DNA from: Bacteroidales bacterium
GTDB taxonomy: Bacteria; Bacteroidota; Bacteroidia; Bacteroidales; P3
Assembly (NCBI GenBank): GCA_017449525.1
Contig: JAFTFL010000005.1
Coordinates: 1 to 64,000, forward strand
Reading direction: 5' to 3'
Length of the DNA: 64,000 nt
Shown here: in pieces, positions 1 to 64,000 of the stretch
How positions within the stretch are numbered: position 1 is the stretch's first letter
Layout: every line of letters begins with the position of its first letter
Made by a program: the position numbers and the translations under genes
Notes under the pieces: generated by a model
What the model saw: the letters and a program-made list of their open reading frames with translations, nothing else
The model's database searches: none
Told to the model about the DNA's origin: nothing

Positions 1-437
1 GAATAGCTGATGGAGTATTCGGATATATCAATAAAAATGGCGAATACATTATTAATCCACAATTCGATGTTGCGCGTAATTTTTCAGAAGGTTTAGCTTG
101 CGTTAGAGTCGGTAGTCAATATGGTTACATCAATAAGAAAGGGGAAATAGTCATCAATCCACAATATGACAACGCTTCTCACTTTTCCGAAGGATTAGTA
201 GCTGTGGAAATTGATGGTGAATGGGGGTTTATCGACAAAAAGGGTCAATTTATTATCAACCATCAATTTAGTATTGAACCATCTGGCTTTTATAATGGGT
301 TTGCAAAAATAAAGTTTAGTGAAACAATTTGTGAAGATAGTCCTTTTGTAAAATATAATGACGTGACTTGGGGTTATATTGACAAACAGGGGAAACTTGT
401 ATACAAAAAAATGAAAGACAAAGAATATATTTTCTGA
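1..437 (+). CDS. WG-repeat protein, C-terminal part
   Basis: The frame is open from the first bases of the window, so the N-terminus is missing; about 145 residues are visible. They form at least four WG (KWG) repeats of the pattern G-Y/F-I-[ND]-K-x-G, each followed by an I-I-N-P-Q-[FY]-D strand and an F-x-E-G-L-A turn (for example GYINKNGEYIINPQFD). WG repeats are beta-rich repeats found in surface or secreted proteins of Bacteroidetes and other bacteria; no enzymatic role is established. Base composition is clearly AT-richer than nifJ, 52 bp downstream, so the gene may be accessory. It ends with KEYIF and a TGA. Family assignment is firm; function unknown. Confidence 0.85.
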   Translation, partial: IADGVFGYINKNGEYIINPQFDVARNFSEGLACVRVGSQYGYINKKGEIVINPQYDNASHFSEGLVAVEIDGEWGFIDKKGQFIINHQFSIEPSGFYNGFAKIKFSETICEDSPFVKYNDVTWGYIDKQGKLVYKKMKDKEYIF

Positions 438-489
438 GTACATTGCAAATTATCAACATAAATATTAATCCTTAAACATTTAAGTAATT

Positions 490-3400
490 ATGGCAAAAGA
501 AAAAAAGTTTATGACATGCGACGGTAACTGCGCTGCGGCCCATGTGGCCTATATGTTCAGCGAGGTGGCCGCCATCTATCCCATCACCCCGAGCAGCCCG
601 ATGGCCGAGTATATCGACGAATGGGCCGCCGCAGGGCGCAAGAACCTCTTCGGCGAGACCGTGAAGGTCGTCGAGATGCAGAGCGAAGCCGGTGCCGCCG
701 GTGCCGTGCACGGCTCGCTGCAGGCCGGTGCACTGACCACCACTTACACCGCCTCGCAGGGTTTGTTGCTGATGATTCCGAACATGTACAAGATTGCCGG
801 CGAACTGCTGCCGGGCGTGTTCCACGTGTCGGCCCGCGCCTTGGCTGCACAGGCCCTCTCCATCTTCGGCGACCACGCCGACGTGATGAGTGCCCGCCAG
901 ACGGGCTTCGCCCTGCTGGCCGAGAGTTCGGTGCAGGAGGTGATGGACCTCGCCCCTGTGGCTCACCTCGCCGCCCTGACCGGCCGCGTGCCTTTCCTCA
1001 ACTTCTTCGACGGCTTCCGCACCAGCCACGAGATTCAGAAGATCGAGGCGTGGGATATGGAAGAACTGCGTCCGCTGATGGACCAGAAAGCCCTGAAAGC
1101 TTTCCGCGAGAACGCCCTCAACCCCGAACATAGCGTTACGCGCGGCACGGCACAGAACAGCGACGTCTACTTCCAGACCCGCGAGCTGCAGAACAAGTAC
1201 TACGACGCTCTGCCCGACATCGTGGCTCACTACATGGAAGAGATCAGCAAGCTGACCGGTCGCCACTACGCCCCCTTCACCTACTACGGCGCACAGGATG
1301 CCGAGAACGTCATCGTAGCTATGGGCTCGGTTACCGAGACCATCAAGACCGTGGTGGACTACCTGAACGCCCAGGGCAAGAAGACCGGCGTCGTTACCGT
1401 GCACCTCTATCGCCCCTTCAGCGTGAAGCACCTGATGGCCGTGATGCCCACGAGCGCGAAGAACATCTGCGTGCTTGACCGCACCAAAGAACCCGGCGCC
1501 AACGGAGACCCTCTGTATATGGACGTGGTCGAGGCCTTCAAGGGTTGCAAGGATGTGTGCATCATCGGCGGTCGCTACGGCCTGTCGAGCAAAGACACCA
1601 CACCGGCACAGATTATCTCCGTCTTCAACAACCTCGAGGGCGAGAAGAAGAACCAATTCACCATCGGCATTGTGGACGACGTAACCTGCCGTTCGCTGCC
1701 CGTTCTGCCCGAAATCTCCATCCTGCCCAAGGGTACATTCGAGGCTCGCTTCTACGGCCTCGGTGCCGACGGCACGGTGGGTGCCAACAAGAACAGCATC
1801 AAGATTATCGGCGACAACACCAACAAGTACAGCCAGGCCTACTTCGACTACGACTCGAAGAAGAGCGGTGGCTACACCTGCTCGCACCTGCGCTTTGGTG
1901 ACAATCCCCTGCCCGCACCTTACCTGGTGGGTACTCCCGACTTCGTGGCCGTGCATGTGCCGAGCTATCTGCGCAAATATGACTGTCTGCGTGGCTTGAA
2001 AGACAACGGCACGTTCCTCTACAACAGTCCGTGGACTGTGGAGGAGACCAAGGCACAGCTGCCCGACTTCGTGAAGAAGTACCTCGCACTGCACCACATC
2101 ACGATGTACATCATCGACGCCACCAAGATTGCCGCCGAAATCGGCCTTGGCAACCGTACCAACACCATCTTGCAGAGTGCCTTCTTCAAGATCAGCGAGG
2201 TGATACCTTACGACCTCGCCGTGGAGCAGATGAAGAAATTCATCGTCAAGAGCTACGGCCGCAAGGGTGAGGACGTGGTGAACAAGAACTACGCCGCCGT
2301 AGACCGCGGTGGCGAGATTACGAAAGTGGAAATCCCTGCCGAGTGGGCAAACCTGCCTTGCGGCACCGAGTTCCAGGTGGAGAAACACGAGGGTGACCCC
2401 GAGTTCATCGCCAAGGTGATGCGCCCGATGGTGGCACAGTGTGGCAACGACCTGCCCGTGTCGGCCTTCGTGGGTTACGAGGACGGCACCTTCCCTGCCG
2501 GCACCACCGAGTACGAGAAACGCGGCGTGGCCACGGTGGTTCCCGAGTGGAACGAGAAGAACTGCATACAGTGCAACCAGTGCTCGCTGGTGTGTCCCCA
2601 CGCCGCCATCCGCCCCTGCGTGATGACCGACGAGGAACTGAAGAACGCACCCGAAGGCATGAAGACCGCCGACGTGAAGATGCCGAAGGAGCTGGCCGGT
2701 ATGCACTTCCGTATGCAGGTGAGCGTGATGGACTGCACAGGTTGCGGCAACTGCGCCGACCTCTGCCCCGCCAAGGAGAAAGCCCTCGTGATGAAGCCCT
2801 TCGAGAGCCAGCTCGGCGAGGCTGCCAACTGGACCTACGCACAGAAGAAAGTATCCTATAAGGACAACCTCATCGACAAGTTTGCCTCGGTGAAGAATAG
2901 CCAGTTTGCACAACCGCTGTTCGAGTTCAGCGGTGCCTGTGCCGGTTGCGGCGAGACGCCTTACCTCAAGTGCATCACCCAGCTCTTCGGCGAGCAGATG
3001 ATGGTGGCCAACGCCACGGGTTGCTCCAGCATATATGGCGGCTCGGCTCCTGCCACGCCATATTGCCGCAACTATCGCAGCGGTTTTGGTCCCGCATGGG
3101 CAAACTCCCTCTTCGAGGACAACGCCGAGTTCGGCCTCGGTATGGCTACCGCAACACGCCAGATGCGCGAGAGCCTGAAGCGCAAAGCAGAGGAACTGGT
3201 CGGAGTAACCGTCTACGACTGGATGCGCGAAGCCACGCAGAAGTGGCTCGACACCTTCGACGACACCATCGCCAACCGCAAAGCCACCGACGAGTTCATT
3301 GCTGCCCTTGAGAAAGCTATTCTGCCCATCGATGGCGCTATCGAATTTTGGCAGGGCAAGGGTAAGGAACTCTATGGTGCAGAAGTTGCTGCCCAGAAGT

Positions 3401-4155
3401 TGAAGGAGGCCAAAGAAGCCAAGGCTGCCGGCAGCCCAATCTGCCCGTGCCATGGCTGCGAGCTGGAGAGCGAACTGCTTGCCAACAAGCAATACCTCGC
3501 CAAGCGCAGCCAGTGGATATTCGGCGGCGACGGCTGGGGCTACGACATCGGATTCGGCGGTCTGGACCACGTGCTGGCCAGCGGCGAAGACGTGAACGTG
3601 GTGGTGGTGGACACCGAGGTGTACTCCAACACTGGCGGACAGAGCTCGAAAGCCACTCCGGCAGGTGCTGTGGCCAAGTTTGCCACCAGCGGCAAGAAGA
3701 TTCGCAAGAAAGACCTCGGCATGATTGCCAAGAGTTACGGCTACGTCTATGTGGCGCAGGTGGCTATGGGCGCAAGCCAGGCACAGTACTTCAAAGTCAT
3801 TAAGGAGGCCGAGGCTTATCACGGTCCGTCGCTCATCATCTGCTATGCTCCCTGCATCAACCACGGCATCAAGATTGGTATGGGTCGCACGCAGAACGAG
3901 GAGAAGCTGGCCGTCGAGTGCGGCTACTGGCACCTCTGGCACTTCAACCCCGCCGAAGAGGATGAAGGCAAGAACGGCTTCCACCTCGACTCGAAGGAGC
4001 CCGACTGGAGCAAGTTCCGCGACTTCATTATGGGCGAGGTGCGCTACAACTCGCTGATGAAGACCTTCCCGCAAGAGGCCGAAGAACTCTTCGTCGCCAC
4101 AGAACGCAACGCCAAGCTGCGCTACGAGGGTTACAAGAAACTCTCGGAGATGTAA
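490..4155 (+). CDS. nifJ: Pyruvate:ferredoxin (flavodoxin) oxidoreductase
   Basis: Single-chain PFOR of 1221 residues, the usual size. It oxidatively decarboxylates pyruvate with CoA to acetyl-CoA and CO2 and reduces ferredoxin in the cytoplasm, a central reaction of anaerobes. The N-terminal pyruvate-binding domain begins with ITPSSPMAEYIDEWAA. Two ferredoxin-like 4Fe-4S motifs lie near residues 692-702 (CIQCNQCSLVCP) and 749-759 (CTGCGNCADLC). The proximal cluster cysteines are in CAGCGETPYLKC, and the thiamine-diphosphate site is GGDGWGYDIGFGG near residue 1010. The ATG at 490 gives the expected MAKEKKFMTCDGN start. Codon use is GC-rich and biased, typical of high expression. The last part of this gene is duplicated, in decayed form, at several points across the next 14.5 kb. 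Confidence 0.97.
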   Translation: MAKEKKFMTCDGNCAAAHVAYMFSEVAAIYPITPSSPMAEYIDEWAAAGRKNLFGETVKVVEMQSEAGAAGAVHGSLQAGALTTTYTASQGLLLMIPNMYKIAGELLPGVFHVSARALAAQALSIFGDHADVMSARQTGFALLAESSVQEVMDLAPVAHLAALTGRVPFLNFFDGFRTSHEIQKIEAWDMEELRPLMDQKALKAFRENALNPEHSVTRGTAQNSDVYFQTRELQNKYYDALPDIVAHYMEEISKLTGRHYAPFTYYGAQDAENVIVAMGSVTETIKTVVDYLNAQGKKTGVVTVHLYRPFSVKHLMAVMPTSAKNICVLDRTKEPGANGDPLYMDVVEAFKGCKDVCIIGGRYGLSSKDTTPAQIISVFNNLEGEKKNQFTIGIVDDVTCRSLPVLPEISILPKGTFEARFYGLGADGTVGANKNSIKIIGDNTNKYSQAYFDYDSKKSGGYTCSHLRFGDNPLPAPYLVGTPDFVAVHVPSYLRKYDCLRGLKDNGTFLYNSPWTVEETKAQLPDFVKKYLALHHITMYIIDATKIAAEIGLGNRTNTILQSAFFKISEVIPYDLAVEQMKKFIVKSYGRKGEDVVNKNYAAVDRGGEITKVEIPAEWANLPCGTEFQVEKHEGDPEFIAKVMRPMVAQCGNDLPVSAFVGYEDGTFPAGTTEYEKRGVATVVPEWNEKNCIQCNQCSLVCPHAAIRPCVMTDEELKNAPEGMKTADVKMPKELAGMHFRMQVSVMDCTGCGNCADLCPAKEKALVMKPFESQLGEAANWTYAQKKVSYKDNLIDKFASVKNSQFAQPLFEFSGACAGCGETPYLKCITQLFGEQMMVANATGCSSIYGGSAPATPYCRNYRSGFGPAWANSLFEDNAEFGLGMATATRQMRESLKRKAEELVGVTVYDWMREATQKWLDTFDDTIANRKATDEFIAALEKAILPIDGAIEFWQGKGKELYGAEVAAQKLKEAKEAKAAGSPICPCHGCELESELLANKQYLAKRSQWIFGGDGWGYDIGFGGLDHVLASGEDVNVVVVDTEVYSNTGGQSSKATPAGAVAKFATSGKKIRKKDLGMIAKSYGYVYVAQVAMGASQAQYFKVIKEAEAYHGPSLIICYAPCINHGIKIGMGRTQNEEKLAVECGYWHLWHFNPAEEDEGKNGFHLDSKEPDWSKFRDFIMGEVRYNSLMKTFPQEAEELFVATERNAKLRYEGYKKLSEM

Positions 4156-4168
4156 CCAATCTCCAACC

Positions 4169-4200
4169 AAGTCTGGAAAGTTGAGAGGCCTTCCAGACTT
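4169..4200 (+). promoter_or_regulatory. nifJ-tail hairpin, copy 1
   Basis: A 32-nt inverted repeat 13 nt after the nifJ stop: arms AAGTCTGGAAAG and CCTTCCAGACTT, loop TTGAGAGG. No U-tract follows, so it is not a canonical intrinsic terminator. The same 32-nt design recurs after two displaced nifJ tails (17044-17075, 18697-18728) with changes on both arms that keep pairing. The next ATG lies exactly 31 nt downstream, the same spacing as at 17107. It could be an RNA processing or mRNA 3'-end stability element; function is inference. Confidence 0.6.
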
Positions 4201-4231
4201 CAAGATATGTGACAAATAATATATATACGAT

Positions 4232-4762
4232 ATGATAGCAGGAGGCAAAGGTGGAGGCAACACCATAACTGGATTGATTTACGAGGGCAAAGTCGACCTC
4301 GCAACATTCCTCAATAATCAGGAAGACTATTCTGTTGACGATAGCAAAGTATACTATCGCGGCAAACTCATCGCTCGTTTATTCAAGAAACACAAGTTAT
4401 ACAAATATCTTGAAGAGAATGGCGTTGACTGGACAAAGCACCTTTCCAAAAAGTTGCTGCCCGATGATTGCATCTATGTCATCATTAACAACACTGTTTT
4501 TATCATTGAGGTAAAACACCAACAGGTCGCCGGTAGCGTTGATGAAAAATTGCAGACATGCGATTTCAAGAAGAAGCAGTACATCAAATTGTTCTCGGAA
4601 TTGAACTACAAAGTTGAGTATGTTTACATCCTCGACGACTGGTTCAAGCAAGACCAGTACAAGGATGTGCGCGACTACATTATTAGTGTTGGCTGTCGCT
4701 ACTACTATAATTACATTCCGTTACAGGAACTTGGATTACCCGTACCAAAAACAAAGAAATGA
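4232..4762 (+). CDS. PD-(D/E)XK nuclease, probable restriction endonuclease
   Basis: A 176-residue protein whose centre carries a PD-(D/E)XK-like signature: DD followed by hydrophobic strands and IIEVKHQQ near residues 90-97, with a following conserved-looking GSVDEKLQTCDFKKKQY segment. It overlaps the start of an adenine/cytosine-N4 type methyltransferase by 4 bp, the arrangement expected of a type II restriction pair. The sequence specificity cannot be read from the protein. The start codon sits 31 nt after the hairpin that follows the nifJ stop, a spacing shared with the lipoprotein gene at 17107. AT-rich composition relative to nifJ suggests acquisition. An alternative is a repair-type nuclease, but the methylase partner argues for restriction. 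Confidence 0.7.
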   Translation: MIAGGKGGGNTITGLIYEGKVDLATFLNNQEDYSVDDSKVYYRGKLIARLFKKHKLYKYLEENGVDWTKHLSKKLLPDDCIYVIINNTVFIIEVKHQQVAGSVDEKLQTCDFKKKQYIKLFSELNYKVEYVYILDDWFKQDQYKDVRDYIISVGCRYYYNYIPLQELGLPVPKTKK

Positions 4763-5643
4763 ACACAATAAAACCCTACTATCGATCCGCGAACCGCGAT
4801 TTCACTTTGTTGAACGGCGATTGTTTTGAGTTGCTTTCTCAATTCGATTTCAAGTTCGACATGGTTTTCGCAGACCCTCCCTATTTTCTTTCCAATGATG
4901 GCATCTCTGTACAGTCAGGCAAGATTGTCAGCGTGAACAAAGGCGAGTGGGATCGTGGTGGTTCGCAACAAGACATTGACAACTTCAACAAGCAATGGAT
5001 TGGCCTTTGCCGAGACAAATTAAAAGAAGATGGCACGATATGGATAAGCGGCACATATCACAATATTTTCTCTGTCGCAAATTGTTTGACAGTACTAGGC
5101 TTCAAAATCCTTAACGTCGTAACTTGGGTAAAGACCAATCCGCCACCAAACATCTCTTGCCGATATTTTACCTATTCCACGGAGTTTGTCATTTGGGCGC
5201 GTAAGAGTGCCAAAATGCCTCATCATTTTAACTATGAGTTGATGAAGCACCTCAACGATGAAAAGCAGATGACTGATGTATGGCGACTGCCAGCTATTGC
5301 ACCATGGGAGAAATCGTGCGGCAAGCACCCAACGCAAAAACCTCTCTCGCTACTTACACGAATAATGCTCGCTTCGACAGATAAAGGTGCTTGGGTACTT
5401 GACCCATTTGCAGGATCATCTACTACTGGTATTGCAGCGAATCTCATCGGACGCCGTTTCCTTGGAGTCGAGAAAGAAAAAGAATTCGCAGAGATAAGCA
5501 AGCATCGTCGACAAGAGATTGATAACGCTAAAGTATTTGGAGAGTATAGAGCAAAGATAAAAGATATTGCAAAAGCCGAAGACCAACAGCAAACCCTGTT
5601 TGCATGCGAAGAGTGCGAACCATATGGAGATTTACCATTTTGA
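4759..5643 (+). CDS. Site-specific DNA methyltransferase, beta class (N6-adenine probable)
   Basis: A 294-residue amino-methyltransferase. Motif IV, FADPPYFLSNDG, is near residue 35, and motif I, DPFAGSSTTGIAA, is near residue 215; catalytic motif before SAM-binding motif defines the beta class. The DPPY form usually methylates adenine N6, less often cytosine N4. HPTQKPLSLL precedes motif I, as in many small type II enzymes. The ATG overlaps the stop of the upstream nuclease by 4 bp, so translation is probably coupled and the methylase protects host sites from that nuclease. The C-terminal tail (CEECEPYGDLPF) is unlike common family members. Recognition sequence not inferable. Confidence 0.88.
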   Translation: MNTIKPYYRSANRDFTLLNGDCFELLSQFDFKFDMVFADPPYFLSNDGISVQSGKIVSVNKGEWDRGGSQQDIDNFNKQWIGLCRDKLKEDGTIWISGTYHNIFSVANCLTVLGFKILNVVTWVKTNPPPNISCRYFTYSTEFVIWARKSAKMPHHFNYELMKHLNDEKQMTDVWRLPAIAPWEKSCGKHPTQKPLSLLTRIMLASTDKGAWVLDPFAGSSTTGIAANLIGRRFLGVEKEKEFAEISKHRRQEIDNAKVFGEYRAKIKDIAKAEDQQQTLFACEECEPYGDLPF

Positions 5644-5665
5644 AATAACATAAAACATATCGATT

Positions 5666-6490
5666 ATGAAAATCCCACAGCAAATCGACACCGTCAGTAT
5701 CAGTCGTGCAGCCAATGCAGCACACTACGAGTACATGGCTACCATACGCCGCCGTATCGATGAAATCCCACTAGAGAGCGAGATTTGGAAACGTGCCACG
5801 GAGGAATTTCGGCAAGCATTCGAAATCGAGGACAAAGCATTCAAGCAGTACCGCGCCAGCGACCACACGACTGCTATTCGCGATGCCGATGCCGAGCGCG
5901 ACCGTCAGTACTCGTCTCTCCGCGATGCGATAAAGGCTTTCGCCAAGTTCCCCATTGCCGAAACCGCACAACAAGCCGAGCCTCTGATGAAAGTTATCCG
6001 CAACTACAAGATTGACACTTCGGAAAACTACATGAAAGAGAGCGGAAACATCGAGAACATGCTGCAAGACCTTTTGCAATACAGCACACAGTTGCGCAAA
6101 CTCGGACTTGACACACTTGCCAATCAGCTAAGGGAAAGCAACAACACCGTCCGGCAACTGCTTGCTTCGCGCAACGACGAGCGTACCGCCCGAGTGATGG
6201 GTGAGTTGAAAACCGCTCGTGCCGCCACCGACAATGCCTACGCTGCCGTTGTTTTCTACACCAACGCCTATGCAGCCATGAACCCCGACCGCCGCGAAGC
6301 CGCCGACCTCGTGAAGCGCATCGCCGAAGACCTTGACTATTTCCGCCGCTACGCAATGGCACCTGCCCACCGCAAAAAAGAAGACGAGCCAACACCGAAC
6401 CCGACCAACAACGAAGATGTGGTTTCCATCACCGACGGACACGCCGATGCCGCCGCCGACAGCAACTTTGATGACATAACCCGCCCATAA
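5666..6490 (+). CDS. DUF6261 family protein, intact copy
   Basis: A 274-residue, largely helical protein of the Bacteroidales family DUF6261; function unknown. It starts MKIPQQIDTVSIS, followed by charged helices and a low-complexity Asp/Ala-rich C-terminus. It is inserted between two restriction-modification modules (gap 22 bp before, 6 bp after). The first ~100 bp of coding sequence and part of the leader are almost identical to 18495-18610, where the gene start is fused to a nifJ tail. A third, internally deleted relative lies at 10465-10957 on the opposite strand. The repeated association with restriction genes and nifJ tails suggests the family travels with this island. Confidence 0.8.
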   Translation: MKIPQQIDTVSISRAANAAHYEYMATIRRRIDEIPLESEIWKRATEEFRQAFEIEDKAFKQYRASDHTTAIRDADAERDRQYSSLRDAIKAFAKFPIAETAQQAEPLMKVIRNYKIDTSENYMKESGNIENMLQDLLQYSTQLRKLGLDTLANQLRESNNTVRQLLASRNDERTARVMGELKTARAATDNAYAAVVFYTNAYAAMNPDRREAADLVKRIAEDLDYFRRYAMAPAHRKKEDEPTPNPTNNEDVVSITDGHADAAADSNFDDITRP

Positions 6491-6496
6491 TAACTC

Positions 6497-7573
6497 ATGA
6501 TGAGCAAGACCGATATACAACCTGCGCTTTTCGGCCAAAAGCATTCAAGCCGCGACTACACAAAGGCCGAGTGCTGGGGAAAGAACCAGTTTAACAGTTC
6601 ATTCCCTGCCTCATTAGTTGCGTATATGTATTCCAAAGGCATTGCCCCTATATACATCAAAACCACGAAAGACAATAAGATTGTCCATAGTTCCATTGGG
6701 AGCGCGGAGTTGTTCGGCATCGACCCGTTGGGCGACAACGCATACTACAACTACGAGGCTGGTTTCGCTCCTTATGAAAAGTTTTATCAGGGCGAGCGCG
6801 AACATATCGACCTCGTGATGATGAACAACGAAACAAGCGAAGTGCTTTCAGGATTGGAGGTGAAATTGACAGCCCTACCCGACAACACAACCAAGTCGCA
6901 GCCCGAATCGGAGTGGGGTACGGAAATTGTAATGCGACCGCCCACCATCTGTTTCCTTGTTTGCAGCATCTGTGCCAACTATTGCACAACCAAAGGAAAA
7001 GAGCGTTTGCGAGTGCTGCTTCGCCAAGTGCCGCAAATAAATCATTGGGAAGAGATTGATGAGGTGATGGCTCACTATACCAAGATTCTAGACGCTGTAC
7101 TCGCGGTGGCCTCTGATATGCACAATAAACAAAAGCCTCTTATCATCCAACCTGTTTGGAAAACCGAGGGCAACAAGATGCGCCTCAAAGAGGACTGCCT
7201 TGATGTTTTTGTTTGGTCAAATCTTGCCATCATCCAAATGTGCTGCACAGAGGATTCGTCAGACATTAAGCGGATTAACCGCTTCCATCGCACGATTATT
7301 TGGATATACAAGATGTTGCTTGACTATGTAACTTATGACACTTTCGACTACAAGCGAATCATCCGTCTGCAATCCTACAACCTTGCCAACGACAAAGCCT
7401 TTGCCCTACCTGGTGCCAAATCGCGCCAATTCCTCAAAAGCGACATCGTACTGCATCCCAGAATTTCAAAATACGAGATAAAGAATATTATTCTTGGCGG
7501 TGGGCAAGACCTTTTGAGTCCCGAGCGACGCTTTGATGCAGTTCTTGTAAATAGTCCTGATATATTCGATTGA
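6497..7573 (+). CDS. HindVP-family type II restriction endonuclease
   Basis: A 358-residue protein whose N-terminus (QPALFGQKHSSRDYTKAECW, then GKNQFNSSFPASL) matches my recollection of the HindVP restriction endonuclease family; HindV recognises GRCGYC. A probable catalytic region is DLVMMNNETSEVLSGLEVKL near residues 110-129, with the LEVKL acting as the E-x-K half of a PD-(D/E)XK site. It ends with a 4-bp spacing or overlap into a C5-cytosine methyltransferase, the partner type known for HindV. Start could be the second Met (6500). The GRCGYC specificity is an inference from family membership only. Confidence 0.85.
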   Translation: MMSKTDIQPALFGQKHSSRDYTKAECWGKNQFNSSFPASLVAYMYSKGIAPIYIKTTKDNKIVHSSIGSAELFGIDPLGDNAYYNYEAGFAPYEKFYQGEREHIDLVMMNNETSEVLSGLEVKLTALPDNTTKSQPESEWGTEIVMRPPTICFLVCSICANYCTTKGKERLRVLLRQVPQINHWEEIDEVMAHYTKILDAVLAVASDMHNKQKPLIIQPVWKTEGNKMRLKEDCLDVFVWSNLAIIQMCCTEDSSDIKRINRFHRTIIWIYKMLLDYVTYDTFDYKRIIRLQSYNLANDKAFALPGAKSRQFLKSDIVLHPRISKYEIKNIILGGGQDLLSPERRFDAVLVNSPDIFD

Positions 7574-7578
7574 GCCTT

Positions 7579-8502
7579 ATGAAAGTTGTGGATTTATTCT
7601 GTGGTTGCGGGGGATTGAGTCTTGGATTTGAGAAGGCAGGGTTCAACGTCGTGGCAGCATTCGACAAATGGAATGAAGCCTTAAACGTATATAACCTCAA
7701 TTTCAAACACCCCGCACGACAGCTTGACTTGACCGATGTGGAGTATTGCGCCGAAATGGTTGCTTCATATTCCCCAGACATGATTATTGGGGGGCCTCCT
7801 TGTCAAGATTTTTCCTCGGCAGGAAAACGCGACGAAAACAATGGACGCGGAGATCTTACCGTGCATTATGCCGAAATCGTAAGTAGCGTAAGACCGACTA
7901 TGTTCGTAATGGAAAATGTTGACCGTATTGTAAAAACCAACAAGCTGACATCGGCCATGCAAATATTTCGAGAAGCAGGTTATGGTCTTTCGTACCGTAT
8001 AATGGATGCCAGTTATTGTGGAGTTCCGCAAAAACGCAAGCGTTTCTTTATGGTGGGAAAACTTGGCGAGAAAGACGGTTTTATGGATGCTTTTTTCGAG
8101 GCAAATCTATCAGATAAACCTATGACTATGCGAGAATACTTTGGCGACACACTGGGTATCGAGTATTATTATCGCCATCCTCGTAGTTATGCCCGTCGGG
8201 GGATATTCAGTATAGACGAACCAAGTCCCACAGTGCGCGGAGTAAACCGGCCAATGCCCGACGGCTATGAGATACACCACAACGACCCCGTACAAAGCAA
8301 AGACGGTATACGACCTTTGACTACAAAAGAGCGTAGTCTTGTGCAAACGTTCCCTGCAGAATTTCAATTTGCAGGCAATAAAACTGACGTTGAGCAGATG
8401 ATAGGGAATGCCGTTCCTGTTAATCTCGCAAGGTATGTGGCATCTGCTATTGAAAGATTTGTTGAGCAAGAAGAATCGCAAACAGGCAAAGCAAACACCT
8501 AA
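7579..8502 (+). CDS. DNA (cytosine-5) methyltransferase, HindV-like
   Basis: A 307-residue C5 methylase with the ordered motifs: I (DLFCGCGGLSLGFEKAGF) at residues 4-21, IV (GGPPCQDFSSAG with the catalytic Cys) near 75, VI (ENVDRI), VIII (QKRKRFFMVG), and IX/X (RPLTTKERSLVQTFP ... IGNAVPVNLA) near the C-terminus. It starts just after the stop of the HindVP-family nuclease and protects its sites. I chose the ATG at 7579 because MKVVDLFCGCGG is the usual N-terminus; an upstream TTG at 7570 is less likely. The gene is followed at once by a periodic repeat array. Confidence 0.93.
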   Translation: MKVVDLFCGCGGLSLGFEKAGFNVVAAFDKWNEALNVYNLNFKHPARQLDLTDVEYCAEMVASYSPDMIIGGPPCQDFSSAGKRDENNGRGDLTVHYAEIVSSVRPTMFVMENVDRIVKTNKLTSAMQIFREAGYGLSYRIMDASYCGVPQKRKRFFMVGKLGEKDGFMDAFFEANLSDKPMTMREYFGDTLGIEYYYRHPRSYARRGIFSIDEPSPTVRGVNRPMPDGYEIHHNDPVQSKDGIRPLTTKERSLVQTFPAEFQFAGNKTDVEQMIGNAVPVNLARYVASAIERFVEQEESQTGKANT

Positions 8503-8511
8503 TACAACCTT

Positions 8512-8690
8512 GCACATGAGCGCAATCATGAAATTGAACGCCAACAACATCACGCTCACGAGCGCAGTCGATTTTGGCTTTAGGGCGCACTCTCGCTCAC
8601 GAGCGTGGTCAATTTCGGCATCAAACGGAACGTTCGCTCACGAGCGCGACCACTTTTCCGCACCTCAACACTCTCTCGCTCATGAACGTG
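8512..8690 (+). repeat. Five-unit degenerate array with GCTCACGAGCG core, 41-42 bp period
   Basis: The core GCTCACGAGCG starts at 8554, 8595 and 8636, with diverged copies at 8512 (GCACATGAGCG) and 8678 (GCTCATGAACG); spacings are 42, 41, 41 and 42 bp. With the flanking C most cores read CGCTC-AC-GAGCG, a small perfect-arm hairpin. The remainder of each unit is also related (pyrimidine-rich TTTT / GGCA segment), so these are tandem repeats with a conserved hairpin, not repeats with unique spacers. The array lies 9 bp after the HindV-like methylase gene. Function unknown. Confidence 0.75.
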
Positions 8691-8704
8691 GCAATATTTA
8701 GCAT

Positions 8705-8848
8705 ATGAAAATACGAATTATAAGCATGATGACAAACAGTTTTATTCAGGAAACAACAACGCAAATCATAGAAGATGTTGCAAATACCAACGAAAACTTA
8801 TCTGCACAAGGTGTTTATTTTACATCAAAGAATGTGCATGGAGAATAA
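8705..8848 (+). CDS. Small hypothetical ORF (47 aa)
   Basis: ATG at 8705 immediately after the repeat array, TAA at 8848. The predicted peptide starts MKIRIISMMTNSFIQ and ends SKNVHGE. AT-rich like the neighbouring small genes. I do not recognise it; it may be a short gene, a remnant, or chance. The interval 8849-8944 shows nothing I can name. Confidence 0.3.
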   Translation: MKIRIISMMTNSFIQETTTQIIEDVANTNENLSAQGVYFTSKNVHGE

Positions 8849-8944
8849 ATTGCATGTCGAAAAAAAAGACAATATTGTTAAGAATGTCGTTTTTAGACGA
8901 GGAGAAAAATAGGTCTACTATTCATTACGTGTAAGTATTGTTAT

Positions 8945-9232
8945 ATGACTTCAAAAAAGAGAGTTGACAAATCTATCCGAGAGTTAATCTCTTCTACATG
9001 GGGAATTGTTATTTCGGCATTCACTATTTTCGGAATGGGCTTTGGTGCTGGATGTTATTTTGAGAATTCTCTTTCAAAAATACACTACAACGATGAACTT
9101 ACACGGCTAAATAATCTGATTATAGATAATAGAGAAAAACACGAGCAAGAAACTCACGAACTCAGAAATCAAATATATAACCTTCAAGAGGCATTAATTA
9201 ACGAAAAGGAGAAACGCAATGAATCAAAATAA
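8945..9232 (+). CDS. Small membrane protein with C-terminal coiled coil (hypothetical, first of pair)
   Basis: 95 residues. A short basic N-terminus is followed by one membrane segment (TWGIVISAFTIFGMGFGAGCYF, about residues 18-39). The rest is a charged heptad-like helix rich in E, N, L and K, ending EKRNESK. The gene overlaps the next one by 14 bp in another frame, indicating coupled translation. I recognise no family. The context between a restriction-modification pair and a decayed nifJ tail suggests an accessory, possibly defence-associated role, but that is only guilt by association. Confidence 0.6.
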   Translation: MTSKKRVDKSIRELISSTWGIVISAFTIFGMGFGAGCYFENSLSKIHYNDELTRLNNLIIDNREKHEQETHELRNQIYNLQEALINEKEKRNESK

Positions 9233-9626
9233 TTCCATTACCGGTTTAATAAAACATAAATGTTTTCTTGCGTTTTTCACGTTGCTTTCAATCATTGCTA
9301 TTTGTTACTTATTGTTTGAGAACAATACTTATTCAAGACAAATATCTGAAAAAGATGCTATTATTCAGCGTTTACAAATAAGAGATAGTATATCCTCAAA
9401 ACTGATAGATATTGAAGAAACAGACACAAGCTTTATTTATTCATTTGTAAGAAATTCAGATGGTGATATTTTATCGTATCACGAATTAGACAGCATGGTG
9501 AGAAAATATGATTATGAGTTGTATGTAAAAGACTTGATTCTTGTAAAAGCAAAGAATTACTACCAATTTAACTACAGTATAAAGAGAATAGGCGATACTA
9601 TTATTCTAGGCTTCTGGAATAAATAG
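9219..9626 (+). CDS. Small membrane-anchored hypothetical protein (second of pair)
   Basis: 135 residues. One N-terminal membrane segment (CFLAFFTLLSIIAICYLLF, about residues 15-33) precedes a short coiled-coil stretch (RQISEKDAIIQRLQIRDSI) and a soluble domain with alternating strands ending YSIKRIGDTIILGFWNK. It overlaps the upstream gene by 14 bp. The topology (membrane anchor, stalk, small soluble domain) is shared with its partner, so the two may form a hetero-oligomer. No family recognised. Confidence 0.6.
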   Translation: MNQNNSITGLIKHKCFLAFFTLLSIIAICYLLFENNTYSRQISEKDAIIQRLQIRDSISSKLIDIEETDTSFIYSFVRNSDGDILSYHELDSMVRKYDYELYVKDLILVKAKNYYQFNYSIKRIGDTIILGFWNK

Positions 9627-9700
9627 CAGCGTCATCGCCACCATGACATACGTGATTTCGGAAAACGAAACATAATGTTTCATACCACGACAACATATAA

Positions 9701-10201
<501 letters not shown>

Positions 10202-10227
10202 TCCCGCATCAACACACTAAAACACGG

Positions 10228-10258
10228 AAAAGCGAGGCTGCAAAGTCTCGCTTTTCTT
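10228..10258 (+). terminator. Intrinsic terminator after nifJ copy 2
   Basis: Stem AAAAGCGAGGC / GTCTCGCTTTT with a short loop followed by TCTTGT. It lies 26 nt after the stop of the displaced nifJ tail. Its presence here, and absence after the real nifJ, suggests it may be the ancestral nifJ terminator carried downstream with the displaced 3' end. It would also separate the first cassette block from the convergent DUF6261 remnant. Confidence 0.8.
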
Positions 10259-10276
10259 GTCTAATGCCCTTCCGCA

Positions 10277-10464
10277 ACGTTGCAAGACCCTGTCGGAGCT
10301 CTCAAAAACGCCTTTACAAACCTGCGGAAGGCTCTATTGAAACCGAAAATCGGTTTTGCAGCCCTGCGAGGCCGCTTTTTGGAACAAAAGCAGGCTTTGC
10401 AACACCCGCAAAGCCTGTTTTCGGTATCGAGGCAACTCTCTGCAACGCTGAAAGGCGGATTTTT
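10277..10464 (-). repeat. Degenerate ~42-bp tandem repeats downstream of DUF6261 remnant
   Basis: Related segments with the core TTTTGCAGCCCTGCGAGGCC (plus strand) recur with starts near 10321, 10363 and 10405, and a poorer copy near 10289. The repeats lie directly after the stop of the minus-strand DUF6261 pseudogene. The period is close to that of the array at 8512-8690 although the sequences differ. Function unknown. Confidence 0.5.
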
Positions 10465-10957
10465 CATCCCTCGGCGACCTCGGCGTGCGCGTCCGTGTCG
10501 GCTTCGGATGGCTGGCGCTTGCCGCCAGAGGTGTTCATCGCGTGTTTGCGGAAGTATTCGAGACCCTCGTCCATACGCTTCACAAGGTCTTCGGCTTCTC
10601 GGCGGTGTTGATGCGATAGTTCTTGATGATGCGCAACAGCGGCTCAGCGGCCTGCGACATCTCGGCGATGGGGAACTTGGCGAAGGCCTTGACGGCATCG
10701 CGCAGCGAGGCGTAGAGGCGGTCGCGCTCGGCGTCGGCGTCGCGCAGCGGGGCGGTCTTGAGGCTCGCAGAGTATTTCTTGAAAGCCTTGTCCTCGTCGG
10801 TGAAAGCGCGACGGAACTCGTCCACGGCCTTGCGCCAAAGGTCGTTCTCTATTGGAATCTCCTCCACGCGCCGCATCACCGTAGCGAGGTATTCATAGTG
10901 TGCCGCGTTGGTCGCCCTCGCGATACTGACAGTGTCAATTTGGATGGGGATGTTCAT
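10465..10957 (-). pseudogene. DUF6261 family, internally deleted and frameshifted
   Basis: The N-terminal ~110 residues (MNIPIQIDTVSIARATNAAH ... EPLLRIIKNYRINT) align with the intact DUF6261 protein at 5666. About 90 codons are then missing, and in a shifted frame the family C-terminus resumes (RREAEDLVKRMDEGLEYF RKHAM) to a stop at 10465. In the original frame translation stops at 10580. The junction falls in a short ACACCGCC-like region resembling both parental sites, consistent with deletion between microhomologies. The leader differs from the other copies. The interval 10958-11149 holds no gene I can support. Confidence 0.8.
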
Positions 10958-11149
10958 TGTTGTATGGGTTTATTGGGTTGATAATTTCAAAATTTGTTTT
11001 CTTTGTGATGGGGCATTCCAGTCATTGCAAACTTTGCTCGACGTAGTAATGTGTCATTTCGCCCGTTTTCAAAATCAATTGGGGTTGTATTGATTCATTT
11101 CAGCCGTTTTCAAACTTGATTGATGGAATTTTGTATGACCATAAGGTAC

Positions 11150-11833
11150 TTATAATTGTAATGATGATTGTGTAGACAGTCTTCTGGCTGTTCGGAATGC
11201 CTTTTCCAATGTATCTTCTCCTATTCCGCGAGTCCTCAATAATTGATTCATCGCATGTACATCTTTGCGATTCAGAGTATCCCTAATCAGCCTAACATAT
11301 TGAGGCCTCATGCCACTCGATTTTGAAAGAGTGTCATCCGAATGGCTGAGCCAGAATTTTTTGAAATCCAAATACAAGTCATCATTGACATTGGGGTCAT
11401 ACTTGTATATTTCAATATCTATGTCATCGCATTTTGAAAGATACTCTTTCATCAATGCCATTGAAATCTCTTCGCTTAAACCACCGTTACTCGCTCCAAG
11501 CAAGGGAAATGCTATAGAGGTTATCTGCTTCTCTTGGTAAGTTTCAACAAATTTGCGAAGACCTTTCAACAGATACTCCTCCTTGCTTGGATATTTCCAG
11601 TGAAACTTGGTCGGGAAGTTAAGAATCCATCTGTCTTGAGCCTTATATAGCCATAGCTTTCCAATCGTAATGAGATGTTCCTTGCATAATTCAACATATT
11701 TCTCACACATTTCCGGATATCGAAGCTTGTACTCAAAAGCAACCCCCTTACCCATAGCCCCGACACAGTTTATCGTGTTGACTATGGTTTGACACTTTGA
11801 AGTGAAAATGTTTCCTGTAATTACCTTTATCAT
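11150..11833 (-). CDS. Macrodomain protein, DarG-like antitoxin
   Basis: 227 residues. The N-terminal ~150 form a macrodomain: MIKVITGNIFTSKCQTIVNT with the early ADP-ribose-binding N, then GAMGKGVAFEYKLRYP and PLLGASNGGLS, the phosphate-binding loop. DarG proteins use this domain to remove ADP-ribose that DarT places on thymidine in DNA. It lies 38 bp downstream of a DarT-domain gene on the same strand, the canonical darT-darG order. The C-terminal ~70 residues are shorter than the extended C-terminal region of classical DarG. Alternative: a general ADP-ribosylglycohydrolase; context favours DarG. Confidence 0.85.
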   Translation of the reverse strand: MIKVITGNIFTSKCQTIVNTINCVGAMGKGVAFEYKLRYPEMCEKYVELCKEHLITIGKLWLYKAQDRWILNFPTKFHWKYPSKEEYLLKGLRKFVETYQEKQITSIAFPLLGASNGGLSEEISMALMKEYLSKCDDIDIEIYKYDPNVNDDLYLDFKKFWLSHSDDTLSKSSGMRPQYVRLIRDTLNRKDVHAMNQLLRTRGIGEDTLEKAFRTARRLSTQSSLQL

Positions 11834-11871
11834 ATTGCAATAACGTTTTATATATTTTTTTATTTTGCTGA

Positions 11872-13710
11872 TTAGAAATATAGTTCTGGATTAAACTTTA
11901 GTTCTATTCCATATTTTTCCGACAAGTCTTTTAACTGGGGAATTTCTTTCAAATAATGAATTCGCGTTATATAACTTTTCTCTATTACATTAGGAACCAG
12001 TACTTCTGCACATTTGATTCTTTTGCCATCCTCGTAATCGCTCCAGTAATCGTCATTGATACAGCACCAATTCAGTTTGTCCAAATCTGTTAAGTCTGAA
12101 TAAAACTTTGTTTTACTATTATAGGTCGCTGTTGTATGGACTGCTGCATTACCATCGGAGAATACGACACCATCTTTTAGAAATACCGTTGGAGAAAACT
12201 CGATTAAAACAATATTCTCTTGTTGATCCTTTCTAACATATAGCATCGGGTTACGTGGGTTAAAATATAGTGGCGCATAATCATGTATGGGTTTATTATG
12301 AATTGGTTCGGGATGAGCTCTTCTGTCATTAACATCGTTATTAGCTATGTTAACTTTCATAAAGCCGTCCTTTCTTGCTTTTGTATGCGACATCAATCCA
12401 TTTTGAAGAATGGAATTAAGATTGCTAACATGGGTCATATGGAATAATCCATTAACACCATATTGGGCGCATATGGAAATAATCTCGTCTTCTTTTTCTC
12501 TTTGTTTCCGTAAGGCTTCTTTTTCTTTCTTTTTCTTTTCGTTGTCAATTAGTTTTATCATCTCCTCCCTGTCATAGCCTTTTAGAAAACTTATATATGT
12601 AATAAGAAGCCGTTTATCTTTATTCTTATCGATTATTTTTTTGCAAACTTCTTTTAAGTGGTCATTTTCAGTCTGCATTTCGATAATAACAATATGGCGA
12701 TTCTTGACCGCAGGATAATAGTCATAGTCAATTTCGTCATCAAACAATAAAGAGTCAGATACGGTTTCTACCACTTCGATATCGTCGGGTAAATCCGCAA
12801 ATAAAGACCGTACGAAATAATGATAAAATAACCCCTCTTTTCTCCATTCCTTATTATTAGCACACAGGTATACGGAAATTGGTTGTTGGCGAGATAACTC
12901 GAGGAGGAAATCATTCAATCTTTTGTACACTGGCTCGATAAAGAATCTATTCTTTTGCTTGAATGCACCAATTTTAGATGTTTCTTCTTTAATGTATTTA
13001 AGCCCTGTATAGTCTAGTTCGCTTTCCAAACAATATGAAGCAAAAAAAATCTGCCAAACTCCGAAATTTCCATCAATGAATTTCCCTTCATCATTTTTCT
13101 TTTGAAATGGAATTTTATAGTAGTAACGTCCTTCATTTGGCAATATTTTCTTCTGCAAATCATAACATAAATTTCTGTATTTTTCCTGCTCCCTCTCCCA
13201 GGTATTGTATTCTTGTGCTTCAAGAAAGAACTTCTCGTAATCGCGTATTTGATGCTCGTTGGATACAATGTTTTCTTTTGCGGAGTGTGGGTGAAGCGAG
13301 TTCCATTTTTTTAATCCGTTAGGGAAAGCAGCAATAATATTAGTGTATGACTTCTCAATCGCCTTTTTCCTATCTTCAATAGTCTTTAATTTCCGTTCTT
13401 CTTGCGGCCAATTGTAGCCACAACTAACGATATAATCCAATCTATCATTCTTTGCAGAACTGACATTGATGCTATGTTTCCTGACAAAATCAGCGAAAAC
13501 AAGAGGATAAGTGCTTTTGAGTTCATTAACACGTCTCATCAACCGTTCTCGTTTAGCAACTTTCATTTTGCCAACGATAACGCATACGATAATAAAAATA
13601 CAGGTTATTACAAGAAAAAACAAAAATTCCATAAGCAGAAGCAATATTTTGGGGTAAAGCACAACCATCCACCGCGCAAGGCGTGGCAGACGGAGGAGTG
13701 AAATGAACAA
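11872..13710 (-). CDS. DarT-like DNA ADP-ribosyltransferase with membrane-anchored N-terminal extension
   Basis: 612 residues. The C-terminal ~190 are a DarT domain: GLFHMTHVSNLNSILQNGL at 421-439, HDYAPLYFNPRNPMLYV near 475-492, and an AEVLVP segment whose Glu (about 569) matches the catalytic glutamate position. DarT enzymes ADP-ribosylate thymidine in single-stranded DNA and act as toxins in phage defence. The first ~400 residues are not part of known DarT: a strong membrane segment (about 18-48), a basic helix, a long domain with many aromatic and acidic residues, and a Lys/Glu coiled coil (390-415) joining it to DarT. I recognise no family in the middle part. The start could also be Met15 or Met28, both keeping most of the membrane segment. 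The DarG-like gene follows. Confidence 0.85.
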   Translation of the reverse strand: MFISLLRLPRLARWMVVLYPKILLLLMEFLFFLVITCIFIIVCVIVGKMKVAKRERLMRRVNELKSTYPLVFADFVRKHSINVSSAKNDRLDYIVSCGYNWPQEERKLKTIEDRKKAIEKSYTNIIAAFPNGLKKWNSLHPHSAKENIVSNEHQIRDYEKFFLEAQEYNTWEREQEKYRNLCYDLQKKILPNEGRYYYKIPFQKKNDEGKFIDGNFGVWQIFFASYCLESELDYTGLKYIKEETSKIGAFKQKNRFFIEPVYKRLNDFLLELSRQQPISVYLCANNKEWRKEGLFYHYFVRSLFADLPDDIEVVETVSDSLLFDDEIDYDYYPAVKNRHIVIIEMQTENDHLKEVCKKIIDKNKDKRLLITYISFLKGYDREEMIKLIDNEKKKKEKEALRKQREKEDEIISICAQYGVNGLFHMTHVSNLNSILQNGLMSHTKARKDGFMKVNIANNDVNDRRAHPEPIHNKPIHDYAPLYFNPRNPMLYVRKDQQENIVLIEFSPTVFLKDGVVFSDGNAAVHTTATYNSKTKFYSDLTDLDKLNWCCINDDYWSDYEDGKRIKCAEVLVPNVIEKSYITRIHYLKEIPQLKDLSEKYGIELKFNPELYF

Positions 13711-13810
13711 AGCGAGGAATTGACCCCTACGAATTTAGATGCTCTTTCGTTGTGTGTGGGGGGGGTAATAATTAGCGAGTTATGAGCGTTGCGGAGCATA
13801 TCGGCAGGTG

Positions 13811-14026
13811 TTATGATATTGGCACGAAGTACTCGAAGCACAAATCCTCGTCAAGCGTACGCCAGCTGATGCCATAGCGGTCAGTTTCGTAGTCCTGCAA
13901 TGCCTCGGCAGAAGCCTGCCGCAGCCGTGGATAGTCGTCGATGCGCTCGCGAAGCTCCTGCCCGCCATCGGTCAGTATATGCACGTAGTCGCTGTCGACC
14001 CACACTTTGTTTACGTTCATTGTCAT
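13811..14026 (-). CDS. DUF2442 family protein
   Basis: 71 residues (MTMNVNKVWVDSDYVHILTD), with the typical strand-rich N-terminal half and a helix around RQASAEALQDYETD then GISWRTLDEDLCFEYF. DUF2442 proteins are short and commonly sit next to DUF4160, as here (18 bp downstream of it); the pair is suspected to be toxin-antitoxin-like, but no biochemical role is established. 100 bp separate it from the DarT-domain gene. An eight-G run lies in that gap near 13760. Confidence 0.75.
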   Translation of the reverse strand: MTMNVNKVWVDSDYVHILTDGGQELRERIDDYPRLRQASAEALQDYETDRYGISWRTLDEDLCFEYFVPIS

Positions 14027-14044
14027 ATCGAGCCCTTCCTTTCT

Positions 14045-14293
14045 TTATTTACCGAAAAACGTATGCCACTGCTGGATGATGATTTCGCGGTTTTCCTCGA
14101 TAACCATCTCGGCCATCTTGAGCTCGTTGGCCTTGAGGCCGTCGTTTTCCACCAGCAGGATTTCGGGCAATACGTTAAACTTGGCCTTGTGAGCCGTCTT
14201 GCCCTTGCCAGCCACGACGTGGACGTGTATCGGTTCGTGGTCGTTGGAGAAGAACTGGAATCTCAGCCCGAAGAATATAAACAGCAGCGGCAT
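14045..14293 (-). CDS. DUF4160 family protein
   Basis: 82 residues. The N-terminal half holds the family signature: FFSNDHEPIHVHV near residues 14-26, followed by GKTAHKAKFNVLPEILLVEN. It is the upstream member of a DUF4160-DUF2442 pair on the minus strand. Both families are widespread in mobile parts of bacterial genomes. Molecular function unknown; the histidine-rich motif could bind metal, which is inference. Confidence 0.8.
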   Translation of the reverse strand: MPLLFIFFGLRFQFFSNDHEPIHVHVVAGKGKTAHKAKFNVLPEILLVENDGLKANELKMAEMVIEENREIIIQQWHTFFGK

Positions 14294-14459
14294 AAGCGTT
14301 TCTTTTGAAGTTTATACTGCCCTAATAACGCATCCCTCCCGCTTTTATTGCCTCGCCCCAACATTTTCTTCCGCCACGAGGCAATAAACTCCCGCAACCA
14401 TCGTTTTTTTTGAAAAAAAAATAATAATTCACGTATATAGTACATAGAATTAGGCAGAA

Positions 14460-14801
14460 ATGAACGACAAAGACATATTCGAACTATTCCAGAACGGCTT
14501 CATCGCAGGGAGTACATCCGACAGTTATTCTCGTTTGTGCAACTTTTTGAGTGCCATGCGTTGAGGTCAGTACTATCCGATTTCCGATGAGGACATCCAT
14601 CGCGGAGTGGAATGCGAGAAGGCCCAGGCCAAGAACAGGGCGAAGATATTGTTTATGGGCTTCCCTGAAGATGCAAAGAAAGCAATGGAAATCGCCATCG
14701 ACTTCAAATACTCCCAATGTCTCCAACAATCCCTAAATTACAAGCACACATACGAAAATCAGAACAATCACTACTATCGTAGTATAAACAAGAATATATA
14801 A
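14460..14801 (+). pseudogene. Small gene interrupted by an in-frame TGA
   Basis: ATG at 14460 opens a frame reading MNDKDIFELFQNGFIAG and onwards for 34 codons to a TGA at 14562-14564. The same frame then continues without another stop (GQYYPISDEDIHRGVECEKA, through ILFMGFPEDAKKAMEIAIDF) to 14801. Both halves look like real coding sequence. The simplest reading is a nonsense mutation in a ~113-codon gene; the downstream half could alternatively start at the ATG at 14607. No family recognised. The 14294-14459 interval upstream has poly-T/poly-A runs near 14405 and no gene. Confidence 0.5.
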
Positions 14802-14807
14802 TTAATT

Positions 14808-16484
14808 ATGATAGGTATTCAGGACTCGACAACAAACCATTTCAGCTCCCTTATCCGCAATGGGGGCAAGTATATAATTCCTAAATTCCAAAGAGACTAC
14901 TCTTGGGATGTAGAGCAGTGGGATGACCTTTGGCAAGATATTCGAAATATGATTGCTGAACAATCTGATCATTATATGGGCTATCTTGTCCTGCAAACAA
15001 CCAAAGGTAAGGATCGATTTATTATAGACGGCCAGCAACGCTTCACTACAATCACATTCATCATACTTGCGGCCATAAAAGCCATCCAGAAATTAATTGT
15101 TAATGGTGTTGACGTTGACGATAATGAACAGCGAGTAAAAACCTTACAAAATACATATATTGGCAACTTGGATCCTATATCACTGGAATATGACAATATA
15201 TTGGTATTAAACCGTAATAATGATGCATACTATAGGGAGTATATTGTCAAACTCGGCGAGATGAGAGTTAGAAACACGTCGTACACAGAGAAACTAATGA
15301 GGAAATGCTTCGAATGGTATGACCGACAAATGACTGGTTTATATAAATCAGGTTCAGAATACGCTGAACTAATAACATATATTGTTGACCATCTCTATTT
15401 TACAATTATCCGAGTGGATGACGAAATGAATGCATTTCGGGTATTTGAGACTTTAAATGCCCGCGGTGTGCAACTATCGTCTGCAGACTTATTAAAGAAT
15501 TATTTGTTTTCACTTGTAGATAATTCCGTCCAATTTCCTGACAGAATTACCACCCTTGAAGAGAAATGGTCAAACTTGACCCAAAATATTCAAGCAGAGA
15601 AATTGCCGGACTTCATTCGCTATTATTGGAATTCCAAGAATAAGACTGTTCGTGCCAATGAACTGTTCAAAGCCATTCGTGGTAAAATCAAGACAGCCGA
15701 AGAGGTCTTTGCCCTTGTAAATGAGATGATGGAGTACAGCGACATCTATATGGCTTTAAGGAATGCCAATGACGAACTTTGGCAAGGTCGTAGAGAAATA
15801 ACGGACAATATAGAGTTGCTGAATCTGTTCAACATGAAGCAACCTTATTCATTATTAATGACTGCATATAAGCATCTTGTGAGAAACGACTTTATGCGGC
15901 TCCTGTCTGATGTAATAACTGTTGGTTTTCGTTACAATGTCATTTGCGGAAAGAATCCTAATGACATAGAGAAGGTGTACAATACTATAGCGACTCAGAT
16001 TTACAACACTTCCATATACAATAGAAAACAAATGCAAGATATTTATGTTGATGACAACGAATTTGTGACAGTCTTCAGTCATAAGGCATTTTCTCCTAAT
16101 ACTCGAAACAACAAGGTTGTCAAATACATTTTGGGAAAATACGAGCGTTTCAAAGGTGGAACAAGAGATATATCTCTTTCAAGTGAGACCGATACATTAG
16201 AGCATATTTTGCCACAAAATCCGGGTTTGGAATGGGGCGATGACAACTATGACTTCGATTCGTTAATATATAGAATCGGCAACCTGTGCCTGCTTGAAAA
16301 GAATTACAATAGAGATTTAGAGAACAAGCCATATCTCGAAAAATGCGATGTGTATGCACAATCAGCGTTTGAAACCACACGGATAATTCCATCATTATAC
16401 CACGAATGGAACGGGGACACCATTAACCAGAGGCAGAAACAAATGGCAGATTGTGCAAAAGCCATCTGGAAAATTGATTTCTAA
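14808..16484 (+). CDS. DUF262/DUF1524 protein, single-chain GmrSD-type restriction endonuclease
   Basis: 558 residues. The N-terminal DUF262 (GmrS-like) domain has IPKFQRDYSW at 24-33 and the nucleotide-site motif DGQQRFTT at 74-81. The C-terminal DUF1524 (GmrD-like) domain has an HNH-type signature: EHILPQNP at 465-472, then GNLCLLEKNYNRDLENKPY at about 491-509. GmrSD-type enzymes are NTP-dependent nucleases that attack phage DNA with modified bases; both halves are here in one chain and the key residues are present. It starts 6 bp after the interrupted small gene and lies 190 bp upstream of another nifJ remnant. Target specificity not inferable. Confidence 0.88.
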   Translation: MIGIQDSTTNHFSSLIRNGGKYIIPKFQRDYSWDVEQWDDLWQDIRNMIAEQSDHYMGYLVLQTTKGKDRFIIDGQQRFTTITFIILAAIKAIQKLIVNGVDVDDNEQRVKTLQNTYIGNLDPISLEYDNILVLNRNNDAYYREYIVKLGEMRVRNTSYTEKLMRKCFEWYDRQMTGLYKSGSEYAELITYIVDHLYFTIIRVDDEMNAFRVFETLNARGVQLSSADLLKNYLFSLVDNSVQFPDRITTLEEKWSNLTQNIQAEKLPDFIRYYWNSKNKTVRANELFKAIRGKIKTAEEVFALVNEMMEYSDIYMALRNANDELWQGRREITDNIELLNLFNMKQPYSLLMTAYKHLVRNDFMRLLSDVITVGFRYNVICGKNPNDIEKVYNTIATQIYNTSIYNRKQMQDIYVDDNEFVTVFSHKAFSPNTRNNKVVKYILGKYERFKGGTRDISLSSETDTLEHILPQNPGLEWGDDNYDFDSLIYRIGNLCLLEKNYNRDLENKPYLEKCDVYAQSAFETTRIIPSLYHEWNGDTINQRQKQMADCAKAIWKIDF

Positions 16485-16674
16485 ATACGAGTAAATTCTG
16501 GACATTTCAATATCAGCAGTTAATAGCGGCTATTGATACGTGGTATTGAATTTCAAAGCAGCGAAGCGTTGATAAATACTATTGATGTAAAGATTCTAAA
16601 TAAACTAGTAAGTATGATGGATTACACCTATGGCACCACCTGCGCTGAAATCGTCAACCGTATAATTAAAATCC

Positions 16675-16911
16675 GCGACTTCATAATGGGCGAGGTGCGC
16701 TACTGTCGAAAGGCTGCGAACTCCATTAAAATCAAATCAACCAAAGTGAGCAACTCGCTGATAAAGACCTTCCTCACTGTATTTATTTTTTGATAATAAG
16801 GTGTTCGGATCCCCTTTGGGGTGCCCACAGGAAGCCAAAGAACTCTTCGTCGCCACCGAAAGAAATGCAAAACTCCGTTATGAAGGATATAAGAAGCTTT
16901 CGGAACTTTAA
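16675..16911 (+). pseudogene. nifJ: Displaced nifJ 3' end, copy 3a
   Basis: Begins at the nifJ segment RDFIMGEVRY, is interrupted by the 48-bp element B (16704-16751), resumes NSLIKTF, is interrupted again by a ~54-bp AT-rich insert containing a CCCCTTTGGGG hairpin (about 16773-16826), and resumes [20 protein letters not shown] to the nifJ terminus YKKLSEL and TAA. The second insert brings a stop (TGA at 16792). The interval 16485-16674 before it holds no gene I can support. Confidence 0.85.
16704..16751 (+). repeat. 48-bp in-frame element B in nifJ tail
   Basis: Begins TGTCGAAAGGCTGCGAACTC and ends AAAGTGAGC. It is inserted between nifJ codons GEVRY and NSLIKTF and adds exactly 16 codons (CRKAANSIKIKSTKVS). 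Same consensus and length as element A at 9872-9919 but at a different nifJ position, so the two arose as separate insertions, not as one insertion duplicated with the tail. Confidence 0.7.
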
Positions 16912-16934
16912 TGGTTTTGCATTTCTTCAAGCGC

Positions 16935-16981
16935 TGCCAAAGGCTGTGAGCACCGCTGAAATAAAATTAAATGCAGTGAAC
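16935..16981 (+). repeat. 47-bp element C in nifJ tail
   Basis: Begins TGCCAAAGGCTGTGAGCACC and ends GCAGTGAAC, ending exactly at the nifJ codons NAKLRYEG. It is a more diverged relative of elements A and B. Just upstream, GTTTTGCATTTCTT (16914-16927) is the exact inverse of AAGAAATGCAAAAC at 16860-16873 in the preceding tail. Confidence 0.6.
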
Positions 16982-17029
16982 AACGCCAAACTGCGCTACG
17001 AGGGCTACAAGAAACTGAGCGAGATGTAA
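16982..17029 (+). pseudogene. nifJ: Displaced nifJ 3' end, copy 3b
   Basis: A second, shorter tail only 70 bp after copy 3a: codons [15 protein letters not shown] and TAA, identical in protein to the real nifJ terminus. It directly follows element C and is itself followed by the conserved 32-nt hairpin. It encodes nothing functional alone and marks the upstream edge of the lipoprotein/NERD cassette. Confidence 0.85.
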
Positions 17030-17043
17030 ACCATCCCCAAACC

Positions 17044-17075
17044 AAGCCTGGAAGATCAAGAGGTCTTCCAGACTT
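17044..17075 (+). promoter_or_regulatory. nifJ-tail hairpin, copy 3
   Basis: 32 nt, 14 nt after the tail stop: arms AAGCCTGGAAGA and TCTTCCAGACTT, loop TCAAGAGG. Same length and loop pattern as at 4169-4200, with paired changes at the base of the loop. The next ATG is exactly 31 nt downstream, and the 31-nt spacer resembles that before 4232 (ATAAnATATATA core). Role unproven. Confidence 0.6.
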
Positions 17076-17106
17076 CAAAAAGTTGAACAGATAAAATATA
17101 TAGAAT

Positions 17107-17721
17107 ATGAAGAAAGCATTGTTTATCGGATTTGCCGCTCTCGCATTTGTAGGCTGCACTATTACACCAGAAAAGAAAGCCTCCTCAATTGTGGAAAAGG
17201 CCGTCAAGAGTTCACTTTATCACCCAAATTCCTATGACCTGATAGGAACAGCTGTTGATAGTGCCTTTGCTCCATTGGATGACCCTGATTTCTTTGAGAA
17301 AACGCTTAAACTATACAAGCTTGGTCTAGAAATGGAGAGTTGTGATAGAGAAATGAAGCATGCCAAATCGTCAATGGCGATTTGGAGTAATTCTTATAGT
17401 ACCTTCTCAAGAAATGAATATAACGAAGCGAAAGAGGAGTATGATAAGTGCGTTGCAAAAATGGAGAGTCTTCAAAGGAAAGGCGAAAAACTGGGAGATG
17501 AGCTGAAAGGCATCGCCGAGCAAGGAAGAAACTATATTGGATGGAAAGTTACACATAGTTATCGCGCGCAAAACAACGCAGGTCAGACTTTAATTGGCGA
17601 AAGCATCTTCATCCTTAGCCCCGAAATGGACGAGATACTTGCTGCTTACAACACCAACGATGGAGATTACGAGAATGTTCAGATGATGTATGAAATGATG
17701 ATAGAATCCGCAGAAGAATAA
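17107..17721 (+). CDS. Hypothetical lipoprotein
   Basis: 204 residues. The N-terminus MKKALFIGFAALAFVGCTIT is a lipoprotein signal with Cys17 as the probable lipidation site. The mature protein is helical and charged, with a likely coiled coil around residues 105-145. SYRAQNNAGQTLIGESIFIL resembles short beta-rich lipoproteins of Bacteroidetes, but I recognise no named family. The start lies 31 nt after the hairpin that follows a displaced nifJ tail. A NERD-domain gene follows after 23 bp, so the two are probably co-transcribed. Confidence 0.7.
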   Translation: MKKALFIGFAALAFVGCTITPEKKASSIVEKAVKSSLYHPNSYDLIGTAVDSAFAPLDDPDFFEKTLKLYKLGLEMESCDREMKHAKSSMAIWSNSYSTFSRNEYNEAKEEYDKCVAKMESLQRKGEKLGDELKGIAEQGRNYIGWKVTHSYRAQNNAGQTLIGESIFILSPEMDEILAAYNTNDGDYENVQMMYEMMIESAEE

Positions 17722-17744
17722 GTTATCACAAGTAGTCTTCACCA

Positions 17745-18488
17745 ATGGAAATCGTTGTTTCAATCCTGTTCTTTGTCGCGATGCTTTTCCTCATCGCCCG
17801 TGCTCTACGTACGGCTATTATGGGGAAAGGTGCCTATGCAGAGGACAGGGTGGCACGACGATTGTCGAGATTGCCCGAAGAGTACCGAGTTTTCAATGAC
17901 GTTTACCTTCGTAATAGAGGCAGGTCTGTGCAGATTGACCACATTGTCATTTCGCGATATGGCATTTTCGTTATAGAGACCAAAAACTACAAAGGTTGGG
18001 TGTATGGAGCTGAAGAAGCTGAATACTGGACACAAAATATATACGGACACAAATACCAACTTTATAATCCTATACGTCAAAACTCTTCACATGTAGGGGC
18101 GATTTGCAATATTCTCCGCATCAATCGCGAAAAAGTTATTCCGATTGTCGTTTTTGCAGGCAGTGCGACTGTGCATTGTTCAGCAGATTGTCCTGTTATT
18201 TACTTGAGCCAACTACATCGTGTGATTGACGAGCATAAAATTGTTATGTTCGACGAGGCCCAAGTTGCACAAATGGCTGCAACGCTCACAAGTTCTCTTG
18301 TAGTCGACAAAAATCGTCGTCGTGAGCATATTTACGAGGTACGGGAACAAATAGCAGAAAAGGAACGCTTGACTGCTAATGGCATCTGTCCTCGCTGTCA
18401 TGGGCAATTGGTTGTTCGAGAAGGTAGATATGGGCAATTCATTGGCTGTTCAAATTATCCTAAATGTAAATATACATTAAATGTATAG
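17745..18488 (+). CDS. NERD-domain nuclease-like membrane protein with topoisomerase-type zinc ribbon
   Basis: 247 residues. An N-terminal membrane segment (about residues 4-24) is followed by a NERD domain: GKGAYAEDRVARRLSRLP, VQIDHIVISRYGIFVIETK (about 63-81, with the D and E-x-K of a PD-(D/E)XK-like core), then YNPIRQNSSHVGAI. The C-terminus is a zf-C4 topoisomerase ribbon: CPRCHGQLVVREGRYGQF then CSNYPKCKY, four cysteines. NERD domains are thought to be nucleases; the ribbon probably binds DNA. It forms a cassette with the upstream lipoprotein gene. A defence role fits the neighbours but is inference. Confidence 0.88.
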   Translation: MEIVVSILFFVAMLFLIARALRTAIMGKGAYAEDRVARRLSRLPEEYRVFNDVYLRNRGRSVQIDHIVISRYGIFVIETKNYKGWVYGAEEAEYWTQNIYGHKYQLYNPIRQNSSHVGAICNILRINREKVIPIVVFAGSATVHCSADCPVIYLSQLHRVIDEHKIVMFDEAQVAQMAATLTSSLVVDKNRRREHIYEVREQIAEKERLTANGICPRCHGQLVVREGRYGQFIGCSNYPKCKYTLNV

Positions 18489-18513
18489 CATCATCAACAT
18501 TAAACATACCGAT

Positions 18514-18679
18514 TATGAAAATCCCACAGCAAATCGACACCGTCAGTATCAGCCGTGCAACCAATGCAGCACACTACGAGTACATGGCTACCATTCGTCG
18601 CCGCATTGAGGAGATTGTCGCTACCGAATACAACGCTAAACTGCGCTATGAGGGCTACAAAAAGTTGAGCGAGATGTAA
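18514..18679 (+). pseudogene. DUF6261 start fused to nifJ tail (copy 4)
   Basis: An open frame of 54 codons. The first ~34 codons (MKIPQQIDTVSISRATNA to RRRIEEI) are nearly identical to the DUF6261 gene at 5666, and the last ~20 ([20 protein letters not shown]) are the nifJ C-terminus. The leader before the ATG also matches that of 5666 (AAACATACCGATTATG). The fusion is in frame, so it could be translated into a 54-residue chimera, but more likely it is a recombination scar. It is the most distal nifJ tail. Confidence 0.85.
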
Positions 18680-18696
18680 ACCATTTGCTCAAATTC

Positions 18697-18728
18697 AAGT
18701 TGTGGAGGTCGAGAGGGCTCTACAACTT
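18697..18728 (+). promoter_or_regulatory. nifJ-tail hairpin, copy 4
   Basis: 32 nt, 17 nt after the chimera stop: arms AAGTTGTGGAGG and GCTCTACAACTT, loop TCGAGAGG. Compared with copy 1, bases changed on both arms so that pairing is kept. This copy has no intact gene at the 31-nt distance. Confidence 0.6.
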
Positions 18729-18938
18729 CCAAATAATAAATTCAATGCAATAAAAGAATCAAATCCATATTCAGATCATCCGAATATCTTTTATAACGAA
18801 GATGGAAATACATTGTATCTAATTGACAATAATCAGCCACTCATCATACTGAGATGGGATGAGAATGGAAATAATAAACTATGCTATAATGCTTCGTTTC
18901 ATCTATCGAAAAATATCAAACAACAAATAGACAATTGA
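18729..18938 (+). pseudogene. Remnant of unknown accessory gene
   Basis: Open frame reading NAIKESNPYSDHPNIFYNE then DGNTLYLIDNNQPLIILRWD and on to QQIDN and a TGA at 18938. It looks like the body of a real protein with strand-rich patterns, but has no convincing start (only a GTG inside the hairpin at 18702). AT-rich. Probably the truncated cargo of the last cassette. No family recognised. Confidence 0.4.
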
Positions 18939-19168
18939 CATATCATTAGAAGAAAGACTAATAAATCAAAATTGTTAGGAGCCGAATACAAACAAGAAGA
19001 TCCCGACTTGGATACGTTTGATCCAAATAAAATAACAATCAATACAAAATTATTAACTTTACAGATTTGATGAGGAAACTTGAACAATAAACCATCAGGG
19101 TTGATCCTGTTTTTCAATGCAGGGAAGGATGTGATAATAAGAAAACATCAGTTAATAGAATCTCTAAT

Positions 19169-19400
19169 TCTTAAAAATCCCATCCCGTTATTCTATATGT
19201 TGTAGCAGATGCATCAGAGCGTTGGACTTTGGTTGATGGAATACGACCAGATACTATCCCAACGTACCCAGATACTATCTGGATAAACATAGATAGTCTG
19301 CCAAAGAGGTTACATCAATTTCCAATATATGCAGAAGCGTATGCCTGCAAAATAAAAACCGATTGGCAAAAAAGCATGCGATTATCAACAAGGGGGGGCT
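19169..19400 (+). pseudogene. Remnant of unknown gene
   Basis: A frame opening after a TAA near 19168 reads SHPVILYVVADASERWTLVD, GIRPDTIPTYPDTIWINIDS and continues to about 19400 with protein-like composition; beyond that the frame (to 19585) looks random. No start codon suits it except an internal ATG at 19229. With 18729-18938 it suggests decayed cassette cargo. The stretches 18939-19168 and 19401-19565 hold only short fragments I cannot name. Confidence 0.35.
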
Positions 19401-19565
19401 ACGACGATGTGTCAGGCTCTGTATTCGAACGTGCAAGCATAAAATGGCTTGGTCATGCGTGCCAAAGTAGCTGTTCATGCTGCGCAAAGCCCTCCCATGA
19501 TCTGCACCAGCGGACAAGTCTGTGCAAAGAGGCACAAAAGATGCACCTGAAACAGAAAAAATGTG

Positions 19566-19573
19566 TAACTTTG
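19566..19573 (+). promoter_or_regulatory. -7 box of kbl promoter
   Basis: TAACTTTG matches the Bacteroidetes -7 consensus TAnnTTTG, 46 bp upstream of the kbl ATG. No clear -33 TTTG is visible at the expected distance. Confidence 0.5.
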
Positions 19574-19618
19574 CGACCCTATTGACAACAATATTAGTTC
19601 CAATAAACAATTGTAACA

Positions 19619-20800
19619 ATGTACACAAAGTTTCAAGAACACCTTCAGAAAGAACTGGCTGACATCGAAGCAGCTGGTCTGTACAAGCGCGAACGCATCA
19701 TCGAATCGGCTCAGGGTGCCGAGATTATGGTAAAAGGTAAGAAGTGTTTGAACTTCTGCGCCAACAACTACCTCGGTCTTGCCGACAATCCACAACTGAT
19801 AGAGGCCGCCAAGAAAGGCATGGACGCCCGTGGATACGGCATGGCATCGGTGCGCTTCATATGTGGTTGCCAAGACTTGCACAAGCAGTTGGAACAGAAG
19901 ATCAGCGAGTTCTTTGGCACTGAAGACACCATCCTCTACGCTGCCTGCTTCGATGCCAACGGCGGTGTATTTGAACCCCTGCTGACCGACCAAGACGCCA
20001 TCATCAGCGATGCATTGAACCACGCCAGCATCATCGACGGCGTGCGTCTCTGCAAAGCACAACGCTTTCGCTACGCCAACGCCGACATGGACGACCTCGA
20101 AAAGCAACTGCAGGCAGCTCAGAACTGCCGCTTCCGCTTGATTGTTACGGACGGCGTGTTCAGCATGGACGGCAACGTGTGCCCACTTGACAAGATTTAC
20201 GACCTCGCACAGAAGTACGATGCCATGGTCATGGTGGACGAAAGCCACTCGGCTGGTGTGGTCGGCAAGACTGGACGCGGTGTAACCGAGCGCTACAACC
20301 TGCGCGGACAGATAGAAATCTTGACTGGAACACTGGGCAAAGCTTTCGGCGGTGCCATGGGTGGCTTCACCACTGGACGCAAGGAAATCATCGACATGTT
20401 GCGCCAGCGTAGCCGTCCATACCTCTTCTCGAACTCAATGGCTCCCGGCCTCGTAGCAGCAGGCATCCGCATGTTCGAGCTAATGAGTGAGACCAACGCC
20501 CTACAGGACAAACTGCATGAGAACACGGATTACTTCCTGCGCCGAATGAAGGAGGAAGGCTTTGACTGCAAACCGTCGGAGAGCGCAATCTGCGCCGTTA
20601 TGATTTACGACGCCGCCAAGAGCCAGCAATACGCCGCCAAGATGCAGGAGGAAGGCATCTTCGTAACAGGCTTCTACTATCCAGTAGTGCCGAAGGGGCA
20701 GGCTCGCATCCGCGTCCAAATCAGCGCGGCACACGAACATGAGCACCTCGACAAGTGCATTGAGGCATTCAAGAAAGTTCGCAAAGAAATCGAAGGATGA
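19619..20800 (+). CDS. kbl: Glycine C-acetyltransferase (2-amino-3-ketobutyrate CoA ligase)
   Basis: 393 residues, the family length. A PLP-dependent alpha-oxoamine synthase that converts 2-amino-3-ketobutyrate plus CoA to glycine and acetyl-CoA, the second step of threonine degradation. Motifs closely follow E. coli Kbl: NFCANNYLGLADNPQLI near 42-58, GMASVRFICGCQDLHKQLEQ, DGVFSMDG, MVDESHSAG, and ITGTLGKAFGG-type LTGTLGKAFGG holding the PLP lysine near 243. SRPYLFSNSMAP and PVVPKGQARIRVQISAAH complete the signature. No threonine dehydrogenase gene is adjacent. It overlaps the next gene by 4 bp (ATGA). Confidence 0.95.
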   Translation: MYTKFQEHLQKELADIEAAGLYKRERIIESAQGAEIMVKGKKCLNFCANNYLGLADNPQLIEAAKKGMDARGYGMASVRFICGCQDLHKQLEQKISEFFGTEDTILYAACFDANGGVFEPLLTDQDAIISDALNHASIIDGVRLCKAQRFRYANADMDDLEKQLQAAQNCRFRLIVTDGVFSMDGNVCPLDKIYDLAQKYDAMVMVDESHSAGVVGKTGRGVTERYNLRGQIEILTGTLGKAFGGAMGGFTTGRKEIIDMLRQRSRPYLFSNSMAPGLVAAGIRMFELMSETNALQDKLHENTDYFLRRMKEEGFDCKPSESAICAVMIYDAAKSQQYAAKMQEEGIFVTGFYYPVVPKGQARIRVQISAAHEHEHLDKCIEAFKKVRKEIEG

Positions 20801-21384
20801 GACGCGTCAATAGCTATCTGTTCCTAACTTCCCTGCTACTGATAGTACTGGGTGTCATCTGCATGATAAACCCAGGAGAGAGTTTTGTCTCTATGGCATG
20901 GCTCATTGGGCTGCTCATCATGCTGTCGGGCTGCTTTTCGCTGCTATTCGGTCTGAAGGCACAACGCTATCTGCCCAACGCTGGTTCCACCACCCTGCTG
21001 GCTATATTCCAGATTGTCATCGGACTGCTGTTTTTGTGTAACAGCATGCTGGCCGCAGGCACGCTGGTAGTCATGTTCGCCATGTGGGTTATGTTTGAAG
21101 GCATATCACTAAGCGTGCTTTCGTTCGACTACAAGCGGTCGAACTATGCCCAATGGTGGGTCATGCTACTACTGGGCGTATGCAGCGTCCTGCTGGGAGT
21201 GCTTGCTTTGGCCAAACCAGTCGGAACAGGCGTATTACTCGGCATACTATTGGGACTTGGCATCTTCGCCAACGGCGTTGTACGCCTGGTGGCATACACT
21301 GGCCTGCGCCGCATCGGGAGCCGCTTGCGCGACATCAAAGAGAGCACCACAGCGCACAACAACGACGATGCGCAAGCACAATAG
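20797..21384 (+). CDS. HdeD-family (DUF308) membrane protein
   Basis: 195 residues with six hydrophobic segments, typical of the HdeD/DUF308 family of small inner-membrane proteins. Paired segments around residues 9-27, 34-53, 65-82, 88-106, 117-137 and 144-163 are each separated by short basic loops. The C-terminus is short and hydrophilic. The ATG overlaps the kbl stop. HdeD in E. coli is linked to acid resistance; no function is established for Bacteroidetes members. Confidence 0.8.
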   Translation: MRRVNSYLFLTSLLLIVLGVICMINPGESFVSMAWLIGLLIMLSGCFSLLFGLKAQRYLPNAGSTTLLAIFQIVIGLLFLCNSMLAAGTLVVMFAMWVMFEGISLSVLSFDYKRSNYAQWWVMLLLGVCSVLLGVLALAKPVGTGVLLGILLGLGIFANGVVRLVAYTGLRRIGSRLRDIKESTTAHNNDDAQAQ

Positions 21385-21438
21385 GCTGACTGACGCATTT
21401 CGCGAATTGGCCTAATCGCCAATTCGTTCACCCATCGT

Positions 21439-21480
21439 AAAAAGGGCGTTCACGCACACCGCAGAACGTCCTTTTCTCTT
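21439..21480 (+). terminator. Intrinsic terminator after kbl-HdeD operon
   Basis: Arms AAAAGGGCGTTC and GAACGTCCTTTT with a 12-nt loop, followed by CTCTTT. It lies 55 bp after the HdeD-like gene and upstream of the methylmalonyl-CoA mutase promoter region. Confidence 0.8.
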
Positions 21481-21601
21481 TGCTCGCCCCCCCAGAAATG
21501 AACACGTCAACACGCCCACACACGCACTGCACATCTGTCCCTACTCCACCTCACCTAACTACCAAAACATAGCGTACAACGCACAATTCAAAATAATTGC
21601 A

Positions 21602-21609
21602 TACCTTTG
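21602..21609 (+). promoter_or_regulatory. -7 box of mutB promoter
   Basis: TACCTTTG, a perfect TAnnTTTG match, 42 bp upstream of the mutB ATG. The -33 element is not obvious. Confidence 0.5.
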
Positions 21610-21651
21610 CACACGCTTAAGCCTATCCCATAGGATAATATATTGTTGATA

Positions 21652-23823
<2,172 letters not shown>

Positions 23824-23852
23824 CCGCCTCGCCACGTCAGGCATTACACACC

Positions 23853-23890
23853 GAGCGCAGCCCCCTGTTGCACAAGTGCTGCGCTCTTTC
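23853..23890 (+). terminator. Intrinsic terminator after mutB
   Basis: Arms GAGCGCAGC and GCTGCGCTC separated by 14 nt and followed by TTTC, 30 bp after the mutB stop. The U-tract is short. Confidence 0.6.
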
Positions 23891-23983
23891 GCATCAAGAG
23901 CACAAACAACACATCACACAACTGCAATGCAACCCACAACCCTCTCACACCATAAAATCTCCACTACTCCCCCCCCCACGAAC

Positions 23984-24154
23984 ATGTCGTGCGACGACTT
24001 CCTGGCCCTTCGCAACGAGATTTTCAGCTCGCTGATATTCTACCTCGACGAGAGTCTCCCCTAGTTCAACTTCAATAATGAGGACTACTATAGCGTATAT
24101 ACCGCCTACCGCATGGGCGGGTTGTCGGTGTGTCCGGTGCGCAATGCGAACTGA
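23984..24154 (+). pseudogene. Remnant of a FISUMP-like surface protein
   Basis: In one frame the sequence reads 26 codons (MSCDDFLALRNEIFSSLIFY...), a TAG at 24062, then FNFNNEDYYSVYTAYRMGGL, SVCPVRNAN and TGA. The last part resembles the end of the FISUMP-type domain, as in the neighbouring protein (GVRSVRPVR). It is best read as the decayed 3' end of a paralogue of the gene at 24239. Confidence 0.5.
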
Positions 24155-24238
24155 GGACTTGCCTTAGGCCCGCCTACAGGGGAGAGCGAGGGAAGTTGGA
24201 TGCGACATTTGTAAATAAACCTAATACATATTATTACT

Positions 24239-25726
24239 ATGAGAAAACAGAGACTGATGCTGATGGCTGTGATGGCCCTGATGTGCGCCGGCTTAGAAGC
24301 TTTCGGCAAGGAGGCGATCGTTGGTAGCGGCAGTGGCGCTGGTGACACTGCCAGCAGTGCCGTCGAGTGGGTGGACCTGGGGCTGCCCAGCGGGCTACTG
24401 TGGGCCTCGTGCAACCTCGGAGCCAGCAAGCCCGAGGAGTATGGCGACTACTACGCCTGGGGCGAGACAAAACCTAGGATACAGGACCGCTCCTGGGACG
24501 CCTATCGCCATGCTAATGGTGACAAAAATAGGCTCACCAAATACTGTAATGATGCAGCTCATGGCAACAACGGGTTCACCGACCGACTGCTGACCCTACA
24601 GTCGGTCGATGATGCAGCCACTCAACAACTCGGTAATGGTGCCCGCATGCCTACCTGGGCTGAATGGCAAGAACTGTGGGATAACACCGACGCCATATGG
24701 ACCATGCAGAACGGCGTCAATGGCTATAAGTTCATAGGCCGCAATGGCAAGAGTATCTTCCTTCCCGCCGCGGGCTATCCCATTGGCCCTTGGTCCAAAT
24801 GGGCGGGCACGAAGGGCTACTACTGGTCGGCCTCGCTCTATGAGGAGAGCCATCCTTCGGTCGCGTGGCTCTTCGAATTCGATGAGGATAGTGTGTATGA
24901 TGTGGCCCTCGAACGCATAGGTGTGCGTTCGGTGCGTCCGGTGCGTTCTGCACGCAGTGGGAATGTGCAACCTACAAAGACTACTACCACGACCAATAGC
25001 TCATCGTCAAAAGCACCCTCACAAAATTATACTTCTTCCTATACAAATCAGACTCGCAGCGGTACGACCACCACACACAGTAGCGTCTCTACAAAACAGA
25101 CCGTACCCAAATGGAAACGCTGGCCCTACTACTACATTTCGCCTGTGTTCGGCTTATCGGCATCGTACGCTGAGCGAGCACTACACGTGTCGGGTGGCGA
25201 CTTAGACCAACCTATAGATGTAGACTATTTTGTAGATGAAGAAGCCATGCGCGGCTTTCGTATTGGAATCGACATCTTTCCGTCAGAGAGTTGGGATATG
25301 GGTCTGTTCGGCATCCACACAGGCCTGTTTTACGAAATGTACTTCTGCTCTTGGGACTCGGTACCCAGCAATGACTACTACGACCGTTACTTCGAGGGTA
25401 GCCTATCGGTACCGCTCGACCTGACATTCACCATTCCCTTCGGCAAGCACTCTGGGCTTCAACTCTACGGCGGCTTAGTGGCTGACGTGACGCTGTTCAA
25501 CCAACTCTACTTTTCCAAAGACTCATTCTCTGAACCCAACAAAAACCTCTTCGGCACAAACTACCTCAAACGCTTCAACCTCGCCTATGAATACGGCGTA
25601 ACACTACACCTCAAAGGCGTTATGCTACACGCCTCATTGCAGACTGGCCTCACCCGCCATCCCACCTTCGAGGGATACGCCACGAGCGTCAATAAGTTCA
25701 CCGTGGGTCTGTCGCGCGTCTTCTAA
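24239..25726 (+). CDS. FISUMP-like surface domain fused to an outer-membrane beta-barrel-like domain
   Basis: 495 residues with an N-terminal signal peptide (MRKQRLMLMAVMALMCAGLE then AFG). Residues about 40-240 are a Fibrobacter/Bacteroidetes FISUMP-like domain: EWVDLGLPSGLLWASCNLGA, YGDYYAWGETKP, ARMPTWAEWQELW, GYYWSASLYEESHPSVAWLF and GVRSVRPVR. A Ser/Thr-rich linker (245-290) follows. The C-terminal ~200 residues are beta-strand rich with alternating aromatics (SPVFGLSASYAERALHVSGG ... KFTVGLSRVF), ending in a terminal phenylalanine, typical of outer-membrane barrels. Role unknown; probably surface or outer membrane. Confidence 0.75.
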   Translation: MRKQRLMLMAVMALMCAGLEAFGKEAIVGSGSGAGDTASSAVEWVDLGLPSGLLWASCNLGASKPEEYGDYYAWGETKPRIQDRSWDAYRHANGDKNRLTKYCNDAAHGNNGFTDRLLTLQSVDDAATQQLGNGARMPTWAEWQELWDNTDAIWTMQNGVNGYKFIGRNGKSIFLPAAGYPIGPWSKWAGTKGYYWSASLYEESHPSVAWLFEFDEDSVYDVALERIGVRSVRPVRSARSGNVQPTKTTTTTNSSSSKAPSQNYTSSYTNQTRSGTTTTHSSVSTKQTVPKWKRWPYYYISPVFGLSASYAERALHVSGGDLDQPIDVDYFVDEEAMRGFRIGIDIFPSESWDMGLFGIHTGLFYEMYFCSWDSVPSNDYYDRYFEGSLSVPLDLTFTIPFGKHSGLQLYGGLVADVTLFNQLYFSKDSFSEPNKNLFGTNYLKRFNLAYEYGVTLHLKGVMLHASLQTGLTRHPTFEGYATSVNKFTVGLSRVF

Positions 25727-26023
25727 CAAAATGCTGCACTTTTCAAGGAAGGCGCAGCATGGCCTCAACCATCTCCGCTCAAAAGAGTCCTCTAAAGAGA
25801 AGTAAAAAAATACCTATTTTACCTCCCTTTAGAACTTTCATTATTCCGATTTCCATCCCGAATCGCATGGGATATTGTTGATTATTTCTGCAATTCATCC
25901 CTATATTTCGAATTTCATCCCTAAAAAAGGCGTTTTATTCCTTTCTTCCTACCGAGAGCACATAAGCAACCACATTCCAAAACTTGTGCTTAGCTTTGCA
26001 ACGTCTTTGAAAGCAATCAACCT

Positions 26024-26701
26024 ATGAAGAAAGCGCAAACACGTATGGAAAACGAGAAAAGCGCCCTCGGCAACACCAACCAAAATCTACTCCATTCGGA
26101 GAGCAGGTCAACATCCTCGCAGCAGTACGATATAAGGCTAAGCGCATCGCAGCAAGGCGACAACACCACCGAGGCGGCGCCGCAGCCAACAGAATACTTC
26201 CCTACCCACTACGAACTCGTGTGCGAAGGCACCCACCTTGTACGGTTGGGCGAGGGTACACACGCTTGGCGCGACTACCGCCTACCGAACGGCGTTCAGC
26301 CTGGCGACACCATCATCCTCGATCCTTCCGCCTTCGTCCTACCCCAGAAGCGTCCACGCACAGTGGTGCGTTCTTTCCGCTCCGCCATCACCCACGCCCT
26401 ACAGGCCATCGAAGGTTGGGGTGGACACGCCGTCCTGCTTCTTCTGCCACCATTAGCCGACACCACACTCACATCATTAGAAAACCAACAGCGGCGCACC
26501 GTCGTCGTGCTGCACCGCACCCTCAACACCGCCATTCGAAAAGTGTGTCGCCTGCAGAAGATTCCCAATGCAGAACTGCCTAAGTGTACCTCACTCTCAC
26601 CCGCCGACATCATCATTGATAGCAAGCACGGCATCCTTTTAAGTAGCAATTGTCACGCTGCCCTGTTGCGCACATTGCGCAACTTCCGCTTCGAGCGATA
26701 G
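26024..26701 (+). CDS. Hypothetical protein
   Basis: 225 residues. The first ~60 are Ser/Gln/Asn-rich and probably disordered. The remainder alternates strands and helices: YELVCEGTHLVRLGEGTHAW, GVQPGDTIILDPSAFVLP (a small OB- or SH3-like pattern), then helices around HALQAIEGWGGHAVLLLLPP and HRTLNTAIRKVCRLQK. No signal peptide and no family recognised. A -7 box (TAGCTTTG, 25991-25998) lies 26 bp upstream of the ATG. A strong terminator follows. The gap 25727-26023 before it carries a small hairpin near 25733-25760 and repeated CATCCC motifs but no gene. Confidence 0.6.
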   Translation: MKKAQTRMENEKSALGNTNQNLLHSESRSTSSQQYDIRLSASQQGDNTTEAAPQPTEYFPTHYELVCEGTHLVRLGEGTHAWRDYRLPNGVQPGDTIILDPSAFVLPQKRPRTVVRSFRSAITHALQAIEGWGGHAVLLLLPPLADTTLTSLENQQRRTVVVLHRTLNTAIRKVCRLQKIPNAELPKCTSLSPADIIIDSKHGILLSSNCHAALLRTLRNFRFER

Positions 26702-26792
26702 ACGCACCGCACACCTATAATATATACACCACATCCACAAGAGGCCTTGCCAAAGGTGAGAACAGAAACTTGAATACAAGTCATACGCTGTA

Positions 26793-26831
26793 TAAAGAGG
26801 GAGCCTCGCTATCGCGAGGCTCCCTCTTTAT
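26793..26831. terminator. Bidirectional intrinsic terminator
   Basis: Arms AAGAGGGAGCCTCGC and GCGAGGCTCCCTCTT around a TATC loop, with A- and T-rich ends on both sides. It lies between the plus-strand gene ending at 26701 and minus-strand gatD ending at 26889, so it can serve both. Confidence 0.85.
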
Positions 26832-26888
26832 ACATAATAGCTGTCGCACTGGCACAAGTACACCTGCGTCCGAATGCAACATCAGCTA

Positions 26889-28349
26889 CTACTTGTGCAC
26901 CTTATGCACAAACTCTTCCACCTCTGGCACACCGCCCTGATAGACCAAATAGCCGTCAATAGGTTCGCGCGGAGTCAACTCATCGTTGATCGGAGTGAGC
27001 ATCAACTTGCGAACTTCCTCACGGTCATGACTGAGACCAAGTGCCCACCCCAGCTTGATATAGGCCGATTCGGCCAACATGTTAGCTGCGGGGATAATAC
27101 CACGAGCCATGAGATCGCGACCTGTATCGTAGACAAACATGTGGGTATACCCCCAGATAGTCTGTACACTCATGTATTGATGAATACCAGCATCTGTAGC
27201 CCTCTGAATAGCATCAAACATACCTCTGTTCACATGTCCCAACCCCGTGCCATTCCACACTATACCCTTGTAACCCCTATCAATCAAAGCATCCAGCACA
27301 TCTGGCTTCATGCCCGGATAGTAGTAGAGTATAGCCACACGGTCATCAAACACTGGCACAATGCGCGTAACGTTGGGTTTCGCAGCTGCCACGCTGGCTT
27401 TGTAGGCATCGAGCGTCGTTATCACTTCCACTTCACGCTCCTTGCCGTGGCGGCGCGCATTGTACTGTTCCTTTATCGGGCGGACACCCTCCTTACGGCT
27501 GATGGTAGCAAGGGGGGTATCGCCTATGGTGCGGAAGGTAGAACGATAACTGCTGTGCATCTTGCGCACACGGGTACCTCGGTGCAGGAAGCCATACTCG
27601 TCGCTCGTCGGGCCAAACATGCACACCATCACCTCTGCAATATCGCCATGGCCAGCAGCCGTCATGGCATGCATCAGATTGAGTGCTGCATCGCTGCTCG
27701 GTCGGTCGCTACTTCGCTGCGACCCCACCAGCACCACTGGCATCGGCAAGTTCTGACACATGTAGGTAAGTGCTGTAGCCGTGTGCGCCAATGTGTCGGT
27801 ACCGTGGCCAATTACGATACCATCTATACCCTTGCGCACCTCGTCACCAATCTTGTTGGCCAAAGCCAAGTACTCCTTAGGCGACATGTTCTCGCTAAAC
27901 ACTGCAAACACCTTCTCGGTCTCCAGATTGCAGATGTCGGCCAACTCGGGCACAGCTCCAAAGAGCTCTCCGGGCGAGAAAGCAGGAATAACCGCACCCG
28001 TGCGGTAGTCGAGGCGAGAGGCTATCGTGCCTCCCGTACCGAGCAACTTCACGTGGGGCAGACCAGGAGTATAGGGGAACTCCTTCTCCGGAACCTTAAA
28101 GTTGGGCTGCGGGTCACGCTCCCCTTGCATGGAAGTGATTGTGGAAATGTCGATGCCGATATTGTAACCTGTTACGACTTTCATCACAATATGTAGGTCA
28201 TCCGTATTTTCGGCGCGCGGCAGAATCTTGCCACTGAAGTGCCCGCGCGTGGTTTCCACCTCGGCCTTGTCCCATACGTGCACGTCGTAACGCTTCAATA
28301 TCTCCAATGCACGACCTTTATATCCTTGGAATTCTTTATTATCGTCCAT
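26889..28349 (-). CDS. gatD: Glu-tRNA(Gln) amidotransferase subunit D (archaeal type)
   Basis: 486 residues. Residues 1-85 form the Tudor-like N-terminal domain typical of GatD (YKGRALEILKRYDVHVWDKA, VMKVVTGYNIGIDISTI). From ~98 the type I asparaginase-like domain follows: VKLLGTGGTIASRLDYRTGA with the nucleophilic Thr, VIGHGTDTLAHTATAL with the second catalytic Thr-Asp, and VVLVGSQRSSDRPSSDAALN. GatD liberates ammonia from glutamine and passes it to GatE, which amidates Glu-tRNA(Gln). It follows gatE by 60 bp on the same strand. The Tudor-like domain and gatE partner exclude a simple asparaginase. GatDE is the archaeal system, so its presence here is notable. Confidence 0.92.
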   Translation of the reverse strand: MDDNKEFQGYKGRALEILKRYDVHVWDKAEVETTRGHFSGKILPRAENTDDLHIVMKVVTGYNIGIDISTITSMQGERDPQPNFKVPEKEFPYTPGLPHVKLLGTGGTIASRLDYRTGAVIPAFSPGELFGAVPELADICNLETEKVFAVFSENMSPKEYLALANKIGDEVRKGIDGIVIGHGTDTLAHTATALTYMCQNLPMPVVLVGSQRSSDRPSSDAALNLMHAMTAAGHGDIAEVMVCMFGPTSDEYGFLHRGTRVRKMHSSYRSTFRTIGDTPLATISRKEGVRPIKEQYNARRHGKEREVEVITTLDAYKASVAAAKPNVTRIVPVFDDRVAILYYYPGMKPDVLDALIDRGYKGIVWNGTGLGHVNRGMFDAIQRATDAGIHQYMSVQTIWGYTHMFVYDTGRDLMARGIIPAANMLAESAYIKLGWALGLSHDREEVRKLMLTPINDELTPREPIDGYLVYQGGVPEVEEFVHKVHK

Positions 28350-28409
28350 GATGTGTTATTCGGATTGTTGGTAATGATATATTGTTCTTATGCCGAACGT
28401 GTGCAGTCC

Positions 28410-30362
28410 TTATCGCAGCATCTCAGCCAATTTAGCCATCGGCATGTTGCCCAAAGCCATATAATACATGCGTCCCATCAGACTGTTCACGCGGTCGCGG
28501 TCGTTGGTGTTCTTGCGATTTGGTGTAAAAGGTTCGGCCTGCAACTCAGCGGCCACTTGCCGCAACTCGTTCTCGTCCATACGTTCAAACCCCAGTGCCA
28601 ACAGTGTCTCCTCTGGGGTTGCCTCTGGGTCTTCGAACAGCACCTCCACCATATACTTAGCCACAGCATAGTCCAACCCCTGCTCCTTGAGATAGCGGAA
28701 CAGCTCTACCACGCGGCAATGACAGAACGGCAACTCGCCATAGATGCCGTGCAGATGCTTCAAGGTATGACCGAAGAATGTACCAGCCAGTTTACCGCTC
28801 ACCCCAAGTTCGTTCACCATCTGCTCCATAATCGGGAAATGATTGTAGGTAAATATGTAGTCATAGCAGTCCGACGGCACACCCCAAGCCTTCATCTTTG
28901 CGTAGCGGTCAGCAATATTCTCCGGCACATGGGTACGCAACTCGTCGATGTACTCGTTGCTAAGCGGAATTGGAGCCGAGTCGGTATCGGGGTACATACG
29001 GTCGGCACCTGGTAGCACACGTTCGAATATCGAGGTGTGGTCGGGCATCACCTTACGTGTCTCTTTCGGAACCCCTTCAAAGGTCATCATGGCACGCTCA
29101 CGTATTACGTTGAGAGCCTCCTCCACATCAGCTTCGGGCGCCCAGAAGAGGATTTGCGCGTCGTCTTCCCCTGCGTTGAGCAGACGAGCCACCTTTTCAA
29201 ACGTGTTGTAACTGACCACGTCTTCCAGGTCTTCACTTGTGGCCATGTTCGGACGCTCAAGGCAAGCGATAACTTTCAGTCGGCTGACAAACTCGTCATA
29301 GAACGGGCGGCCAGGTTGGGTGAAATGAGACAAGAGTCCACGGAAGTGGGGTAGGTTGACTGCCCACAACTGTTGTCCCTCGCTGAGGGCATCGGTAATG
29401 GGGGTGAAGTAGAAGTTGTAATCCTTCGGATTCAAACGCTGTGCACCCATCTGCCACTGGTCGGCAGTGCAGCGGGAGAGCAGCTTGTCGCGGATAGCCA
29501 GCAGAGCCCATTGGCGGAAGCACTCGAAGTGGGTTACGTCAGGTATCCACTTCACATGGCTCACCCCTTTCACCTCTATACGCGTACCTCCAGTGCAACT
29601 CACGTTGACATCCTGACGGCCTGCTCCGATACCCGTGCGCACCCGTCCGGTACTACGGTTGAGGAAGCGTATAGCCTCACCAGCTTCACGCACCTCCTCG
29701 GGGTTGCGGAAGTCGGGATAGGTTACAGTCTCGATGAGGGGCATGCCGAGGCGGTCGGTACGGTAGATGCGGGTATGACCCACGTCGCTCACCTCGCGGC
29801 AGGCATCTTCCTCAATGCTGAGCTGGATGAGCCGAACTGGCTTGCCGGTAACAGTGTTCAGTTCGCCCTCCACTCCGAGTATGGCCGTGCGCTGGAAGCC
29901 GGTGGGAATTGAGCCATCAAGATACTGCTTGCGCGTTACGTGCACCTCACCCACTATGTTGAGCTTCGAGGCCAAAGCAATCTCGAGTGCATACTGCAAA
30001 GCCTCCGGGTTCAGAGGGAACGGAGGCGTATCGTCGATTTCGTAGGTACAAGCCGTTTCGTGTGCCACTCGATAGACAATGTTCTTCCGTGTCTTGAACT
30101 CCATGAGAGCGGTGCCATCATAACCGCCCATCTCCGACAAGGTGGGGCGCATGTGCCTCAAAAGCTCTGCGTCATATTCGTCCTCCTTTTGGAAATGGCC
30201 TGCTGGGCAGTGGCAGAACAGCTTTTCGCGCGTAGCGAGTTGCTGATGCACTTCCAGTCCCGACATGAAACCGATGCGGTCGTAATCGGCCTGCGTCGCA
30301 TCCTTGCGGTCCACATAGCCAATGGCCTTTTTGCTGGCCTCGTAGTTTTGTAGTGGGTTCAT
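28410..30362 (-). CDS. gatE: Glu-tRNA(Gln) amidotransferase subunit E (archaeal type)
   Basis: About 650 residues. The GatB/GatE cradle starts IGFMSGLEVHQQLATREKLF, with the metal/ATP-site region HMRPTLSEMGGYDGTALMEF, and then RLIQLSIEEDACREV and GIGAGRQDVNVSCTGGTRIE. The middle portion (about residues 280-420) is an inserted AspRS-like GAD domain, diagnostic of GatE and absent from GatB. The C-terminus is the helical YqeY-like tail that binds tRNA (PEATPEETLLALGFERMDEN, RKNTNDRDRVNSLMGRMYYM). It phosphorylates and amidates Glu-tRNA(Gln). I chose the Met at 30362; an in-frame ATG lies 15 bp upstream. A mismatch with normal Bacteroidetes, which rely on GlnRS or GatCAB, suggests interdomain transfer. 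Confidence 0.93.
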   Translation of the reverse strand: MNPLQNYEASKKAIGYVDRKDATQADYDRIGFMSGLEVHQQLATREKLFCHCPAGHFQKEDEYDAELLRHMRPTLSEMGGYDGTALMEFKTRKNIVYRVAHETACTYEIDDTPPFPLNPEALQYALEIALASKLNIVGEVHVTRKQYLDGSIPTGFQRTAILGVEGELNTVTGKPVRLIQLSIEEDACREVSDVGHTRIYRTDRLGMPLIETVTYPDFRNPEEVREAGEAIRFLNRSTGRVRTGIGAGRQDVNVSCTGGTRIEVKGVSHVKWIPDVTHFECFRQWALLAIRDKLLSRCTADQWQMGAQRLNPKDYNFYFTPITDALSEGQQLWAVNLPHFRGLLSHFTQPGRPFYDEFVSRLKVIACLERPNMATSEDLEDVVSYNTFEKVARLLNAGEDDAQILFWAPEADVEEALNVIRERAMMTFEGVPKETRKVMPDHTSIFERVLPGADRMYPDTDSAPIPLSNEYIDELRTHVPENIADRYAKMKAWGVPSDCYDYIFTYNHFPIMEQMVNELGVSGKLAGTFFGHTLKHLHGIYGELPFCHCRVVELFRYLKEQGLDYAVAKYMVEVLFEDPEATPEETLLALGFERMDENELRQVAAELQAEPFTPNRKNTNDRDRVNSLMGRMYYMALGNMPMAKLAEMLR

Positions 30363-30623
30363 GGTACTATTATACATTATATATTACTATTGTGTTTCGT
30401 GCCACTTCGCGCTTCTGCTGCCGAGGTGCAGTCCTTTCTAAATGGGCATGGCGCAACGCCGAACGCACACCCTACCTGCGACAAACAAAATTCAAGTGCA
30501 AAGATACTAAAAATATATTAAAGGCGAAATACGAGGACCGTTGCTGTCAGCCAATTGCCATGTCCATGTGGGCAACTGCGAAAAAATGAGTATTTTTGCA
30601 CCATCAAACAACGACCGGACACA

Positions 30624-31259
30624 ATGGAATTGTTGATTGGAATTGCCGCCGGATGCGTAATTTCGCTGTGCTTCAGTTTTGGCCCAGCGTTTTTTTCGTT
30701 GTTGCAAAACAGTATTCATTATGGCTATCGCAGCACGTTGCCTTTTGTCTTTGGAGTCAACGCCAACGATATTGTAAATGTAACCCTGCTGCTGACAGTA
30801 CTCCGCGGTGTGGATGTAGAGACGATACTCCACAATCCGTGGGTGGCCTCCATTGGAGGTGCAGTACTGCTGGCGCTCGGTGTATTCACCTTCACCCGCA
30901 AGGCTCATGCAGCGGAGGGGAACGACAACGGGGCTTTTTTCGTGGCAAATCCCAACCCAATAGCAGTCTATGCACGAGGCTTCTTCATCAACTTCTGCAA
31001 CCCCTTCATTTGGCTCTACTGGCTATCCATCATCACCATAGCGGGCGGCACCCTGGGCATTGAGCAGTCCAGGCTTTATCTGTTCTTTATCGGAGTGCTC
31101 TGCACCACACTCCTTCTCGATGTGGCCAAATGCAAGGGAGCCTCCATGTTGCAACGCTTCCTCACGCCACGTGTGCTGAATTTCTTCAACAAAGGCGTGG
31201 GTCTCTTCCTTATAGGTTTTTCCGTATACATTGTGATAGCCATGCTGCGAGCCAACTGA
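30624..31259 (+). CDS. LysE-family amino-acid exporter
   Basis: 211 residues with six hydrophobic segments. The N-terminus MELLIGIAAGCVISLCFSFG, then FFSLLQNSIHYGYRSTLPFV, follows the LysE/RhtB pattern in which the first segment leads into G-P-x-x-x-x-L/I. ANPNPIAVYARGFFINFCNP also matches the conserved N-P region of the second half. Likely exports amino acids or small metabolites; substrate unknown. A -7 box TATTTTTG at 30591-30598 lies 26 bp upstream of the ATG. Divergent from gatE. Confidence 0.85.
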   Translation: MELLIGIAAGCVISLCFSFGPAFFSLLQNSIHYGYRSTLPFVFGVNANDIVNVTLLLTVLRGVDVETILHNPWVASIGGAVLLALGVFTFTRKAHAAEGNDNGAFFVANPNPIAVYARGFFINFCNPFIWLYWLSIITIAGGTLGIEQSRLYLFFIGVLCTTLLLDVAKCKGASMLQRFLTPRVLNFFNKGVGLFLIGFSVYIVIAMLRAN

Positions 31260-31344
31260 TTGGCCGCAACCTTCGTCAGTCCTACTCACCCACCTGCAGC
31301 TCAACGGACAAGCGCCCCCACAAGCCCTTTTCCTCACCCAACCC

Positions 31345-31375
31345 TTGCCCACTCGGCCGAAAAGTGTTACCTTTG
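31345..31375 (+). promoter_or_regulatory. Bacteroidetes-type promoter without an adjacent gene
   Basis: TTG at 31345-31347, a 20-nt spacer, and TACCTTTG at 31368-31375: an exact match to the -33/-7 pattern. The first downstream gene, yceD, begins 420 bp later and has its own promoter at 31744. The interval 31376-31743 holds no coding frame I can support, but contains GTCGTACGGCAT (31564-31575) and CCGTACGG (31609-31616). Confidence 0.5.
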
Positions 31376-31743
31376 CAAAGTCAAAAGACAGGTCGTGTTC
31401 CCTCACTGTTCCACACTTGTTGCTCCCACCATCCTTCTCTTCCTCACCGCCCACACCCTCACCCTGAGGCACAAAACCGTACTGCCATAAGGCTAACGAC
31501 GTACAGCCCAGCGTTACTATTCCTGCATTATTCGTGATACACACCACGTTACCTCGGCGCATTGTCGTACGGCATCGGTCTTCGCTCTGCACGGCATAAT
31601 CCCCTTTTCCGTACGGCGTAGCCCCCTCCCCCCAACAGCACTGACCATTCCTCCTCTACCCCACATTTCTCACCTCCACCGTCCATACCAACCTGCCACC
31701 CCACGCTTTTGAGCAACAAAAAGAGCAACTTTCTCGCCAAAAA

Positions 31744-31775
31744 TTTGGAAGAACAGAGAAATAGTCGTACTTTTG
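31744..31775 (+). promoter_or_regulatory. Promoter of yceD-rpmF
   Basis: TTTG at 31744-31747, 20-nt spacer, TACTTTTG at 31768-31775, then the ATG of the DUF177 gene at 31797. This is the best complete Bacteroidetes promoter in the window. Confidence 0.75.
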
Positions 31776-31796
31776 CAAATTCATTACGAGTAGGAA

Positions 31797-32342
31797 ATGA
31801 ATACCGACGCAACGACGAAGATTCGCTTTAGTTCTTTGAAATACGGCACTTATACCTACCACTACGATGTAGGAGACGCTTTCTTCAAAACGTTCGAAAA
31901 TGAGAGTTTGACCCATGGAAACGTACATTTCGACCTCACATTGGAGAAGAAAGAAACCGCCATGCTGCTGCGCTTCGACTTCGAAGGCACAGTAGGCACC
32001 ACCTGCGACCGCTGCTTGGAAGAGATGGATATACCAGTGAGTGGCTCACAAACCATCTGCATCAAACAGAGCGACGACGAGGAAAGCGACAACGAAGACC
32101 TTATCATTCTGCCCACCACCGCTTATGAGGTGGACGTGGCACAGTGGATGTACGAATTCGTAGTAGTAGCCATACCCATGCACCATGTGCACGCCGACGA
32201 TGAGCAAGGGCGTTCGCTCTGCAACCCCTTCATCATCGACTACCTAAAGCGTAACGAAGAAGAAGCCCCTTCGGACTCTGCGACAGCAGACCCCCGGTGG
32301 GACACCTTGCGCCAACTTATGCACGGAACGGAAAATAAGTAA
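31797..32342 (+). CDS. yceD: YceD/DUF177 family protein (23S rRNA accumulation protein)
   Basis: 181 residues. The DUF177 core is visible: FDFEGTVGTTCDRCLEEMDI with the C-x-x-C, then DNEDLIILPTTAYEVDVAQW MYEFVVVAIPMHHVH and a C-terminal WDTLRQL. In many bacteria this gene precedes rpmF, as here (20 bp gap), and its E. coli homologue affects 23S rRNA and ribosome assembly. It has its own clear promoter at 31744-31775. Confidence 0.9.
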   Translation: MNTDATTKIRFSSLKYGTYTYHYDVGDAFFKTFENESLTHGNVHFDLTLEKKETAMLLRFDFEGTVGTTCDRCLEEMDIPVSGSQTICIKQSDDEESDNEDLIILPTTAYEVDVAQWMYEFVVVAIPMHHVHADDEQGRSLCNPFIIDYLKRNEEEAPSDSATADPRWDTLRQLMHGTENK

Positions 32343-32362
32343 AACAAAAAAATAATAGTATT

Positions 32363-32548
32363 ATGCCACATCCAAAACACAGATTCTCGAAGACCAGAAC
32401 GGCCAAGAGAAGAACGCATGACAGCCTTGAAACGGCTCAGCTGACTACTTGCAGCAACTGTGGTACAAAGATTATGTACCACCACGTATGCCCCGAATGC
32501 GGGTACTACAGAGGCAAATTAGCAATCGAAAAGAACACCGAAGCCTAA
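32363..32548 (+). CDS. rpmF: Ribosomal protein bL32
   Basis: 61 residues: MPHPKHRFSKTRTAKRRTHD, then a zinc ribbon with C-x-x-C (CSNCGTK) and C-x-x-C (CPECGYY). The N-terminal H-P-K-x-R-x-S-K-T-R pattern and length are diagnostic of L32 of the large ribosomal subunit. Co-transcribed with yceD. The fabH/plsX genes that often follow are absent; a terminator comes next. Confidence 0.96.
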   Translation: MPHPKHRFSKTRTAKRRTHDSLETAQLTTCSNCGTKIMYHHVCPECGYYRGKLAIEKNTEA

Positions 32549-32572
32549 GCCTCTGCGCAAGCAGCAAACACT

Positions 32573-32628
32573 GAAAGAGAGGAGAGACTCAAGTCCCACA
32601 GGACACGTCTCTCCTCTCTTTCTTTTTA
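32573..32628. terminator. Intrinsic terminator between rpmF and aspS
   Basis: Long arms AAAGAGAGGAGAGAC and GTCTCTCCTCTCTTT around an 18-nt loop, followed by CTTTTTATT on the plus strand. It ends the yceD-rpmF transcript; aspS is convergent, so it may also act on that mRNA. Confidence 0.85.
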
Positions 32629-32788
32629 TTCGCCCTACACATTGCCCCTCGACACCCCTGCAACCAGCCACCCTCGACACAAGGTCGTAGGCAACAGTTA
32701 TCCTGCAGAAGACAGACAGAGGTGGCTGTGCATATTGATACACAACCACCTCTGCTTCGTATTGCACCGCAGGTACAGGTACAGTAGC

Positions 32789-34555
32789 CTACTTGCCCGC
32801 AGCAGTAGGACGCACATCGAGTTGCAACTCATCAAGCTGCTCCTGCGCAATGGGCGACGGGCTGCCGCTCATCACATCGCGTCCAGAATTGTTCTTCGGG
32901 AAGGCGATAAAATCGCGTATGCTGTCTGCACCTCCAAAGAGAGAGCACAAACGGTCGAAACCAAAGGCCAGACCTGCGTGAGGCGGTGCACCGTAGGAGA
33001 AAGCATTCATCAGAAAACCAAACTGAGCCGCAGCCTGCTCGTCGGTGAAGCCCAACGTGTGGAACATGCGGTTCTGCAGTCCGCTCTCGTGAATACGCAC
33101 CGAGCCGCCACCTACTTCCACACCGTTGATAACCATGTCGTAGGCATTGGCACGGATGTCGCCCCAGCGAGCCGGGTCATCCAACAACGCCTCGTCCTCC
33201 GGCTTCGGAGCTGTAAAGGGGTGATGCATGGCATAGTAGCGTTGCGTCTCTTCATCCCATTCGAGCAAGGGGAAATCCACTACCCAAAGCGAGGCAAAGC
33301 AGTCGGGACGACGCAGCCCGAGACGGCGCCCCATCTCCAGACGCAGTTCACACAACTGCTTGCGGGTCTTCATTGCGGGGCCAGCAAGCAAGAGCATCAG
33401 GTCGCCGGGCTTAGCGCCAAAGCGTGCGGCCACTTGCTGCAACACCTCGGCAGAGTAGAACTTGTCGACCGACGACTTGAAGGAGCCATCGGCATTGTAC
33501 TTGATGTAGACCATGCCACCTGCACCCACCTGAGGCCGCTTCACAAATTCGGTGAGCTCATCAAGCTGCTTGCGCGTGTATTCCGCACAACCCTCTGCAC
33601 AGATACCCACCACCAGTTCTGCTGCGTCGAACAGCGAGAAGCCATGTCCCTTCACCACATCGTTGAGTTCGACGAACTGCATGCCGAAGCGCAAATCTGG
33701 CTTGTCGCTACCATAGAACCGCATGGCATCGTGCCACGACATGCGCATAAACGGCTCGAACTTCACCTGTTTTAATTCTTCGAACAAGTGCTTTATCAGC
33801 CCTTCGAACGTGTCGAGCACATCCTCCTGCTCCACAAATGACATCTCGCAGTCCACCTGCGTGAACTCTGGTTGACGGTCGGCTCGGAGGTCCTCATCAC
33901 GGAAACAACGCACAATCTGGAAGTACTTGTCCATGCCAGCCACCATGAGTAGCTGCTTGTACTGTTGAGGACTTTGGGGCAGGGCGTAAAACTCACCTGG
34001 GTTCATACGCGACGGTACCACAAAGTCGCGCGCACCCTCGGGAGTCGACTTGATTAGGAAAGGTGTCTCAATCTCCAAGAAGTCGAGGCGACTAAGATAA
34101 TTGCGTATGAGCTGCGCCATGTGGTGTCGGAGTTCCAAGTTGCGACGCACAGGGTTGCGACGCAGGTCGAGATAACGGTACTTCATGCGCAGGTCGTCTC
34201 CGCCATCACTAATATCCTCAATGGTAAAGGGTGGGGTCTGAGCCGCACTGAGCACCTTGAGACTACTCACCTCTATCTCGACATCGCCCGTAGGCAACTT
34301 GGCATTCTTGCTGGAACGTTCAATGACGCGACCCACAGCCTGCACCACGTACTCACGTCCCAAGCGGCGTGCCTGCTCGCACAGCGCTGCATTGGTGTCC
34401 ATGTTGAAAGCAAGTTGCGTGATGCCGTAGCGGTCGCGCAGGTCAATAAAAGTCATACCGCCTAAGTCGCGGCTGCGCTGCACCCAGCCACAGAGAGTTA
34501 CCTCTTGACCCACATGGGCTATGCGCAGTTCTCCACAAGTGTTCGTTCTGTACAT
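32789..34555 (-). CDS. aspS: Aspartyl-tRNA synthetase
   Basis: 588 residues, bacterial-type class II AspRS. The N-terminal OB fold ([20 protein letters not shown] then [13 protein letters not shown]) binds the anticodon. Class II motif 2 is visible as [20 protein letters not shown] (about residues 207-226), and motif 3 as [15 protein letters not shown] (about 520-534). The bacterial GAD insertion lies between them. Charges tRNA-Asp in the cytoplasm. It sits near gatDE but on its own transcript. Start ATG 34555 fits the usual [11 protein letters not shown] beginning. Confidence 0.97.
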
Positions 34556-34701
34556 ATATTTTGTAGCTTACTATAATATTTTCTCGTACTGCAGTGCTGC
34601 GCAAAGACAGGAGGTCTATTCCATTTTTTGCAACAGCGGTTGCAATAACTCAAAAGTACAGATAATATTACGTTGCTGTACCCAATTTGTGGGGCCGCTG
34701 G

Positions 34702-34713
34702 TGCCGTACGGCA
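34702..34713. repeat. 12-bp palindrome TGCCGTACGGCA
   Basis: Perfect 12-bp palindrome in the leader of the C25 protease gene. Shorter or imperfect versions (core CCGTACGG) occur in other intergenic regions at 31564-31575, 31609-31616, 46451-46462, 49365-49374, 49410-49419 and 49497-49508. Confidence 0.6.
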
Positions 34714-34825
34714 TGTAAACAAGTGCGCACACGTACGATTTTGGGTACCTCTACGTTATTATGCTCGCATGTCTGATCTATCACACCGCATTGGCGCACT
34801 GCCTGCTCCACACAAGACAACCCGC

Positions 34826-37800
34826 ATGCTGTCATTCTTGATGGTACTGCAGATAGCGCTCTGCCTCGGCGGTACAGCCGCAGCCCAATCTGGTACACTA
34901 CTTTTTGAGCGTAGTGATGCTTGGCACTACACCTTTCGCGCCCTGTCTCCCGATGTCCCTGCAGCAGCCCATCTGACAGACGAGAGCACGACTACCACCA
35001 TCTGCAATGTTCCGCGCAGCAGGGTTTTCATTGCAGATGCCGACGAGGAGTTCACCGTCGTGGTGGACAGTCTCGTCCTTGCCCCATTTCCTTCTACAGC
35101 AGATCCCTCCCCCCTGCGTCGCCATCACCACGGACAAAGACAACACATCACAACAGAAGAGCCAACAGTTCACCCCTCCTCGCAGCCCGTACTACTCACC
35201 ACTCTCGGGCACATGGGACAACAGAAGGTGATGCAGTTGACCGTTGCCCTTCAGGTCGTTGACAGCAACACAGGTGCAGTTATGAATTGTCTGTACGTGG
35301 CTGGAAGTATTACTATCGCTCCGAAAAACCGCAGCAAGAAAAGCACCCTAAACGACAGGCAGGCCTACCTCATCGTGGCACCACCAGCCTTTCGCAACAC
35401 GCTGCGACCATTCATGGATTGGAAACAGCAGGAGGGTTACATCGCAGAACCCCTGTGGGTGGACAATGTGGACCGCGACGTACTGCGCCAACAGCTGCGC
35501 CAACGCTGGCAGCAAACCTCCAATGGGTTGCCTGTGCCCAAGTACCTACTATTGGTGGGCGATGCCAATATTATTCCGCCCTTTGCCGGACTTCAACAGG
35601 TGCAGAGCCTGGGGGCTCACGTAACCGACCTGTACTACGCCGAATACACTGGGGATGCATTCCCTGAAGTCATCGTGGGGCGCATACCCGTCGATGACAC
35701 CCTCACCCTCACCCACATCATTCACAAGACACTGGCCTACGAGCAGGGGACGCTGTCTGACACATCCTATCTCAACCGGATCTTGCTGGTGGCAGGCCGC
35801 GAAGCACGCTACCCAGCCCCCCTGACAACCAATAGCCAGATTCAGCAGCTCGCCCAAATGGCCAAATGCCACAGTCCCCACATAGACACTCTGTGCTATC
35901 GCAACCCCGACTCGGACAGCCTGGCCAGCGATATTGTACAGCAGCTGCGCCAAGGTGCAGGTCTTATCAACTTCACGGGCCACTGTTTGTCCACCTCGTG
36001 GCAATGGCCCACCTTGAATGTAGCCGAAGTGGTTGACACACATGGGCGACCTGCGGTAATGGTCAACAACTGCTGCGACGTGTCGAATTTCACCACAGCA
36101 GGCATGGCCTCCGCACTACTCAAGATGCCTAACGGCGGCATTGTAGGCAACTTGGGCGCGCTGCACGAAACATTGTGGTATGAAGACCACCTGTGGAGCC
36201 TCGGTTGGCTACCCAATGAGCCGCTGCCCACAGAGGAAAGCCAGAGTGCGCTGGCATCACTCCTGCCCTGCCCTCCTGAGGCCAACACACAGTTCTCCGT
36301 ACAGACACTGGGCGAGATGATGAAAGCAGGCAACACTGCTGTAACCACCTACGGCTCTGCATTTGCAGACTACTACTGGGAGAACTATAACGTAATGGGC
36401 GACCCAGCACTAAGGCCGTACATAGGTACGCCCAAGCAGGGGGTACTGAACCTGTTGGATTCAGCAGTCGTGGGACAGACCCTACTACGCGCACGCACAG
36501 TGGCTGGTGGACGCGTGGCTGCGGTGCAAAACAGCGTACTTATAGGTTGTGCCATAGCCGACAGCACTGGCCTTGCCCAACTAACCCTCGACCAACCTTT
36601 AGACAGCACCGCGCTACTCATCACCTCCACACGTCTGGAGTACAAACCGATGACCATCTACACCACGCCACAGGTAGACACACATTCCCACCTTACTCTT
36701 TTATCTTGGGACAGCGACACCACAGACTCGCAGCTTCCTACCGACAGTGTGCGTTTGCACATGAGATGGTACAACAATGGCCACGCCACAGCCCACCATA
36801 TAGACATCATACTGACGGTGGATGGCCCAATGCAACCGAGTATCGCCATGCGCATCGAAAGCCTATCACCGCAAGCCGACACATTGCTAACCACCTCCAT
36901 TCCAATTCCACACAACCACACCGACAGTTATCTACCCGTCCACATAACAGCCCACGAAGGTACACGTCTGCATACTCAACTCACGCTCCCTTTGTCCATG
37001 CCACGTGCAAATCCTGAAGTTTGCTCTGCACGACTGACTACCAACGGGCGCCCCCTAAGACAAATGCTGCAGCACGAGCCGATGACGGTACAACTAATAG
37101 TGCGTAACATTGGAAGCGCACTAATGCCAGCCGACACGGTTGTTTGTGAGGCCGCAAGTGGAGCAACCATGCTTAGCAGTCGCGCAGGCTGCAGAGCACT
37201 GCGTCCAGAGGAGAGCGACACAATACACTTCGACATCATGCAGGACGAACTGGATGTCATTGTGCTACACGTAGCGATAGGCAACCGAGACATAAAAGAC
37301 ACACTGCTGTTTGTGCCACGCGGAGCCACTGAAACCTTCGAGAACAGCGCGCTAAGCGGTCTGCCATGGACAGTTTCAACCTCAACGCCATGGATAATTG
37401 ACCTCAACACTGCGCACAGCGGACAGCAGTCGACGAGGTCGGCAAGCCTTCGGCTTAGCCAACAGAGCTGTCTCAGCCTTGACATGGAGTGTTCGGCAGA
37501 CGACAGCCTCTCCTTTTGGCTTCGTACCGAAGGCTGCAACGCCTATGATGCAATGCACCTTGAAGTGGACGATGCGGAGAGAGGTGCCTGGAGTCGAACC
37601 CACCCCTGGAAACAATACAAAGTGCGACTTTCAGCAGGTCGGCACAGCATCAATTGGTACCACCGCCGACTGCAAACCGACACAGCCTGTAGTACAACCG
37701 CATGGATAGACGATGTTGTTCTACCCCTGTGCTGCCTAAGAGTTTCACATGTCAACGTGGAGATTGACAGCAACCCGACCCCTCTGTCGCAACCATCCAT

Positions 37801-38053
37801 ACCTGAAGAATCATTCCCCCTTGTCATCGCTCCTAACCCAGCCTCGCAACTTTGCACTATTACCAATCGAAGTACCTCACCCCTACAGTTGTACCTCTAC
37901 AGCATGCAAGGCCAACGACTGACACACTTCACCCTATCGCCTACCTCTGCTACCCCTCTCGACATTCGACATCTACCTGAAGGCTTATACCTTATATTAT
38001 ATAGTACTCCCGATGGCACCACTGTCACTCAACGGCTTGTCATAGCCCGATAG
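34826..38053 (+). CDS. Gingipain-family (C25) cysteine peptidase with type IX sorting domain
   Basis: About 1075 residues from ATG 34826, which opens a clean signal peptide (MLSFLMVLQIALCLGGTAAA); in-frame ATGs at 34769 and 34673 would only add a leader. The C25 domain (about residues 185-520) shows KYLLLVGDANIIPPFAGLQQ, DLYYAEYTGDAFPEVIVGRI, the catalytic His in LINFTGHCLSTSW (~385) and the Cys in MVNNCCDVSNF (~413). Ig-like domains follow. The last ~80 residues (PLVIAPNPASQLCTI ... LPEGLYLILY) are a type A T9SS C-terminal signal, so the protein is probably exported to the surface. Overall layout resembles PorU-type proteins, so PorU is the main alternative. Confidence 0.85.
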   Translation: MLSFLMVLQIALCLGGTAAAQSGTLLFERSDAWHYTFRALSPDVPAAAHLTDESTTTTICNVPRSRVFIADADEEFTVVVDSLVLAPFPSTADPSPLRRHHHGQRQHITTEEPTVHPSSQPVLLTTLGHMGQQKVMQLTVALQVVDSNTGAVMNCLYVAGSITIAPKNRSKKSTLNDRQAYLIVAPPAFRNTLRPFMDWKQQEGYIAEPLWVDNVDRDVLRQQLRQRWQQTSNGLPVPKYLLLVGDANIIPPFAGLQQVQSLGAHVTDLYYAEYTGDAFPEVIVGRIPVDDTLTLTHIIHKTLAYEQGTLSDTSYLNRILLVAGREARYPAPLTTNSQIQQLAQMAKCHSPHIDTLCYRNPDSDSLASDIVQQLRQGAGLINFTGHCLSTSWQWPTLNVAEVVDTHGRPAVMVNNCCDVSNFTTAGMASALLKMPNGGIVGNLGALHETLWYEDHLWSLGWLPNEPLPTEESQSALASLLPCPPEANTQFSVQTLGEMMKAGNTAVTTYGSAFADYYWENYNVMGDPALRPYIGTPKQGVLNLLDSAVVGQTLLRARTVAGGRVAAVQNSVLIGCAIADSTGLAQLTLDQPLDSTALLITSTRLEYKPMTIYTTPQVDTHSHLTLLSWDSDTTDSQLPTDSVRLHMRWYNNGHATAHHIDIILTVDGPMQPSIAMRIESLSPQADTLLTTSIPIPHNHTDSYLPVHITAHEGTRLHTQLTLPLSMPRANPEVCSARLTTNGRPLRQMLQHEPMTVQLIVRNIGSALMPADTVVCEAASGATMLSSRAGCRALRPEESDTIHFDIMQDELDVIVLHVAIGNRDIKDTLLFVPRGATETFENSALSGLPWTVSTSTPWIIDLNTAHSGQQSTRSASLRLSQQSCLSLDMECSADDSLSFWLRTEGCNAYDAMHLEVDDAERGAWSRTHPWKQYKVRLSAGRHSINWYHRRLQTDTACSTTAWIDDVVLPLCCLRVSHVNVEIDSNPTPLSQPSIPEESFPLVIAPNPASQLCTITNRSTSPLQLYLYSMQGQRLTHFTLSPTSATPLDIRHLPEGLYLILYSTPDGTTVTQRLVIAR

Positions 38054-38063
38054 ATTCACACTC

Positions 38064-38945
38064 ATGTACCAACCTGACAGCACCACTTTAGCACACTCAT
38101 CCACCTACGACACAACAGTATCGGTACCTCTGTTCCTCTCTGCCGAAGCCGACACAGCCCACCTGCACGAAGAATGGACACCGCTATCGCTCGACTCGGT
38201 CTTTGCAGCATACGTGCCACCCACACCAACAGTGAGACAGAGCCTCTTCACCAACCACACCCTACAGCCCACACACACTGAGATTCAAGACCTCAGCCAC
38301 AAGCCATCCTCTGACTGGGCATTCGGAATCCTTGTGCTGATTATCGGCCTCGTTACACTATACGTAAACACCTTCCGCTTTAAAGTAAAAGACCTTTTGT
38401 ACGCCACCGTAAGTAGCCGCGGCCTGGCCTTCCTATATCGCAACTACAACATCACCCGCCCCTCGAACATTATGCCTATGAGCCTTATATACGCAGGCTC
38501 GCTATCCATGCTCATCATGCTCGTAGCCGATTATCTATTAGACATTGAAGCGTGGAACCATAGTGCATGGGGCTTTGCACTCTGCTTCACAGCACTCACT
38601 CTCTTTATATTTATCAAACGTGGCACTATCTACGCCCTGGGAGCTGTGCTAGAGGACACCCCCTCAGTCATGACCTACAACGCCAGCTCCTGCCTATACC
38701 AACTGACGGCAGGCTGTACTCTCATTCCACTGCTACTCATAGCTTATTTCAATCCTGCCATACAACACTCCTTAATCATGGCCATGTGCGTCATCATCGC
38801 CTCACTTTTTGGAGTGCGCATAATCAGAGGTTTGTCGATTATTACACGCCAGGCCAAGACCGCACGTGTCTATCTTTTTTATTATCTTTGCACCGTTGAA
38901 ATCGTACCAATACTGGTTGCGTGGAAACTCATCAACAACATGTAG
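38064..38945 (+). CDS. DUF4271 membrane protein
   Basis: 293 residues. A ~90-residue soluble N-terminus is followed by about six membrane segments starting WAFGILVLIIGLVTLYVNTF (near 92-111). The family is Bacteroidetes-specific and typically precedes a HemD-like gene, as here (its stop at 38945 lies 32 bp before the next ATG). No biochemical role is established. It follows the C25 protease gene by 10 bp, so all may be co-transcribed. Confidence 0.8.
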   Translation: MYQPDSTTLAHSSTYDTTVSVPLFLSAEADTAHLHEEWTPLSLDSVFAAYVPPTPTVRQSLFTNHTLQPTHTEIQDLSHKPSSDWAFGILVLIIGLVTLYVNTFRFKVKDLLYATVSSRGLAFLYRNYNITRPSNIMPMSLIYAGSLSMLIMLVADYLLDIEAWNHSAWGFALCFTALTLFIFIKRGTIYALGAVLEDTPSVMTYNASSCLYQLTAGCTLIPLLLIAYFNPAIQHSLIMAMCVIIASLFGVRIIRGLSIITRQAKTARVYLFYYLCTVEIVPILVAWKLINNM

Positions 38946-38977
38946 CACAACACTGTAGCACTACAAGAAACAACCCA

Positions 38978-39937
38978 ATGAAAATCCACAAAATCCTCAT
39001 CTCTCAACCGCAACCGGCCGATATTGAGACCTCCCCTTACCGCAAATTAGTGGAAGTACACAACCTCGACCTTACATTTTACAAGTTCTTCGACGTGGTC
39101 GGAATCACCGCTACCGAATTTCGTAAGAGCAGAATTCATCCGAGCGAATACACAGCAGTCATCTTTAATAGCAAACATGCTGTAGACCATTTCTTCCGTC
39201 TTGCTAAGGAACTGCGCGAGAACATTTCGGAAGAGATGAAATACTTCTGCACGACAGAAGCCATCGCATTCTATCTGCAGAACTACATACAATATAGAAA
39301 ACGTAAGATATTCTTCGGCAACCAATTCTTTGCAGACCTTATAGAAGTCATGTCCAAGCACCGCGACGAGAAGTTTCTCTTTCCATGCTCGGACGAGAAA
39401 CAGACTGAATATACCAAGATGCTGGACAAGGCCAAGTTCAAGTACAAGAAAGCGCCTATGTACCGTTCTGTCCCGAAGGACTTGACCCAATTCAACCTCA
39501 GCGAATTTGATATGATAGCAGTGTTCTCACCCATCGGCGTGAGGGCATTGATACAGAACTTCCCCCACTTCAAAGAAAATCCTGTGCCAATAGCCGCTTT
39601 CGGCTCCACAACACATTCTGCCCTGCACGCAGCAGGTCTGAAACCCACCATAGCAGCTCCCACTAAGACATCGCCGTCCATGGCAATGGCTATTGAGAAC
39701 TATATACTCGGACGCGGCCAGGAAACAACTATTTCTACCAAAAGCAGTTCGACTCGCTCGCGCACAGCCAAAACAACGACTTCGTCGTCCACGACCAGCA
39801 AACGTCCTAAGTCGGTCATCACCAACAAAGCAAAATACAAGCAACTAATGGAGGCTAAGAAGGCAAAAGCTGCTGAGCGTAAAGCCGAACGACTCCGCAA
39901 AAAAGAGCTGGAAGCACTGGCAAATGCCGCACAATAG
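38978..39937 (+). CDS. Uroporphyrinogen-III synthase-like (HemD family) protein
   Basis: 319 residues from MKIHKILISQPQPADIETSP. The two-domain HemD fold is suggested by AVIFNSKHAVDHFFRLAKEL (~63-82), IEVMSKHRDEKFLFPCSDEK, and DMIAVFSPIGVRALIQNFPH then AAFGSTTHSALHAAGLKP. The C-terminal ~80 residues are a Ser/Thr/Lys/Ala-rich, probably disordered and coiled tail not needed for HemD activity. Bacteroidetes carry this gene in a DUF4271-hemD-rnpA-yidD string. Whether it makes uroporphyrinogen III is uncertain, because no other heme genes are in the window. Confidence 0.75.
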   Translation: MKIHKILISQPQPADIETSPYRKLVEVHNLDLTFYKFFDVVGITATEFRKSRIHPSEYTAVIFNSKHAVDHFFRLAKELRENISEEMKYFCTTEAIAFYLQNYIQYRKRKIFFGNQFFADLIEVMSKHRDEKFLFPCSDEKQTEYTKMLDKAKFKYKKAPMYRSVPKDLTQFNLSEFDMIAVFSPIGVRALIQNFPHFKENPVPIAAFGSTTHSALHAAGLKPTIAAPTKTSPSMAMAIENYILGRGQETTISTKSSSTRSRTAKTTTSSSTTSKRPKSVITNKAKYKQLMEAKKAKAAERKAERLRKKELEALANAAQ

Positions 39938-39947
39938 CCTTCGAAAT

Positions 39948-40337
39948 ATGGCCACCTTTCGTAAGGCCGAACGGCTCTGCAGCCGTACCACTATAGAGGA
40001 CTTGTTCCACGAAGGCCACCGCATAACGGTATTCCCTTTTACAGCACGCTGGATGTGGATGAAACAACCCACCGACCAGCGTGCTGTCGTACTGATTGGA
40101 GCACCCAAGCGATATCTGCACCACGCCGTAGACCGCAACCGTGCAAAAAGAAAAATGCGAGAGTGCTACCGATTGGAAAAACAGGTGCTGCATGCCGCTG
40201 TTCCCACAGGGAAAACAGTGGCACTTTCCATCTATCATATTCATAAGAGCATTCTTCCTCACACTCGGTTCTCTGCAAAATTTTCTCTCCTGCTTGAGAC
40301 CATTGTAACTCAAATCCAGCAGGACACCGAGTCATGA
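39948..40337 (+). CDS. rnpA: Ribonuclease P protein component
   Basis: About 129 residues, basic. [20 protein letters not shown] matches the RnpA N-terminus (F-x-K-x-E-R-L-x-x), and the family RNR box appears as [19 protein letters not shown] near residue 62. Binds the RNase P RNA to mature tRNA 5' ends. The ATG at 39948 gives the standard beginning; an ATG at 39924 would overlap the upstream gene by 14 bp. It overlaps yidD by 4 bp. Confidence 0.93.
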
Positions 40338-40555
40338 AGCGACTATTTACACTCGTGTTGCTGGGAGGAATAAAGTTTTACCAGAACTGTATTTCACCCC
40401 TTCTCCCACCTGCATGCAGGTATGTCCCAACGTGCTCCCAATACGCAAAGGAGGCCATTACTAAGCATGGCCCACTGCGTGGTAGTCTATTGGCAATAAA
40501 AAGAATACTACGCTGCCATCCTTGGGGCGGCTCAGGCTACGACCCAGTACCTTGA
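40334..40555 (+). CDS. yidD: Membrane protein insertion efficiency factor
   Basis: 73 residues with the YidD signature: [30 protein letters not shown], and [24 protein letters not shown]. The three cysteines and the H-P-W-x-x-G-G-x-D-P end are conserved. Helps YidC-dependent membrane protein insertion. The ATG overlaps the rnpA stop (ATGA), a common rnpA-yidD coupling. Confidence 0.96.
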
Positions 40556-40637
40556 CACTTTTTCCATCGCAACGTACGTCCAAGTAGAGAATTATTCGTA
40601 CCTTTGCACATATCATTTACCAAACAAATCCAATACC

Positions 40638-41171
40638 ATGAAAAGACTTTGCTTCATGACAGCCGTGCTTGCACTTGCTGTTGGAATGTGCTTCACCTCC
40701 TGCAAAAAGGAAGAGGATGACACAACTCCCAGATTCACCATTACCGAGAATACTCCCTTCGAGTTCGGTCCAAGTCTAGCCCACGACACATCGGCCGCTT
40801 ACGGTGTAGCATTCAAGTTGTCGCTCAAAAACAACCGATTCATCGCTGATGGCGTAACTGTCGTTCCCACTGACAAACTGCCCAGCGGCACTATGCGTTG
40901 CAACAACGCTGCCAAGATAGCTGACTATGGTAAAGTGCGCAATTTGGACAAGATTACTAAGTACCCATCGGCAGCAGACTTCAGTGATGCCGTGAATACC
41001 ACACTGGAACACGGCTATGTTCTCAAGGTTTGGGGCAGCCACAACGTGAATGCGTATAGCAACCCCGCCATTCACGATCCCGATACGCTGTTCTTCAAAT
41101 TCTACGTAGAAAAAGAAGCAGACGGTGGATACACCTGCACCTACGAGCAACCCTTCGTCGAAGAGAAATAA
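40638..41171 (+). CDS. Hypothetical lipoprotein
   Basis: 177 residues. MKRLCFMTAVLALAVGMCFT with SC at 21-22 is a lipoprotein signal. The mature part is short and strand-rich, with no family I recognise. A -7 box (TACCTTTG, 40599-40606) lies 31 bp upstream of the ATG, so it has its own promoter. It ends EQPFVEEK, followed by a terminator at 41306. Confidence 0.65.
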   Translation: MKRLCFMTAVLALAVGMCFTSCKKEEDDTTPRFTITENTPFEFGPSLAHDTSAAYGVAFKLSLKNNRFIADGVTVVPTDKLPSGTMRCNNAAKIADYGKVRNLDKITKYPSAADFSDAVNTTLEHGYVLKVWGSHNVNAYSNPAIHDPDTLFFKFYVEKEADGGYTCTYEQPFVEEK

Positions 41172-41305
41172 GGAGTCGTGCTATTGACGAAATTTGGGAG
41201 AAGGACGGACACACCATCGAGCCTCAGTTCTTGCTTTAATTGACAGCAATTCCCGAGTAGATTCCAGTACATGAACGTCTGATTTCCCCAACTACGCAAA
41301 ATATA

Positions 41306-41352
41306 AAAAGAGAGGGGCGACACTACGATGAGTGTCGCCCCTCTCTTTTTGT
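41306..41352. terminator. Intrinsic terminator between lipoprotein gene and glmS
   Basis: Arms AGAGAGGGGCGACACT and AGTGTCGCCCCTCTCT around a short loop, with A-rich and TTTTTGT flanks on the two sides. It lies between a plus-strand gene and convergent glmS and can serve either. Confidence 0.85.
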
Positions 41353-41475
41353 ATTCTGATCACCTTCACCCTACATCCTCAATCTTTTCTTTCTATACTT
41401 CTTGAGAAATGCCTTTATAATTCTAAGCAAAGGCGATTCCCGTAATACGCTATTCAAGCCAATAAGCCAACACGC

Positions 41476-43335
41476 CTACTCCACCGTAACGCTCTTAGCC
41501 AAGTTTCTGGGTTGGTCAACGTTGCGACCTTTGGCGCAGGCCACGTAGTACGACAGCAGCTGTAATGGCAGAATCGCCAGTAAGGGCACATAGCAGTCGC
41601 GCGTATCGGGAATTACAAACGTGTAGTCTGCCATCTGGCTCACCGTATTGTCACCTTCGGTTACTACGGCGATGATTTTACCATGACGCGACTTTATCTC
41701 TTGAATATTGCTGACCACTTTATCATACATGCCGCGCTTGGGCGCAATCACCACAACTGGCATTTCCTCATCTATCAACGCGATGGGGCCATGCTTCATC
41801 TCTGCTGCAGGATAGCCCTCAGCATGTATATAACTAATCTCTTTCAACTTGAGCGCGCCTTCCAATGCCACAGGATAGTTGTATCCTCGTCCAAGATAGA
41901 TAAAGTTCTTGCAGTAGGTGAACATCTGCGCAAACTGGTCAATATTGGGATTATGGTCGAGCGTCCACTGCATCTTATCCGGAATACGTTGCAACTCATC
42001 CACCAGCATGTGGAACATTTCATCGCTCAACGTATGCTTCTCTTTTGCAATGGCCAGTCCAAGCAGAAACAGTGTAATAACCTGTCCCGTGAAGGCCTTT
42101 GTTGAGGCCACTCCTATCTCGGGACCCACATGCAGATAGGTTCCCGAGTCGGTGGCGCGCGCTATCGATGAACCTATCACATTGCAAATGCCATACAGGA
42201 ATGCGCCCCGATTCTTTGCAAGCTGGATAGCGGCCAAGGTGTCAGCAGTCTCTCCGCTCTGACTCACCGCGATTACTACATCATCAGAGTAGATAACAGG
42301 GTTTCGATATCGGAACTCCGAGGCATATTCCACTTCGACAGGTATCTGAGCAGCCTCCTCAATGAAATATTTACCAATGAGGGCTGAGTGCCATGAAGTC
42401 CCACAAGCACAGATAATTATTCGCCGTGCATTGAGAAACTTTTCCTTATTATCAATAATACCACTGAGTAGCACATCTTTGTCCACAATGTCCAACCTAC
42501 CTCGTATGCAGGTACGCATGGCCGATGGCTGCTCATATATTTCCTTCAGCATAAAGTGAGGATAGCCACCTTTTTCCAGTTCGTCCAGACTCATCTGCAG
42601 CGTAACCGTCTGAGGCGTTTGGCGCACGTTTGCCAGGTTGACAATCTCCAGCGCACCACTTCCATCCATGCAGGCTACTTCTTCATCCTGCAGGTATATC
42701 ACTTTGTCGGTGTACTCAATTATAGGTGTCGCGTCGCTACCCAAATAGAACTCATGAGCACCCTGGTCGCTGGTGCCGAGGCCTATGATGAGCGGACTCC
42801 CTTTGCGAGCACATATCAGTTGTTCGGGATGAGCCTTGTCAAGCACTGCAATAGCATAGGCACCAACAACGCTCTTCAGAGCCAGCTGCACTGCCTCAAA
42901 AAGACCACACTCATGGCGATGCTGCACATATTCGATGAGTTGTACCAAGACTTCCGTATCAGTGTCGCTACAAAACACAACACCATTCTTTTCCATCTCG
43001 GCACGCAAAGCCTTGTAGTTCTCTATAATACCATTGTGAACCAGTGCCAATTGCTTCGACATGGAGTAGTGTGGATGGGCATTCACCTCATTGGGCTCGC
43101 CATGCGTAGCCCACCGCGTATGAGCAATACCAATACTACCTGTGGTATCTTTGCCGTCTACGCTGTGTTCCAATGCGGACACCTTGCCTTTCGATTTATA
43201 CACAGAGAGTTCACCACGACGGTTGATTAATGCCACTCCTGCACTATCATATCCTCTGTACTCCAACCGGTGAAGACCTTTTATCAAAATAGGGTAAGCT
43301 TCCTTATTGCCTATGTATCCAACTATGCCACACAT
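41476..43335 (-). CDS. glmS: Glutamine-fructose-6-phosphate aminotransferase (isomerizing)
   Basis: 619 residues. N-terminal glutaminase: CGIVGYIGNKEAYPILIKGL with the catalytic Cys2, then HTRWATHGEPNEVNAHPH. The C-terminal half has two SIS domains (CGTSWHSALIGKYFIEE, SQSGETADTLAAIQ, GRGYNYPVALEGALKLKEIS) and the family ending NLAKSVTVE. It makes glucosamine-6-phosphate from fructose-6-phosphate and glutamine, the entry to peptidoglycan and lipid A. A minus-strand TAAATTTG box is at 43362-43369. No glmS ribozyme is expected or seen. Confidence 0.97.
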   Translation of the reverse strand: MCGIVGYIGNKEAYPILIKGLHRLEYRGYDSAGVALINRRGELSVYKSKGKVSALEHSVDGKDTTGSIGIAHTRWATHGEPNEVNAHPHYSMSKQLALVHNGIIENYKALRAEMEKNGVVFCSDTDTEVLVQLIEYVQHRHECGLFEAVQLALKSVVGAYAIAVLDKAHPEQLICARKGSPLIIGLGTSDQGAHEFYLGSDATPIIEYTDKVIYLQDEEVACMDGSGALEIVNLANVRQTPQTVTLQMSLDELEKGGYPHFMLKEIYEQPSAMRTCIRGRLDIVDKDVLLSGIIDNKEKFLNARRIIICACGTSWHSALIGKYFIEEAAQIPVEVEYASEFRYRNPVIYSDDVVIAVSQSGETADTLAAIQLAKNRGAFLYGICNVIGSSIARATDSGTYLHVGPEIGVASTKAFTGQVITLFLLGLAIAKEKHTLSDEMFHMLVDELQRIPDKMQWTLDHNPNIDQFAQMFTYCKNFIYLGRGYNYPVALEGALKLKEISYIHAEGYPAAEMKHGPIALIDEEMPVVVIAPKRGMYDKVVSNIQEIKSRHGKIIAVVTEGDNTVSQMADYTFVIPDTRDCYVPLLAILPLQLLSYYVACAKGRNVDQPRNLAKSVTVE

Positions 43336-43555
43336 GATGATTGTACATTGTTTTCAATATGCAAATTTACACATTTTCTGCCAAATCCTAATATTCAGCC
43401 CTGTACGAAAGTACAAAAGCAGTACTGCTCGTTTTCTACTACACTGCATATCAGCACCTTATACGGGGGGGTATTAAGTCGATTCTGAACGATAAAAATT
43501 TCGTTTCAGAGCCCTTACAGTGGTAATACACTTCCTACATACATCAATTTTGGTT

Positions 43556-44428
43556 CTACATCTTGGGGTCTTCCGTTCGACTGTGCGCAACCGAGCATAG
43601 GTCTTGTACAATGAGGCCAGCCATCATGAAGCCAAAAATAGCAGTGATGTGTGCCATCGTACCGTTGATTTGAGCCTTCGAGGTGCACCACTCATGATTC
43701 AGCAGGTCTTGTCTTCCCGGGCCGTGTTCCCCCTTTGGGCATACGCATGCATCAGTGCCGCAGGTGGAAGCTTGTCCGAGATTGCTCAACAACTCGGGCG
43801 AATAAATGCAGCGAAACTTACGCTTGGGGAACTGATGTAGTCGTTTGAAACGTTGCCGCAGCGCACGAGCCAAAGGGCAACCCTGTACGCTCCAAAACTC
43901 CCCCACCCGTATCTGAGTGGGATCCATCTTGAGTGCCGCCCCCATCGAAGACACGAAGCGAACAGGCAATGACGTGGCATGAAGTATCAAAGCCGCCTTG
44001 TTCGAAAGGCTATCTATCGCATCCACCACATAGTCGTAGTTCTCTATCCGAAACCCCTCTGCTGTCTCTGGGCTGTAAATATCTTGCACCGCCAATATGT
44101 CTGCGCGTGGATTGATGTCCAGCAGGCGTGCGCGCAGCGCATCCACCTTCACCTGTCCCACAGTGCTACTCGTTGCCATCAGCTGTCGGTTGACGTTGGT
44201 AACACACACTCGATCGCTGTCCACCAGTGTCAAACTGCCAACACCGCTACGCACTAAACTCTCTGCACACCAACTTCCCACTCCACCGACACCAAACACG
44301 ATTACTCGGCTCGAAGCCAACTTTTCCATGGCCTCATCGCCCACCAGCAGTTGGGTGCGGTTAAAAATGGGGTGCGTTCTACTCTTCACTGTCCTACATT
44401 GTTTCCGTTCACCGAACAAAGAGCCCAT
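43556..44428 (-). CDS. tcdA: tRNA threonylcarbamoyladenosine dehydratase (TcdA)
   Basis: 290 residues from ATG 44428, a ThiF/E1-like protein: RTQLLVGDEAMEKLASSRVI, VFGVGGVGSWCAESLVRSGV, then TLVDSDRVCVTNVNRQLMA. TcdA cyclises t6A in tRNA to ct6A using ATP. The first 13 residues are atypical, and their codons overlap the upstream gene's terminator hairpin (44420-44444). A GTG start at 44389, giving VKSRTHPIFNRTQLLVG, would avoid this and fits homologues better. The C-terminal Cys cluster (CGTDACVCP) is present. Confidence 0.9.
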   Translation of the reverse strand: MGSLFGERKQCRTVKSRTHPIFNRTQLLVGDEAMEKLASSRVIVFGVGGVGSWCAESLVRSGVGSLTLVDSDRVCVTNVNRQLMATSSTVGQVKVDALRARLLDINPRADILAVQDIYSPETAEGFRIENYDYVVDAIDSLSNKAALILHATSLPVRFVSSMGAALKMDPTQIRVGEFWSVQGCPLARALRQRFKRLHQFPKRKFRCIYSPELLSNLGQASTCGTDACVCPKGEHGPGRQDLLNHEWCTSKAQINGTMAHITAIFGFMMAGLIVQDLCSVAHSRTEDPKM

Positions 44429-44444
44429 CTGGATGATGGGCTCT
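44420..44444 (-). terminator. Hairpin terminating the aminotransferase transcript
   Basis: Arms AGAGCCCATC and GATGGGCTCT with a 5-nt loop, followed on the minus strand by TTTGTT. It lies 48 bp after the aminotransferase stop and overlaps the ATG version of the tcdA start. Confidence 0.55.
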
Positions 44445-44491
44445 TATATATTATAGGTGTATGCAGGCTTCCGCCTAAAAGTCCCCAGCAG

Positions 44492-45688
44492 TTAGATGCG
44501 ACCTGGATAAACTTTCAGAGCTTCTTCCAAGCACTTCACCGCATGCTTCAGGTCTTCAATACAGAGGCAATAGGTGATACGGGCTTGGTGGCGCCCCTTC
44601 TCGGGATCAGCATAAAAACCTGTAGCGGGAGCCATCATCAGGGTCTCGCCGTTGTAGTTGAAATCCGTCAGAAGCCACTGGCAGAATTTGTCGCTATCGT
44701 CCACCGGCAGTTCCACTACGGTATAGAAAGCTCCCTTCGGATTCGGGCAGAAGCATCCAGGTATCTTGTTGATGCCTTCCACGATAACATTACGGCGTGC
44801 CACATACTCCTTGCTTACAGCATCAAAGTATTCTTGGGGCGTGTCAACAGCGGCTTCACCAAATATCTGGCCGAAGCTGGGAGGCGACAGACGAGCCTGA
44901 GCCAAACGCATCGCTATGGAGTACACCTCCTCGTTGCGCGTAACCAAGCATCCGATACGAGCACCGCAGGCACTGTAGCGCTTGCTGACCGAATCAAATA
45001 GCACCACATCTTTCTCCAAGCCTTCGAGCTGCATTACGCTGAAATGACTATGTCCGTCGTAGCAAAACTCACGGTACACCTCGTCTGCAAAGAGAAACAG
45101 ATCATGCTTCTTCACCAACTCTGCCACCTTCAACAGTTCTTCTTTCGTATAGAGGTATCCCGTCGGGTTGTTGGGGTTGCAAATCATGATGGCGCGAGTA
45201 CGTGGTGTAATAGCCTTTTCAAAGTCCTCAATCGGAGGCAGGGCAAAACCACCACGAATGTCGGACGGTATGGTCTTAATCGTAGCGTCACACAGTTTGG
45301 CGAACGTATTGTAGTTGGTGTAGTAGGGTTCGGGAATAAGAATCTCATCACCGGGGTTCAAGCACACAGTGAAAGCAAACTGCAACGCCTCGCTACCACC
45401 AGTGGTAACGATGATTTGCTCGGGCGTTACCTCAATACCATTGCGATGATAGTATTCACAAAGTTTCTTGCGGTAGCTCATGTTGCCAGCCGAATGACTA
45501 TAGGCCAGCACATCGATTTTCGTCTCTGCCAGCGTCTTGAGCGCACCCTTTGGGGTCTCAATGTCAGGTTGACCAATATTGAGGTGGTACACGTGTATGC
45601 CGCGCTGCTTTGCGGCGTCGGAATAGGGAACCAGTTTTCTGATGGCTGACTGCGGCAGCTCTGTTCCTTTTGTAGAAATCTTTGGCAT
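44492..45688 (-). CDS. PLP-dependent class I aminotransferase
   Basis: 398 residues, fold-type I. Visible motifs: HVYHLNIGQPDIETP near 32-46, VTTGGSEALQFAF, MICNPNNPTGYLYTKEE, FADEVYREFCYDG and SVSKRYSACGARIGC with the PLP lysine near 237. The arrangement fits the AspB/aspartate-type or broad-specificity subgroup, but the amino acid substrate cannot be fixed from sequence. Its 5' leader (45689-45757) includes an imperfect hairpin, AGAGGTG / CACCTCT at 45724-45755. Confidence 0.9.
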   Translation of the reverse strand: MPKISTKGTELPQSAIRKLVPYSDAAKQRGIHVYHLNIGQPDIETPKGALKTLAETKIDVLAYSHSAGNMSYRKKLCEYYHRNGIEVTPEQIIVTTGGSEALQFAFTVCLNPGDEILIPEPYYTNYNTFAKLCDATIKTIPSDIRGGFALPPIEDFEKAITPRTRAIMICNPNNPTGYLYTKEELLKVAELVKKHDLFLFADEVYREFCYDGHSHFSVMQLEGLEKDVVLFDSVSKRYSACGARIGCLVTRNEEVYSIAMRLAQARLSPPSFGQIFGEAAVDTPQEYFDAVSKEYVARRNVIVEGINKIPGCFCPNPKGAFYTVVELPVDDSDKFCQWLLTDFNYNGETLMMAPATGFYADPEKGRHQARITYCLCIEDLKHAVKCLEEALKVYPGRI

Positions 45689-45757
45689 TTTGCTATGTAG
45701 TATTATAATGTATTCTTCTCATGTAGAGGTGCCGTCCTAACGGTGCGACACCTCTTT

Positions 45758-45919
45758 TTATTGCCGTGCACCGCCGAGGAGACCGTCCTTGCAAACAGTC
45801 ACTTCAACCTTGCGGTGCACTCGTTCCGATAGTTCTGCACTGAGGCTTCTGCTGAAAAAACGAAAGGCAGCAGCCTGCGGAAGACCACTGCCCTTACCCA
45901 TGTGCTCACAGCCCATCAT
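45758..45919 (-). CDS. Small hypothetical protein coupled to DUF1573 gene (53 aa)
   Basis: An ATGATG start overlaps the stop of the DUF1573 gene (TGATG), suggesting coupled translation. The 53-residue product (MMGCEHMGKGSGLPQAAAFR ... KDGLLGGARQ) has a basic, helix-like middle (SRSLSAELSERVHRKVEV). Stop TAA at 45758. I recognise no family, but the tight coupling and sensible composition make it more than a chance frame. Confidence 0.5.
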   Translation of the reverse strand: MMGCEHMGKGSGLPQAAAFRFFSRSLSAELSERVHRKVEVTVCKDGLLGGARQ

Positions 45920-46326
45920 CACTTGTCAGCCACAAAACCTATAATACGCAGCCTTATCTGATTATTGTTCACCGCGTTGGACGTAACAGTGATGTACTTG
46001 TCTATTCTTCCTGGATTCGAGGTGTTGTACTTCACGTCAATAACACCCGTCTGGCCCGGCATAATGGGTTCTTTGGGCCACGTCGGAACGGTGCAGCCAC
46101 AACTGGCTCTCACGTTGCTCAGAATGATAGGTTCATTGCCATCGTTGGTAAACTTGAACGAGCACGTACCGGCAGAATTCCTTGCTATGGTGTCATAGTT
46201 GTGGGTCAGCTTAGCGAAGTTGATAACCGGCCCATCTGTACGAGGTTGATTTCCGCCCTTATCTTGTGCGTTTGCTGCGCCTATCGACATCACAGCTACC
46301 AGGGCTAACAAAAACATTCTCTTCAT
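45919..46326 (-). CDS. DUF1573 domain protein
   Basis: 135 residues with a signal peptide (MKRMFLLALVAVMSIGAANA). The DUF1573 core follows: INFAKLTHNYDTIARNSAGT CSFKFTNDGNEPIILSNVRA SCGCTVPTWPKEPIMPGQTG, an Ig-like domain with the SCGCT motif. Such proteins are periplasmic or surface-exposed in Bacteroidetes; function unknown. A minus-strand TACTTTTG box at 46372-46379 is 46 bp upstream. The plus-side gap to 46592 has no gene but carries TGCCGTACAGCC at 46451-46462. Confidence 0.88.
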   Translation of the reverse strand: MKRMFLLALVAVMSIGAANAQDKGGNQPRTDGPVINFAKLTHNYDTIARNSAGTCSFKFTNDGNEPIILSNVRASCGCTVPTWPKEPIMPGQTGVIDVKYNTSNPGRIDKYITVTSNAVNNNQIRLRIIGFVADK

Positions 46327-46591
46327 TGTTGTAGGTTTTTAGACGGTTTGTATTACGCTGTTTCCGATGCAAAAGTACATATTATTTCGCACAGCCCGAC
46401 CACATGCGTCCTTTTTTTTGATATTTTTAATCGTTGCGCCTCTCCCACCCTGCCGTACAGCCCAACCACTACGCACAGCGCAACACAACTTCATTTGTCC
46501 ATGCAGGTTACTTGCTCGGCCTGTTCGGCAGCGCAGTAAAAATAAAACTGAACATGCTGCGTTTATGTAGCAACTGATTACACATCATCCT

Positions 46592-47401
46592 ATGGACCGA
46601 CCTATCGACTCGCCGATTATCACGCTCACCACCGATTGGGGCACGAAAGACTTTTTCGCCGGCATGGTGAAAGGACGACTACTCAGCATGGTGCCCAATG
46701 CGCGCATTGTCGACATCACCCTCGAACTGGAGCCGCACAACATTCCCATGGCCACCTTCGTAGTGCGCAACGGCTGTCTGCATTTTCCTGCTGGCACCAT
46801 ACATATTATTGACATCAACTCCGTGGAGACTGCCCAACAGGCTTTCGTCGTTGTCGAACACAACGAGCAGTTCTTCATTTGTACCGACAACGGCCTGCCG
46901 TACGCCGTGTTCGGTAAAGAGTGCAACCGTGTGGTTCGCTTAGATGTGATGCAGGATTCGGACTACTACAATTTTGCCGCCTACAACCTGTTCTGCCAGG
47001 TGGCCTCCATGCTCGCCCACGGCACTCCACTCGAAGAGCTCGGCACCGTGGTCAGCACACTGCGTCCCAGCACACCGCTCAACTATGTGGACCAGGGTAG
47101 CCGGCTGATAGCTCACATAGCCTACATCGATTCCTACGGCAACGCTTATCTTGACATTACCCACGCCGAGTTCGAACGCGTCCGCGCCGGACGCCCATTC
47201 ACCATGCAGATGTCTGACCACACGCGCGACGGGCTCAGTCGCATCGCCTCGTCCTACGACGACAGCGGCTCTTTAGCCTCTGCGGTGCTCACCGTCTCCG
47301 CCACTGGACTGTTAGAGATAGCCATCAACCGCAACTCGGCCGAGCAACTGCTGGGGCTCCACCCGTTCGACCACATGATATTCAATTTCCAAGAGCGATA
47401 A
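46592..47401 (+). CDS. SAM hydroxide adenosyltransferase (DUF62)
   Basis: 269 residues. The N-terminal domain starts IITLTTDWGTKDFFAGMVKG, with the Asp of T-D-x-G, then PNARIVDITLELEPHNI and FPAGTIHIIDINSVETAQQA. ICTDNGLPYAVFG and YDSYGN-type AYIDSYGNAYLDIT, then the C-terminal barrel, complete the family. It cleaves S-adenosylmethionine with hydroxide to adenosine and methionine. Followed by a bidirectional terminator. Confidence 0.92.
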   Translation: MDRPIDSPIITLTTDWGTKDFFAGMVKGRLLSMVPNARIVDITLELEPHNIPMATFVVRNGCLHFPAGTIHIIDINSVETAQQAFVVVEHNEQFFICTDNGLPYAVFGKECNRVVRLDVMQDSDYYNFAAYNLFCQVASMLAHGTPLEELGTVVSTLRPSTPLNYVDQGSRLIAHIAYIDSYGNAYLDITHAEFERVRAGRPFTMQMSDHTRDGLSRIASSYDDSGSLASAVLTVSATGLLEIAINRNSAEQLLGLHPFDHMIFNFQER

Positions 47402-47453
47402 CCTCCTTTGCCGAAGGGCATGGTTTCCATCCCTCAACGGCTCCCCCTAAAAC

Positions 47454-47496
47454 AGAGGTGCTCCCTGCGGTTCGAACCACAGGGAGCACCTCTTTA
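47454..47496. terminator. Bidirectional intrinsic terminator
   Basis: Arms AGAGGTGCTCCCTG and CAGGGAGCACCTCT with a 12-nt loop, A-rich before and TTTATATTG after. It separates the convergent SAM-hydrolase gene (stop 47401) and DUF3078 gene (stop 47510). Confidence 0.85.
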
Positions 47497-47509
47497 TATT
47501 GTGTAGGGT

Positions 47510-48631
47510 TTAGTTTGCCTTAGGCGTTTTCCAGTTGAAGAAAACCTGCAGGCCTGCCATCTGGTAGAGCTGCCAGTGTCCTATCGTTCCCATACCGGAG
47601 AAGTCGGTATCCCACTTCATGTTCAAGGCAAAGTTCACTGAGATATTCTTTGAGAAGCGGTAGTCCAGCTTCAGCTCGAAATCAAGGTCGGTCTCGAAGG
47701 CGCGCTTCTTGAGCCACCCGAATTTCTCAAGGTCGGCCCACTCTTCGTCGTCGGACAGCGTATACTTAGACGAACCGTCGGACATGTGGTCGCTCCAGGC
47801 CATATTCTTCGACTTCTTGTAGTCATAGAAGAGTTCCGCACGGGCGTAAAGGTCGAGATTCGGGAGAATGTCCTTCTTGAGGTACATGGCCTTCACATAC
47901 GAACCAAGTGCAAAGTAGGCGTGGGTGTAGTTGTGGTTGGTTTTGTACGCAGTGTCCTTTTGTATCACACCATAGGTACGGTCGTTCTGAATCAACGAGT
48001 CGTTGCATACGAACGTTGTCTTGCCGGTGAGGAAAGAGAGGGAGACCGTCCAGTTTTCGCGCTTGTGTTCGAACGAAAGTGCCGTGGTCAGATAGCCCGG
48101 AGCCAAGAACGAGGAGACGAGTGTCGCATTGGCCGACTGTCCGATGCCGTCATATTCGTAGCCATTGCCGAACTGCGACTTGAAGTTGGCCGTGAAGCTG
48201 GCTCCCCAATCCTTATAGGCTTTCCAGGAGATGGCCGAGGTGAGATCAATCTTATCTGTACTCTTGCGATGGGTCTCAAAGCGGCCAAGCGAGTCGTTCT
48301 TGCTGTTGTCAAGGTCTTGCCATGCATAGCCGTAGGCCAAATCCACTATGTTGTCCCACACGAAGCGTGGGTGGCTGTACTTGTAGTTACCGAAGAAGGT
48401 TCCAGTGATGTCAATCTGAGAATTACCAGATGACGACCAGTTCTGATACATGTGTTCGCTAATCTTCAAAGCGGGAGTGCTGAGCGTTGTCCACTTGCCT
48501 GCCGGCTTGGGAGCATCGGGTGCATCGTCGGCCATGGAGACCACCTGCGCCACTCCGAGGGTATCAGCCGTGGCGGCCATCATCACGCCGCCTGCAAGCA
48601 GAGCGGCCATCATTACGAACGTTTTTTTCAT
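47510..48631 (-). CDS. DUF3078 outer-membrane protein
   Basis: 373 residues with a signal peptide (MKKTFVMMAALLAGGVMMAA). The DUF3078 pattern is clear: WTTLSTPALKISEHMYQNWS, SSGNSQIDITGTFFGNYKYS, WDNIVDLAYGYAWQDLDNSK, then repeated amphipathic strands up to LQVFFNWKTPKAN. Alternating aromatic strands suggest an outer-membrane beta-barrel. Bacteroidetes-specific; function unknown. Confidence 0.88.
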   Translation of the reverse strand: MKKTFVMMAALLAGGVMMAATADTLGVAQVVSMADDAPDAPKPAGKWTTLSTPALKISEHMYQNWSSSGNSQIDITGTFFGNYKYSHPRFVWDNIVDLAYGYAWQDLDNSKNDSLGRFETHRKSTDKIDLTSAISWKAYKDWGASFTANFKSQFGNGYEYDGIGQSANATLVSSFLAPGYLTTALSFEHKRENWTVSLSFLTGKTTFVCNDSLIQNDRTYGVIQKDTAYKTNHNYTHAYFALGSYVKAMYLKKDILPNLDLYARAELFYDYKKSKNMAWSDHMSDGSSKYTLSDDEEWADLEKFGWLKKRAFETDLDFELKLDYRFSKNISVNFALNMKWDTDFSGMGTIGHWQLYQMAGLQVFFNWKTPKAN

Positions 48632-48679
48632 TGTCAGTTGATGTGTGTGTTTATCTTTGTTTTACAATTATCCTATCGG

Positions 48680-49210
48680 CTACGCATCGACCTCGGCCAG
48701 CCACTGCTGCGACTCTTGGCTCGGCTCCACAATACTGTCTATCTCGCTCATGATCTCCCCGAGGGTGTATCCCCTACTGGAGAGGTGGGCTATCACTTTG
48801 TTGCGGCTGCGTGCGTAGTCGTCGTGGGGCAACTCTCCCCATTTGTCGCGAGCCGCTTTCCGCAGATTGTTCGTGTAGAGCTCCTTGTCTATGTTCGACA
48901 AAGCCTTGTCGATAACGGCACTGTGCAGCGACTTGGTGCGCAGTTGGTATGCTATCTTGATGCGTCCCCAGCCTTGGGTGCGGACCTTCGACTCGCAGTA
49001 CATGTTGGCATAACGCTGGTCGTCCACGAAGCCTTGCTCCAACAGGCTGACACAAATCCTGTTGACCGAGTGCTCGGTTGCCCCCCAGCCTACGAGTTTT
49101 CCCCGTACAGCAGTGAGGCAACGCTCCTCCGCACTACAATACTGCTCGGCACGACGCAAAAACGACTGCTCAACTTCGGTCAACGGAGGGTTCTTGTGGG
49201 CTGCATCCAT
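48680..49210 (-). CDS. recX: RecX-family regulatory protein
   Basis: 176 residues, mostly short three-helix repeats: EQSFLRRAEQYCSAEERCLT, VNRICVSLLEQGFVDDQRYA NMYCESKVRTQGWGRIKIAY, and LRKAARDKWGELPHDDYARS RNKVIAHLSSRGYTLGEIMS. The DDQRYA and GWGRIKI-type motifs are diagnostic. RecX modulates RecA filaments. recA is not in the window. The start fits MDAAHKNPPLTEVEQ. Confidence 0.9.
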   Translation of the reverse strand: MDAAHKNPPLTEVEQSFLRRAEQYCSAEERCLTAVRGKLVGWGATEHSVNRICVSLLEQGFVDDQRYANMYCESKVRTQGWGRIKIAYQLRTKSLHSAVIDKALSNIDKELYTNNLRKAARDKWGELPHDDYARSRNKVIAHLSSRGYTLGEIMSEIDSIVEPSQESQQWLAEVDA

Positions 49211-49364
49211 ATCGCTTAAAGCAAACTACTTACACGCTTGATATTTAATGAAAGACGAGTTGCAAAATTACATTAATTATTTTGAATAGAACGCCTATAG
49301 CTCAAAAAAGTGTTACTCCTTGTGCTTCAACAAGCGGCATGAGACCGCACGACATATCACCCCG

Positions 49365-49508
49365 TGCCGTACGACCACAGGACAATACCTGAACAGAACA
49401 CATCCCGATGCCGTACGGCCTAAATACGCCACAACAAGGCATAGTTCAGCACCCTACAACAGAGCCTAATTCTACTCCGTACAAAAGCCGACACAATGCC
49501 GCACGGCT
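49365..49508. repeat. Cluster of GCCGTACGGC palindromes in a gene-free interval
   Basis: TGCCGTACGACC (49365), GCCGTACGGC (49410-49419, perfect) and TGCCGCACGGCT (49497-49508) lie in the 550-bp gap between recX and the GT5 gene. The rest of 49211-49759 shows no gene; a TAACTTTG -7 box at 49724-49731 belongs to the next gene. Confidence 0.5.
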
Positions 49509-49759
49509 ACTGGGCACACGCCCATACCTTAATGAAGTAAAAAGAGTGAAGAATGAACCCAGAAACCGACCTCCATGCGAGCCGCTTCCCTTCGGCCAAA
49601 GACGGTGCAAAGATACGCCAAATGAAGCAAACTTCCACACCGCCCACCCCATTACGCTGATCCACACCCTCCGACACTGCTCTGCCACAGCCCTCAAAGT
49701 GCCGACAATTGGATTATTTTTCGTAACTTTGCACAAGGATTAAATATACAACATTCACA

Positions 49760-50584
49760 ATGGCACGAGGCAGAATATTATTTGTTAGCCAAGAGATTAC
49801 ACCATTCACAGACGACACCATCGGAGCTCAAATCGGACGCTATTTACCGCAGTATATCCAGGAACAGGGACGCGAGACACGCGTGTTCATGCCCCGATTC
49901 AGCGCCATCAACGACCGCAAGCACCAGCTGCACGAGGTCATCCGCCTGTCGGGCATGAACCTCATCGTGAACAACTGCGACCACCAACTCATTATCAAAG
50001 TTGGCTCTATCCCAGCAGCACGCATGCAGGTGTACTTCATTGACAACGAAGAATATTTCACAAAATCCGGTGGCCTGTTCGACGACAATGGCCAATTTCT
50101 GCAAAGCAACGATGAGCGCATGCTCTTCTTTGGACGGGGCACACTCGAAGCGGTGCGCAAGCTGGCCTGGCAGCCACACCTCATCCACTTCACTGGCTGG
50201 TTCACCAGCATGATACCGTTCTACCTGCGGCGCATCAACAAGGAGAACGCTTTCTTCTCTGGCACCAAAACCGTGTTCAACCTCGGAGCCGACCGCTTCG
50301 ACGGACGCTTCTGCGACGAGATGGAGCGCAAACTGAAAGCCGACGGGGCCACTGCCAAAGACCTGCGCATGTACGAAGGACTGGACTACGACAGTCTGAT
50401 GCGCGCCGCCATCACCTATGCATCGGGGGTGGTCGTTACCGACCCCAATGCCGACCCCGAACTGGTGGCCTTCGCCCGCGAGAAGAAGCGCCACTTCGCA
50501 GAGTACAACGAAGACCGCACTGCTCACTTTGCCCGCATCAACAAATTGTACGACTCCATCATCGGCTCCAACATCAACAACTAA
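49760..50584 (+). CDS. Starch/glycogen synthase catalytic domain (GT5-type, short form)
   Basis: 274 residues covering only the N-terminal Rossmann domain of GT5: MARGRILFVSQEITPFTDDT then IGRYLPQYIQEQGRETRVFM PRFSAINDRKHQLHEVIRLS. HFTGWFTSMIPFYLR follows in the family position. The C-terminal ADP-glucose-binding domain of full-length glycogen synthases is absent, yet this short form is normal in Bacteroidales. A -7 box TAACTTTG is at 49724-49731. Activity on glycogen is not assured. Confidence 0.85.
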   Translation: MARGRILFVSQEITPFTDDTIGAQIGRYLPQYIQEQGRETRVFMPRFSAINDRKHQLHEVIRLSGMNLIVNNCDHQLIIKVGSIPAARMQVYFIDNEEYFTKSGGLFDDNGQFLQSNDERMLFFGRGTLEAVRKLAWQPHLIHFTGWFTSMIPFYLRRINKENAFFSGTKTVFNLGADRFDGRFCDEMERKLKADGATAKDLRMYEGLDYDSLMRAAITYASGVVVTDPNADPELVAFAREKKRHFAEYNEDRTAHFARINKLYDSIIGSNINN

Positions 50585-50635
50585 TCACACCCCCTGCGAG
50601 ACCGCCCAGACTGGCCTCGGCAAGCATTGGAAACC

Positions 50636-51916
50636 ATGAAGCATCATCTGCATTTAAGTCTGCTGGCAGTGGCGCTGCTCTGCTGGCCTCTTTGTTCCTG
50701 CCACGACGACGACACCACCCTCGGCATGGGGCTGCAAGACCCCTCTACCCTGTTCGACGGCATCAGAGACACTTTCCTCGTCAAGGCTCAGACCCTGCAC
50801 ACGGACAGTCTCATCACCTCGGGCAACAGCTACGTGCTCGTGGGGCAAATGGACGACCCCACATTCGGCCGCACCGAGGCAACCGCCTATCTGCAAGTTA
50901 CCACGGGCGACAACAACGGGTTGGAATTCGACCAATACTGCACCATCGACTCTATCGTATTGGGATTGTATGCTCAAACCATCTACCCTTCAACAGCCAG
51001 CAGTTATCCGCTTCACATCCGTGTGCACCAACTGGCTGAACCCGTACTGAGCGACACCTCATACTACTACTTCGACACCCTGCGCGCCGAAGGTTCCCCC
51101 CTGTTTGACAGCACGATAACACTGGCTCACAGCGACACCAACCGCCTAAGTCTGCGTCTCGACCCCTCGCTACACGCCCTGCTGGAAGGCCATAGCTACA
51201 CCTCCTCCGAATTTCGGGAGGTGTTCAAAGGCCTACGCGTATCGCTTGTGGACGACGGCAACCCCTTGATGGTTACACTCAACATGGCTGCCTCGGCATC
51301 CAAAATAGAGGTGTACTACCACTATACCAACGCAGGCGAGGAACGCAACCTGATACGCACGCTCAGCATCGGCGTGCTGAACGCTCACTTCACGCACTAC
51401 ACACACAACTACACGGGAGCCCTGTCGCGCTTCAACACCAACCTCAAAGACTCGCTGGATGGGAGTTCCACCATTTATATGGACCCACTGGCAGGAACCT
51501 ATGCCCGACTGGACTTCAACGCCTATCTCGACACATTTCGGACTAAGCACCCATACGCCACCATTCATCGCGCCGAGTTGCTGCTGCCTGCTCCCGATGC
51601 CGACACCAACATCATACCGACACGTCTGCTCGCTCTGCGTCGCAACGTCAACGGCACCACCTCTTATATTGCCGACATAGCCGATACCTACGTGGGCGGA
51701 GGATATGATGGTACGTATGACAAGACCAAGAAGAGGTATCGTATGCGCATCACGCGCCACATCCAGCAGCTGCTACGCAACGGCCACGACTACGGCACCA
51801 ACATCATCGTGGACAGCCGCATCATCACCCCAAAACATGTAGCCACTAACGGCTACGACCCAACGGCCACCGCAAGTAATCCTATAAGAGTAGTACTCAT
51901 CTACTCCGAGAAATAA
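50636..51916 (+). CDS. DUF4270 lipoprotein
   Basis: About 426 residues. MKHHLHLSLLAVALLCWPLC with SC at residues 20-22 is a lipoprotein signal. DUF4270 features follow: LGMGLQDPSTLFDGIRDTFL VKAQTLHTDSLITSGNSYVL, VGQMDDPTFGRTEATAYLQV, and a C-terminal RMRITRHIQQLLRNGHDYGT then RVVLIYSEK. The family is Bacteroidetes-specific, in the outer membrane, function unknown. It follows the GT5 gene by about 50 bp and precedes a MORN-like gene, probably one transcript. Confidence 0.88.
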   Translation: MKHHLHLSLLAVALLCWPLCSCHDDDTTLGMGLQDPSTLFDGIRDTFLVKAQTLHTDSLITSGNSYVLVGQMDDPTFGRTEATAYLQVTTGDNNGLEFDQYCTIDSIVLGLYAQTIYPSTASSYPLHIRVHQLAEPVLSDTSYYYFDTLRAEGSPLFDSTITLAHSDTNRLSLRLDPSLHALLEGHSYTSSEFREVFKGLRVSLVDDGNPLMVTLNMAASASKIEVYYHYTNAGEERNLIRTLSIGVLNAHFTHYTHNYTGALSRFNTNLKDSLDGSSTIYMDPLAGTYARLDFNAYLDTFRTKHPYATIHRAELLLPAPDADTNIIPTRLLALRRNVNGTTSYIADIADTYVGGGYDGTYDKTKKRYRMRITRHIQQLLRNGHDYGTNIIVDSRIITPKHVATNGYDPTATASNPIRVVLIYSEK

Positions 51917-51951
51917 CCACTACCGTTCGATTTCCTCAAAAACCACAGACG

Positions 51952-53154
51952 ATGAAACACTGGACTATCGCGTGCACACTCGTCCTCGCACTGCTGCCAG
52001 CGAGCAGCTTTGCACAAATACAATTCCGCAAGTACTACGACGATACCCATCGACGCACTGCCGTGGAAGGCATGATGAACGACGACAGCGTTCGCACGGG
52101 TGCTTGGACATGGTGGCACCCTAACGGAAAGGTGTACCAACGCGGCACCTACGACAATAAAGGCCAAAAGACTGGCATCTGGAAAATCTACTTTGACGAC
52201 GGCACACGCCGTGCCGAGGAGTGCTACACCAGTGGCACCACACGCACTTGGTACCACAATGGCAACACCGAGAGCGAAGTGCCCGTAGTCAATGGGGTGA
52301 AACAGGGCACATACAAGTCGTGGTACGAAAACGGAAAGCCCAAAGAAGAAGCCATATACGAGGGAGGCAAGCGTCAAGGTGCCGCACGCGAATGGCACGA
52401 AAACGGACAGCTGAAGTTCAAAGGCACCTACAAGAATGGTGAACTGGACGGCGAGGCCATCTGGTGGACCGCCAAGGGTACTGTCGATATGAAAGGCGCT
52501 CTCAAGGAGGGACAACAGGTGGGCGAATGGCTGTTCTACTGGCGCACCAACGGCAAACTGGGCATCAGAGGGCACTACGAGAACGGCGAGGAAACGGGAA
52601 CGTGGACCTACTACTACGAGACTGGGGAACGCTGGCGCGAGGGAAAATACAGCAAGGGCGCTCGCGAAGGGGTGTGGACAACCTGGTACGAGCGTGGTAA
52701 CAAACTGCACCAAGGCAAATACGAACTGGGCAAAGAGACTGGAGAATGGACTGCATGGTATGAGAGTGGCAGTATTGACTATGTGGGCACATTCAAGAAG
52801 GGAATGAAGCAGGGCGTGTGGAAGGGCTACTACGATGACGGACGCCCCCGCTACGTCATGACCTACGTGGACGATGTCAAGGACGGTCAAGAGATACACT
52901 ATTTCCCCAACGGCAAGATAGAGAGCGTCGCAAGCTACAAAGACGGCATCTGGAACGGCAAGTACGAACGCTATAATAGTGCAGGCAAGCCCGAAGAGAA
53001 GGGCATGTTTGTGGACGGCGAGAAGCAGGGAAAGTGGATCATCTACGACGACCGCGGCAACGAAGCAGGCGTGGCTCAGTTCGACAAAGGCAAGATGCTC
53101 TCCGTGGAGTACAACACCAACACACCTGCCCGCAACAGCAACCGAACCCGATAA
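51952..53154 (+). CDS. MORN/YwqK-type repeat protein, exported
   Basis: 400 residues with a signal peptide (MKHWTIACTLVLALLPASSF). The mature protein is built of about fifteen tandem repeats of 20-24 residues with G-x-W/Y-x-x-[WY]-Y/W-x-[ND/ES]-G patterns, for example GVWTTWYERGNKLHQGKY and GEWTAWYESGSIDYVGTF. These match MORN-variant/YwqK repeats, which form a long beta hairpin ladder. Role unknown; likely periplasmic or outer-membrane. It starts 36 bp after the DUF4270 gene. Confidence 0.9.
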   Translation: MKHWTIACTLVLALLPASSFAQIQFRKYYDDTHRRTAVEGMMNDDSVRTGAWTWWHPNGKVYQRGTYDNKGQKTGIWKIYFDDGTRRAEECYTSGTTRTWYHNGNTESEVPVVNGVKQGTYKSWYENGKPKEEAIYEGGKRQGAAREWHENGQLKFKGTYKNGELDGEAIWWTAKGTVDMKGALKEGQQVGEWLFYWRTNGKLGIRGHYENGEETGTWTYYYETGERWREGKYSKGAREGVWTTWYERGNKLHQGKYELGKETGEWTAWYESGSIDYVGTFKKGMKQGVWKGYYDDGRPRYVMTYVDDVKDGQEIHYFPNGKIESVASYKDGIWNGKYERYNSAGKPEEKGMFVDGEKQGKWIIYDDRGNEAGVAQFDKGKMLSVEYNTNTPARNSNRTR

Positions 53155-53205
53155 TTCTCAGCATCTCCCACGAAACACATCACGTAGAACCCGACACGTC
53201 CCACA

Positions 53206-53787
53206 ATGCACACGCCTTCGGACAACTACACCCTACTGTTGGCCTCTAAGTCGCCACGCCGTCGTGAACTTATCGGCAAACTGGGATTTCCCGTCAGATG
53301 TATCGACATTGTCGCCGACGAGCGACTGCATGACCACGTGGCCAGCAACGAGGTAGCTCAGCACATAGCCCAACTCAAGGCCAACGCCTACACCGCCCCA
53401 TTGCAACCCAACGAGATACTCATCACTGCCGACACTGTGGTAGTGCTGGACAACAAGGTGCTGGGCAAACCAGCCTCGCGCGACGAGGCACGCGCCATGC
53501 TACAGATGCTCTCGGCGCGGACACACCTTGTATATACAGGTGTTTGCCTCCGCACGCAGCACCGCCAACAGCAGTTTACCGAGATGAGCAAAGTGCAGTT
53601 CAAGAAGTTGGACAAAATTACCATAGAATACTACCTCGACCAGAACAGCTACAGCGACAAGGCTGGTTCCTACGGCATACAGGATTGGATTGGATACGTG
53701 GCAGTGGAGCGCATCGAGGGCTGTTACTACAATGTGATGGGGCTGCCCATGGCGCACCTCTACCAAGCCATTACCGAACTACTATAG
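53206..53787 (+). CDS. maf: Maf-family nucleotide pyrophosphatase
   Basis: 193 residues. LLLASKSPRRRELIGKLGF at residues 8-26 is the Maf N-terminal signature, ILITADTVVVLDNKVLGKPA (~67-86) the catalytic Asp region, and DKAGSYGIQDW followed by VERIEGCYYNVMGLP the C-terminal signature. Maf proteins hydrolyse non-canonical or dTTP/UTP nucleotides to monophosphates. Members of this subgroup act on dTTP/UTP. The interval 53788-53967 has no gene. Confidence 0.93.
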   Translation: MHTPSDNYTLLLASKSPRRRELIGKLGFPVRCIDIVADERLHDHVASNEVAQHIAQLKANAYTAPLQPNEILITADTVVVLDNKVLGKPASRDEARAMLQMLSARTHLVYTGVCLRTQHRQQQFTEMSKVQFKKLDKITIEYYLDQNSYSDKAGSYGIQDWIGYVAVERIEGCYYNVMGLPMAHLYQAITELL

Positions 53788-53967
53788 AGTCCAAGTCAAA
53801 GCCGAACGGGAAACGAATGGCTATTGCCCGGCAAACACGAGAGCACACCTACCGCGTCCTGTAGAAAGCGAAACGAATATTGGTTCTACTTCCTACGCTT
53901 TCAGCATAGAACCACTAAAACAAATAGGATGAAACCGAAGGCGGAAGTGTTCTCCTTTCCGCACACT

Positions 53968-55866
53968 TTACTCCATAGGGATATGGAGCAGACCTTGATT
54001 ATCCATAACAAGTTGCCTATGGTCGAGCAGGCTGCGCACCGCCGCCACAAGGTCGTCGGAACTGACAGTGGGGAGCTTCCCCGCCAATTCTTTCACAGAA
54101 AGAGGCGAGCGAGACAGCAACTCGATGACACGCAGCCGTACATCGGCAGGCTCATGTCCGCTGCCCGTCAAGCATACATCACAACGTCCGCAGGGCGTAG
54201 ACTGTTCTCCGAAATAGTCCAACAGCATCACCATGCGGCACGTGTCGCTACTCGTTGCGTAACGTTCCATTGCGTGCATACGATGGGTAGCCTGCTGTTT
54301 CTGCCCTGCATAATTTGATTCGGTGAGGTAGACATCATCGGCCGACACCCGATTGCAGAGGAAGACAATCTGCTGCACACTACTCTTGGGACGATACGAG
54401 AGTACTTGCAAAGCCTCAAGACGCTGGAGCAGGTGTTTGACAGTAGCTTCGTCGGTGTGGCACTGCTTCGCAATCTTGCGCTCGTCGATGAAGCCATAGT
54501 CCGTGAAGAGTCCACCATAGAGACGCAACAAGACCACAATAACCTCGCTAAGCTGGCGGTACTTCATCTGCACCCGATATAGTTCCTCGCGATCGACAAG
54601 CAAACGCAGACGCGACACGGAGAGTTCGATAGGGGGGAAATCAACCAAGCCCTCTCGCTGCAGGTAACGCATGGCATTGAAGAAGACAGCGCGGTCGAAG
54701 TTATAGGCTTCACAAATGGCCTCCGACTTGAAATCAAACGACATGTCCTGACCAGAACCTATAGGTATGCGGTAGAAGTTGCCGACAGCACGGTAAACGT
54801 TCTTGATATAATCCAATGGAGGATAAGACTGTTCGTGCCGACGATGCAGTCGTTCCACATCACTGTCATTGCGGAGCAGCACCGCATAGGCCTTCTCGCC
54901 ATCGCGTCCTGCCCGACCTGACTCTTGAAAGTATTCCTCGGGACAGAGGGGGATGTCCCAATGCACAACAAAACGCACATCAGCTTTGTCGATGCCCATG
55001 CCGAACGCATTGGTAGCCACGACCACACGTGCCAAACCCTGCATCCAGTCGCGCTGACTGGCACGGCGACCGCGGGCATCCATACCTGCATGGTACACAC
55101 ACGCGCTGACTCCAGCGCTGCGAAGCAGTGCCGCAATCTCTTCGGTAGTGCGTCTATTGCGCACATACACGATGCCACTGCCAGGCACCCTACTACATAC
55201 TCGCAACAGGCGCCCCACCTTGTCATTTTCATGCAAGACCATGTAGGAGAGGTTCCGGCGTTCGAAGCTACTTTGAAATACATGCCGCCCCCGAAGCGAA
55301 AGAGAGTCGCAAATGTCGTTGACTACGGCTGGAGTTGCCGTGGCTGTAAGAGCCACAACAGGGGCTTTAAGATGACAGGCGCGCAGACGCACAATATCCA
55401 AGTATGCAGGACGGAAGTCATGCCCCCACTGCGAGATACAGTGGGCTTCATCAACGGCGATGAGCGATACCTTCGCCTGCTTGATATGCTCCATAAAAGT
55501 GCGGCTTCGAAGCCGTTCGGGAGCAATATAGAGGAACTTACAAGTCTGATGCAGGATGTGATTGTAGACCGTTTCACGTTCCATAGCACCCATGCCACTC
55601 TCCAAGCAGTCAGCCTTGATGCCCAATGAGCGCAAGCGCTCCACCTGGTCTCGCATCAATGAGATGAGCGGCGACACAACCACACATAGCCCACTCAAGG
55701 CCAACGCTGGCACTTGAAAACAGAGGGACTTGCCTCCCCCTGTAGGAAGAAGGGCTACAGTGTCGTCGCCCCGCATCACCGACTCTATAATATCGCGCTG
55801 AAGTGGGCGGAACGAGTCGTATCCCCAGTAGGTTCGTAGAATGTCATCAATACTGCGTTGCATCAT
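53968..55866 (-). CDS. recQ: RecQ-family ATP-dependent DNA helicase
   Basis: 632 residues. Helicase motifs in order: 0/I (FRPLQRDIIESVMRGDDTVA then LLPTGGGKSLCFQVPAL, Walker A), motif II (AVDEAHCISQWGHDFRPAYL), III (VALTATATP), V/VI (VVATNAFGMGIDKADVRFVV HWDIP, ESGRAGRDG). The RecQ zinc-binding cysteines are seen in CGRCDVC near residue 550 (one part of the Zn region). Unwinds DNA in recombination and repair. The start ATG is at 55866; a 44-bp tandem repeat array lies immediately upstream in the promoter region. Confidence 0.93.
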   Translation of the reverse strand: MMQRSIDDILRTYWGYDSFRPLQRDIIESVMRGDDTVALLPTGGGKSLCFQVPALALSGLCVVVSPLISLMRDQVERLRSLGIKADCLESGMGAMERETVYNHILHQTCKFLYIAPERLRSRTFMEHIKQAKVSLIAVDEAHCISQWGHDFRPAYLDIVRLRACHLKAPVVALTATATPAVVNDICDSLSLRGRHVFQSSFERRNLSYMVLHENDKVGRLLRVCSRVPGSGIVYVRNRRTTEEIAALLRSAGVSACVYHAGMDARGRRASQRDWMQGLARVVVATNAFGMGIDKADVRFVVHWDIPLCPEEYFQESGRAGRDGEKAYAVLLRNDSDVERLHRRHEQSYPPLDYIKNVYRAVGNFYRIPIGSGQDMSFDFKSEAICEAYNFDRAVFFNAMRYLQREGLVDFPPIELSVSRLRLLVDREELYRVQMKYRQLSEVIVVLLRLYGGLFTDYGFIDERKIAKQCHTDEATVKHLLQRLEALQVLSYRPKSSVQQIVFLCNRVSADDVYLTESNYAGQKQQATHRMHAMERYATSSDTCRMVMLLDYFGEQSTPCGRCDVCLTGSGHEPADVRLRVIELLSRSPLSVKELAGKLPTVSSDDLVAAVRSLLDHRQLVMDNQGLLHIPME

Positions 55867-55871
55867 GCGTT

Positions 55872-56224
55872 CTTTTCAACCAGTACACCTTGTCTAATCC
55901 AATCAGCATACGTCACCTTCTCTGTCAACACACTTTCTTTTGTCTATCAATATACATTGTCTTCTCTGTCAACACACTTCCTCTTATCCACCAATATACG
56001 GCACCTTCTCAATCGACGCACTTCCTCTTATCTACCAATATACGATACCTTCTCAGTCAACGCACTTCTTCTTATCTACCAATATACGACACCTTCTCAG
56101 TCAACACACTTCCTCTTATCCTCCAATATACGATACCTTCTCAGTCGACGCACTTCTTCTTATCTACCAATATACATTGCCTTCTCTACTGGCACACCTT
56201 ATCTTGTTTATACGCACTCCGTAT
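55872..56224. repeat. 44-bp tandem repeat array, about eight units
   Basis: The string CTTCTC starts at 55917, 55961, 56005, 56049, 56093, 56137 and 56181, an exact 44-bp period, with a diverged half-copy at 55872. Central units share ACTTCCTCTTATCTACCAAT and ATACGATACCTTCTCAGTC; units at both edges are diverged. It occupies the whole gap between recQ (start 55866) and the next terminator. The plus strand is pyrimidine-rich and open in all three frames because of composition; I do not call a gene. Confidence 0.9.
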
Positions 56225-56250
56225 CTTATCTATCGGCACTCCTTAACTAC

Positions 56251-56295
56251 AAAAAGAGGCCAAGCGGGCAAGTGGAAAACTCGCCCGCTTGGCCT
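56251..56295 (-). terminator. Intrinsic terminator of the type IX surface-protein operon
   Basis: Arms AGGCCAAGCGGGC and GCCCGCTTGGCCT, followed on the minus strand by CTTTTTGT. It lies about 25 bp after the stop of the gene ending at 56321. Confidence 0.85.
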
Positions 56296-56320
56296 GCACT
56301 CGATTTAAAATTCAGCACTG

Positions 56321-59104
56321 CTAACGTACAATGACAACACTGCCACGACGCGTTACTATATCCACCGTACCAGGACGGCGATAGGAACTGACGAATGGGT
56401 AGACGCCCTCTGGGCAGGAGTGTCCACGGTAGGTGCCATCCCACTCAAAATTCTGGTCGGTCGAAGAGAAGACCAGACTGCCATCACGCGAATAGATGTA
56501 GATGCTGAAGTATTCAAGATCGTTATGGGTAAAGAGCTTGAACGTGCGGTTAGATGTCTCATCCGGAGTGAACGCGTTGGGGAACCACACTGCGAACAGA
56601 CTGACAGGAACCCAGAAAGAGGTGTCGTTGTAGCACTCCAATGCATTGAAGGTGCGAAGCGAAATTTCAATGGAATCCTGCGACAGGTCGGTGAACAAAT
56701 GTTCCACTTGGCGTTGGTGCACTGGGTTGCCATCGCCGAAATCCCATTCCGAAGAGGTAGAGTTGGGCGACACATCCTTGAAGAGCACTGTCGGTTCCTC
56801 CGAATCGATGAAGTAGGGCGACATTTCGAACTTCGGTATAGGATAGGGGTGAATCCGTATGGATGCCGTGAGTGGCGAAGCGGTGCAACCGTTCGTGCCA
56901 TGTCCCAACATCGTATAGGTGGTGGTTTTCGACGGTGATACTATTATCGTATCGTTGTTCTCTTGGCCTATCAACGATGGGTCATCGGGCATAGCACTCC
57001 AGGTGAACCGCGCCGCATCAATACCATAGACAGTCAACTTTTCCCCTTCGCACATCTGCGTCTTGTTGGCGAATATCTTGGGGTCTACCATCACAATGCC
57101 GATGCTGTCCCACGACTCGCAACCGTATGGACTCGTAATCTTGGCATAGTAACGCACGTTGGCCGCAGGCTGGTCGGTCATAGTCTCACCTGTAACAAAC
57201 GGTGTTGTGCCGAGGTATGAGCGGTACCAAGCCACCTCGGAGTCATTGAGATTAGAAGAGGCCGTGAGTTCGGCGCGGGTGCCGAAACACACCAACGTGT
57301 CGCCTGTCAGCGTAGGAGTAGGGTATTCGCCAACACGGATTTCTTCAAACACACTGTTCTCGCACCATATCTGGTCTGCAATACCGTCGGCATTGGTATC
57401 CTTGAGATAATAATCGCCATTGCGGGTAAGGAGCTGCACATTGACAGTGGTGTCGTAGGTGTAGACGAAGCCTGCGCCCGACACATACGAAGTGTCTACC
57501 CGCCCGTCGGGGTAGTGAACACTCCACCGACGCCAAGAAGATGTGGGCGTAGTGCGGTCGGAAAGAAGTATCTCATCGTGCTTGCAGAGGTTATTACGCG
57601 GTATGCTGATGACAGGGTTCGGTATGCCTAAGGCGCGAACAGGGATCACCTTCTCATTCCAGCACGTTGTGTCGAAAGTCGTGATACGTACACTGACGCA
57701 GTGCGCGCCGCGGCTACCATAAGAATAGGTTGCTCGGGGGCCGATGATGACCGTATCGGGATCGCCAATGGCGCGCGTCGAGCTGTAGTATGCCCATCTT
57801 GTATGCATAGTATCCACCTCATCAAGCGGTGTGTCTGGCTTCAACGAGATACTACGGTCTATCAGACGGACTGCACCATCGCAAGACATGCTGGAGTCCA
57901 CTATAATCGTTGGCTTTCGGTTCTTCACTGTTGTGGTAAGATAGGACTCGAAGGGGATGTTGGGGTTCATGGCTGAAGTCATGCGGCACATGAACTTGTT
58001 CTCGTCCGTAACCGTTCCATCAGCCAGTGTGAAGTGCTCGGCTTCGACATCGAGAATCGAGTCGTTGGCTCCGTCGATGAGGTCGTAGTTGCGCATATCG
58101 TCCGTCGCAGACGAACCGATACGGCTCTTGTACCATTTATAAGCCATCAGACCTTTGGGAGCAGCAATGGTGGAGACGCGTGTCTGCAGACCAGCTGCAC
58201 AACCACCTGCGTCCAACTCAAAGGGAGCGCATTCACCAGCGATGTAGCAATAGCCATAATGTGCGGACATTGAGCAATCGCCTGCTGCAATTTTAATGCG
58301 AAGTTTGTGGTAAAGATAGTTATACACATTTACAACCACCTTGTTCCACGGCAAGTAGATATTGGCACCATACGTAGCACCCTGGTCATGCACACCCGAA
58401 CTTCCCACGAAGAAAGGCGACACATCCGCACCAGATCCTGCAGGCGTAGCACGCGTGTAGCACAACGTGTCGCCACCGATACGTTGCCACACAGGGCTGG
58501 TGGCTGTCCCTATGTTTTCCTCTATCTGAATCACGAACTCGGGATTGTCTTTTGTAGGATGCTGTCCATTTTGCAGCGAGAGGGCATACCAAATGGTCAA
58601 CAACGCATTGTCCTTACTCACTGTAAACTCATAAGTCAACATCTCAGCCTCGTGGGTTCCGCCGCAGTGATTACCCAAGCGGATGGAGCTGGTAAAAGAC
58701 GAATCTGGCGGCAAATAGGAAAGCCGATTGTAGGTCAACCCATCCATTCCCGCACCCTTGATGACAAAGCGTCGCATTTGGTCAGGGGTTCCGTTGATGT
58801 CGGCCGATACACCACCCGAAGGCGACGAACAGGAGGAACCGGACGACTGCGTAGCGAGGTCAGCAGCAGCTATGGGGTTGTCGAAGTCATAGGTCATACC
58901 GAGAACGCTACACGTGCTCTCACGAGCATCCTTACTGCCTGTGTAGCCAGTCCAGCGCGTGCTTTGTGCGCCACCCGTACTGGTAAAATTCACAGGGTTT
59001 TTGAGGCCACGGCACGCCTCCTGCGACATTGCCGTGAGCGACGTTGCCAGCATGAATGTTGCCAGCACAACCCTCATCGAAGAGAATCTGAATATGCTTA
59101 CCAT
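56321..59104 (-). CDS. Large surface protein with type B T9SS sorting domain (second of tandem pair)
   Basis: 927 residues with a signal peptide (MVSIFRFSSMRVVLATFMLA). It carries several Ig/PKD-like domains; one ends EPTVLFKDVSPNSTSSEWDF GDGNPVHQRQVEHLF (~800-835), a clear PKD motif. The C-terminal ~85 residues are a gliding-motility type CHU_C / type B sorting domain: FAVWFPNAFTPDETSNRTFK and WDGTYRGHSCPEGVYPFVSS. It is a paralogue of the gene 11 bp upstream. Likely an exported adhesin-like surface protein. Confidence 0.88.
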   Translation of the reverse strand: MVSIFRFSSMRVVLATFMLATSLTAMSQEACRGLKNPVNFTSTGGAQSTRWTGYTGSKDARESTCSVLGMTYDFDNPIAAADLATQSSGSSCSSPSGGVSADINGTPDQMRRFVIKGAGMDGLTYNRLSYLPPDSSFTSSIRLGNHCGGTHEAEMLTYEFTVSKDNALLTIWYALSLQNGQHPTKDNPEFVIQIEENIGTATSPVWQRIGGDTLCYTRATPAGSGADVSPFFVGSSGVHDQGATYGANIYLPWNKVVVNVYNYLYHKLRIKIAAGDCSMSAHYGYCYIAGECAPFELDAGGCAAGLQTRVSTIAAPKGLMAYKWYKSRIGSSATDDMRNYDLIDGANDSILDVEAEHFTLADGTVTDENKFMCRMTSAMNPNIPFESYLTTTVKNRKPTIIVDSSMSCDGAVRLIDRSISLKPDTPLDEVDTMHTRWAYYSSTRAIGDPDTVIIGPRATYSYGSRGAHCVSVRITTFDTTCWNEKVIPVRALGIPNPVISIPRNNLCKHDEILLSDRTTPTSSWRRWSVHYPDGRVDTSYVSGAGFVYTYDTTVNVQLLTRNGDYYLKDTNADGIADQIWCENSVFEEIRVGEYPTPTLTGDTLVCFGTRAELTASSNLNDSEVAWYRSYLGTTPFVTGETMTDQPAANVRYYAKITSPYGCESWDSIGIVMVDPKIFANKTQMCEGEKLTVYGIDAARFTWSAMPDDPSLIGQENNDTIIVSPSKTTTYTMLGHGTNGCTASPLTASIRIHPYPIPKFEMSPYFIDSEEPTVLFKDVSPNSTSSEWDFGDGNPVHQRQVEHLFTDLSQDSIEISLRTFNALECYNDTSFWVPVSLFAVWFPNAFTPDETSNRTFKLFTHNDLEYFSIYIYSRDGSLVFSSTDQNFEWDGTYRGHSCPEGVYPFVSSYRRPGTVDIVTRRGSVVIVR

Positions 59105-59115
59105 TGCTGTCTGTT

Positions 59116-61866
59116 TTACTTAAGGAGTGTAATAGTACCTTTCTTGCGCATCAGTCGTTCAACGCCCTCGCGACGGTAGTTCGCAATGTACACATAACTA
59201 CCCTGTGGGCATTCGTGTCCATTGGAGGTACCGTCCCATCCCTCTTCTACGTCATTGGTATGGAATAGTTGATTTCCGGCGCGGTCGAACACATAAAGCT
59301 CGTAGTCCACCAGGGTATTAGCCGTATGAACCTTGAAGATATTGTTGGTCTCCAACCGCGGAGTGAACGCATTCGGGAACCATACGGTGAAGATGCCAAC
59401 GGGCAAGTAGAATGAAGTGTCCTCATAACACCCCAGTGCATTGAACGAGCGCATCTTTATCAGTATGGAATCCTGGCTAAGGTCGGTGAAGTTGTGTACC
59501 ACCGATCGTATAGAAGAACGCTGTCCGTTGCCGAAATCCCATTCCGTAGCTGTGGCATTTTCCGACACATCGGTGAAGAGCACAGCGGGATTTTCCGAGT
59601 CGATGTAACCCGGAGTGAGTTGAACACCAAGCACCGGGTAGGGGTACACTGTGATACGTTGGCTCAGTGGGGTAGCACCGCAGCCGTTGGTACCGCGTCC
59701 CACTACATAGTAGGTAGTAGAGTGCTCCGGGTAGACCACGATGGTATCCTTATGTTCTTGTCCTATGAAGCTAATGTCGTCATCTGGGTCGGCGGTCCAA
59801 TCGTACGTTGCCGCCTTTCCTGCCCAAAGCATCACCGAGTCGCCGTAGCAAATCTTATCGACATTGCAAGCAATGGATGGACGCACCAAATACAGACGCA
59901 CGCTATCCCACGTCTCGCAGCCGAACCTACTGGTGGCCTTCACATAGTAGGACTTGTCTCTATTGAGCGTAGTCTCAAGGCTACTGGAATTCTGCAGAAA
60001 TGGAGTAGAGCCATGAGGCACCTCAAACCAGTCGAAGGAGCAACCATTCAAGTCGGCCGACACTGTGATAGCCGAGCGGTCACCGTTGCACACCACCGTA
60101 TCGCCTCTAACGGTCAACACAGGATAGTCTTCCACAAGCACCACCGTGTCGAGCGTCGAGTTGCAGAACACCTGGTCAGCCAAACCGTCCCCGTTGGTGT
60201 CGCGCAATGCGTGCACTGCCGAGTGGGTCAGCAATGTGATGTGCGTCGTCTCAGGAAACACCCAGCGGAAGGCCGTACCAGCCTGTTCAAAAGTGGTGTC
60301 CATCTGCGTGTTTCTGATGTGCCAACGGTGATAGGTAGCACGCTCCGTGCGGTCGCTTACCACAATGGTATCGTTGGCGCAGAGGTCTATCTCTCCCAAT
60401 CCTATGCGTGGCACTGGTGGTGCCAAAGAACGGATGGGGATGAGTTTCTCATTGAAGCATGTAGCATCGTGTGCAAAGGTACAGAGCTTCACGCTGTGCG
60501 CACCAGAATTCTGAAAGGTGAAACGCACCGAGCCACCATACAGTGTATCGAGGGGCTGACCTACTGCACGTGCATTGTCATAGAAGACCCATCGGCTGGC
60601 ATTCGTATCCACCTCGTCCAGCGGGGTATCGGTAAATCTGGTAACACTGCGGTCATGCAGCCAGATAGAACCGTCGCAATAGAGCAGCGAGTCGCACATA
60701 AGCGTTGGCTTTTTGTTGCCGACCGTTGCTATCAGAGATGAGGAGACTGGCTTGGAGGGGTCCATGTAGGAGATCATCTCGCACATGAATGTTTGCTCAG
60801 TCAGTGTATCGCGTCGACCCGTAGCATTGTCGGTGAGGATAAAGTCGGCGAAGTCCACTGCCAACTGTCTTGACGACTCGCGGTCCAAACGCGTGTAATT
60901 CCTTTTGTCTTCCGACGTGGTCGGTCCAATATTGCTCTTGAACCAGCGGTACTCAGCCATACCTTCCGAAGCAGTAACGGTAGCCACCTCTGTGTTTTCA
61001 CCTGCTGCACATCCACGAGGTTCCAAGAACACTGGACCGCAACGTCCCGAGATATAGGCGTACGAACCGTGGAACTGCGCACTGCAGTCTGCAATGTATA
61101 TCTCAATACGAACCTTCCTGTACAAGTAGTTGTATAGGTTTACACTCACTCTGGTCCACGGCTTGTAGACGAACTTGCAGTTTCCCGACGTGTAGCCAGA
61201 CCACCCTTCGGGCAAGTTGTCCAAACCGTCCGGTGCCTGAACAATGTAAAATAGACTGTCCGAGATAGGCACCTCGGCCCATGTGTCGGTGCGGCGGTCT
61301 GTCTGCTCGCACACGCGGATGATAAACTCTGGATTACCCGTAGCCCCGTGGGTAGGAGCTTCCATCACACAAGCATAGTCTATCACAACCAACGCATTAT
61401 TGGCGTCTACTTCCATCTCATAGTACAAAGCCTCTGCGCTCTGGCCACTCGTGGAGTACATATCGCCCACGCGAATCACACTGGTAACGGTCGAGTCGTC
61501 GGGCATTCGGTTCAACGCACCGCCTGTATTGGCATCTCCTCCACGTTGGGTAATGATATTAAAGCGGTTGTGATTATTATCTGGAGCACTACCCTGTCCA
61601 CAATTGTTTCCCGAGCCTGTAGTGATGGCAGTAGCCATTTCCGACGATGATATCGCAGTAGAACTGGCCGCCGTATTATAGATATTGAACGTCCTGTGCT
61701 GGGCGTCCCAGCCGCTAATACCTGAGGGGCGGATACCTATCAGACCTTTCCACTTGTTGAAATTCTGCGGATTCTTCAATCCGTCGCAACCTTGTGCCTG
61801 CACCCCCTGCACAGCCAACACTGCAAGCAGGGCAACAACAATTCGCTTAAACACTTGTACCTTCAT
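59116..61866 (-). CDS. Large surface protein with type B T9SS sorting domain (first of tandem pair)
   Basis: 916 residues with a signal peptide (MKVQVFKRIVVALLAVLAVQ). Layout parallels its downstream neighbour: a lectin-like N-terminal region (GCDGLKNPQNFNKWKGL), Ig-like domains with SCDG/CNE-type strands, a PKD domain (VLFTDVSENATATEWDFGNG), and the type B terminus (FTVWFPNAFTPRLETNNIFK, YEGWDGTSNGHECPQGSYVY region). The last residues (RLMRKKGTITLLK) match the family's basic end. The two genes arose by duplication. A palindrome in an AT-rich region lies 70 bp upstream. Confidence 0.88.
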   Translation of the reverse strand: MKVQVFKRIVVALLAVLAVQGVQAQGCDGLKNPQNFNKWKGLIGIRPSGISGWDAQHRTFNIYNTAASSTAISSSEMATAITTGSGNNCGQGSAPDNNHNRFNIITQRGGDANTGGALNRMPDDSTVTSVIRVGDMYSTSGQSAEALYYEMEVDANNALVVIDYACVMEAPTHGATGNPEFIIRVCEQTDRRTDTWAEVPISDSLFYIVQAPDGLDNLPEGWSGYTSGNCKFVYKPWTRVSVNLYNYLYRKVRIEIYIADCSAQFHGSYAYISGRCGPVFLEPRGCAAGENTEVATVTASEGMAEYRWFKSNIGPTTSEDKRNYTRLDRESSRQLAVDFADFILTDNATGRRDTLTEQTFMCEMISYMDPSKPVSSSLIATVGNKKPTLMCDSLLYCDGSIWLHDRSVTRFTDTPLDEVDTNASRWVFYDNARAVGQPLDTLYGGSVRFTFQNSGAHSVKLCTFAHDATCFNEKLIPIRSLAPPVPRIGLGEIDLCANDTIVVSDRTERATYHRWHIRNTQMDTTFEQAGTAFRWVFPETTHITLLTHSAVHALRDTNGDGLADQVFCNSTLDTVVLVEDYPVLTVRGDTVVCNGDRSAITVSADLNGCSFDWFEVPHGSTPFLQNSSSLETTLNRDKSYYVKATSRFGCETWDSVRLYLVRPSIACNVDKICYGDSVMLWAGKAATYDWTADPDDDISFIGQEHKDTIVVYPEHSTTYYVVGRGTNGCGATPLSQRITVYPYPVLGVQLTPGYIDSENPAVLFTDVSENATATEWDFGNGQRSSIRSVVHNFTDLSQDSILIKMRSFNALGCYEDTSFYLPVGIFTVWFPNAFTPRLETNNIFKVHTANTLVDYELYVFDRAGNQLFHTNDVEEGWDGTSNGHECPQGSYVYIANYRREGVERLMRKKGTITLLK

Positions 61867-61937
61867 ATTTGTCTTCTGTTCTATTCGTTTCTCTGTCCTT
61901 TGTCTATCATTTCTCTCAGTGTGGTATATATAATAAT

Positions 61938-61951
61938 GTACGCGCGCGTAC
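61938..61951. repeat. 14-bp palindrome GTACGCGCGCGTAC in AT-rich flanks
   Basis: Perfect palindrome 72-85 bp upstream of the surface-protein operon, flanked by TATATATAATAAT and TATATATATA. It is a candidate operator or unusual DNA structure. The rest of 61867-62221 holds no gene but carries the rpsA terminator. Confidence 0.5.
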
Positions 61952-62109
61952 TATATATATACTCCTCCGCGAGTTGTCTTATAGACGCAGAAACACCCCT
62001 TTTTGTTGCACCGCAGTACAGAATTATTTATTAAATAGTATTAAAAGACGCTTATTGCAGGAGGACACGCACGCTATCCATGCATTCAGACCATCTGCAT
62101 CAACATGTA

Positions 62110-62144
62110 AGAAAGGGTGCGTGTCGGCGACACACACCCTTTCC
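62110..62144 (-). terminator. Terminator of rpsA
   Basis: Arms GAAAGGGTGCGTGTCG and CGACACACACCCTTTC (one mismatch), short loop, then CTTAC on the minus strand. It lies about 80 bp after the rpsA stop. The U-tract is weak. Confidence 0.6.
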
Positions 62145-62221
62145 GTATCATTCAGTCCCTACTGTACACCTGCTCACGGCTATCGTGGCAGCAGTCTACG
62201 GACTGCTATGCTTAGCGCAAG

Positions 62222-64000
62222 TTACTCCTGCGTTGCAGGCTCTTCGCTGCCAGCCTGCTTGTCAAGTTCCTCTTTCAAGTTGGCCAGAACGTCAAGATCT
62301 CCAAGCGTAGTCTTCTCAAGCGTTTCGCTCATGCGCTTTACAGTCTTGGCCGTATTTCTTTCTTTCTTGGCTCCCTCATCGCTGCGGCTACCGCCGGCGT
62401 TGATGTCCTTAAAGATAAGTGTATGCGAAACGAGGATGCGCTTGCTCTCTTTCGAGAACTCGATTACCTTGAAGTCAAGGGTATCGCCCACCTTCACCTT
62501 GCTCTTATCCTCTTTCTCGAGGTGGCGTGTCGGAGCGAAAGCCTCCACATCATAGGGCAGAGCCACTGTGGCGCCCTTCTCATTGATGGAGGTTATCGTA
62601 CCCTGATGCACTGAGCCTACGAAGAACAGTCCTTCATACACATCCCACGGGTTCTCCTCAAGCTGCTTGTGTCCCAAACTGAGGCGACGGTTTTCTGCAT
62701 CCACTTCCAGCACGACAACGTCGATCTTGTCGCCAATTTTCGTAAACTCGGCGGGGTGCTTAATCTTCTTGCTCCAGCTGAGGTCGCTAATGTGGATAAG
62801 GCCATCCACACCTTCCTCCAACTCTACGAAGATGCCAAAGTTGGTGAAGTTACGCACGGTGGCGCTGTGCTTGCTGCCCACTGGGTATCGCTCGGCAATA
62901 GAGAGCCATGGGTCGGGCATCAGTTGTTTGATGCCGAGGCTCATCTTCCGGTCTTCGCGGTTGAGATTGAGCACGACTGCTTCCACTTCTTCGCCGACCT
63001 TCAGGAAGTCCTGTGCGCTACGCAGATGCTGACTCCAACTCATCTCCGACACGTGAATCAAACCTTCAACGCCGGGCACTACCTCTACGAATGCACCGTA
63101 GTCGGCTATCACAACCACTTTACCCTTAATGTGGTCGCCCTCCTTGAGGTTGGGGTCAAGTGCATCCCACGGATGCGGTGTAAGCTGCTTCAGTCCGAGG
63201 GCAATACGACGGCGTGCCTCGTCGAAGTCAAGAATAACGACATTGATTTTGTCGTCAAGGTGAACCACCTCTTCTGGGTGCGAAACGCGGCCCCAGCTCA
63301 GGTCGGTGATGTGAATCAAACCGTCCACACCGCCGAGGTCAACGAATACTCCGTAAGGAGTGATGTTCTTCACCACACCCTCAAGTACTTGACCCTTCTC
63401 GAGATGCGAGATAATTTCAGCCTTCTGAGCTTCAATTTCATCCTCAATCAGTGCCTTGTGCGACACCACGACGTTCTTATACTCGTGGTTAATCTTCACA
63501 ACCTTGAACTCCATGTTCTTGTCGACAAACACGTCGTAGTCGCGGATGGGCTTCACATCGATTTGAGAACCGGGGAGGAAGGCCTCAATGTTGTCGAACA
63601 CCGTTACAATGAGACCACCCTTGGTGCGGCTCTTCACATAGCCAGTGATGATTTCTTGTTTTTCGTATGCCTCGTTGACGCGCTCCCACGACTTCAGTAT
63701 GCGAGCCTTCTTGTGAGAGAGCAGCAGCTGACCGTTGGCGTCTTCTTGACTTTCCACGTACACCTCTATCTTGTCGCCCACCTTAAAGTCGGGGTTGTAG
63801 CGGAGCTCGGACGAAGGAATGATGCCGTCCGACTTGAATCCGATGTTCACCACTGCTTCGCGGTCGGAGAGAGAGACGATCGTACCCTCTATAACCTCTT
63901 GTTCGGTGAACTGGTTGAACGTTTTCTCATAGGCCTCATGCGCCTGTGATTGGTCGTTCTCTTTGATGTCTTTTGCCTTTTTGTCCTCTATGGCATCCCA
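62222..64000 (-). CDS. rpsA: Ribosomal protein bS1, partial at window edge
   Basis: The frame stays open to the last base of the window, so the N-terminus is outside. Six S1 (OB-fold) repeats are visible: one starting EVIEGTIVSLSDREAVVNIG, one GYVKSRTKGGLIVTVFDNIE, then QVLEGVVKNITPYGVFVDLG, IKGKVVVIADYGAFVEVVPG, ATVRNFTNFGIFVELEEGVD and GTITSINEKGATVALPYDVE. Repeats 3-5 each end with GLIH[IV][ST][DE][LM]SW. Number and order of repeats identify S1 of the small subunit. An acidic/Lys C-terminal tail is present. Confidence 0.95.
   Translation of the reverse strand, partial: WDAIEDKKAKDIKENDQSQAHEAYEKTFNQFTEQEVIEGTIVSLSDREAVVNIGFKSDGIIPSSELRYNPDFKVGDKIEVYVESQEDANGQLLLSHKKARILKSWERVNEAYEKQEIITGYVKSRTKGGLIVTVFDNIEAFLPGSQIDVKPIRDYDVFVDKNMEFKVVKINHEYKNVVVSHKALIEDEIEAQKAEIISHLEKGQVLEGVVKNITPYGVFVDLGGVDGLIHITDLSWGRVSHPEEVVHLDDKINVVILDFDEARRRIALGLKQLTPHPWDALDPNLKEGDHIKGKVVVIADYGAFVEVVPGVEGLIHVSEMSWSQHLRSAQDFLKVGEEVEAVVLNLNREDRKMSLGIKQLMPDPWLSIAERYPVGSKHSATVRNFTNFGIFVELEEGVDGLIHISDLSWSKKIKHPAEFTKIGDKIDVVVLEVDAENRRLSLGHKQLEENPWDVYEGLFFVGSVHQGTITSINEKGATVALPYDVEAFAPTRHLEKEDKSKVKVGDTLDFKVIEFSKESKRILVSHTLIFKDINAGGSRSDEGAKKERNTAKTVKRMSETLEKTTLGDLDVLANLKEELDKQAGSEEPATQE

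Follow-up and report, generated by a model that had tools for sequence, protein, structure and literature searches.

In the genus of Candidatus Colimorpha onthohippi (UBA1711), which comprises uncultured gut bacteria, the core metabolic gene nifJ apparently acts as a site where antiviral and other genes of foreign lineages have been picked up many times, on both of its sides, each event leaving a displaced piece of the former gene end. The reading favoured here, at a probability of roughly 0.7, is that foreign DNA finds its anchor through homology to nifJ while its far end is attached by an illegitimate join, making the gene a two-sided capture locus without a dedicated recombinase. It is carried by recurrence across genomes, variable breakpoints, lineage divergence of the ends, two states of one cassette, and joints that mostly possess neither a terminator tract nor a promoter motif; the exchange would be RecA-dependent, with natural transformation or another form of uptake delivering DNA whose cargo would then be expressed. 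The locus lies in a window of 64,000 nucleotides (the whole stretch of DNA analysed; contig JAFTFL010000005.1), for which the first-pass annotation had mistakenly assumed a Prevotella host.

Table 1. The nifJ array and its surroundings in the window, with strand and supporting match or remark.
Feature	Position	Strand	Evidence or remark
WG-repeat gene, 3' part; cassette immediately upstream of nifJ	3-437	+	Pfam WG_beta_rep 1.3e-36
5' leader, common to many nifJ starts and displaced heads	459-489	+	begins ATTAATCCTTAAA
nifJ (pyruvate:ferredoxin oxidoreductase), intact	490-4155	+	1221-aa ORF; homology anchor
Beta hairpin without T-tract, between nifJ stop and cargo	4168-4201	+	sequence pattern
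PDDEXK-like putative restriction endonuclease	4232-4762	+	Pfam PDDEXK_11 3.7e-4, under cut-off
N6/N4 DNA methylase	4759-5643	+	Pfam PF01555 1.3e-57
DUF6261 gene, intact copy	5666-6490	+	Pfam PF19775 2.3e-36
HindVP-type restriction endonuclease	6497-7573	+	Pfam PF09519 4.5e-128
C5 cytosine methylase	7570-8502	+	Pfam PF00145 6.5e-71
Displaced nifJ tail 1	9720-10201	+	mosaic with deletions and inserts; resembles native 3' end
Short interspersed insert (unit A)	9872-9917	+	joins two nifJ pieces of tail 1
Terminator of native-like (alpha) nifJ end	10226-10257	+	strong stem, then T-rich stretch (4 T in following 10 nt)
DUF6261 gene fragment	10580-10957	-	convergent with nifJ
Macro domain protein, DarG-like	11150-11833	-	Pfam 7.2e-14; PADLOC DarG 2.9e-52
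DarT-domain protein	11872-13710	-	Pfam DarT 2.2e-41, residues 423-585
DUF2442 protein	13811-14026	-	Pfam 2.8e-10
DUF4160 protein	14045-14293	-	Pfam 4.6e-17
GmrSD-type (HEC-06-like) protein	14808-16484	+	Pfam/PADLOC profile
Displaced nifJ tail 2	16672-16911	+	two short inserts; synonymously recoded end
Displaced nifJ tail 3	16981-17029	+	preceded by unit A insert
Beta hairpin behind tail 3	17043-17076	+	sequence pattern
Putative lipoprotein, 204 aa	17107-17721	+	ORF
NERD-domain protein with Zn ribbon	17745-18488	+	Pfam 1.2e-32
Displaced DUF6261 gene head (first 34 codons)	18515-18616	+	fused to tail 4
Displaced nifJ tail 4	18617-18679	+	81% over 62 nt; tblastn E 8e-6
Beta hairpin behind tail 4	18696-18729	+	sequence pattern
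kbl, conserved far-side gene	19619-20800	+	serves as control

That annotation had placed nifJ C-terminal sequence at four sites 3' of the gene. All four are real homologues by DNA search and tblastn, all close with the nifJ terminus and a stop codon (4/4), and they align to nifJ as DNA at 78-97% identity; tail 4 (81%) was absent from the DNA search at E 0.001 and was recovered by tblastn. They are, however, not plain copies, as inserts of about 45-60 nt interrupt tails 1 and 2 and precede tail 3. Tail 1 consists of nifJ pieces at 9788-9871, 9919-9999, and 10056-10201 (86-88% DNA identity; last piece E 3.5e-47), and tail 2 of 16672-16703 (97%, E 3e-8) and 16824-16911 (78%, E 1e-11). The copy that holds tail 3 continues for some 80 nt into the nifJ 3' untranslated region, up to 17110 (80%, E 4e-26), and the mini-insert of this tail also occurs in G016, G068, and G088. 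Between the tails, Pfam matches bear out the calls of a HindVP-type endonuclease (RE_HindVP) with its C5 methylase, the N6/N4 methylase, DarT, macro (DarG), DUF4160, DUF2442, GmrSD, and NERD; the PDDEXK-like partner of the N6/N4 methylase fell below the cut-off, and the 204-aa lipoprotein-like ORF returned no match in the Pfam search.

The tail at 10201 is followed by a terminator and a convergent DUF6261 fragment, an arrangement also found behind nifJ tails in G012, G024, and G028, and it therefore looks like the original gene end rather than a young scar. Tails 16672-17029 and 18617-18679 sit past this apparent native end, beside the GmrSD gene. The GmrSD region shares 94% DNA identity with G024, where GmrSD likewise lies beyond DUF6261; G024 has the same gene without a tail. 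How these last tails came to lie there is not accounted for by a simple series of insertions at the present end.

Across the genus, nifJ tail sequence was found in 65 of 114 genomes, in at least two places in 29 of these, while the nifJ head was found in 56. The control gene kbl was matched in 112 genomes, with exactly one near-identical copy in 95 and distant paralogues alone in 17, among matches listed to about E 3e-8, beyond which short extra fragments could lie (one such in G019). Comparison of the junctions revealed different cargo behind the same tails, empty sites, and single-cassette states; the alternative cargoes are flanked by displaced nifJ copies rather than by intact genes. One complete nifJ with displaced partial copies in an outward array is the arrangement observed, G102 and G124 being exceptions. 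Both carry inverted tails, G102 also has tails upstream, and in G015, G001, and G124 tails lie 16-17 kb downstream of a terminator-type nifJ end; simple serial insertion does not predict any of these. The view of the nifJ 3' end as a hotspot that took up several defence cassettes one after another, each marked by a tail, through homologous or illegitimate recombination, is supported by the varied cargo, the empty and single states, the two states of one cassette, the variable breakpoints, and ends diverged as functional genes in separate lineages. The genomes are draft assemblies; those with known titles are mostly metagenome bins, contigs frequently end inside nifJ, and in G016 and several other genomes the nifJ start can be followed only as far as the contig end. 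Caution is needed where nifJ is used as a common metabolic marker, since it is broken or missing in many assemblies of the genus. No donor molecule or transfer event was seen.

The 3' end is not the only site used, as had been supposed: the array also extends upstream of nifJ, outside 4156-18679. Positions 1-524 of the window are 94.7% identical to G016 (contig C11, locus L182, 14085-14608). Here the WG-repeat cassette precedes the intact nifJ, and in G016 it precedes a nifJ head cut at nt 35, giving the order WG-repeat cassette, 35-nt head, two further cassettes, and next nifJ start. The cassette is undisplaced in the window and displaced in G016, which shows two states of sequential capture. 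Six genomes (G016, G018, G024, G064, G098, and G120) possess an additional, incomplete nifJ head farther upstream on that contig, in the same orientation.

Integrative elements that occupy the ends of tRNA genes or of rlmH supply a new gene end and push the former one aside, and the same could be imagined for site-specific elements that hit the nifJ 3' end by means of an integrase encoded elsewhere. The replacement ends are indeed synonymously recoded in several genomes, 7 of the 34 tail borders listed fall at nt 3615-3618, and five phage-integrase-family genes occur elsewhere in the genome. None of these five is on the contig of the window, which has no match for an integron integrase either, in agreement with the earlier statement that the window has no integrase; nor did a Pfam scan of 60 locus proteins, which covered 42 of the 126 cargo ORFs, reveal an integrase. 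Among the seven clustered borders, four (L004, L018, L175, and L211) represent a single mini-insert allele. No fixed integration site or constant att core was found at the joints: where non-insert sequence abuts a tail, the distance from border to stop is 48-51, 57, 62, 76, 82, or 185 nt, rising to about 1,390 nt in G024, with some clustering at 48-62 nt. Heads are displaced as well, at the far side of a 3.6-kb gene, and site-specific integration is considered unlikely.

Downstream ends often carry a hairpin, whose pattern had 14 matches in 59 genomes (reversed control 0), each at most about 135 nt behind a nifJ end. An ORF follows within 150 nt at 25 of 30 hairpin ends versus 4 of 23 other nifJ ends. 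T-tracts were scored at 2/30 hairpin and 22/23 non-hairpin ends, fractions not on equal terms because a wider stretch was scanned for the latter; a single criterion gave 0/16 versus 18/37, the others here including misclassified hairpin ends. As the capturing ends have a hairpin but no terminator tract, cargo may ride the nifJ transcript. On the upstream side, 11 of the 18 nifJ starts are preceded by a same-strand ORF whose end lies 38-100 nt away, and these 11 lack TAnnTTTG in the nearest 150 nt. The other seven have this motif 60-96 nt upstream, two of them (G001 and G136) together with a same-strand ORF 56-63 nt upstream.

The hairpin invites comparison with integrons, in which case the nifJ 3' end plus hairpin would be a recombination site and the cassettes single genes bearing it. 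Its restriction to nifJ ends would fit, as would compensatory changes in 6 of 13 pairs and the rows of tail, hairpin, gene, tail, and hairpin in G015 and G023, away from intact nifJ. The covariation, however, stems from 8 distinct sequences with few stem types, the hairpin can also be explained by a 3' untranslated region, the 5' borders of the tails are variable, and no recombinase was found in the proteins scanned. Integron-like movement is judged distinctly improbable.

Homology-anchored capture from other lineages is supported by the divergence of the ends. In seven same-genome comparisons of more than 60 codons, intact nifJ and tail differ at 14-40% of synonymous sites with pN/pS of 0.06-0.31, the values for tail 1 of the window being pS 0.40 and pN/pS 0.31 over 117 codons. 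Intact and displaced ends in G024 differ by 83.5 synonymous and 62.5 nonsynonymous changes over 464 codons (306 nonsynonymous expected if neutral), those on JAKSMW010000010.1 (L093) by 59 and 15 over 264 codons, and those in G102 by 29 and 17 over 218 codons. A result was obtained for 14 of 15 end comparisons (none for G124), with G104, G136, and the G016 head set against G012 rather than their own genome. Such values indicate that the ends diverged as working genes in different lineages, from which they would separately derive. When the displaced G024 end was asked whether it is nearer to the relative G012 than the intact end is (sister-like versus foreign), informative sites were split 41 to 43, and other relatives were similarly even; G000 alone sided with the displaced end (51 versus 81, p 0.01).

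A purely local origin, in which each genome duplicated its nifJ ends in tandem and the copies then received insertions or decayed, with no import, would account for tails that lie mostly near nifJ and on the same strand. The within-genome divergence and low pN/pS of the longer tails, however, mean that both copies were working genes until recently, and the cargo between copies varies from genome to genome; this origin is very hard to credit. An artefact in which strain mixtures were misjoined at a conserved gene is the least credible account: most bins lack the nifJ middle, which was recovered in 25 of 114, contigs terminate within the gene, and bin contamination is 3.7%, but identical joints recur in different species (two junctions in G024 and G136, 5.1 kb, 89%; the WG cassette joint in G000 and G016), and with the same type of data a nifJ frame of at least 1,000 residues was hand-counted in 43 of 53 genomes from ten other genera of the family versus 14 of 66 here, short tails in those genera being liable to escape detection at their lower identity.

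Exchange within nifJ is visible in the source genome itself, where contig C20 carries a second copy, 98.6% identical to that of the window. All 53 differences lie within 478-1602, the next 2,630 nt contain none, and the upstream flanks differ, diverging upstream of 459; such confinement together with unlike flanks points to exchange inside the gene. A plain contig overlap was ruled out by the 53 sites and the different flank; the two copies could possibly reflect two strains in one bin. The nifJ middle is doubled in G000 and G025 only among the 114 genomes, in a complete list of matches.

Under homology-anchored capture, incoming DNA from another lineage, consisting of nifJ sequence and adjoining cargo, would pair with the resident gene; one junction would arise through homologous recombination within nifJ and the second through an illegitimate join, in or beside the resident gene. 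The cell would retain a single complete, often chimaeric nifJ, while the gene end already in place, 3' for a downstream and 5' for an upstream capture, would be pushed outward behind the new cargo and then decay, so that repeated rounds would build arrays with older ends more distal. A ComEC homologue is present. Downstream captures would deliver a nifJ end with the covarying, T-tract-less hairpin in place of a terminator, and upstream captures would land in the stretch that separates the nifJ promoter from the gene; on both sides, the most recent cargo is thus probably expressed from the nifJ transcription unit. It is suggested that a core gene, probably strongly expressed, is used for its long homology and for a transcript to ride. 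Tentatively, and with considerable doubt, nifJ may be a two-sided expression and capture platform of an integrase-free cassette system: position, either between promoter and gene or behind an end that has traded its terminator for a conserved read-through hairpin, would switch cargo on, new captures would move older cassettes outward and, beyond a terminator, into silence, and the genus would trade defence cassettes across species through nifJ homology. The scars persist as displaced ends on both sides, so that the succession of captures, their donor lineage, and their breakpoints are legible in the sequences of tens of genomes.

No paper on captures at nifJ or its product was found in the open-licence PubMed Central literature. 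The closest parallel is offered by the Vibrio cholerae type VI secretion clusters of PMC5361080, which we take to be Kirchberger et al. 2017. According to the excerpt used here, displacement forms orphan immunity arrays with old 3' parts moved downstream, a homologous anchor with an illegitimate join is proposed, and neither an integrase nor specific integration sites are known (PMC5361080). In both cases homology anchors one end and old 3' ends are pushed outward. The Vibrio anchor, as portrayed there, is a secretion-cluster gene region that retains its own immunity genes, whereas nifJ is a core metabolic gene unrelated to its cargo, is used at both ends, and receives cargo in which anti-phage systems are plentiful. 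In rhs genes, C-terminal displacement leaves strings of orphan 3' ends for which successive replacement is hypothesised (Jackson et al. 2009, as cited in PMC5361080). Such strings also occur at nifJ; from that brief account, however, the rhs 3' end is the variable payload, while at nifJ the same end is retained and separate genes form the payload.

Minimal mobile elements of Neisseria, reportedly described by Saunders and Snyder in 2002, are said to be variable genes that lie between conserved ones, lack mobility genes of their own, and move by homologous recombination. They would resemble the nifJ locus in exchanging variable genes through homology without mobility genes, and differ from it in the array of displaced core-gene ends, which to our knowledge is not part of that concept. 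These elements are mentioned in the excerpt of PMC1538595. In Pseudomonas aeruginosa, the excerpt of PMC10250203 describes cDHS loci with defence genes concentrated between core genes, for which transfer via flanking homology is proposed; 29% of cDHS1 and 47% of cDHS2 sites have no detectable mobile gene. Defence genes are likewise gathered at a core gene here, but displaced gene ends, present at nifJ, are not mentioned in that excerpt, which leaves the building and movement of defence islands without mobility genes as work still to do for the Pseudomonas hotspots.

Three minor observations concern the sequence of nifJ and its ends. Matches listed for the recoded end (at most 14 substitutions) all lie in loci of the genus, with none in L087-L166, and a distant genus as its source is without support. 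The short interspersed inserts, which a strict pattern detected in 14 of 41 genomes at counts of 0 to 9 per genome and not at all in the reversed control, were rejected as a capture mechanism; they occur outside nifJ as well and are therefore not specific to captures. At fourfold sites, kbl exceeds nifJ in divergence in 66 of 78 genome pairs, which could stem from the codon bias of a strongly expressed gene.

Four displaced 3′ ends of nifJ downstream of the intact gene, and the cargo genes named between them, had been described in the first-pass annotation; sequence comparison of the window confirms the former and a Pfam scan of the proteins the latter. The tails are not plain copies: they are broken up by short elements of ~45–60 nt in both orientations, and nifJ pieces between these elements have been lost. 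Behind tail 3 lies a copied nifJ 3′ untranslated region (repeat family D6), and tail 4 is joined to the start of a DUF6261 gene. DUF6261 is perhaps a second anchor gene. Whole or fragmentary DUF6261 genes occur near nifJ repeatedly, and one in the window ends exactly where a nifJ tail begins.

The host had been placed in Prevotella, an assignment that does not stand. The nearest named relatives of its nifJ are uncultured Bacteroidales. G013, a genome of the same genus, has a contig identical to JAGHVA010000171.1 (Candidatus Colimorpha onthohippi); Candidatus Colimorpha (GTDB UBA1711) was described from horse faeces (PMC8957277).

The 114 genomes of this genus, including the window's own (G000), were searched with 80-residue queries. 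The nifJ tail matches 65 and the head 56; after merging of matches <1 kb apart, 29 genomes have the tail, and 8 the head, in at least two places. The control, the kbl C terminus, matches 112: exactly one near-identical copy in 95 and distant paralogues only in 17, with one additional short fragment (G019) among the matches listed, which reach to ~E 3e-8. In contrast, the nifJ middle matches only 25 genomes, in single copy except in G000 and G025 (two each), where the second head is part of a second nifJ. Its absence from most bins is consistent with repeats breaking assemblies, and metabolic inference from bins in which nifJ is missing or broken would be misled. By hand count, 43 of the 53 genomes from ten other genera of the family have a nifJ frame ≥1,000 residues long, versus 14 of 66 from the window's genus. 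The family search also found partial additional nifJ copies in G142, G159, and G167, and a fragment only in G171.

The second full nifJ of the G000 bin (C20:1–3743, locus L037) is 98.6% identical to window 459–4232, has a GmrSD gene immediately upstream, and lies on a contig that ends 77 nt past the stop codon. No difference separates the two copies between 1603 and at least 4232; all 53 differing sites fall within 478–1602 and the upstream genes differ, which argues for exchange within nifJ. They represent either two copies in one genome or two strains.

Displaced ends occur on both sides of the gene. In six genomes (G016, G018, G024, G064, G098, G120), a second partial head precedes another nifJ start, both on one contig and in the same direction; the nifJ behind it is complete in G024, can be followed for 464 nt, up to the end of the contig, in G016, and was read only at its start in the other four. 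In ten genomes (G000, G001, G012, G015, G024, G031, G036, G068, G102, G124), nifJ shares a contig with a separate tail, and at least one tail always lies downstream on the same strand; inverted tails are also found in G102 and G124, and one upstream tail in G102. The empty downstream state is seen in G138, where a terminator-type end follows nifJ and no displaced tail lies within the 40 kb read, and the empty upstream state in G068, with no same-strand ORF <1.2 kb upstream. A related Bacteroidales (JAKSMW010000010.1, locus L093) shows the single-cassette state: nifJ from residue 606 at the contig start, a 592-residue gene without Pfam match, and a displaced piece of nifJ that starts at residue 975.

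Window 1–524, which holds the last part of a WG-repeat gene plus nifJ nt 1–35, shares 94.7% identity with G016. After this cassette, nifJ runs on in the window, whereas in G016 it is cut at nt 35 and followed by a Fic gene, a 68-nt nifJ head, a Bro-N gene, an aspartyl-protease-like gene, and the next nifJ start; thus, one WG-repeat cassette is seen before and after displacement. G016 has three heads by protein, or four with a short one at L182 14574, and by visual comparison the outermost of them looks like the G001 nifJ start, where a separate promoter-like motif is present. One cassette of 5.1 kb (HATPase, MTaX1/restriction enzyme, C5 methylase) occurs in both G024 and G136 (89%), joined to nifJ at the same two points; therefore, a cassette can also travel, or be passed down, together with its two ends.

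Within one genome, intact and displaced ends differ at 14%–40% of synonymous sites with pN/pS of 0.06–0.31 in the seven cases exceeding 60 codons (G024, 464; G012, 272; L093, 264; G102, 218; G031, 136; window tail 1, 117; G028, 62), in tblastn alignments that are biased to conserved parts of decayed tails but cover almost the whole of the long ones. Pieces left without function by a local duplication would be expected to show near-neutral ratios; these ends diverged within working genes, which is the strongest argument for import. The four shorter cases (<50 codons; two from the window, one each from G001 and G015) have ratios of 0–0.26 and carry little weight. Fourfold-site divergence is lower for nifJ than for kbl in 66 of 78 genome pairs (0.08 versus 0.36 in one), a pattern that movement of nifJ among species would produce, with codon bias as a confounder. 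In a direct comparison with G012, neither the displaced nor the intact end of G024 was clearly the closer.

The variable borders, displacement at either end of the gene, origin of the ends in different lineages, and absence of recombinases from the scanned set fit captures in which one joint would be anchored by homology in nifJ and the second would be illegitimate. For Vibrio cholerae, the same mechanism has been put forward to explain displaced effector genes, and that paper links it to Rhs loci as well (PMC5361080). As regards DNA uptake, the host genome encodes a ComEC homologue. Not explained by this mechanism are the tails 16–17 kb from nifJ with other genes between (G001, G015, G124), the inverted tails, and the window tails past the native-like end.

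Ends of nifJ are either of terminator type, with a strong stem and then a T-rich stretch, or carry a 34-nt hairpin whose stem covaries (96% of cells paired; two-sided changes in 6 of 13 pairs among 8 distinct sequences). A strict hairpin pattern has 14 matches in 59 genomes, every one within ~135 nt behind a nifJ end by coordinates. Among 53 distinct 3′ flanks with at least 700 nt behind, 30 are of the hairpin kind, and an ORF (at least 75 residues) starts within 150 nt in 25 of these (median 66 nt) versus 4 of the remaining 23. TAnnTTTG is a Bacteroidetes promoter motif. Among 18 nifJ starts, from genes either complete or cut by a contig end, 11 have a same-strand ORF 38–100 nt upstream and no such motif within 150 nt; the other seven carry it, two of which (G001, G136) have an ORF equally close. 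Judging from this arrangement, cargo is likely to be transcribed together with nifJ.

The Pfam scan covered 60 locus proteins, comprising 42 of the 126 cargo ORFs (at least 120 residues, from nifJ to the outermost displaced end, 14 contigs); the other 18 are neighbouring genes, shorter ORFs, or genes of outgroups. Cargo is defence-rich, yet not defence alone: besides the window's systems and those tabulated below, there are Fic, ORF6N, and Bro-N proteins, together with a number of others without a match or evident defence role (e.g., WG-repeat, Sel1, leucine-rich repeat, MreB-like, cytidylate kinase). No integrase was found among these 60 proteins, and an IS200-like domain occurs once (L090, outside the genus). 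This Y1_Tnp match belongs to a protein cluster found downstream of nifJ in three extra-genus relatives. For 59 of the 126 cargo ORFs, some other genome of the set holds a homologue; 40 of the 59 are in G001, G015, and G124, which have one conserved segment in common; elsewhere the figure is 19 of 80, and in the window 1 of 12.

Features of the nifJ loci
Feature	Location	Coordinates	Remark
DUF6261 genes	window	5666–6490; 10580–10957 (−); 18515–18616	
Short element	window	9872–9917; 16704–16750; 16774–16823; 16933–16980	16774 copy reversed
Short element	G000 C5	10009–10046	
Short element	L057–L086		
Second insert	window	10000–10055	
Second insert	L051, L052, L054, L055, L185		
Recoded nifJ 3′ end	window	16820–17035	many synonymous positions
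Recoded nifJ 3′ end	L048	690–870	
Recoded nifJ 3′ end	L175	16860–17040	
Recoded nifJ 3′ end	L211		
Extra-genus cluster	L089	12004–12594	
Extra-genus cluster	L090	6871–7536	
Extra-genus cluster	L091	4052–4696	
MvaI/BcnI restriction pair	G138		upstream of nifJ
PsyrTA-like pair	G065		upstream of nifJ
HEC-01-like pair	G102		downstream of nifJ
PDC-M56A-like ATPase	G012		downstream of nifJ

A mini-insert made up of the recoded nifJ end, a short spacer, and the short element lies ahead of the old tail in G016, G068, G088, and the window, and shows a single insertion allele present in several species. The short element consists of GCGAACACC, ~20 A-rich bases, and GTGAGC, mostly ahead of AAC, and occurs in both orientations with no target duplication visible. 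Most copies read adjoin AAC (or GTT), but that at 16774 does not; under a strict search pattern that required AAC, 0 to 9 copies per genome were found, in 14 of 41 genomes. It also breaks other genes, such as one on contig C5 with an FVDLFGGSG motif. A different second insert (GGCTACGCCT...CGCAGCTCCC) occupies one nifJ position in the tails of several genomes, and in some a GC-rich stretch that is conserved and the beginning of an ORF (VVYNEWQK) stand ahead of it.
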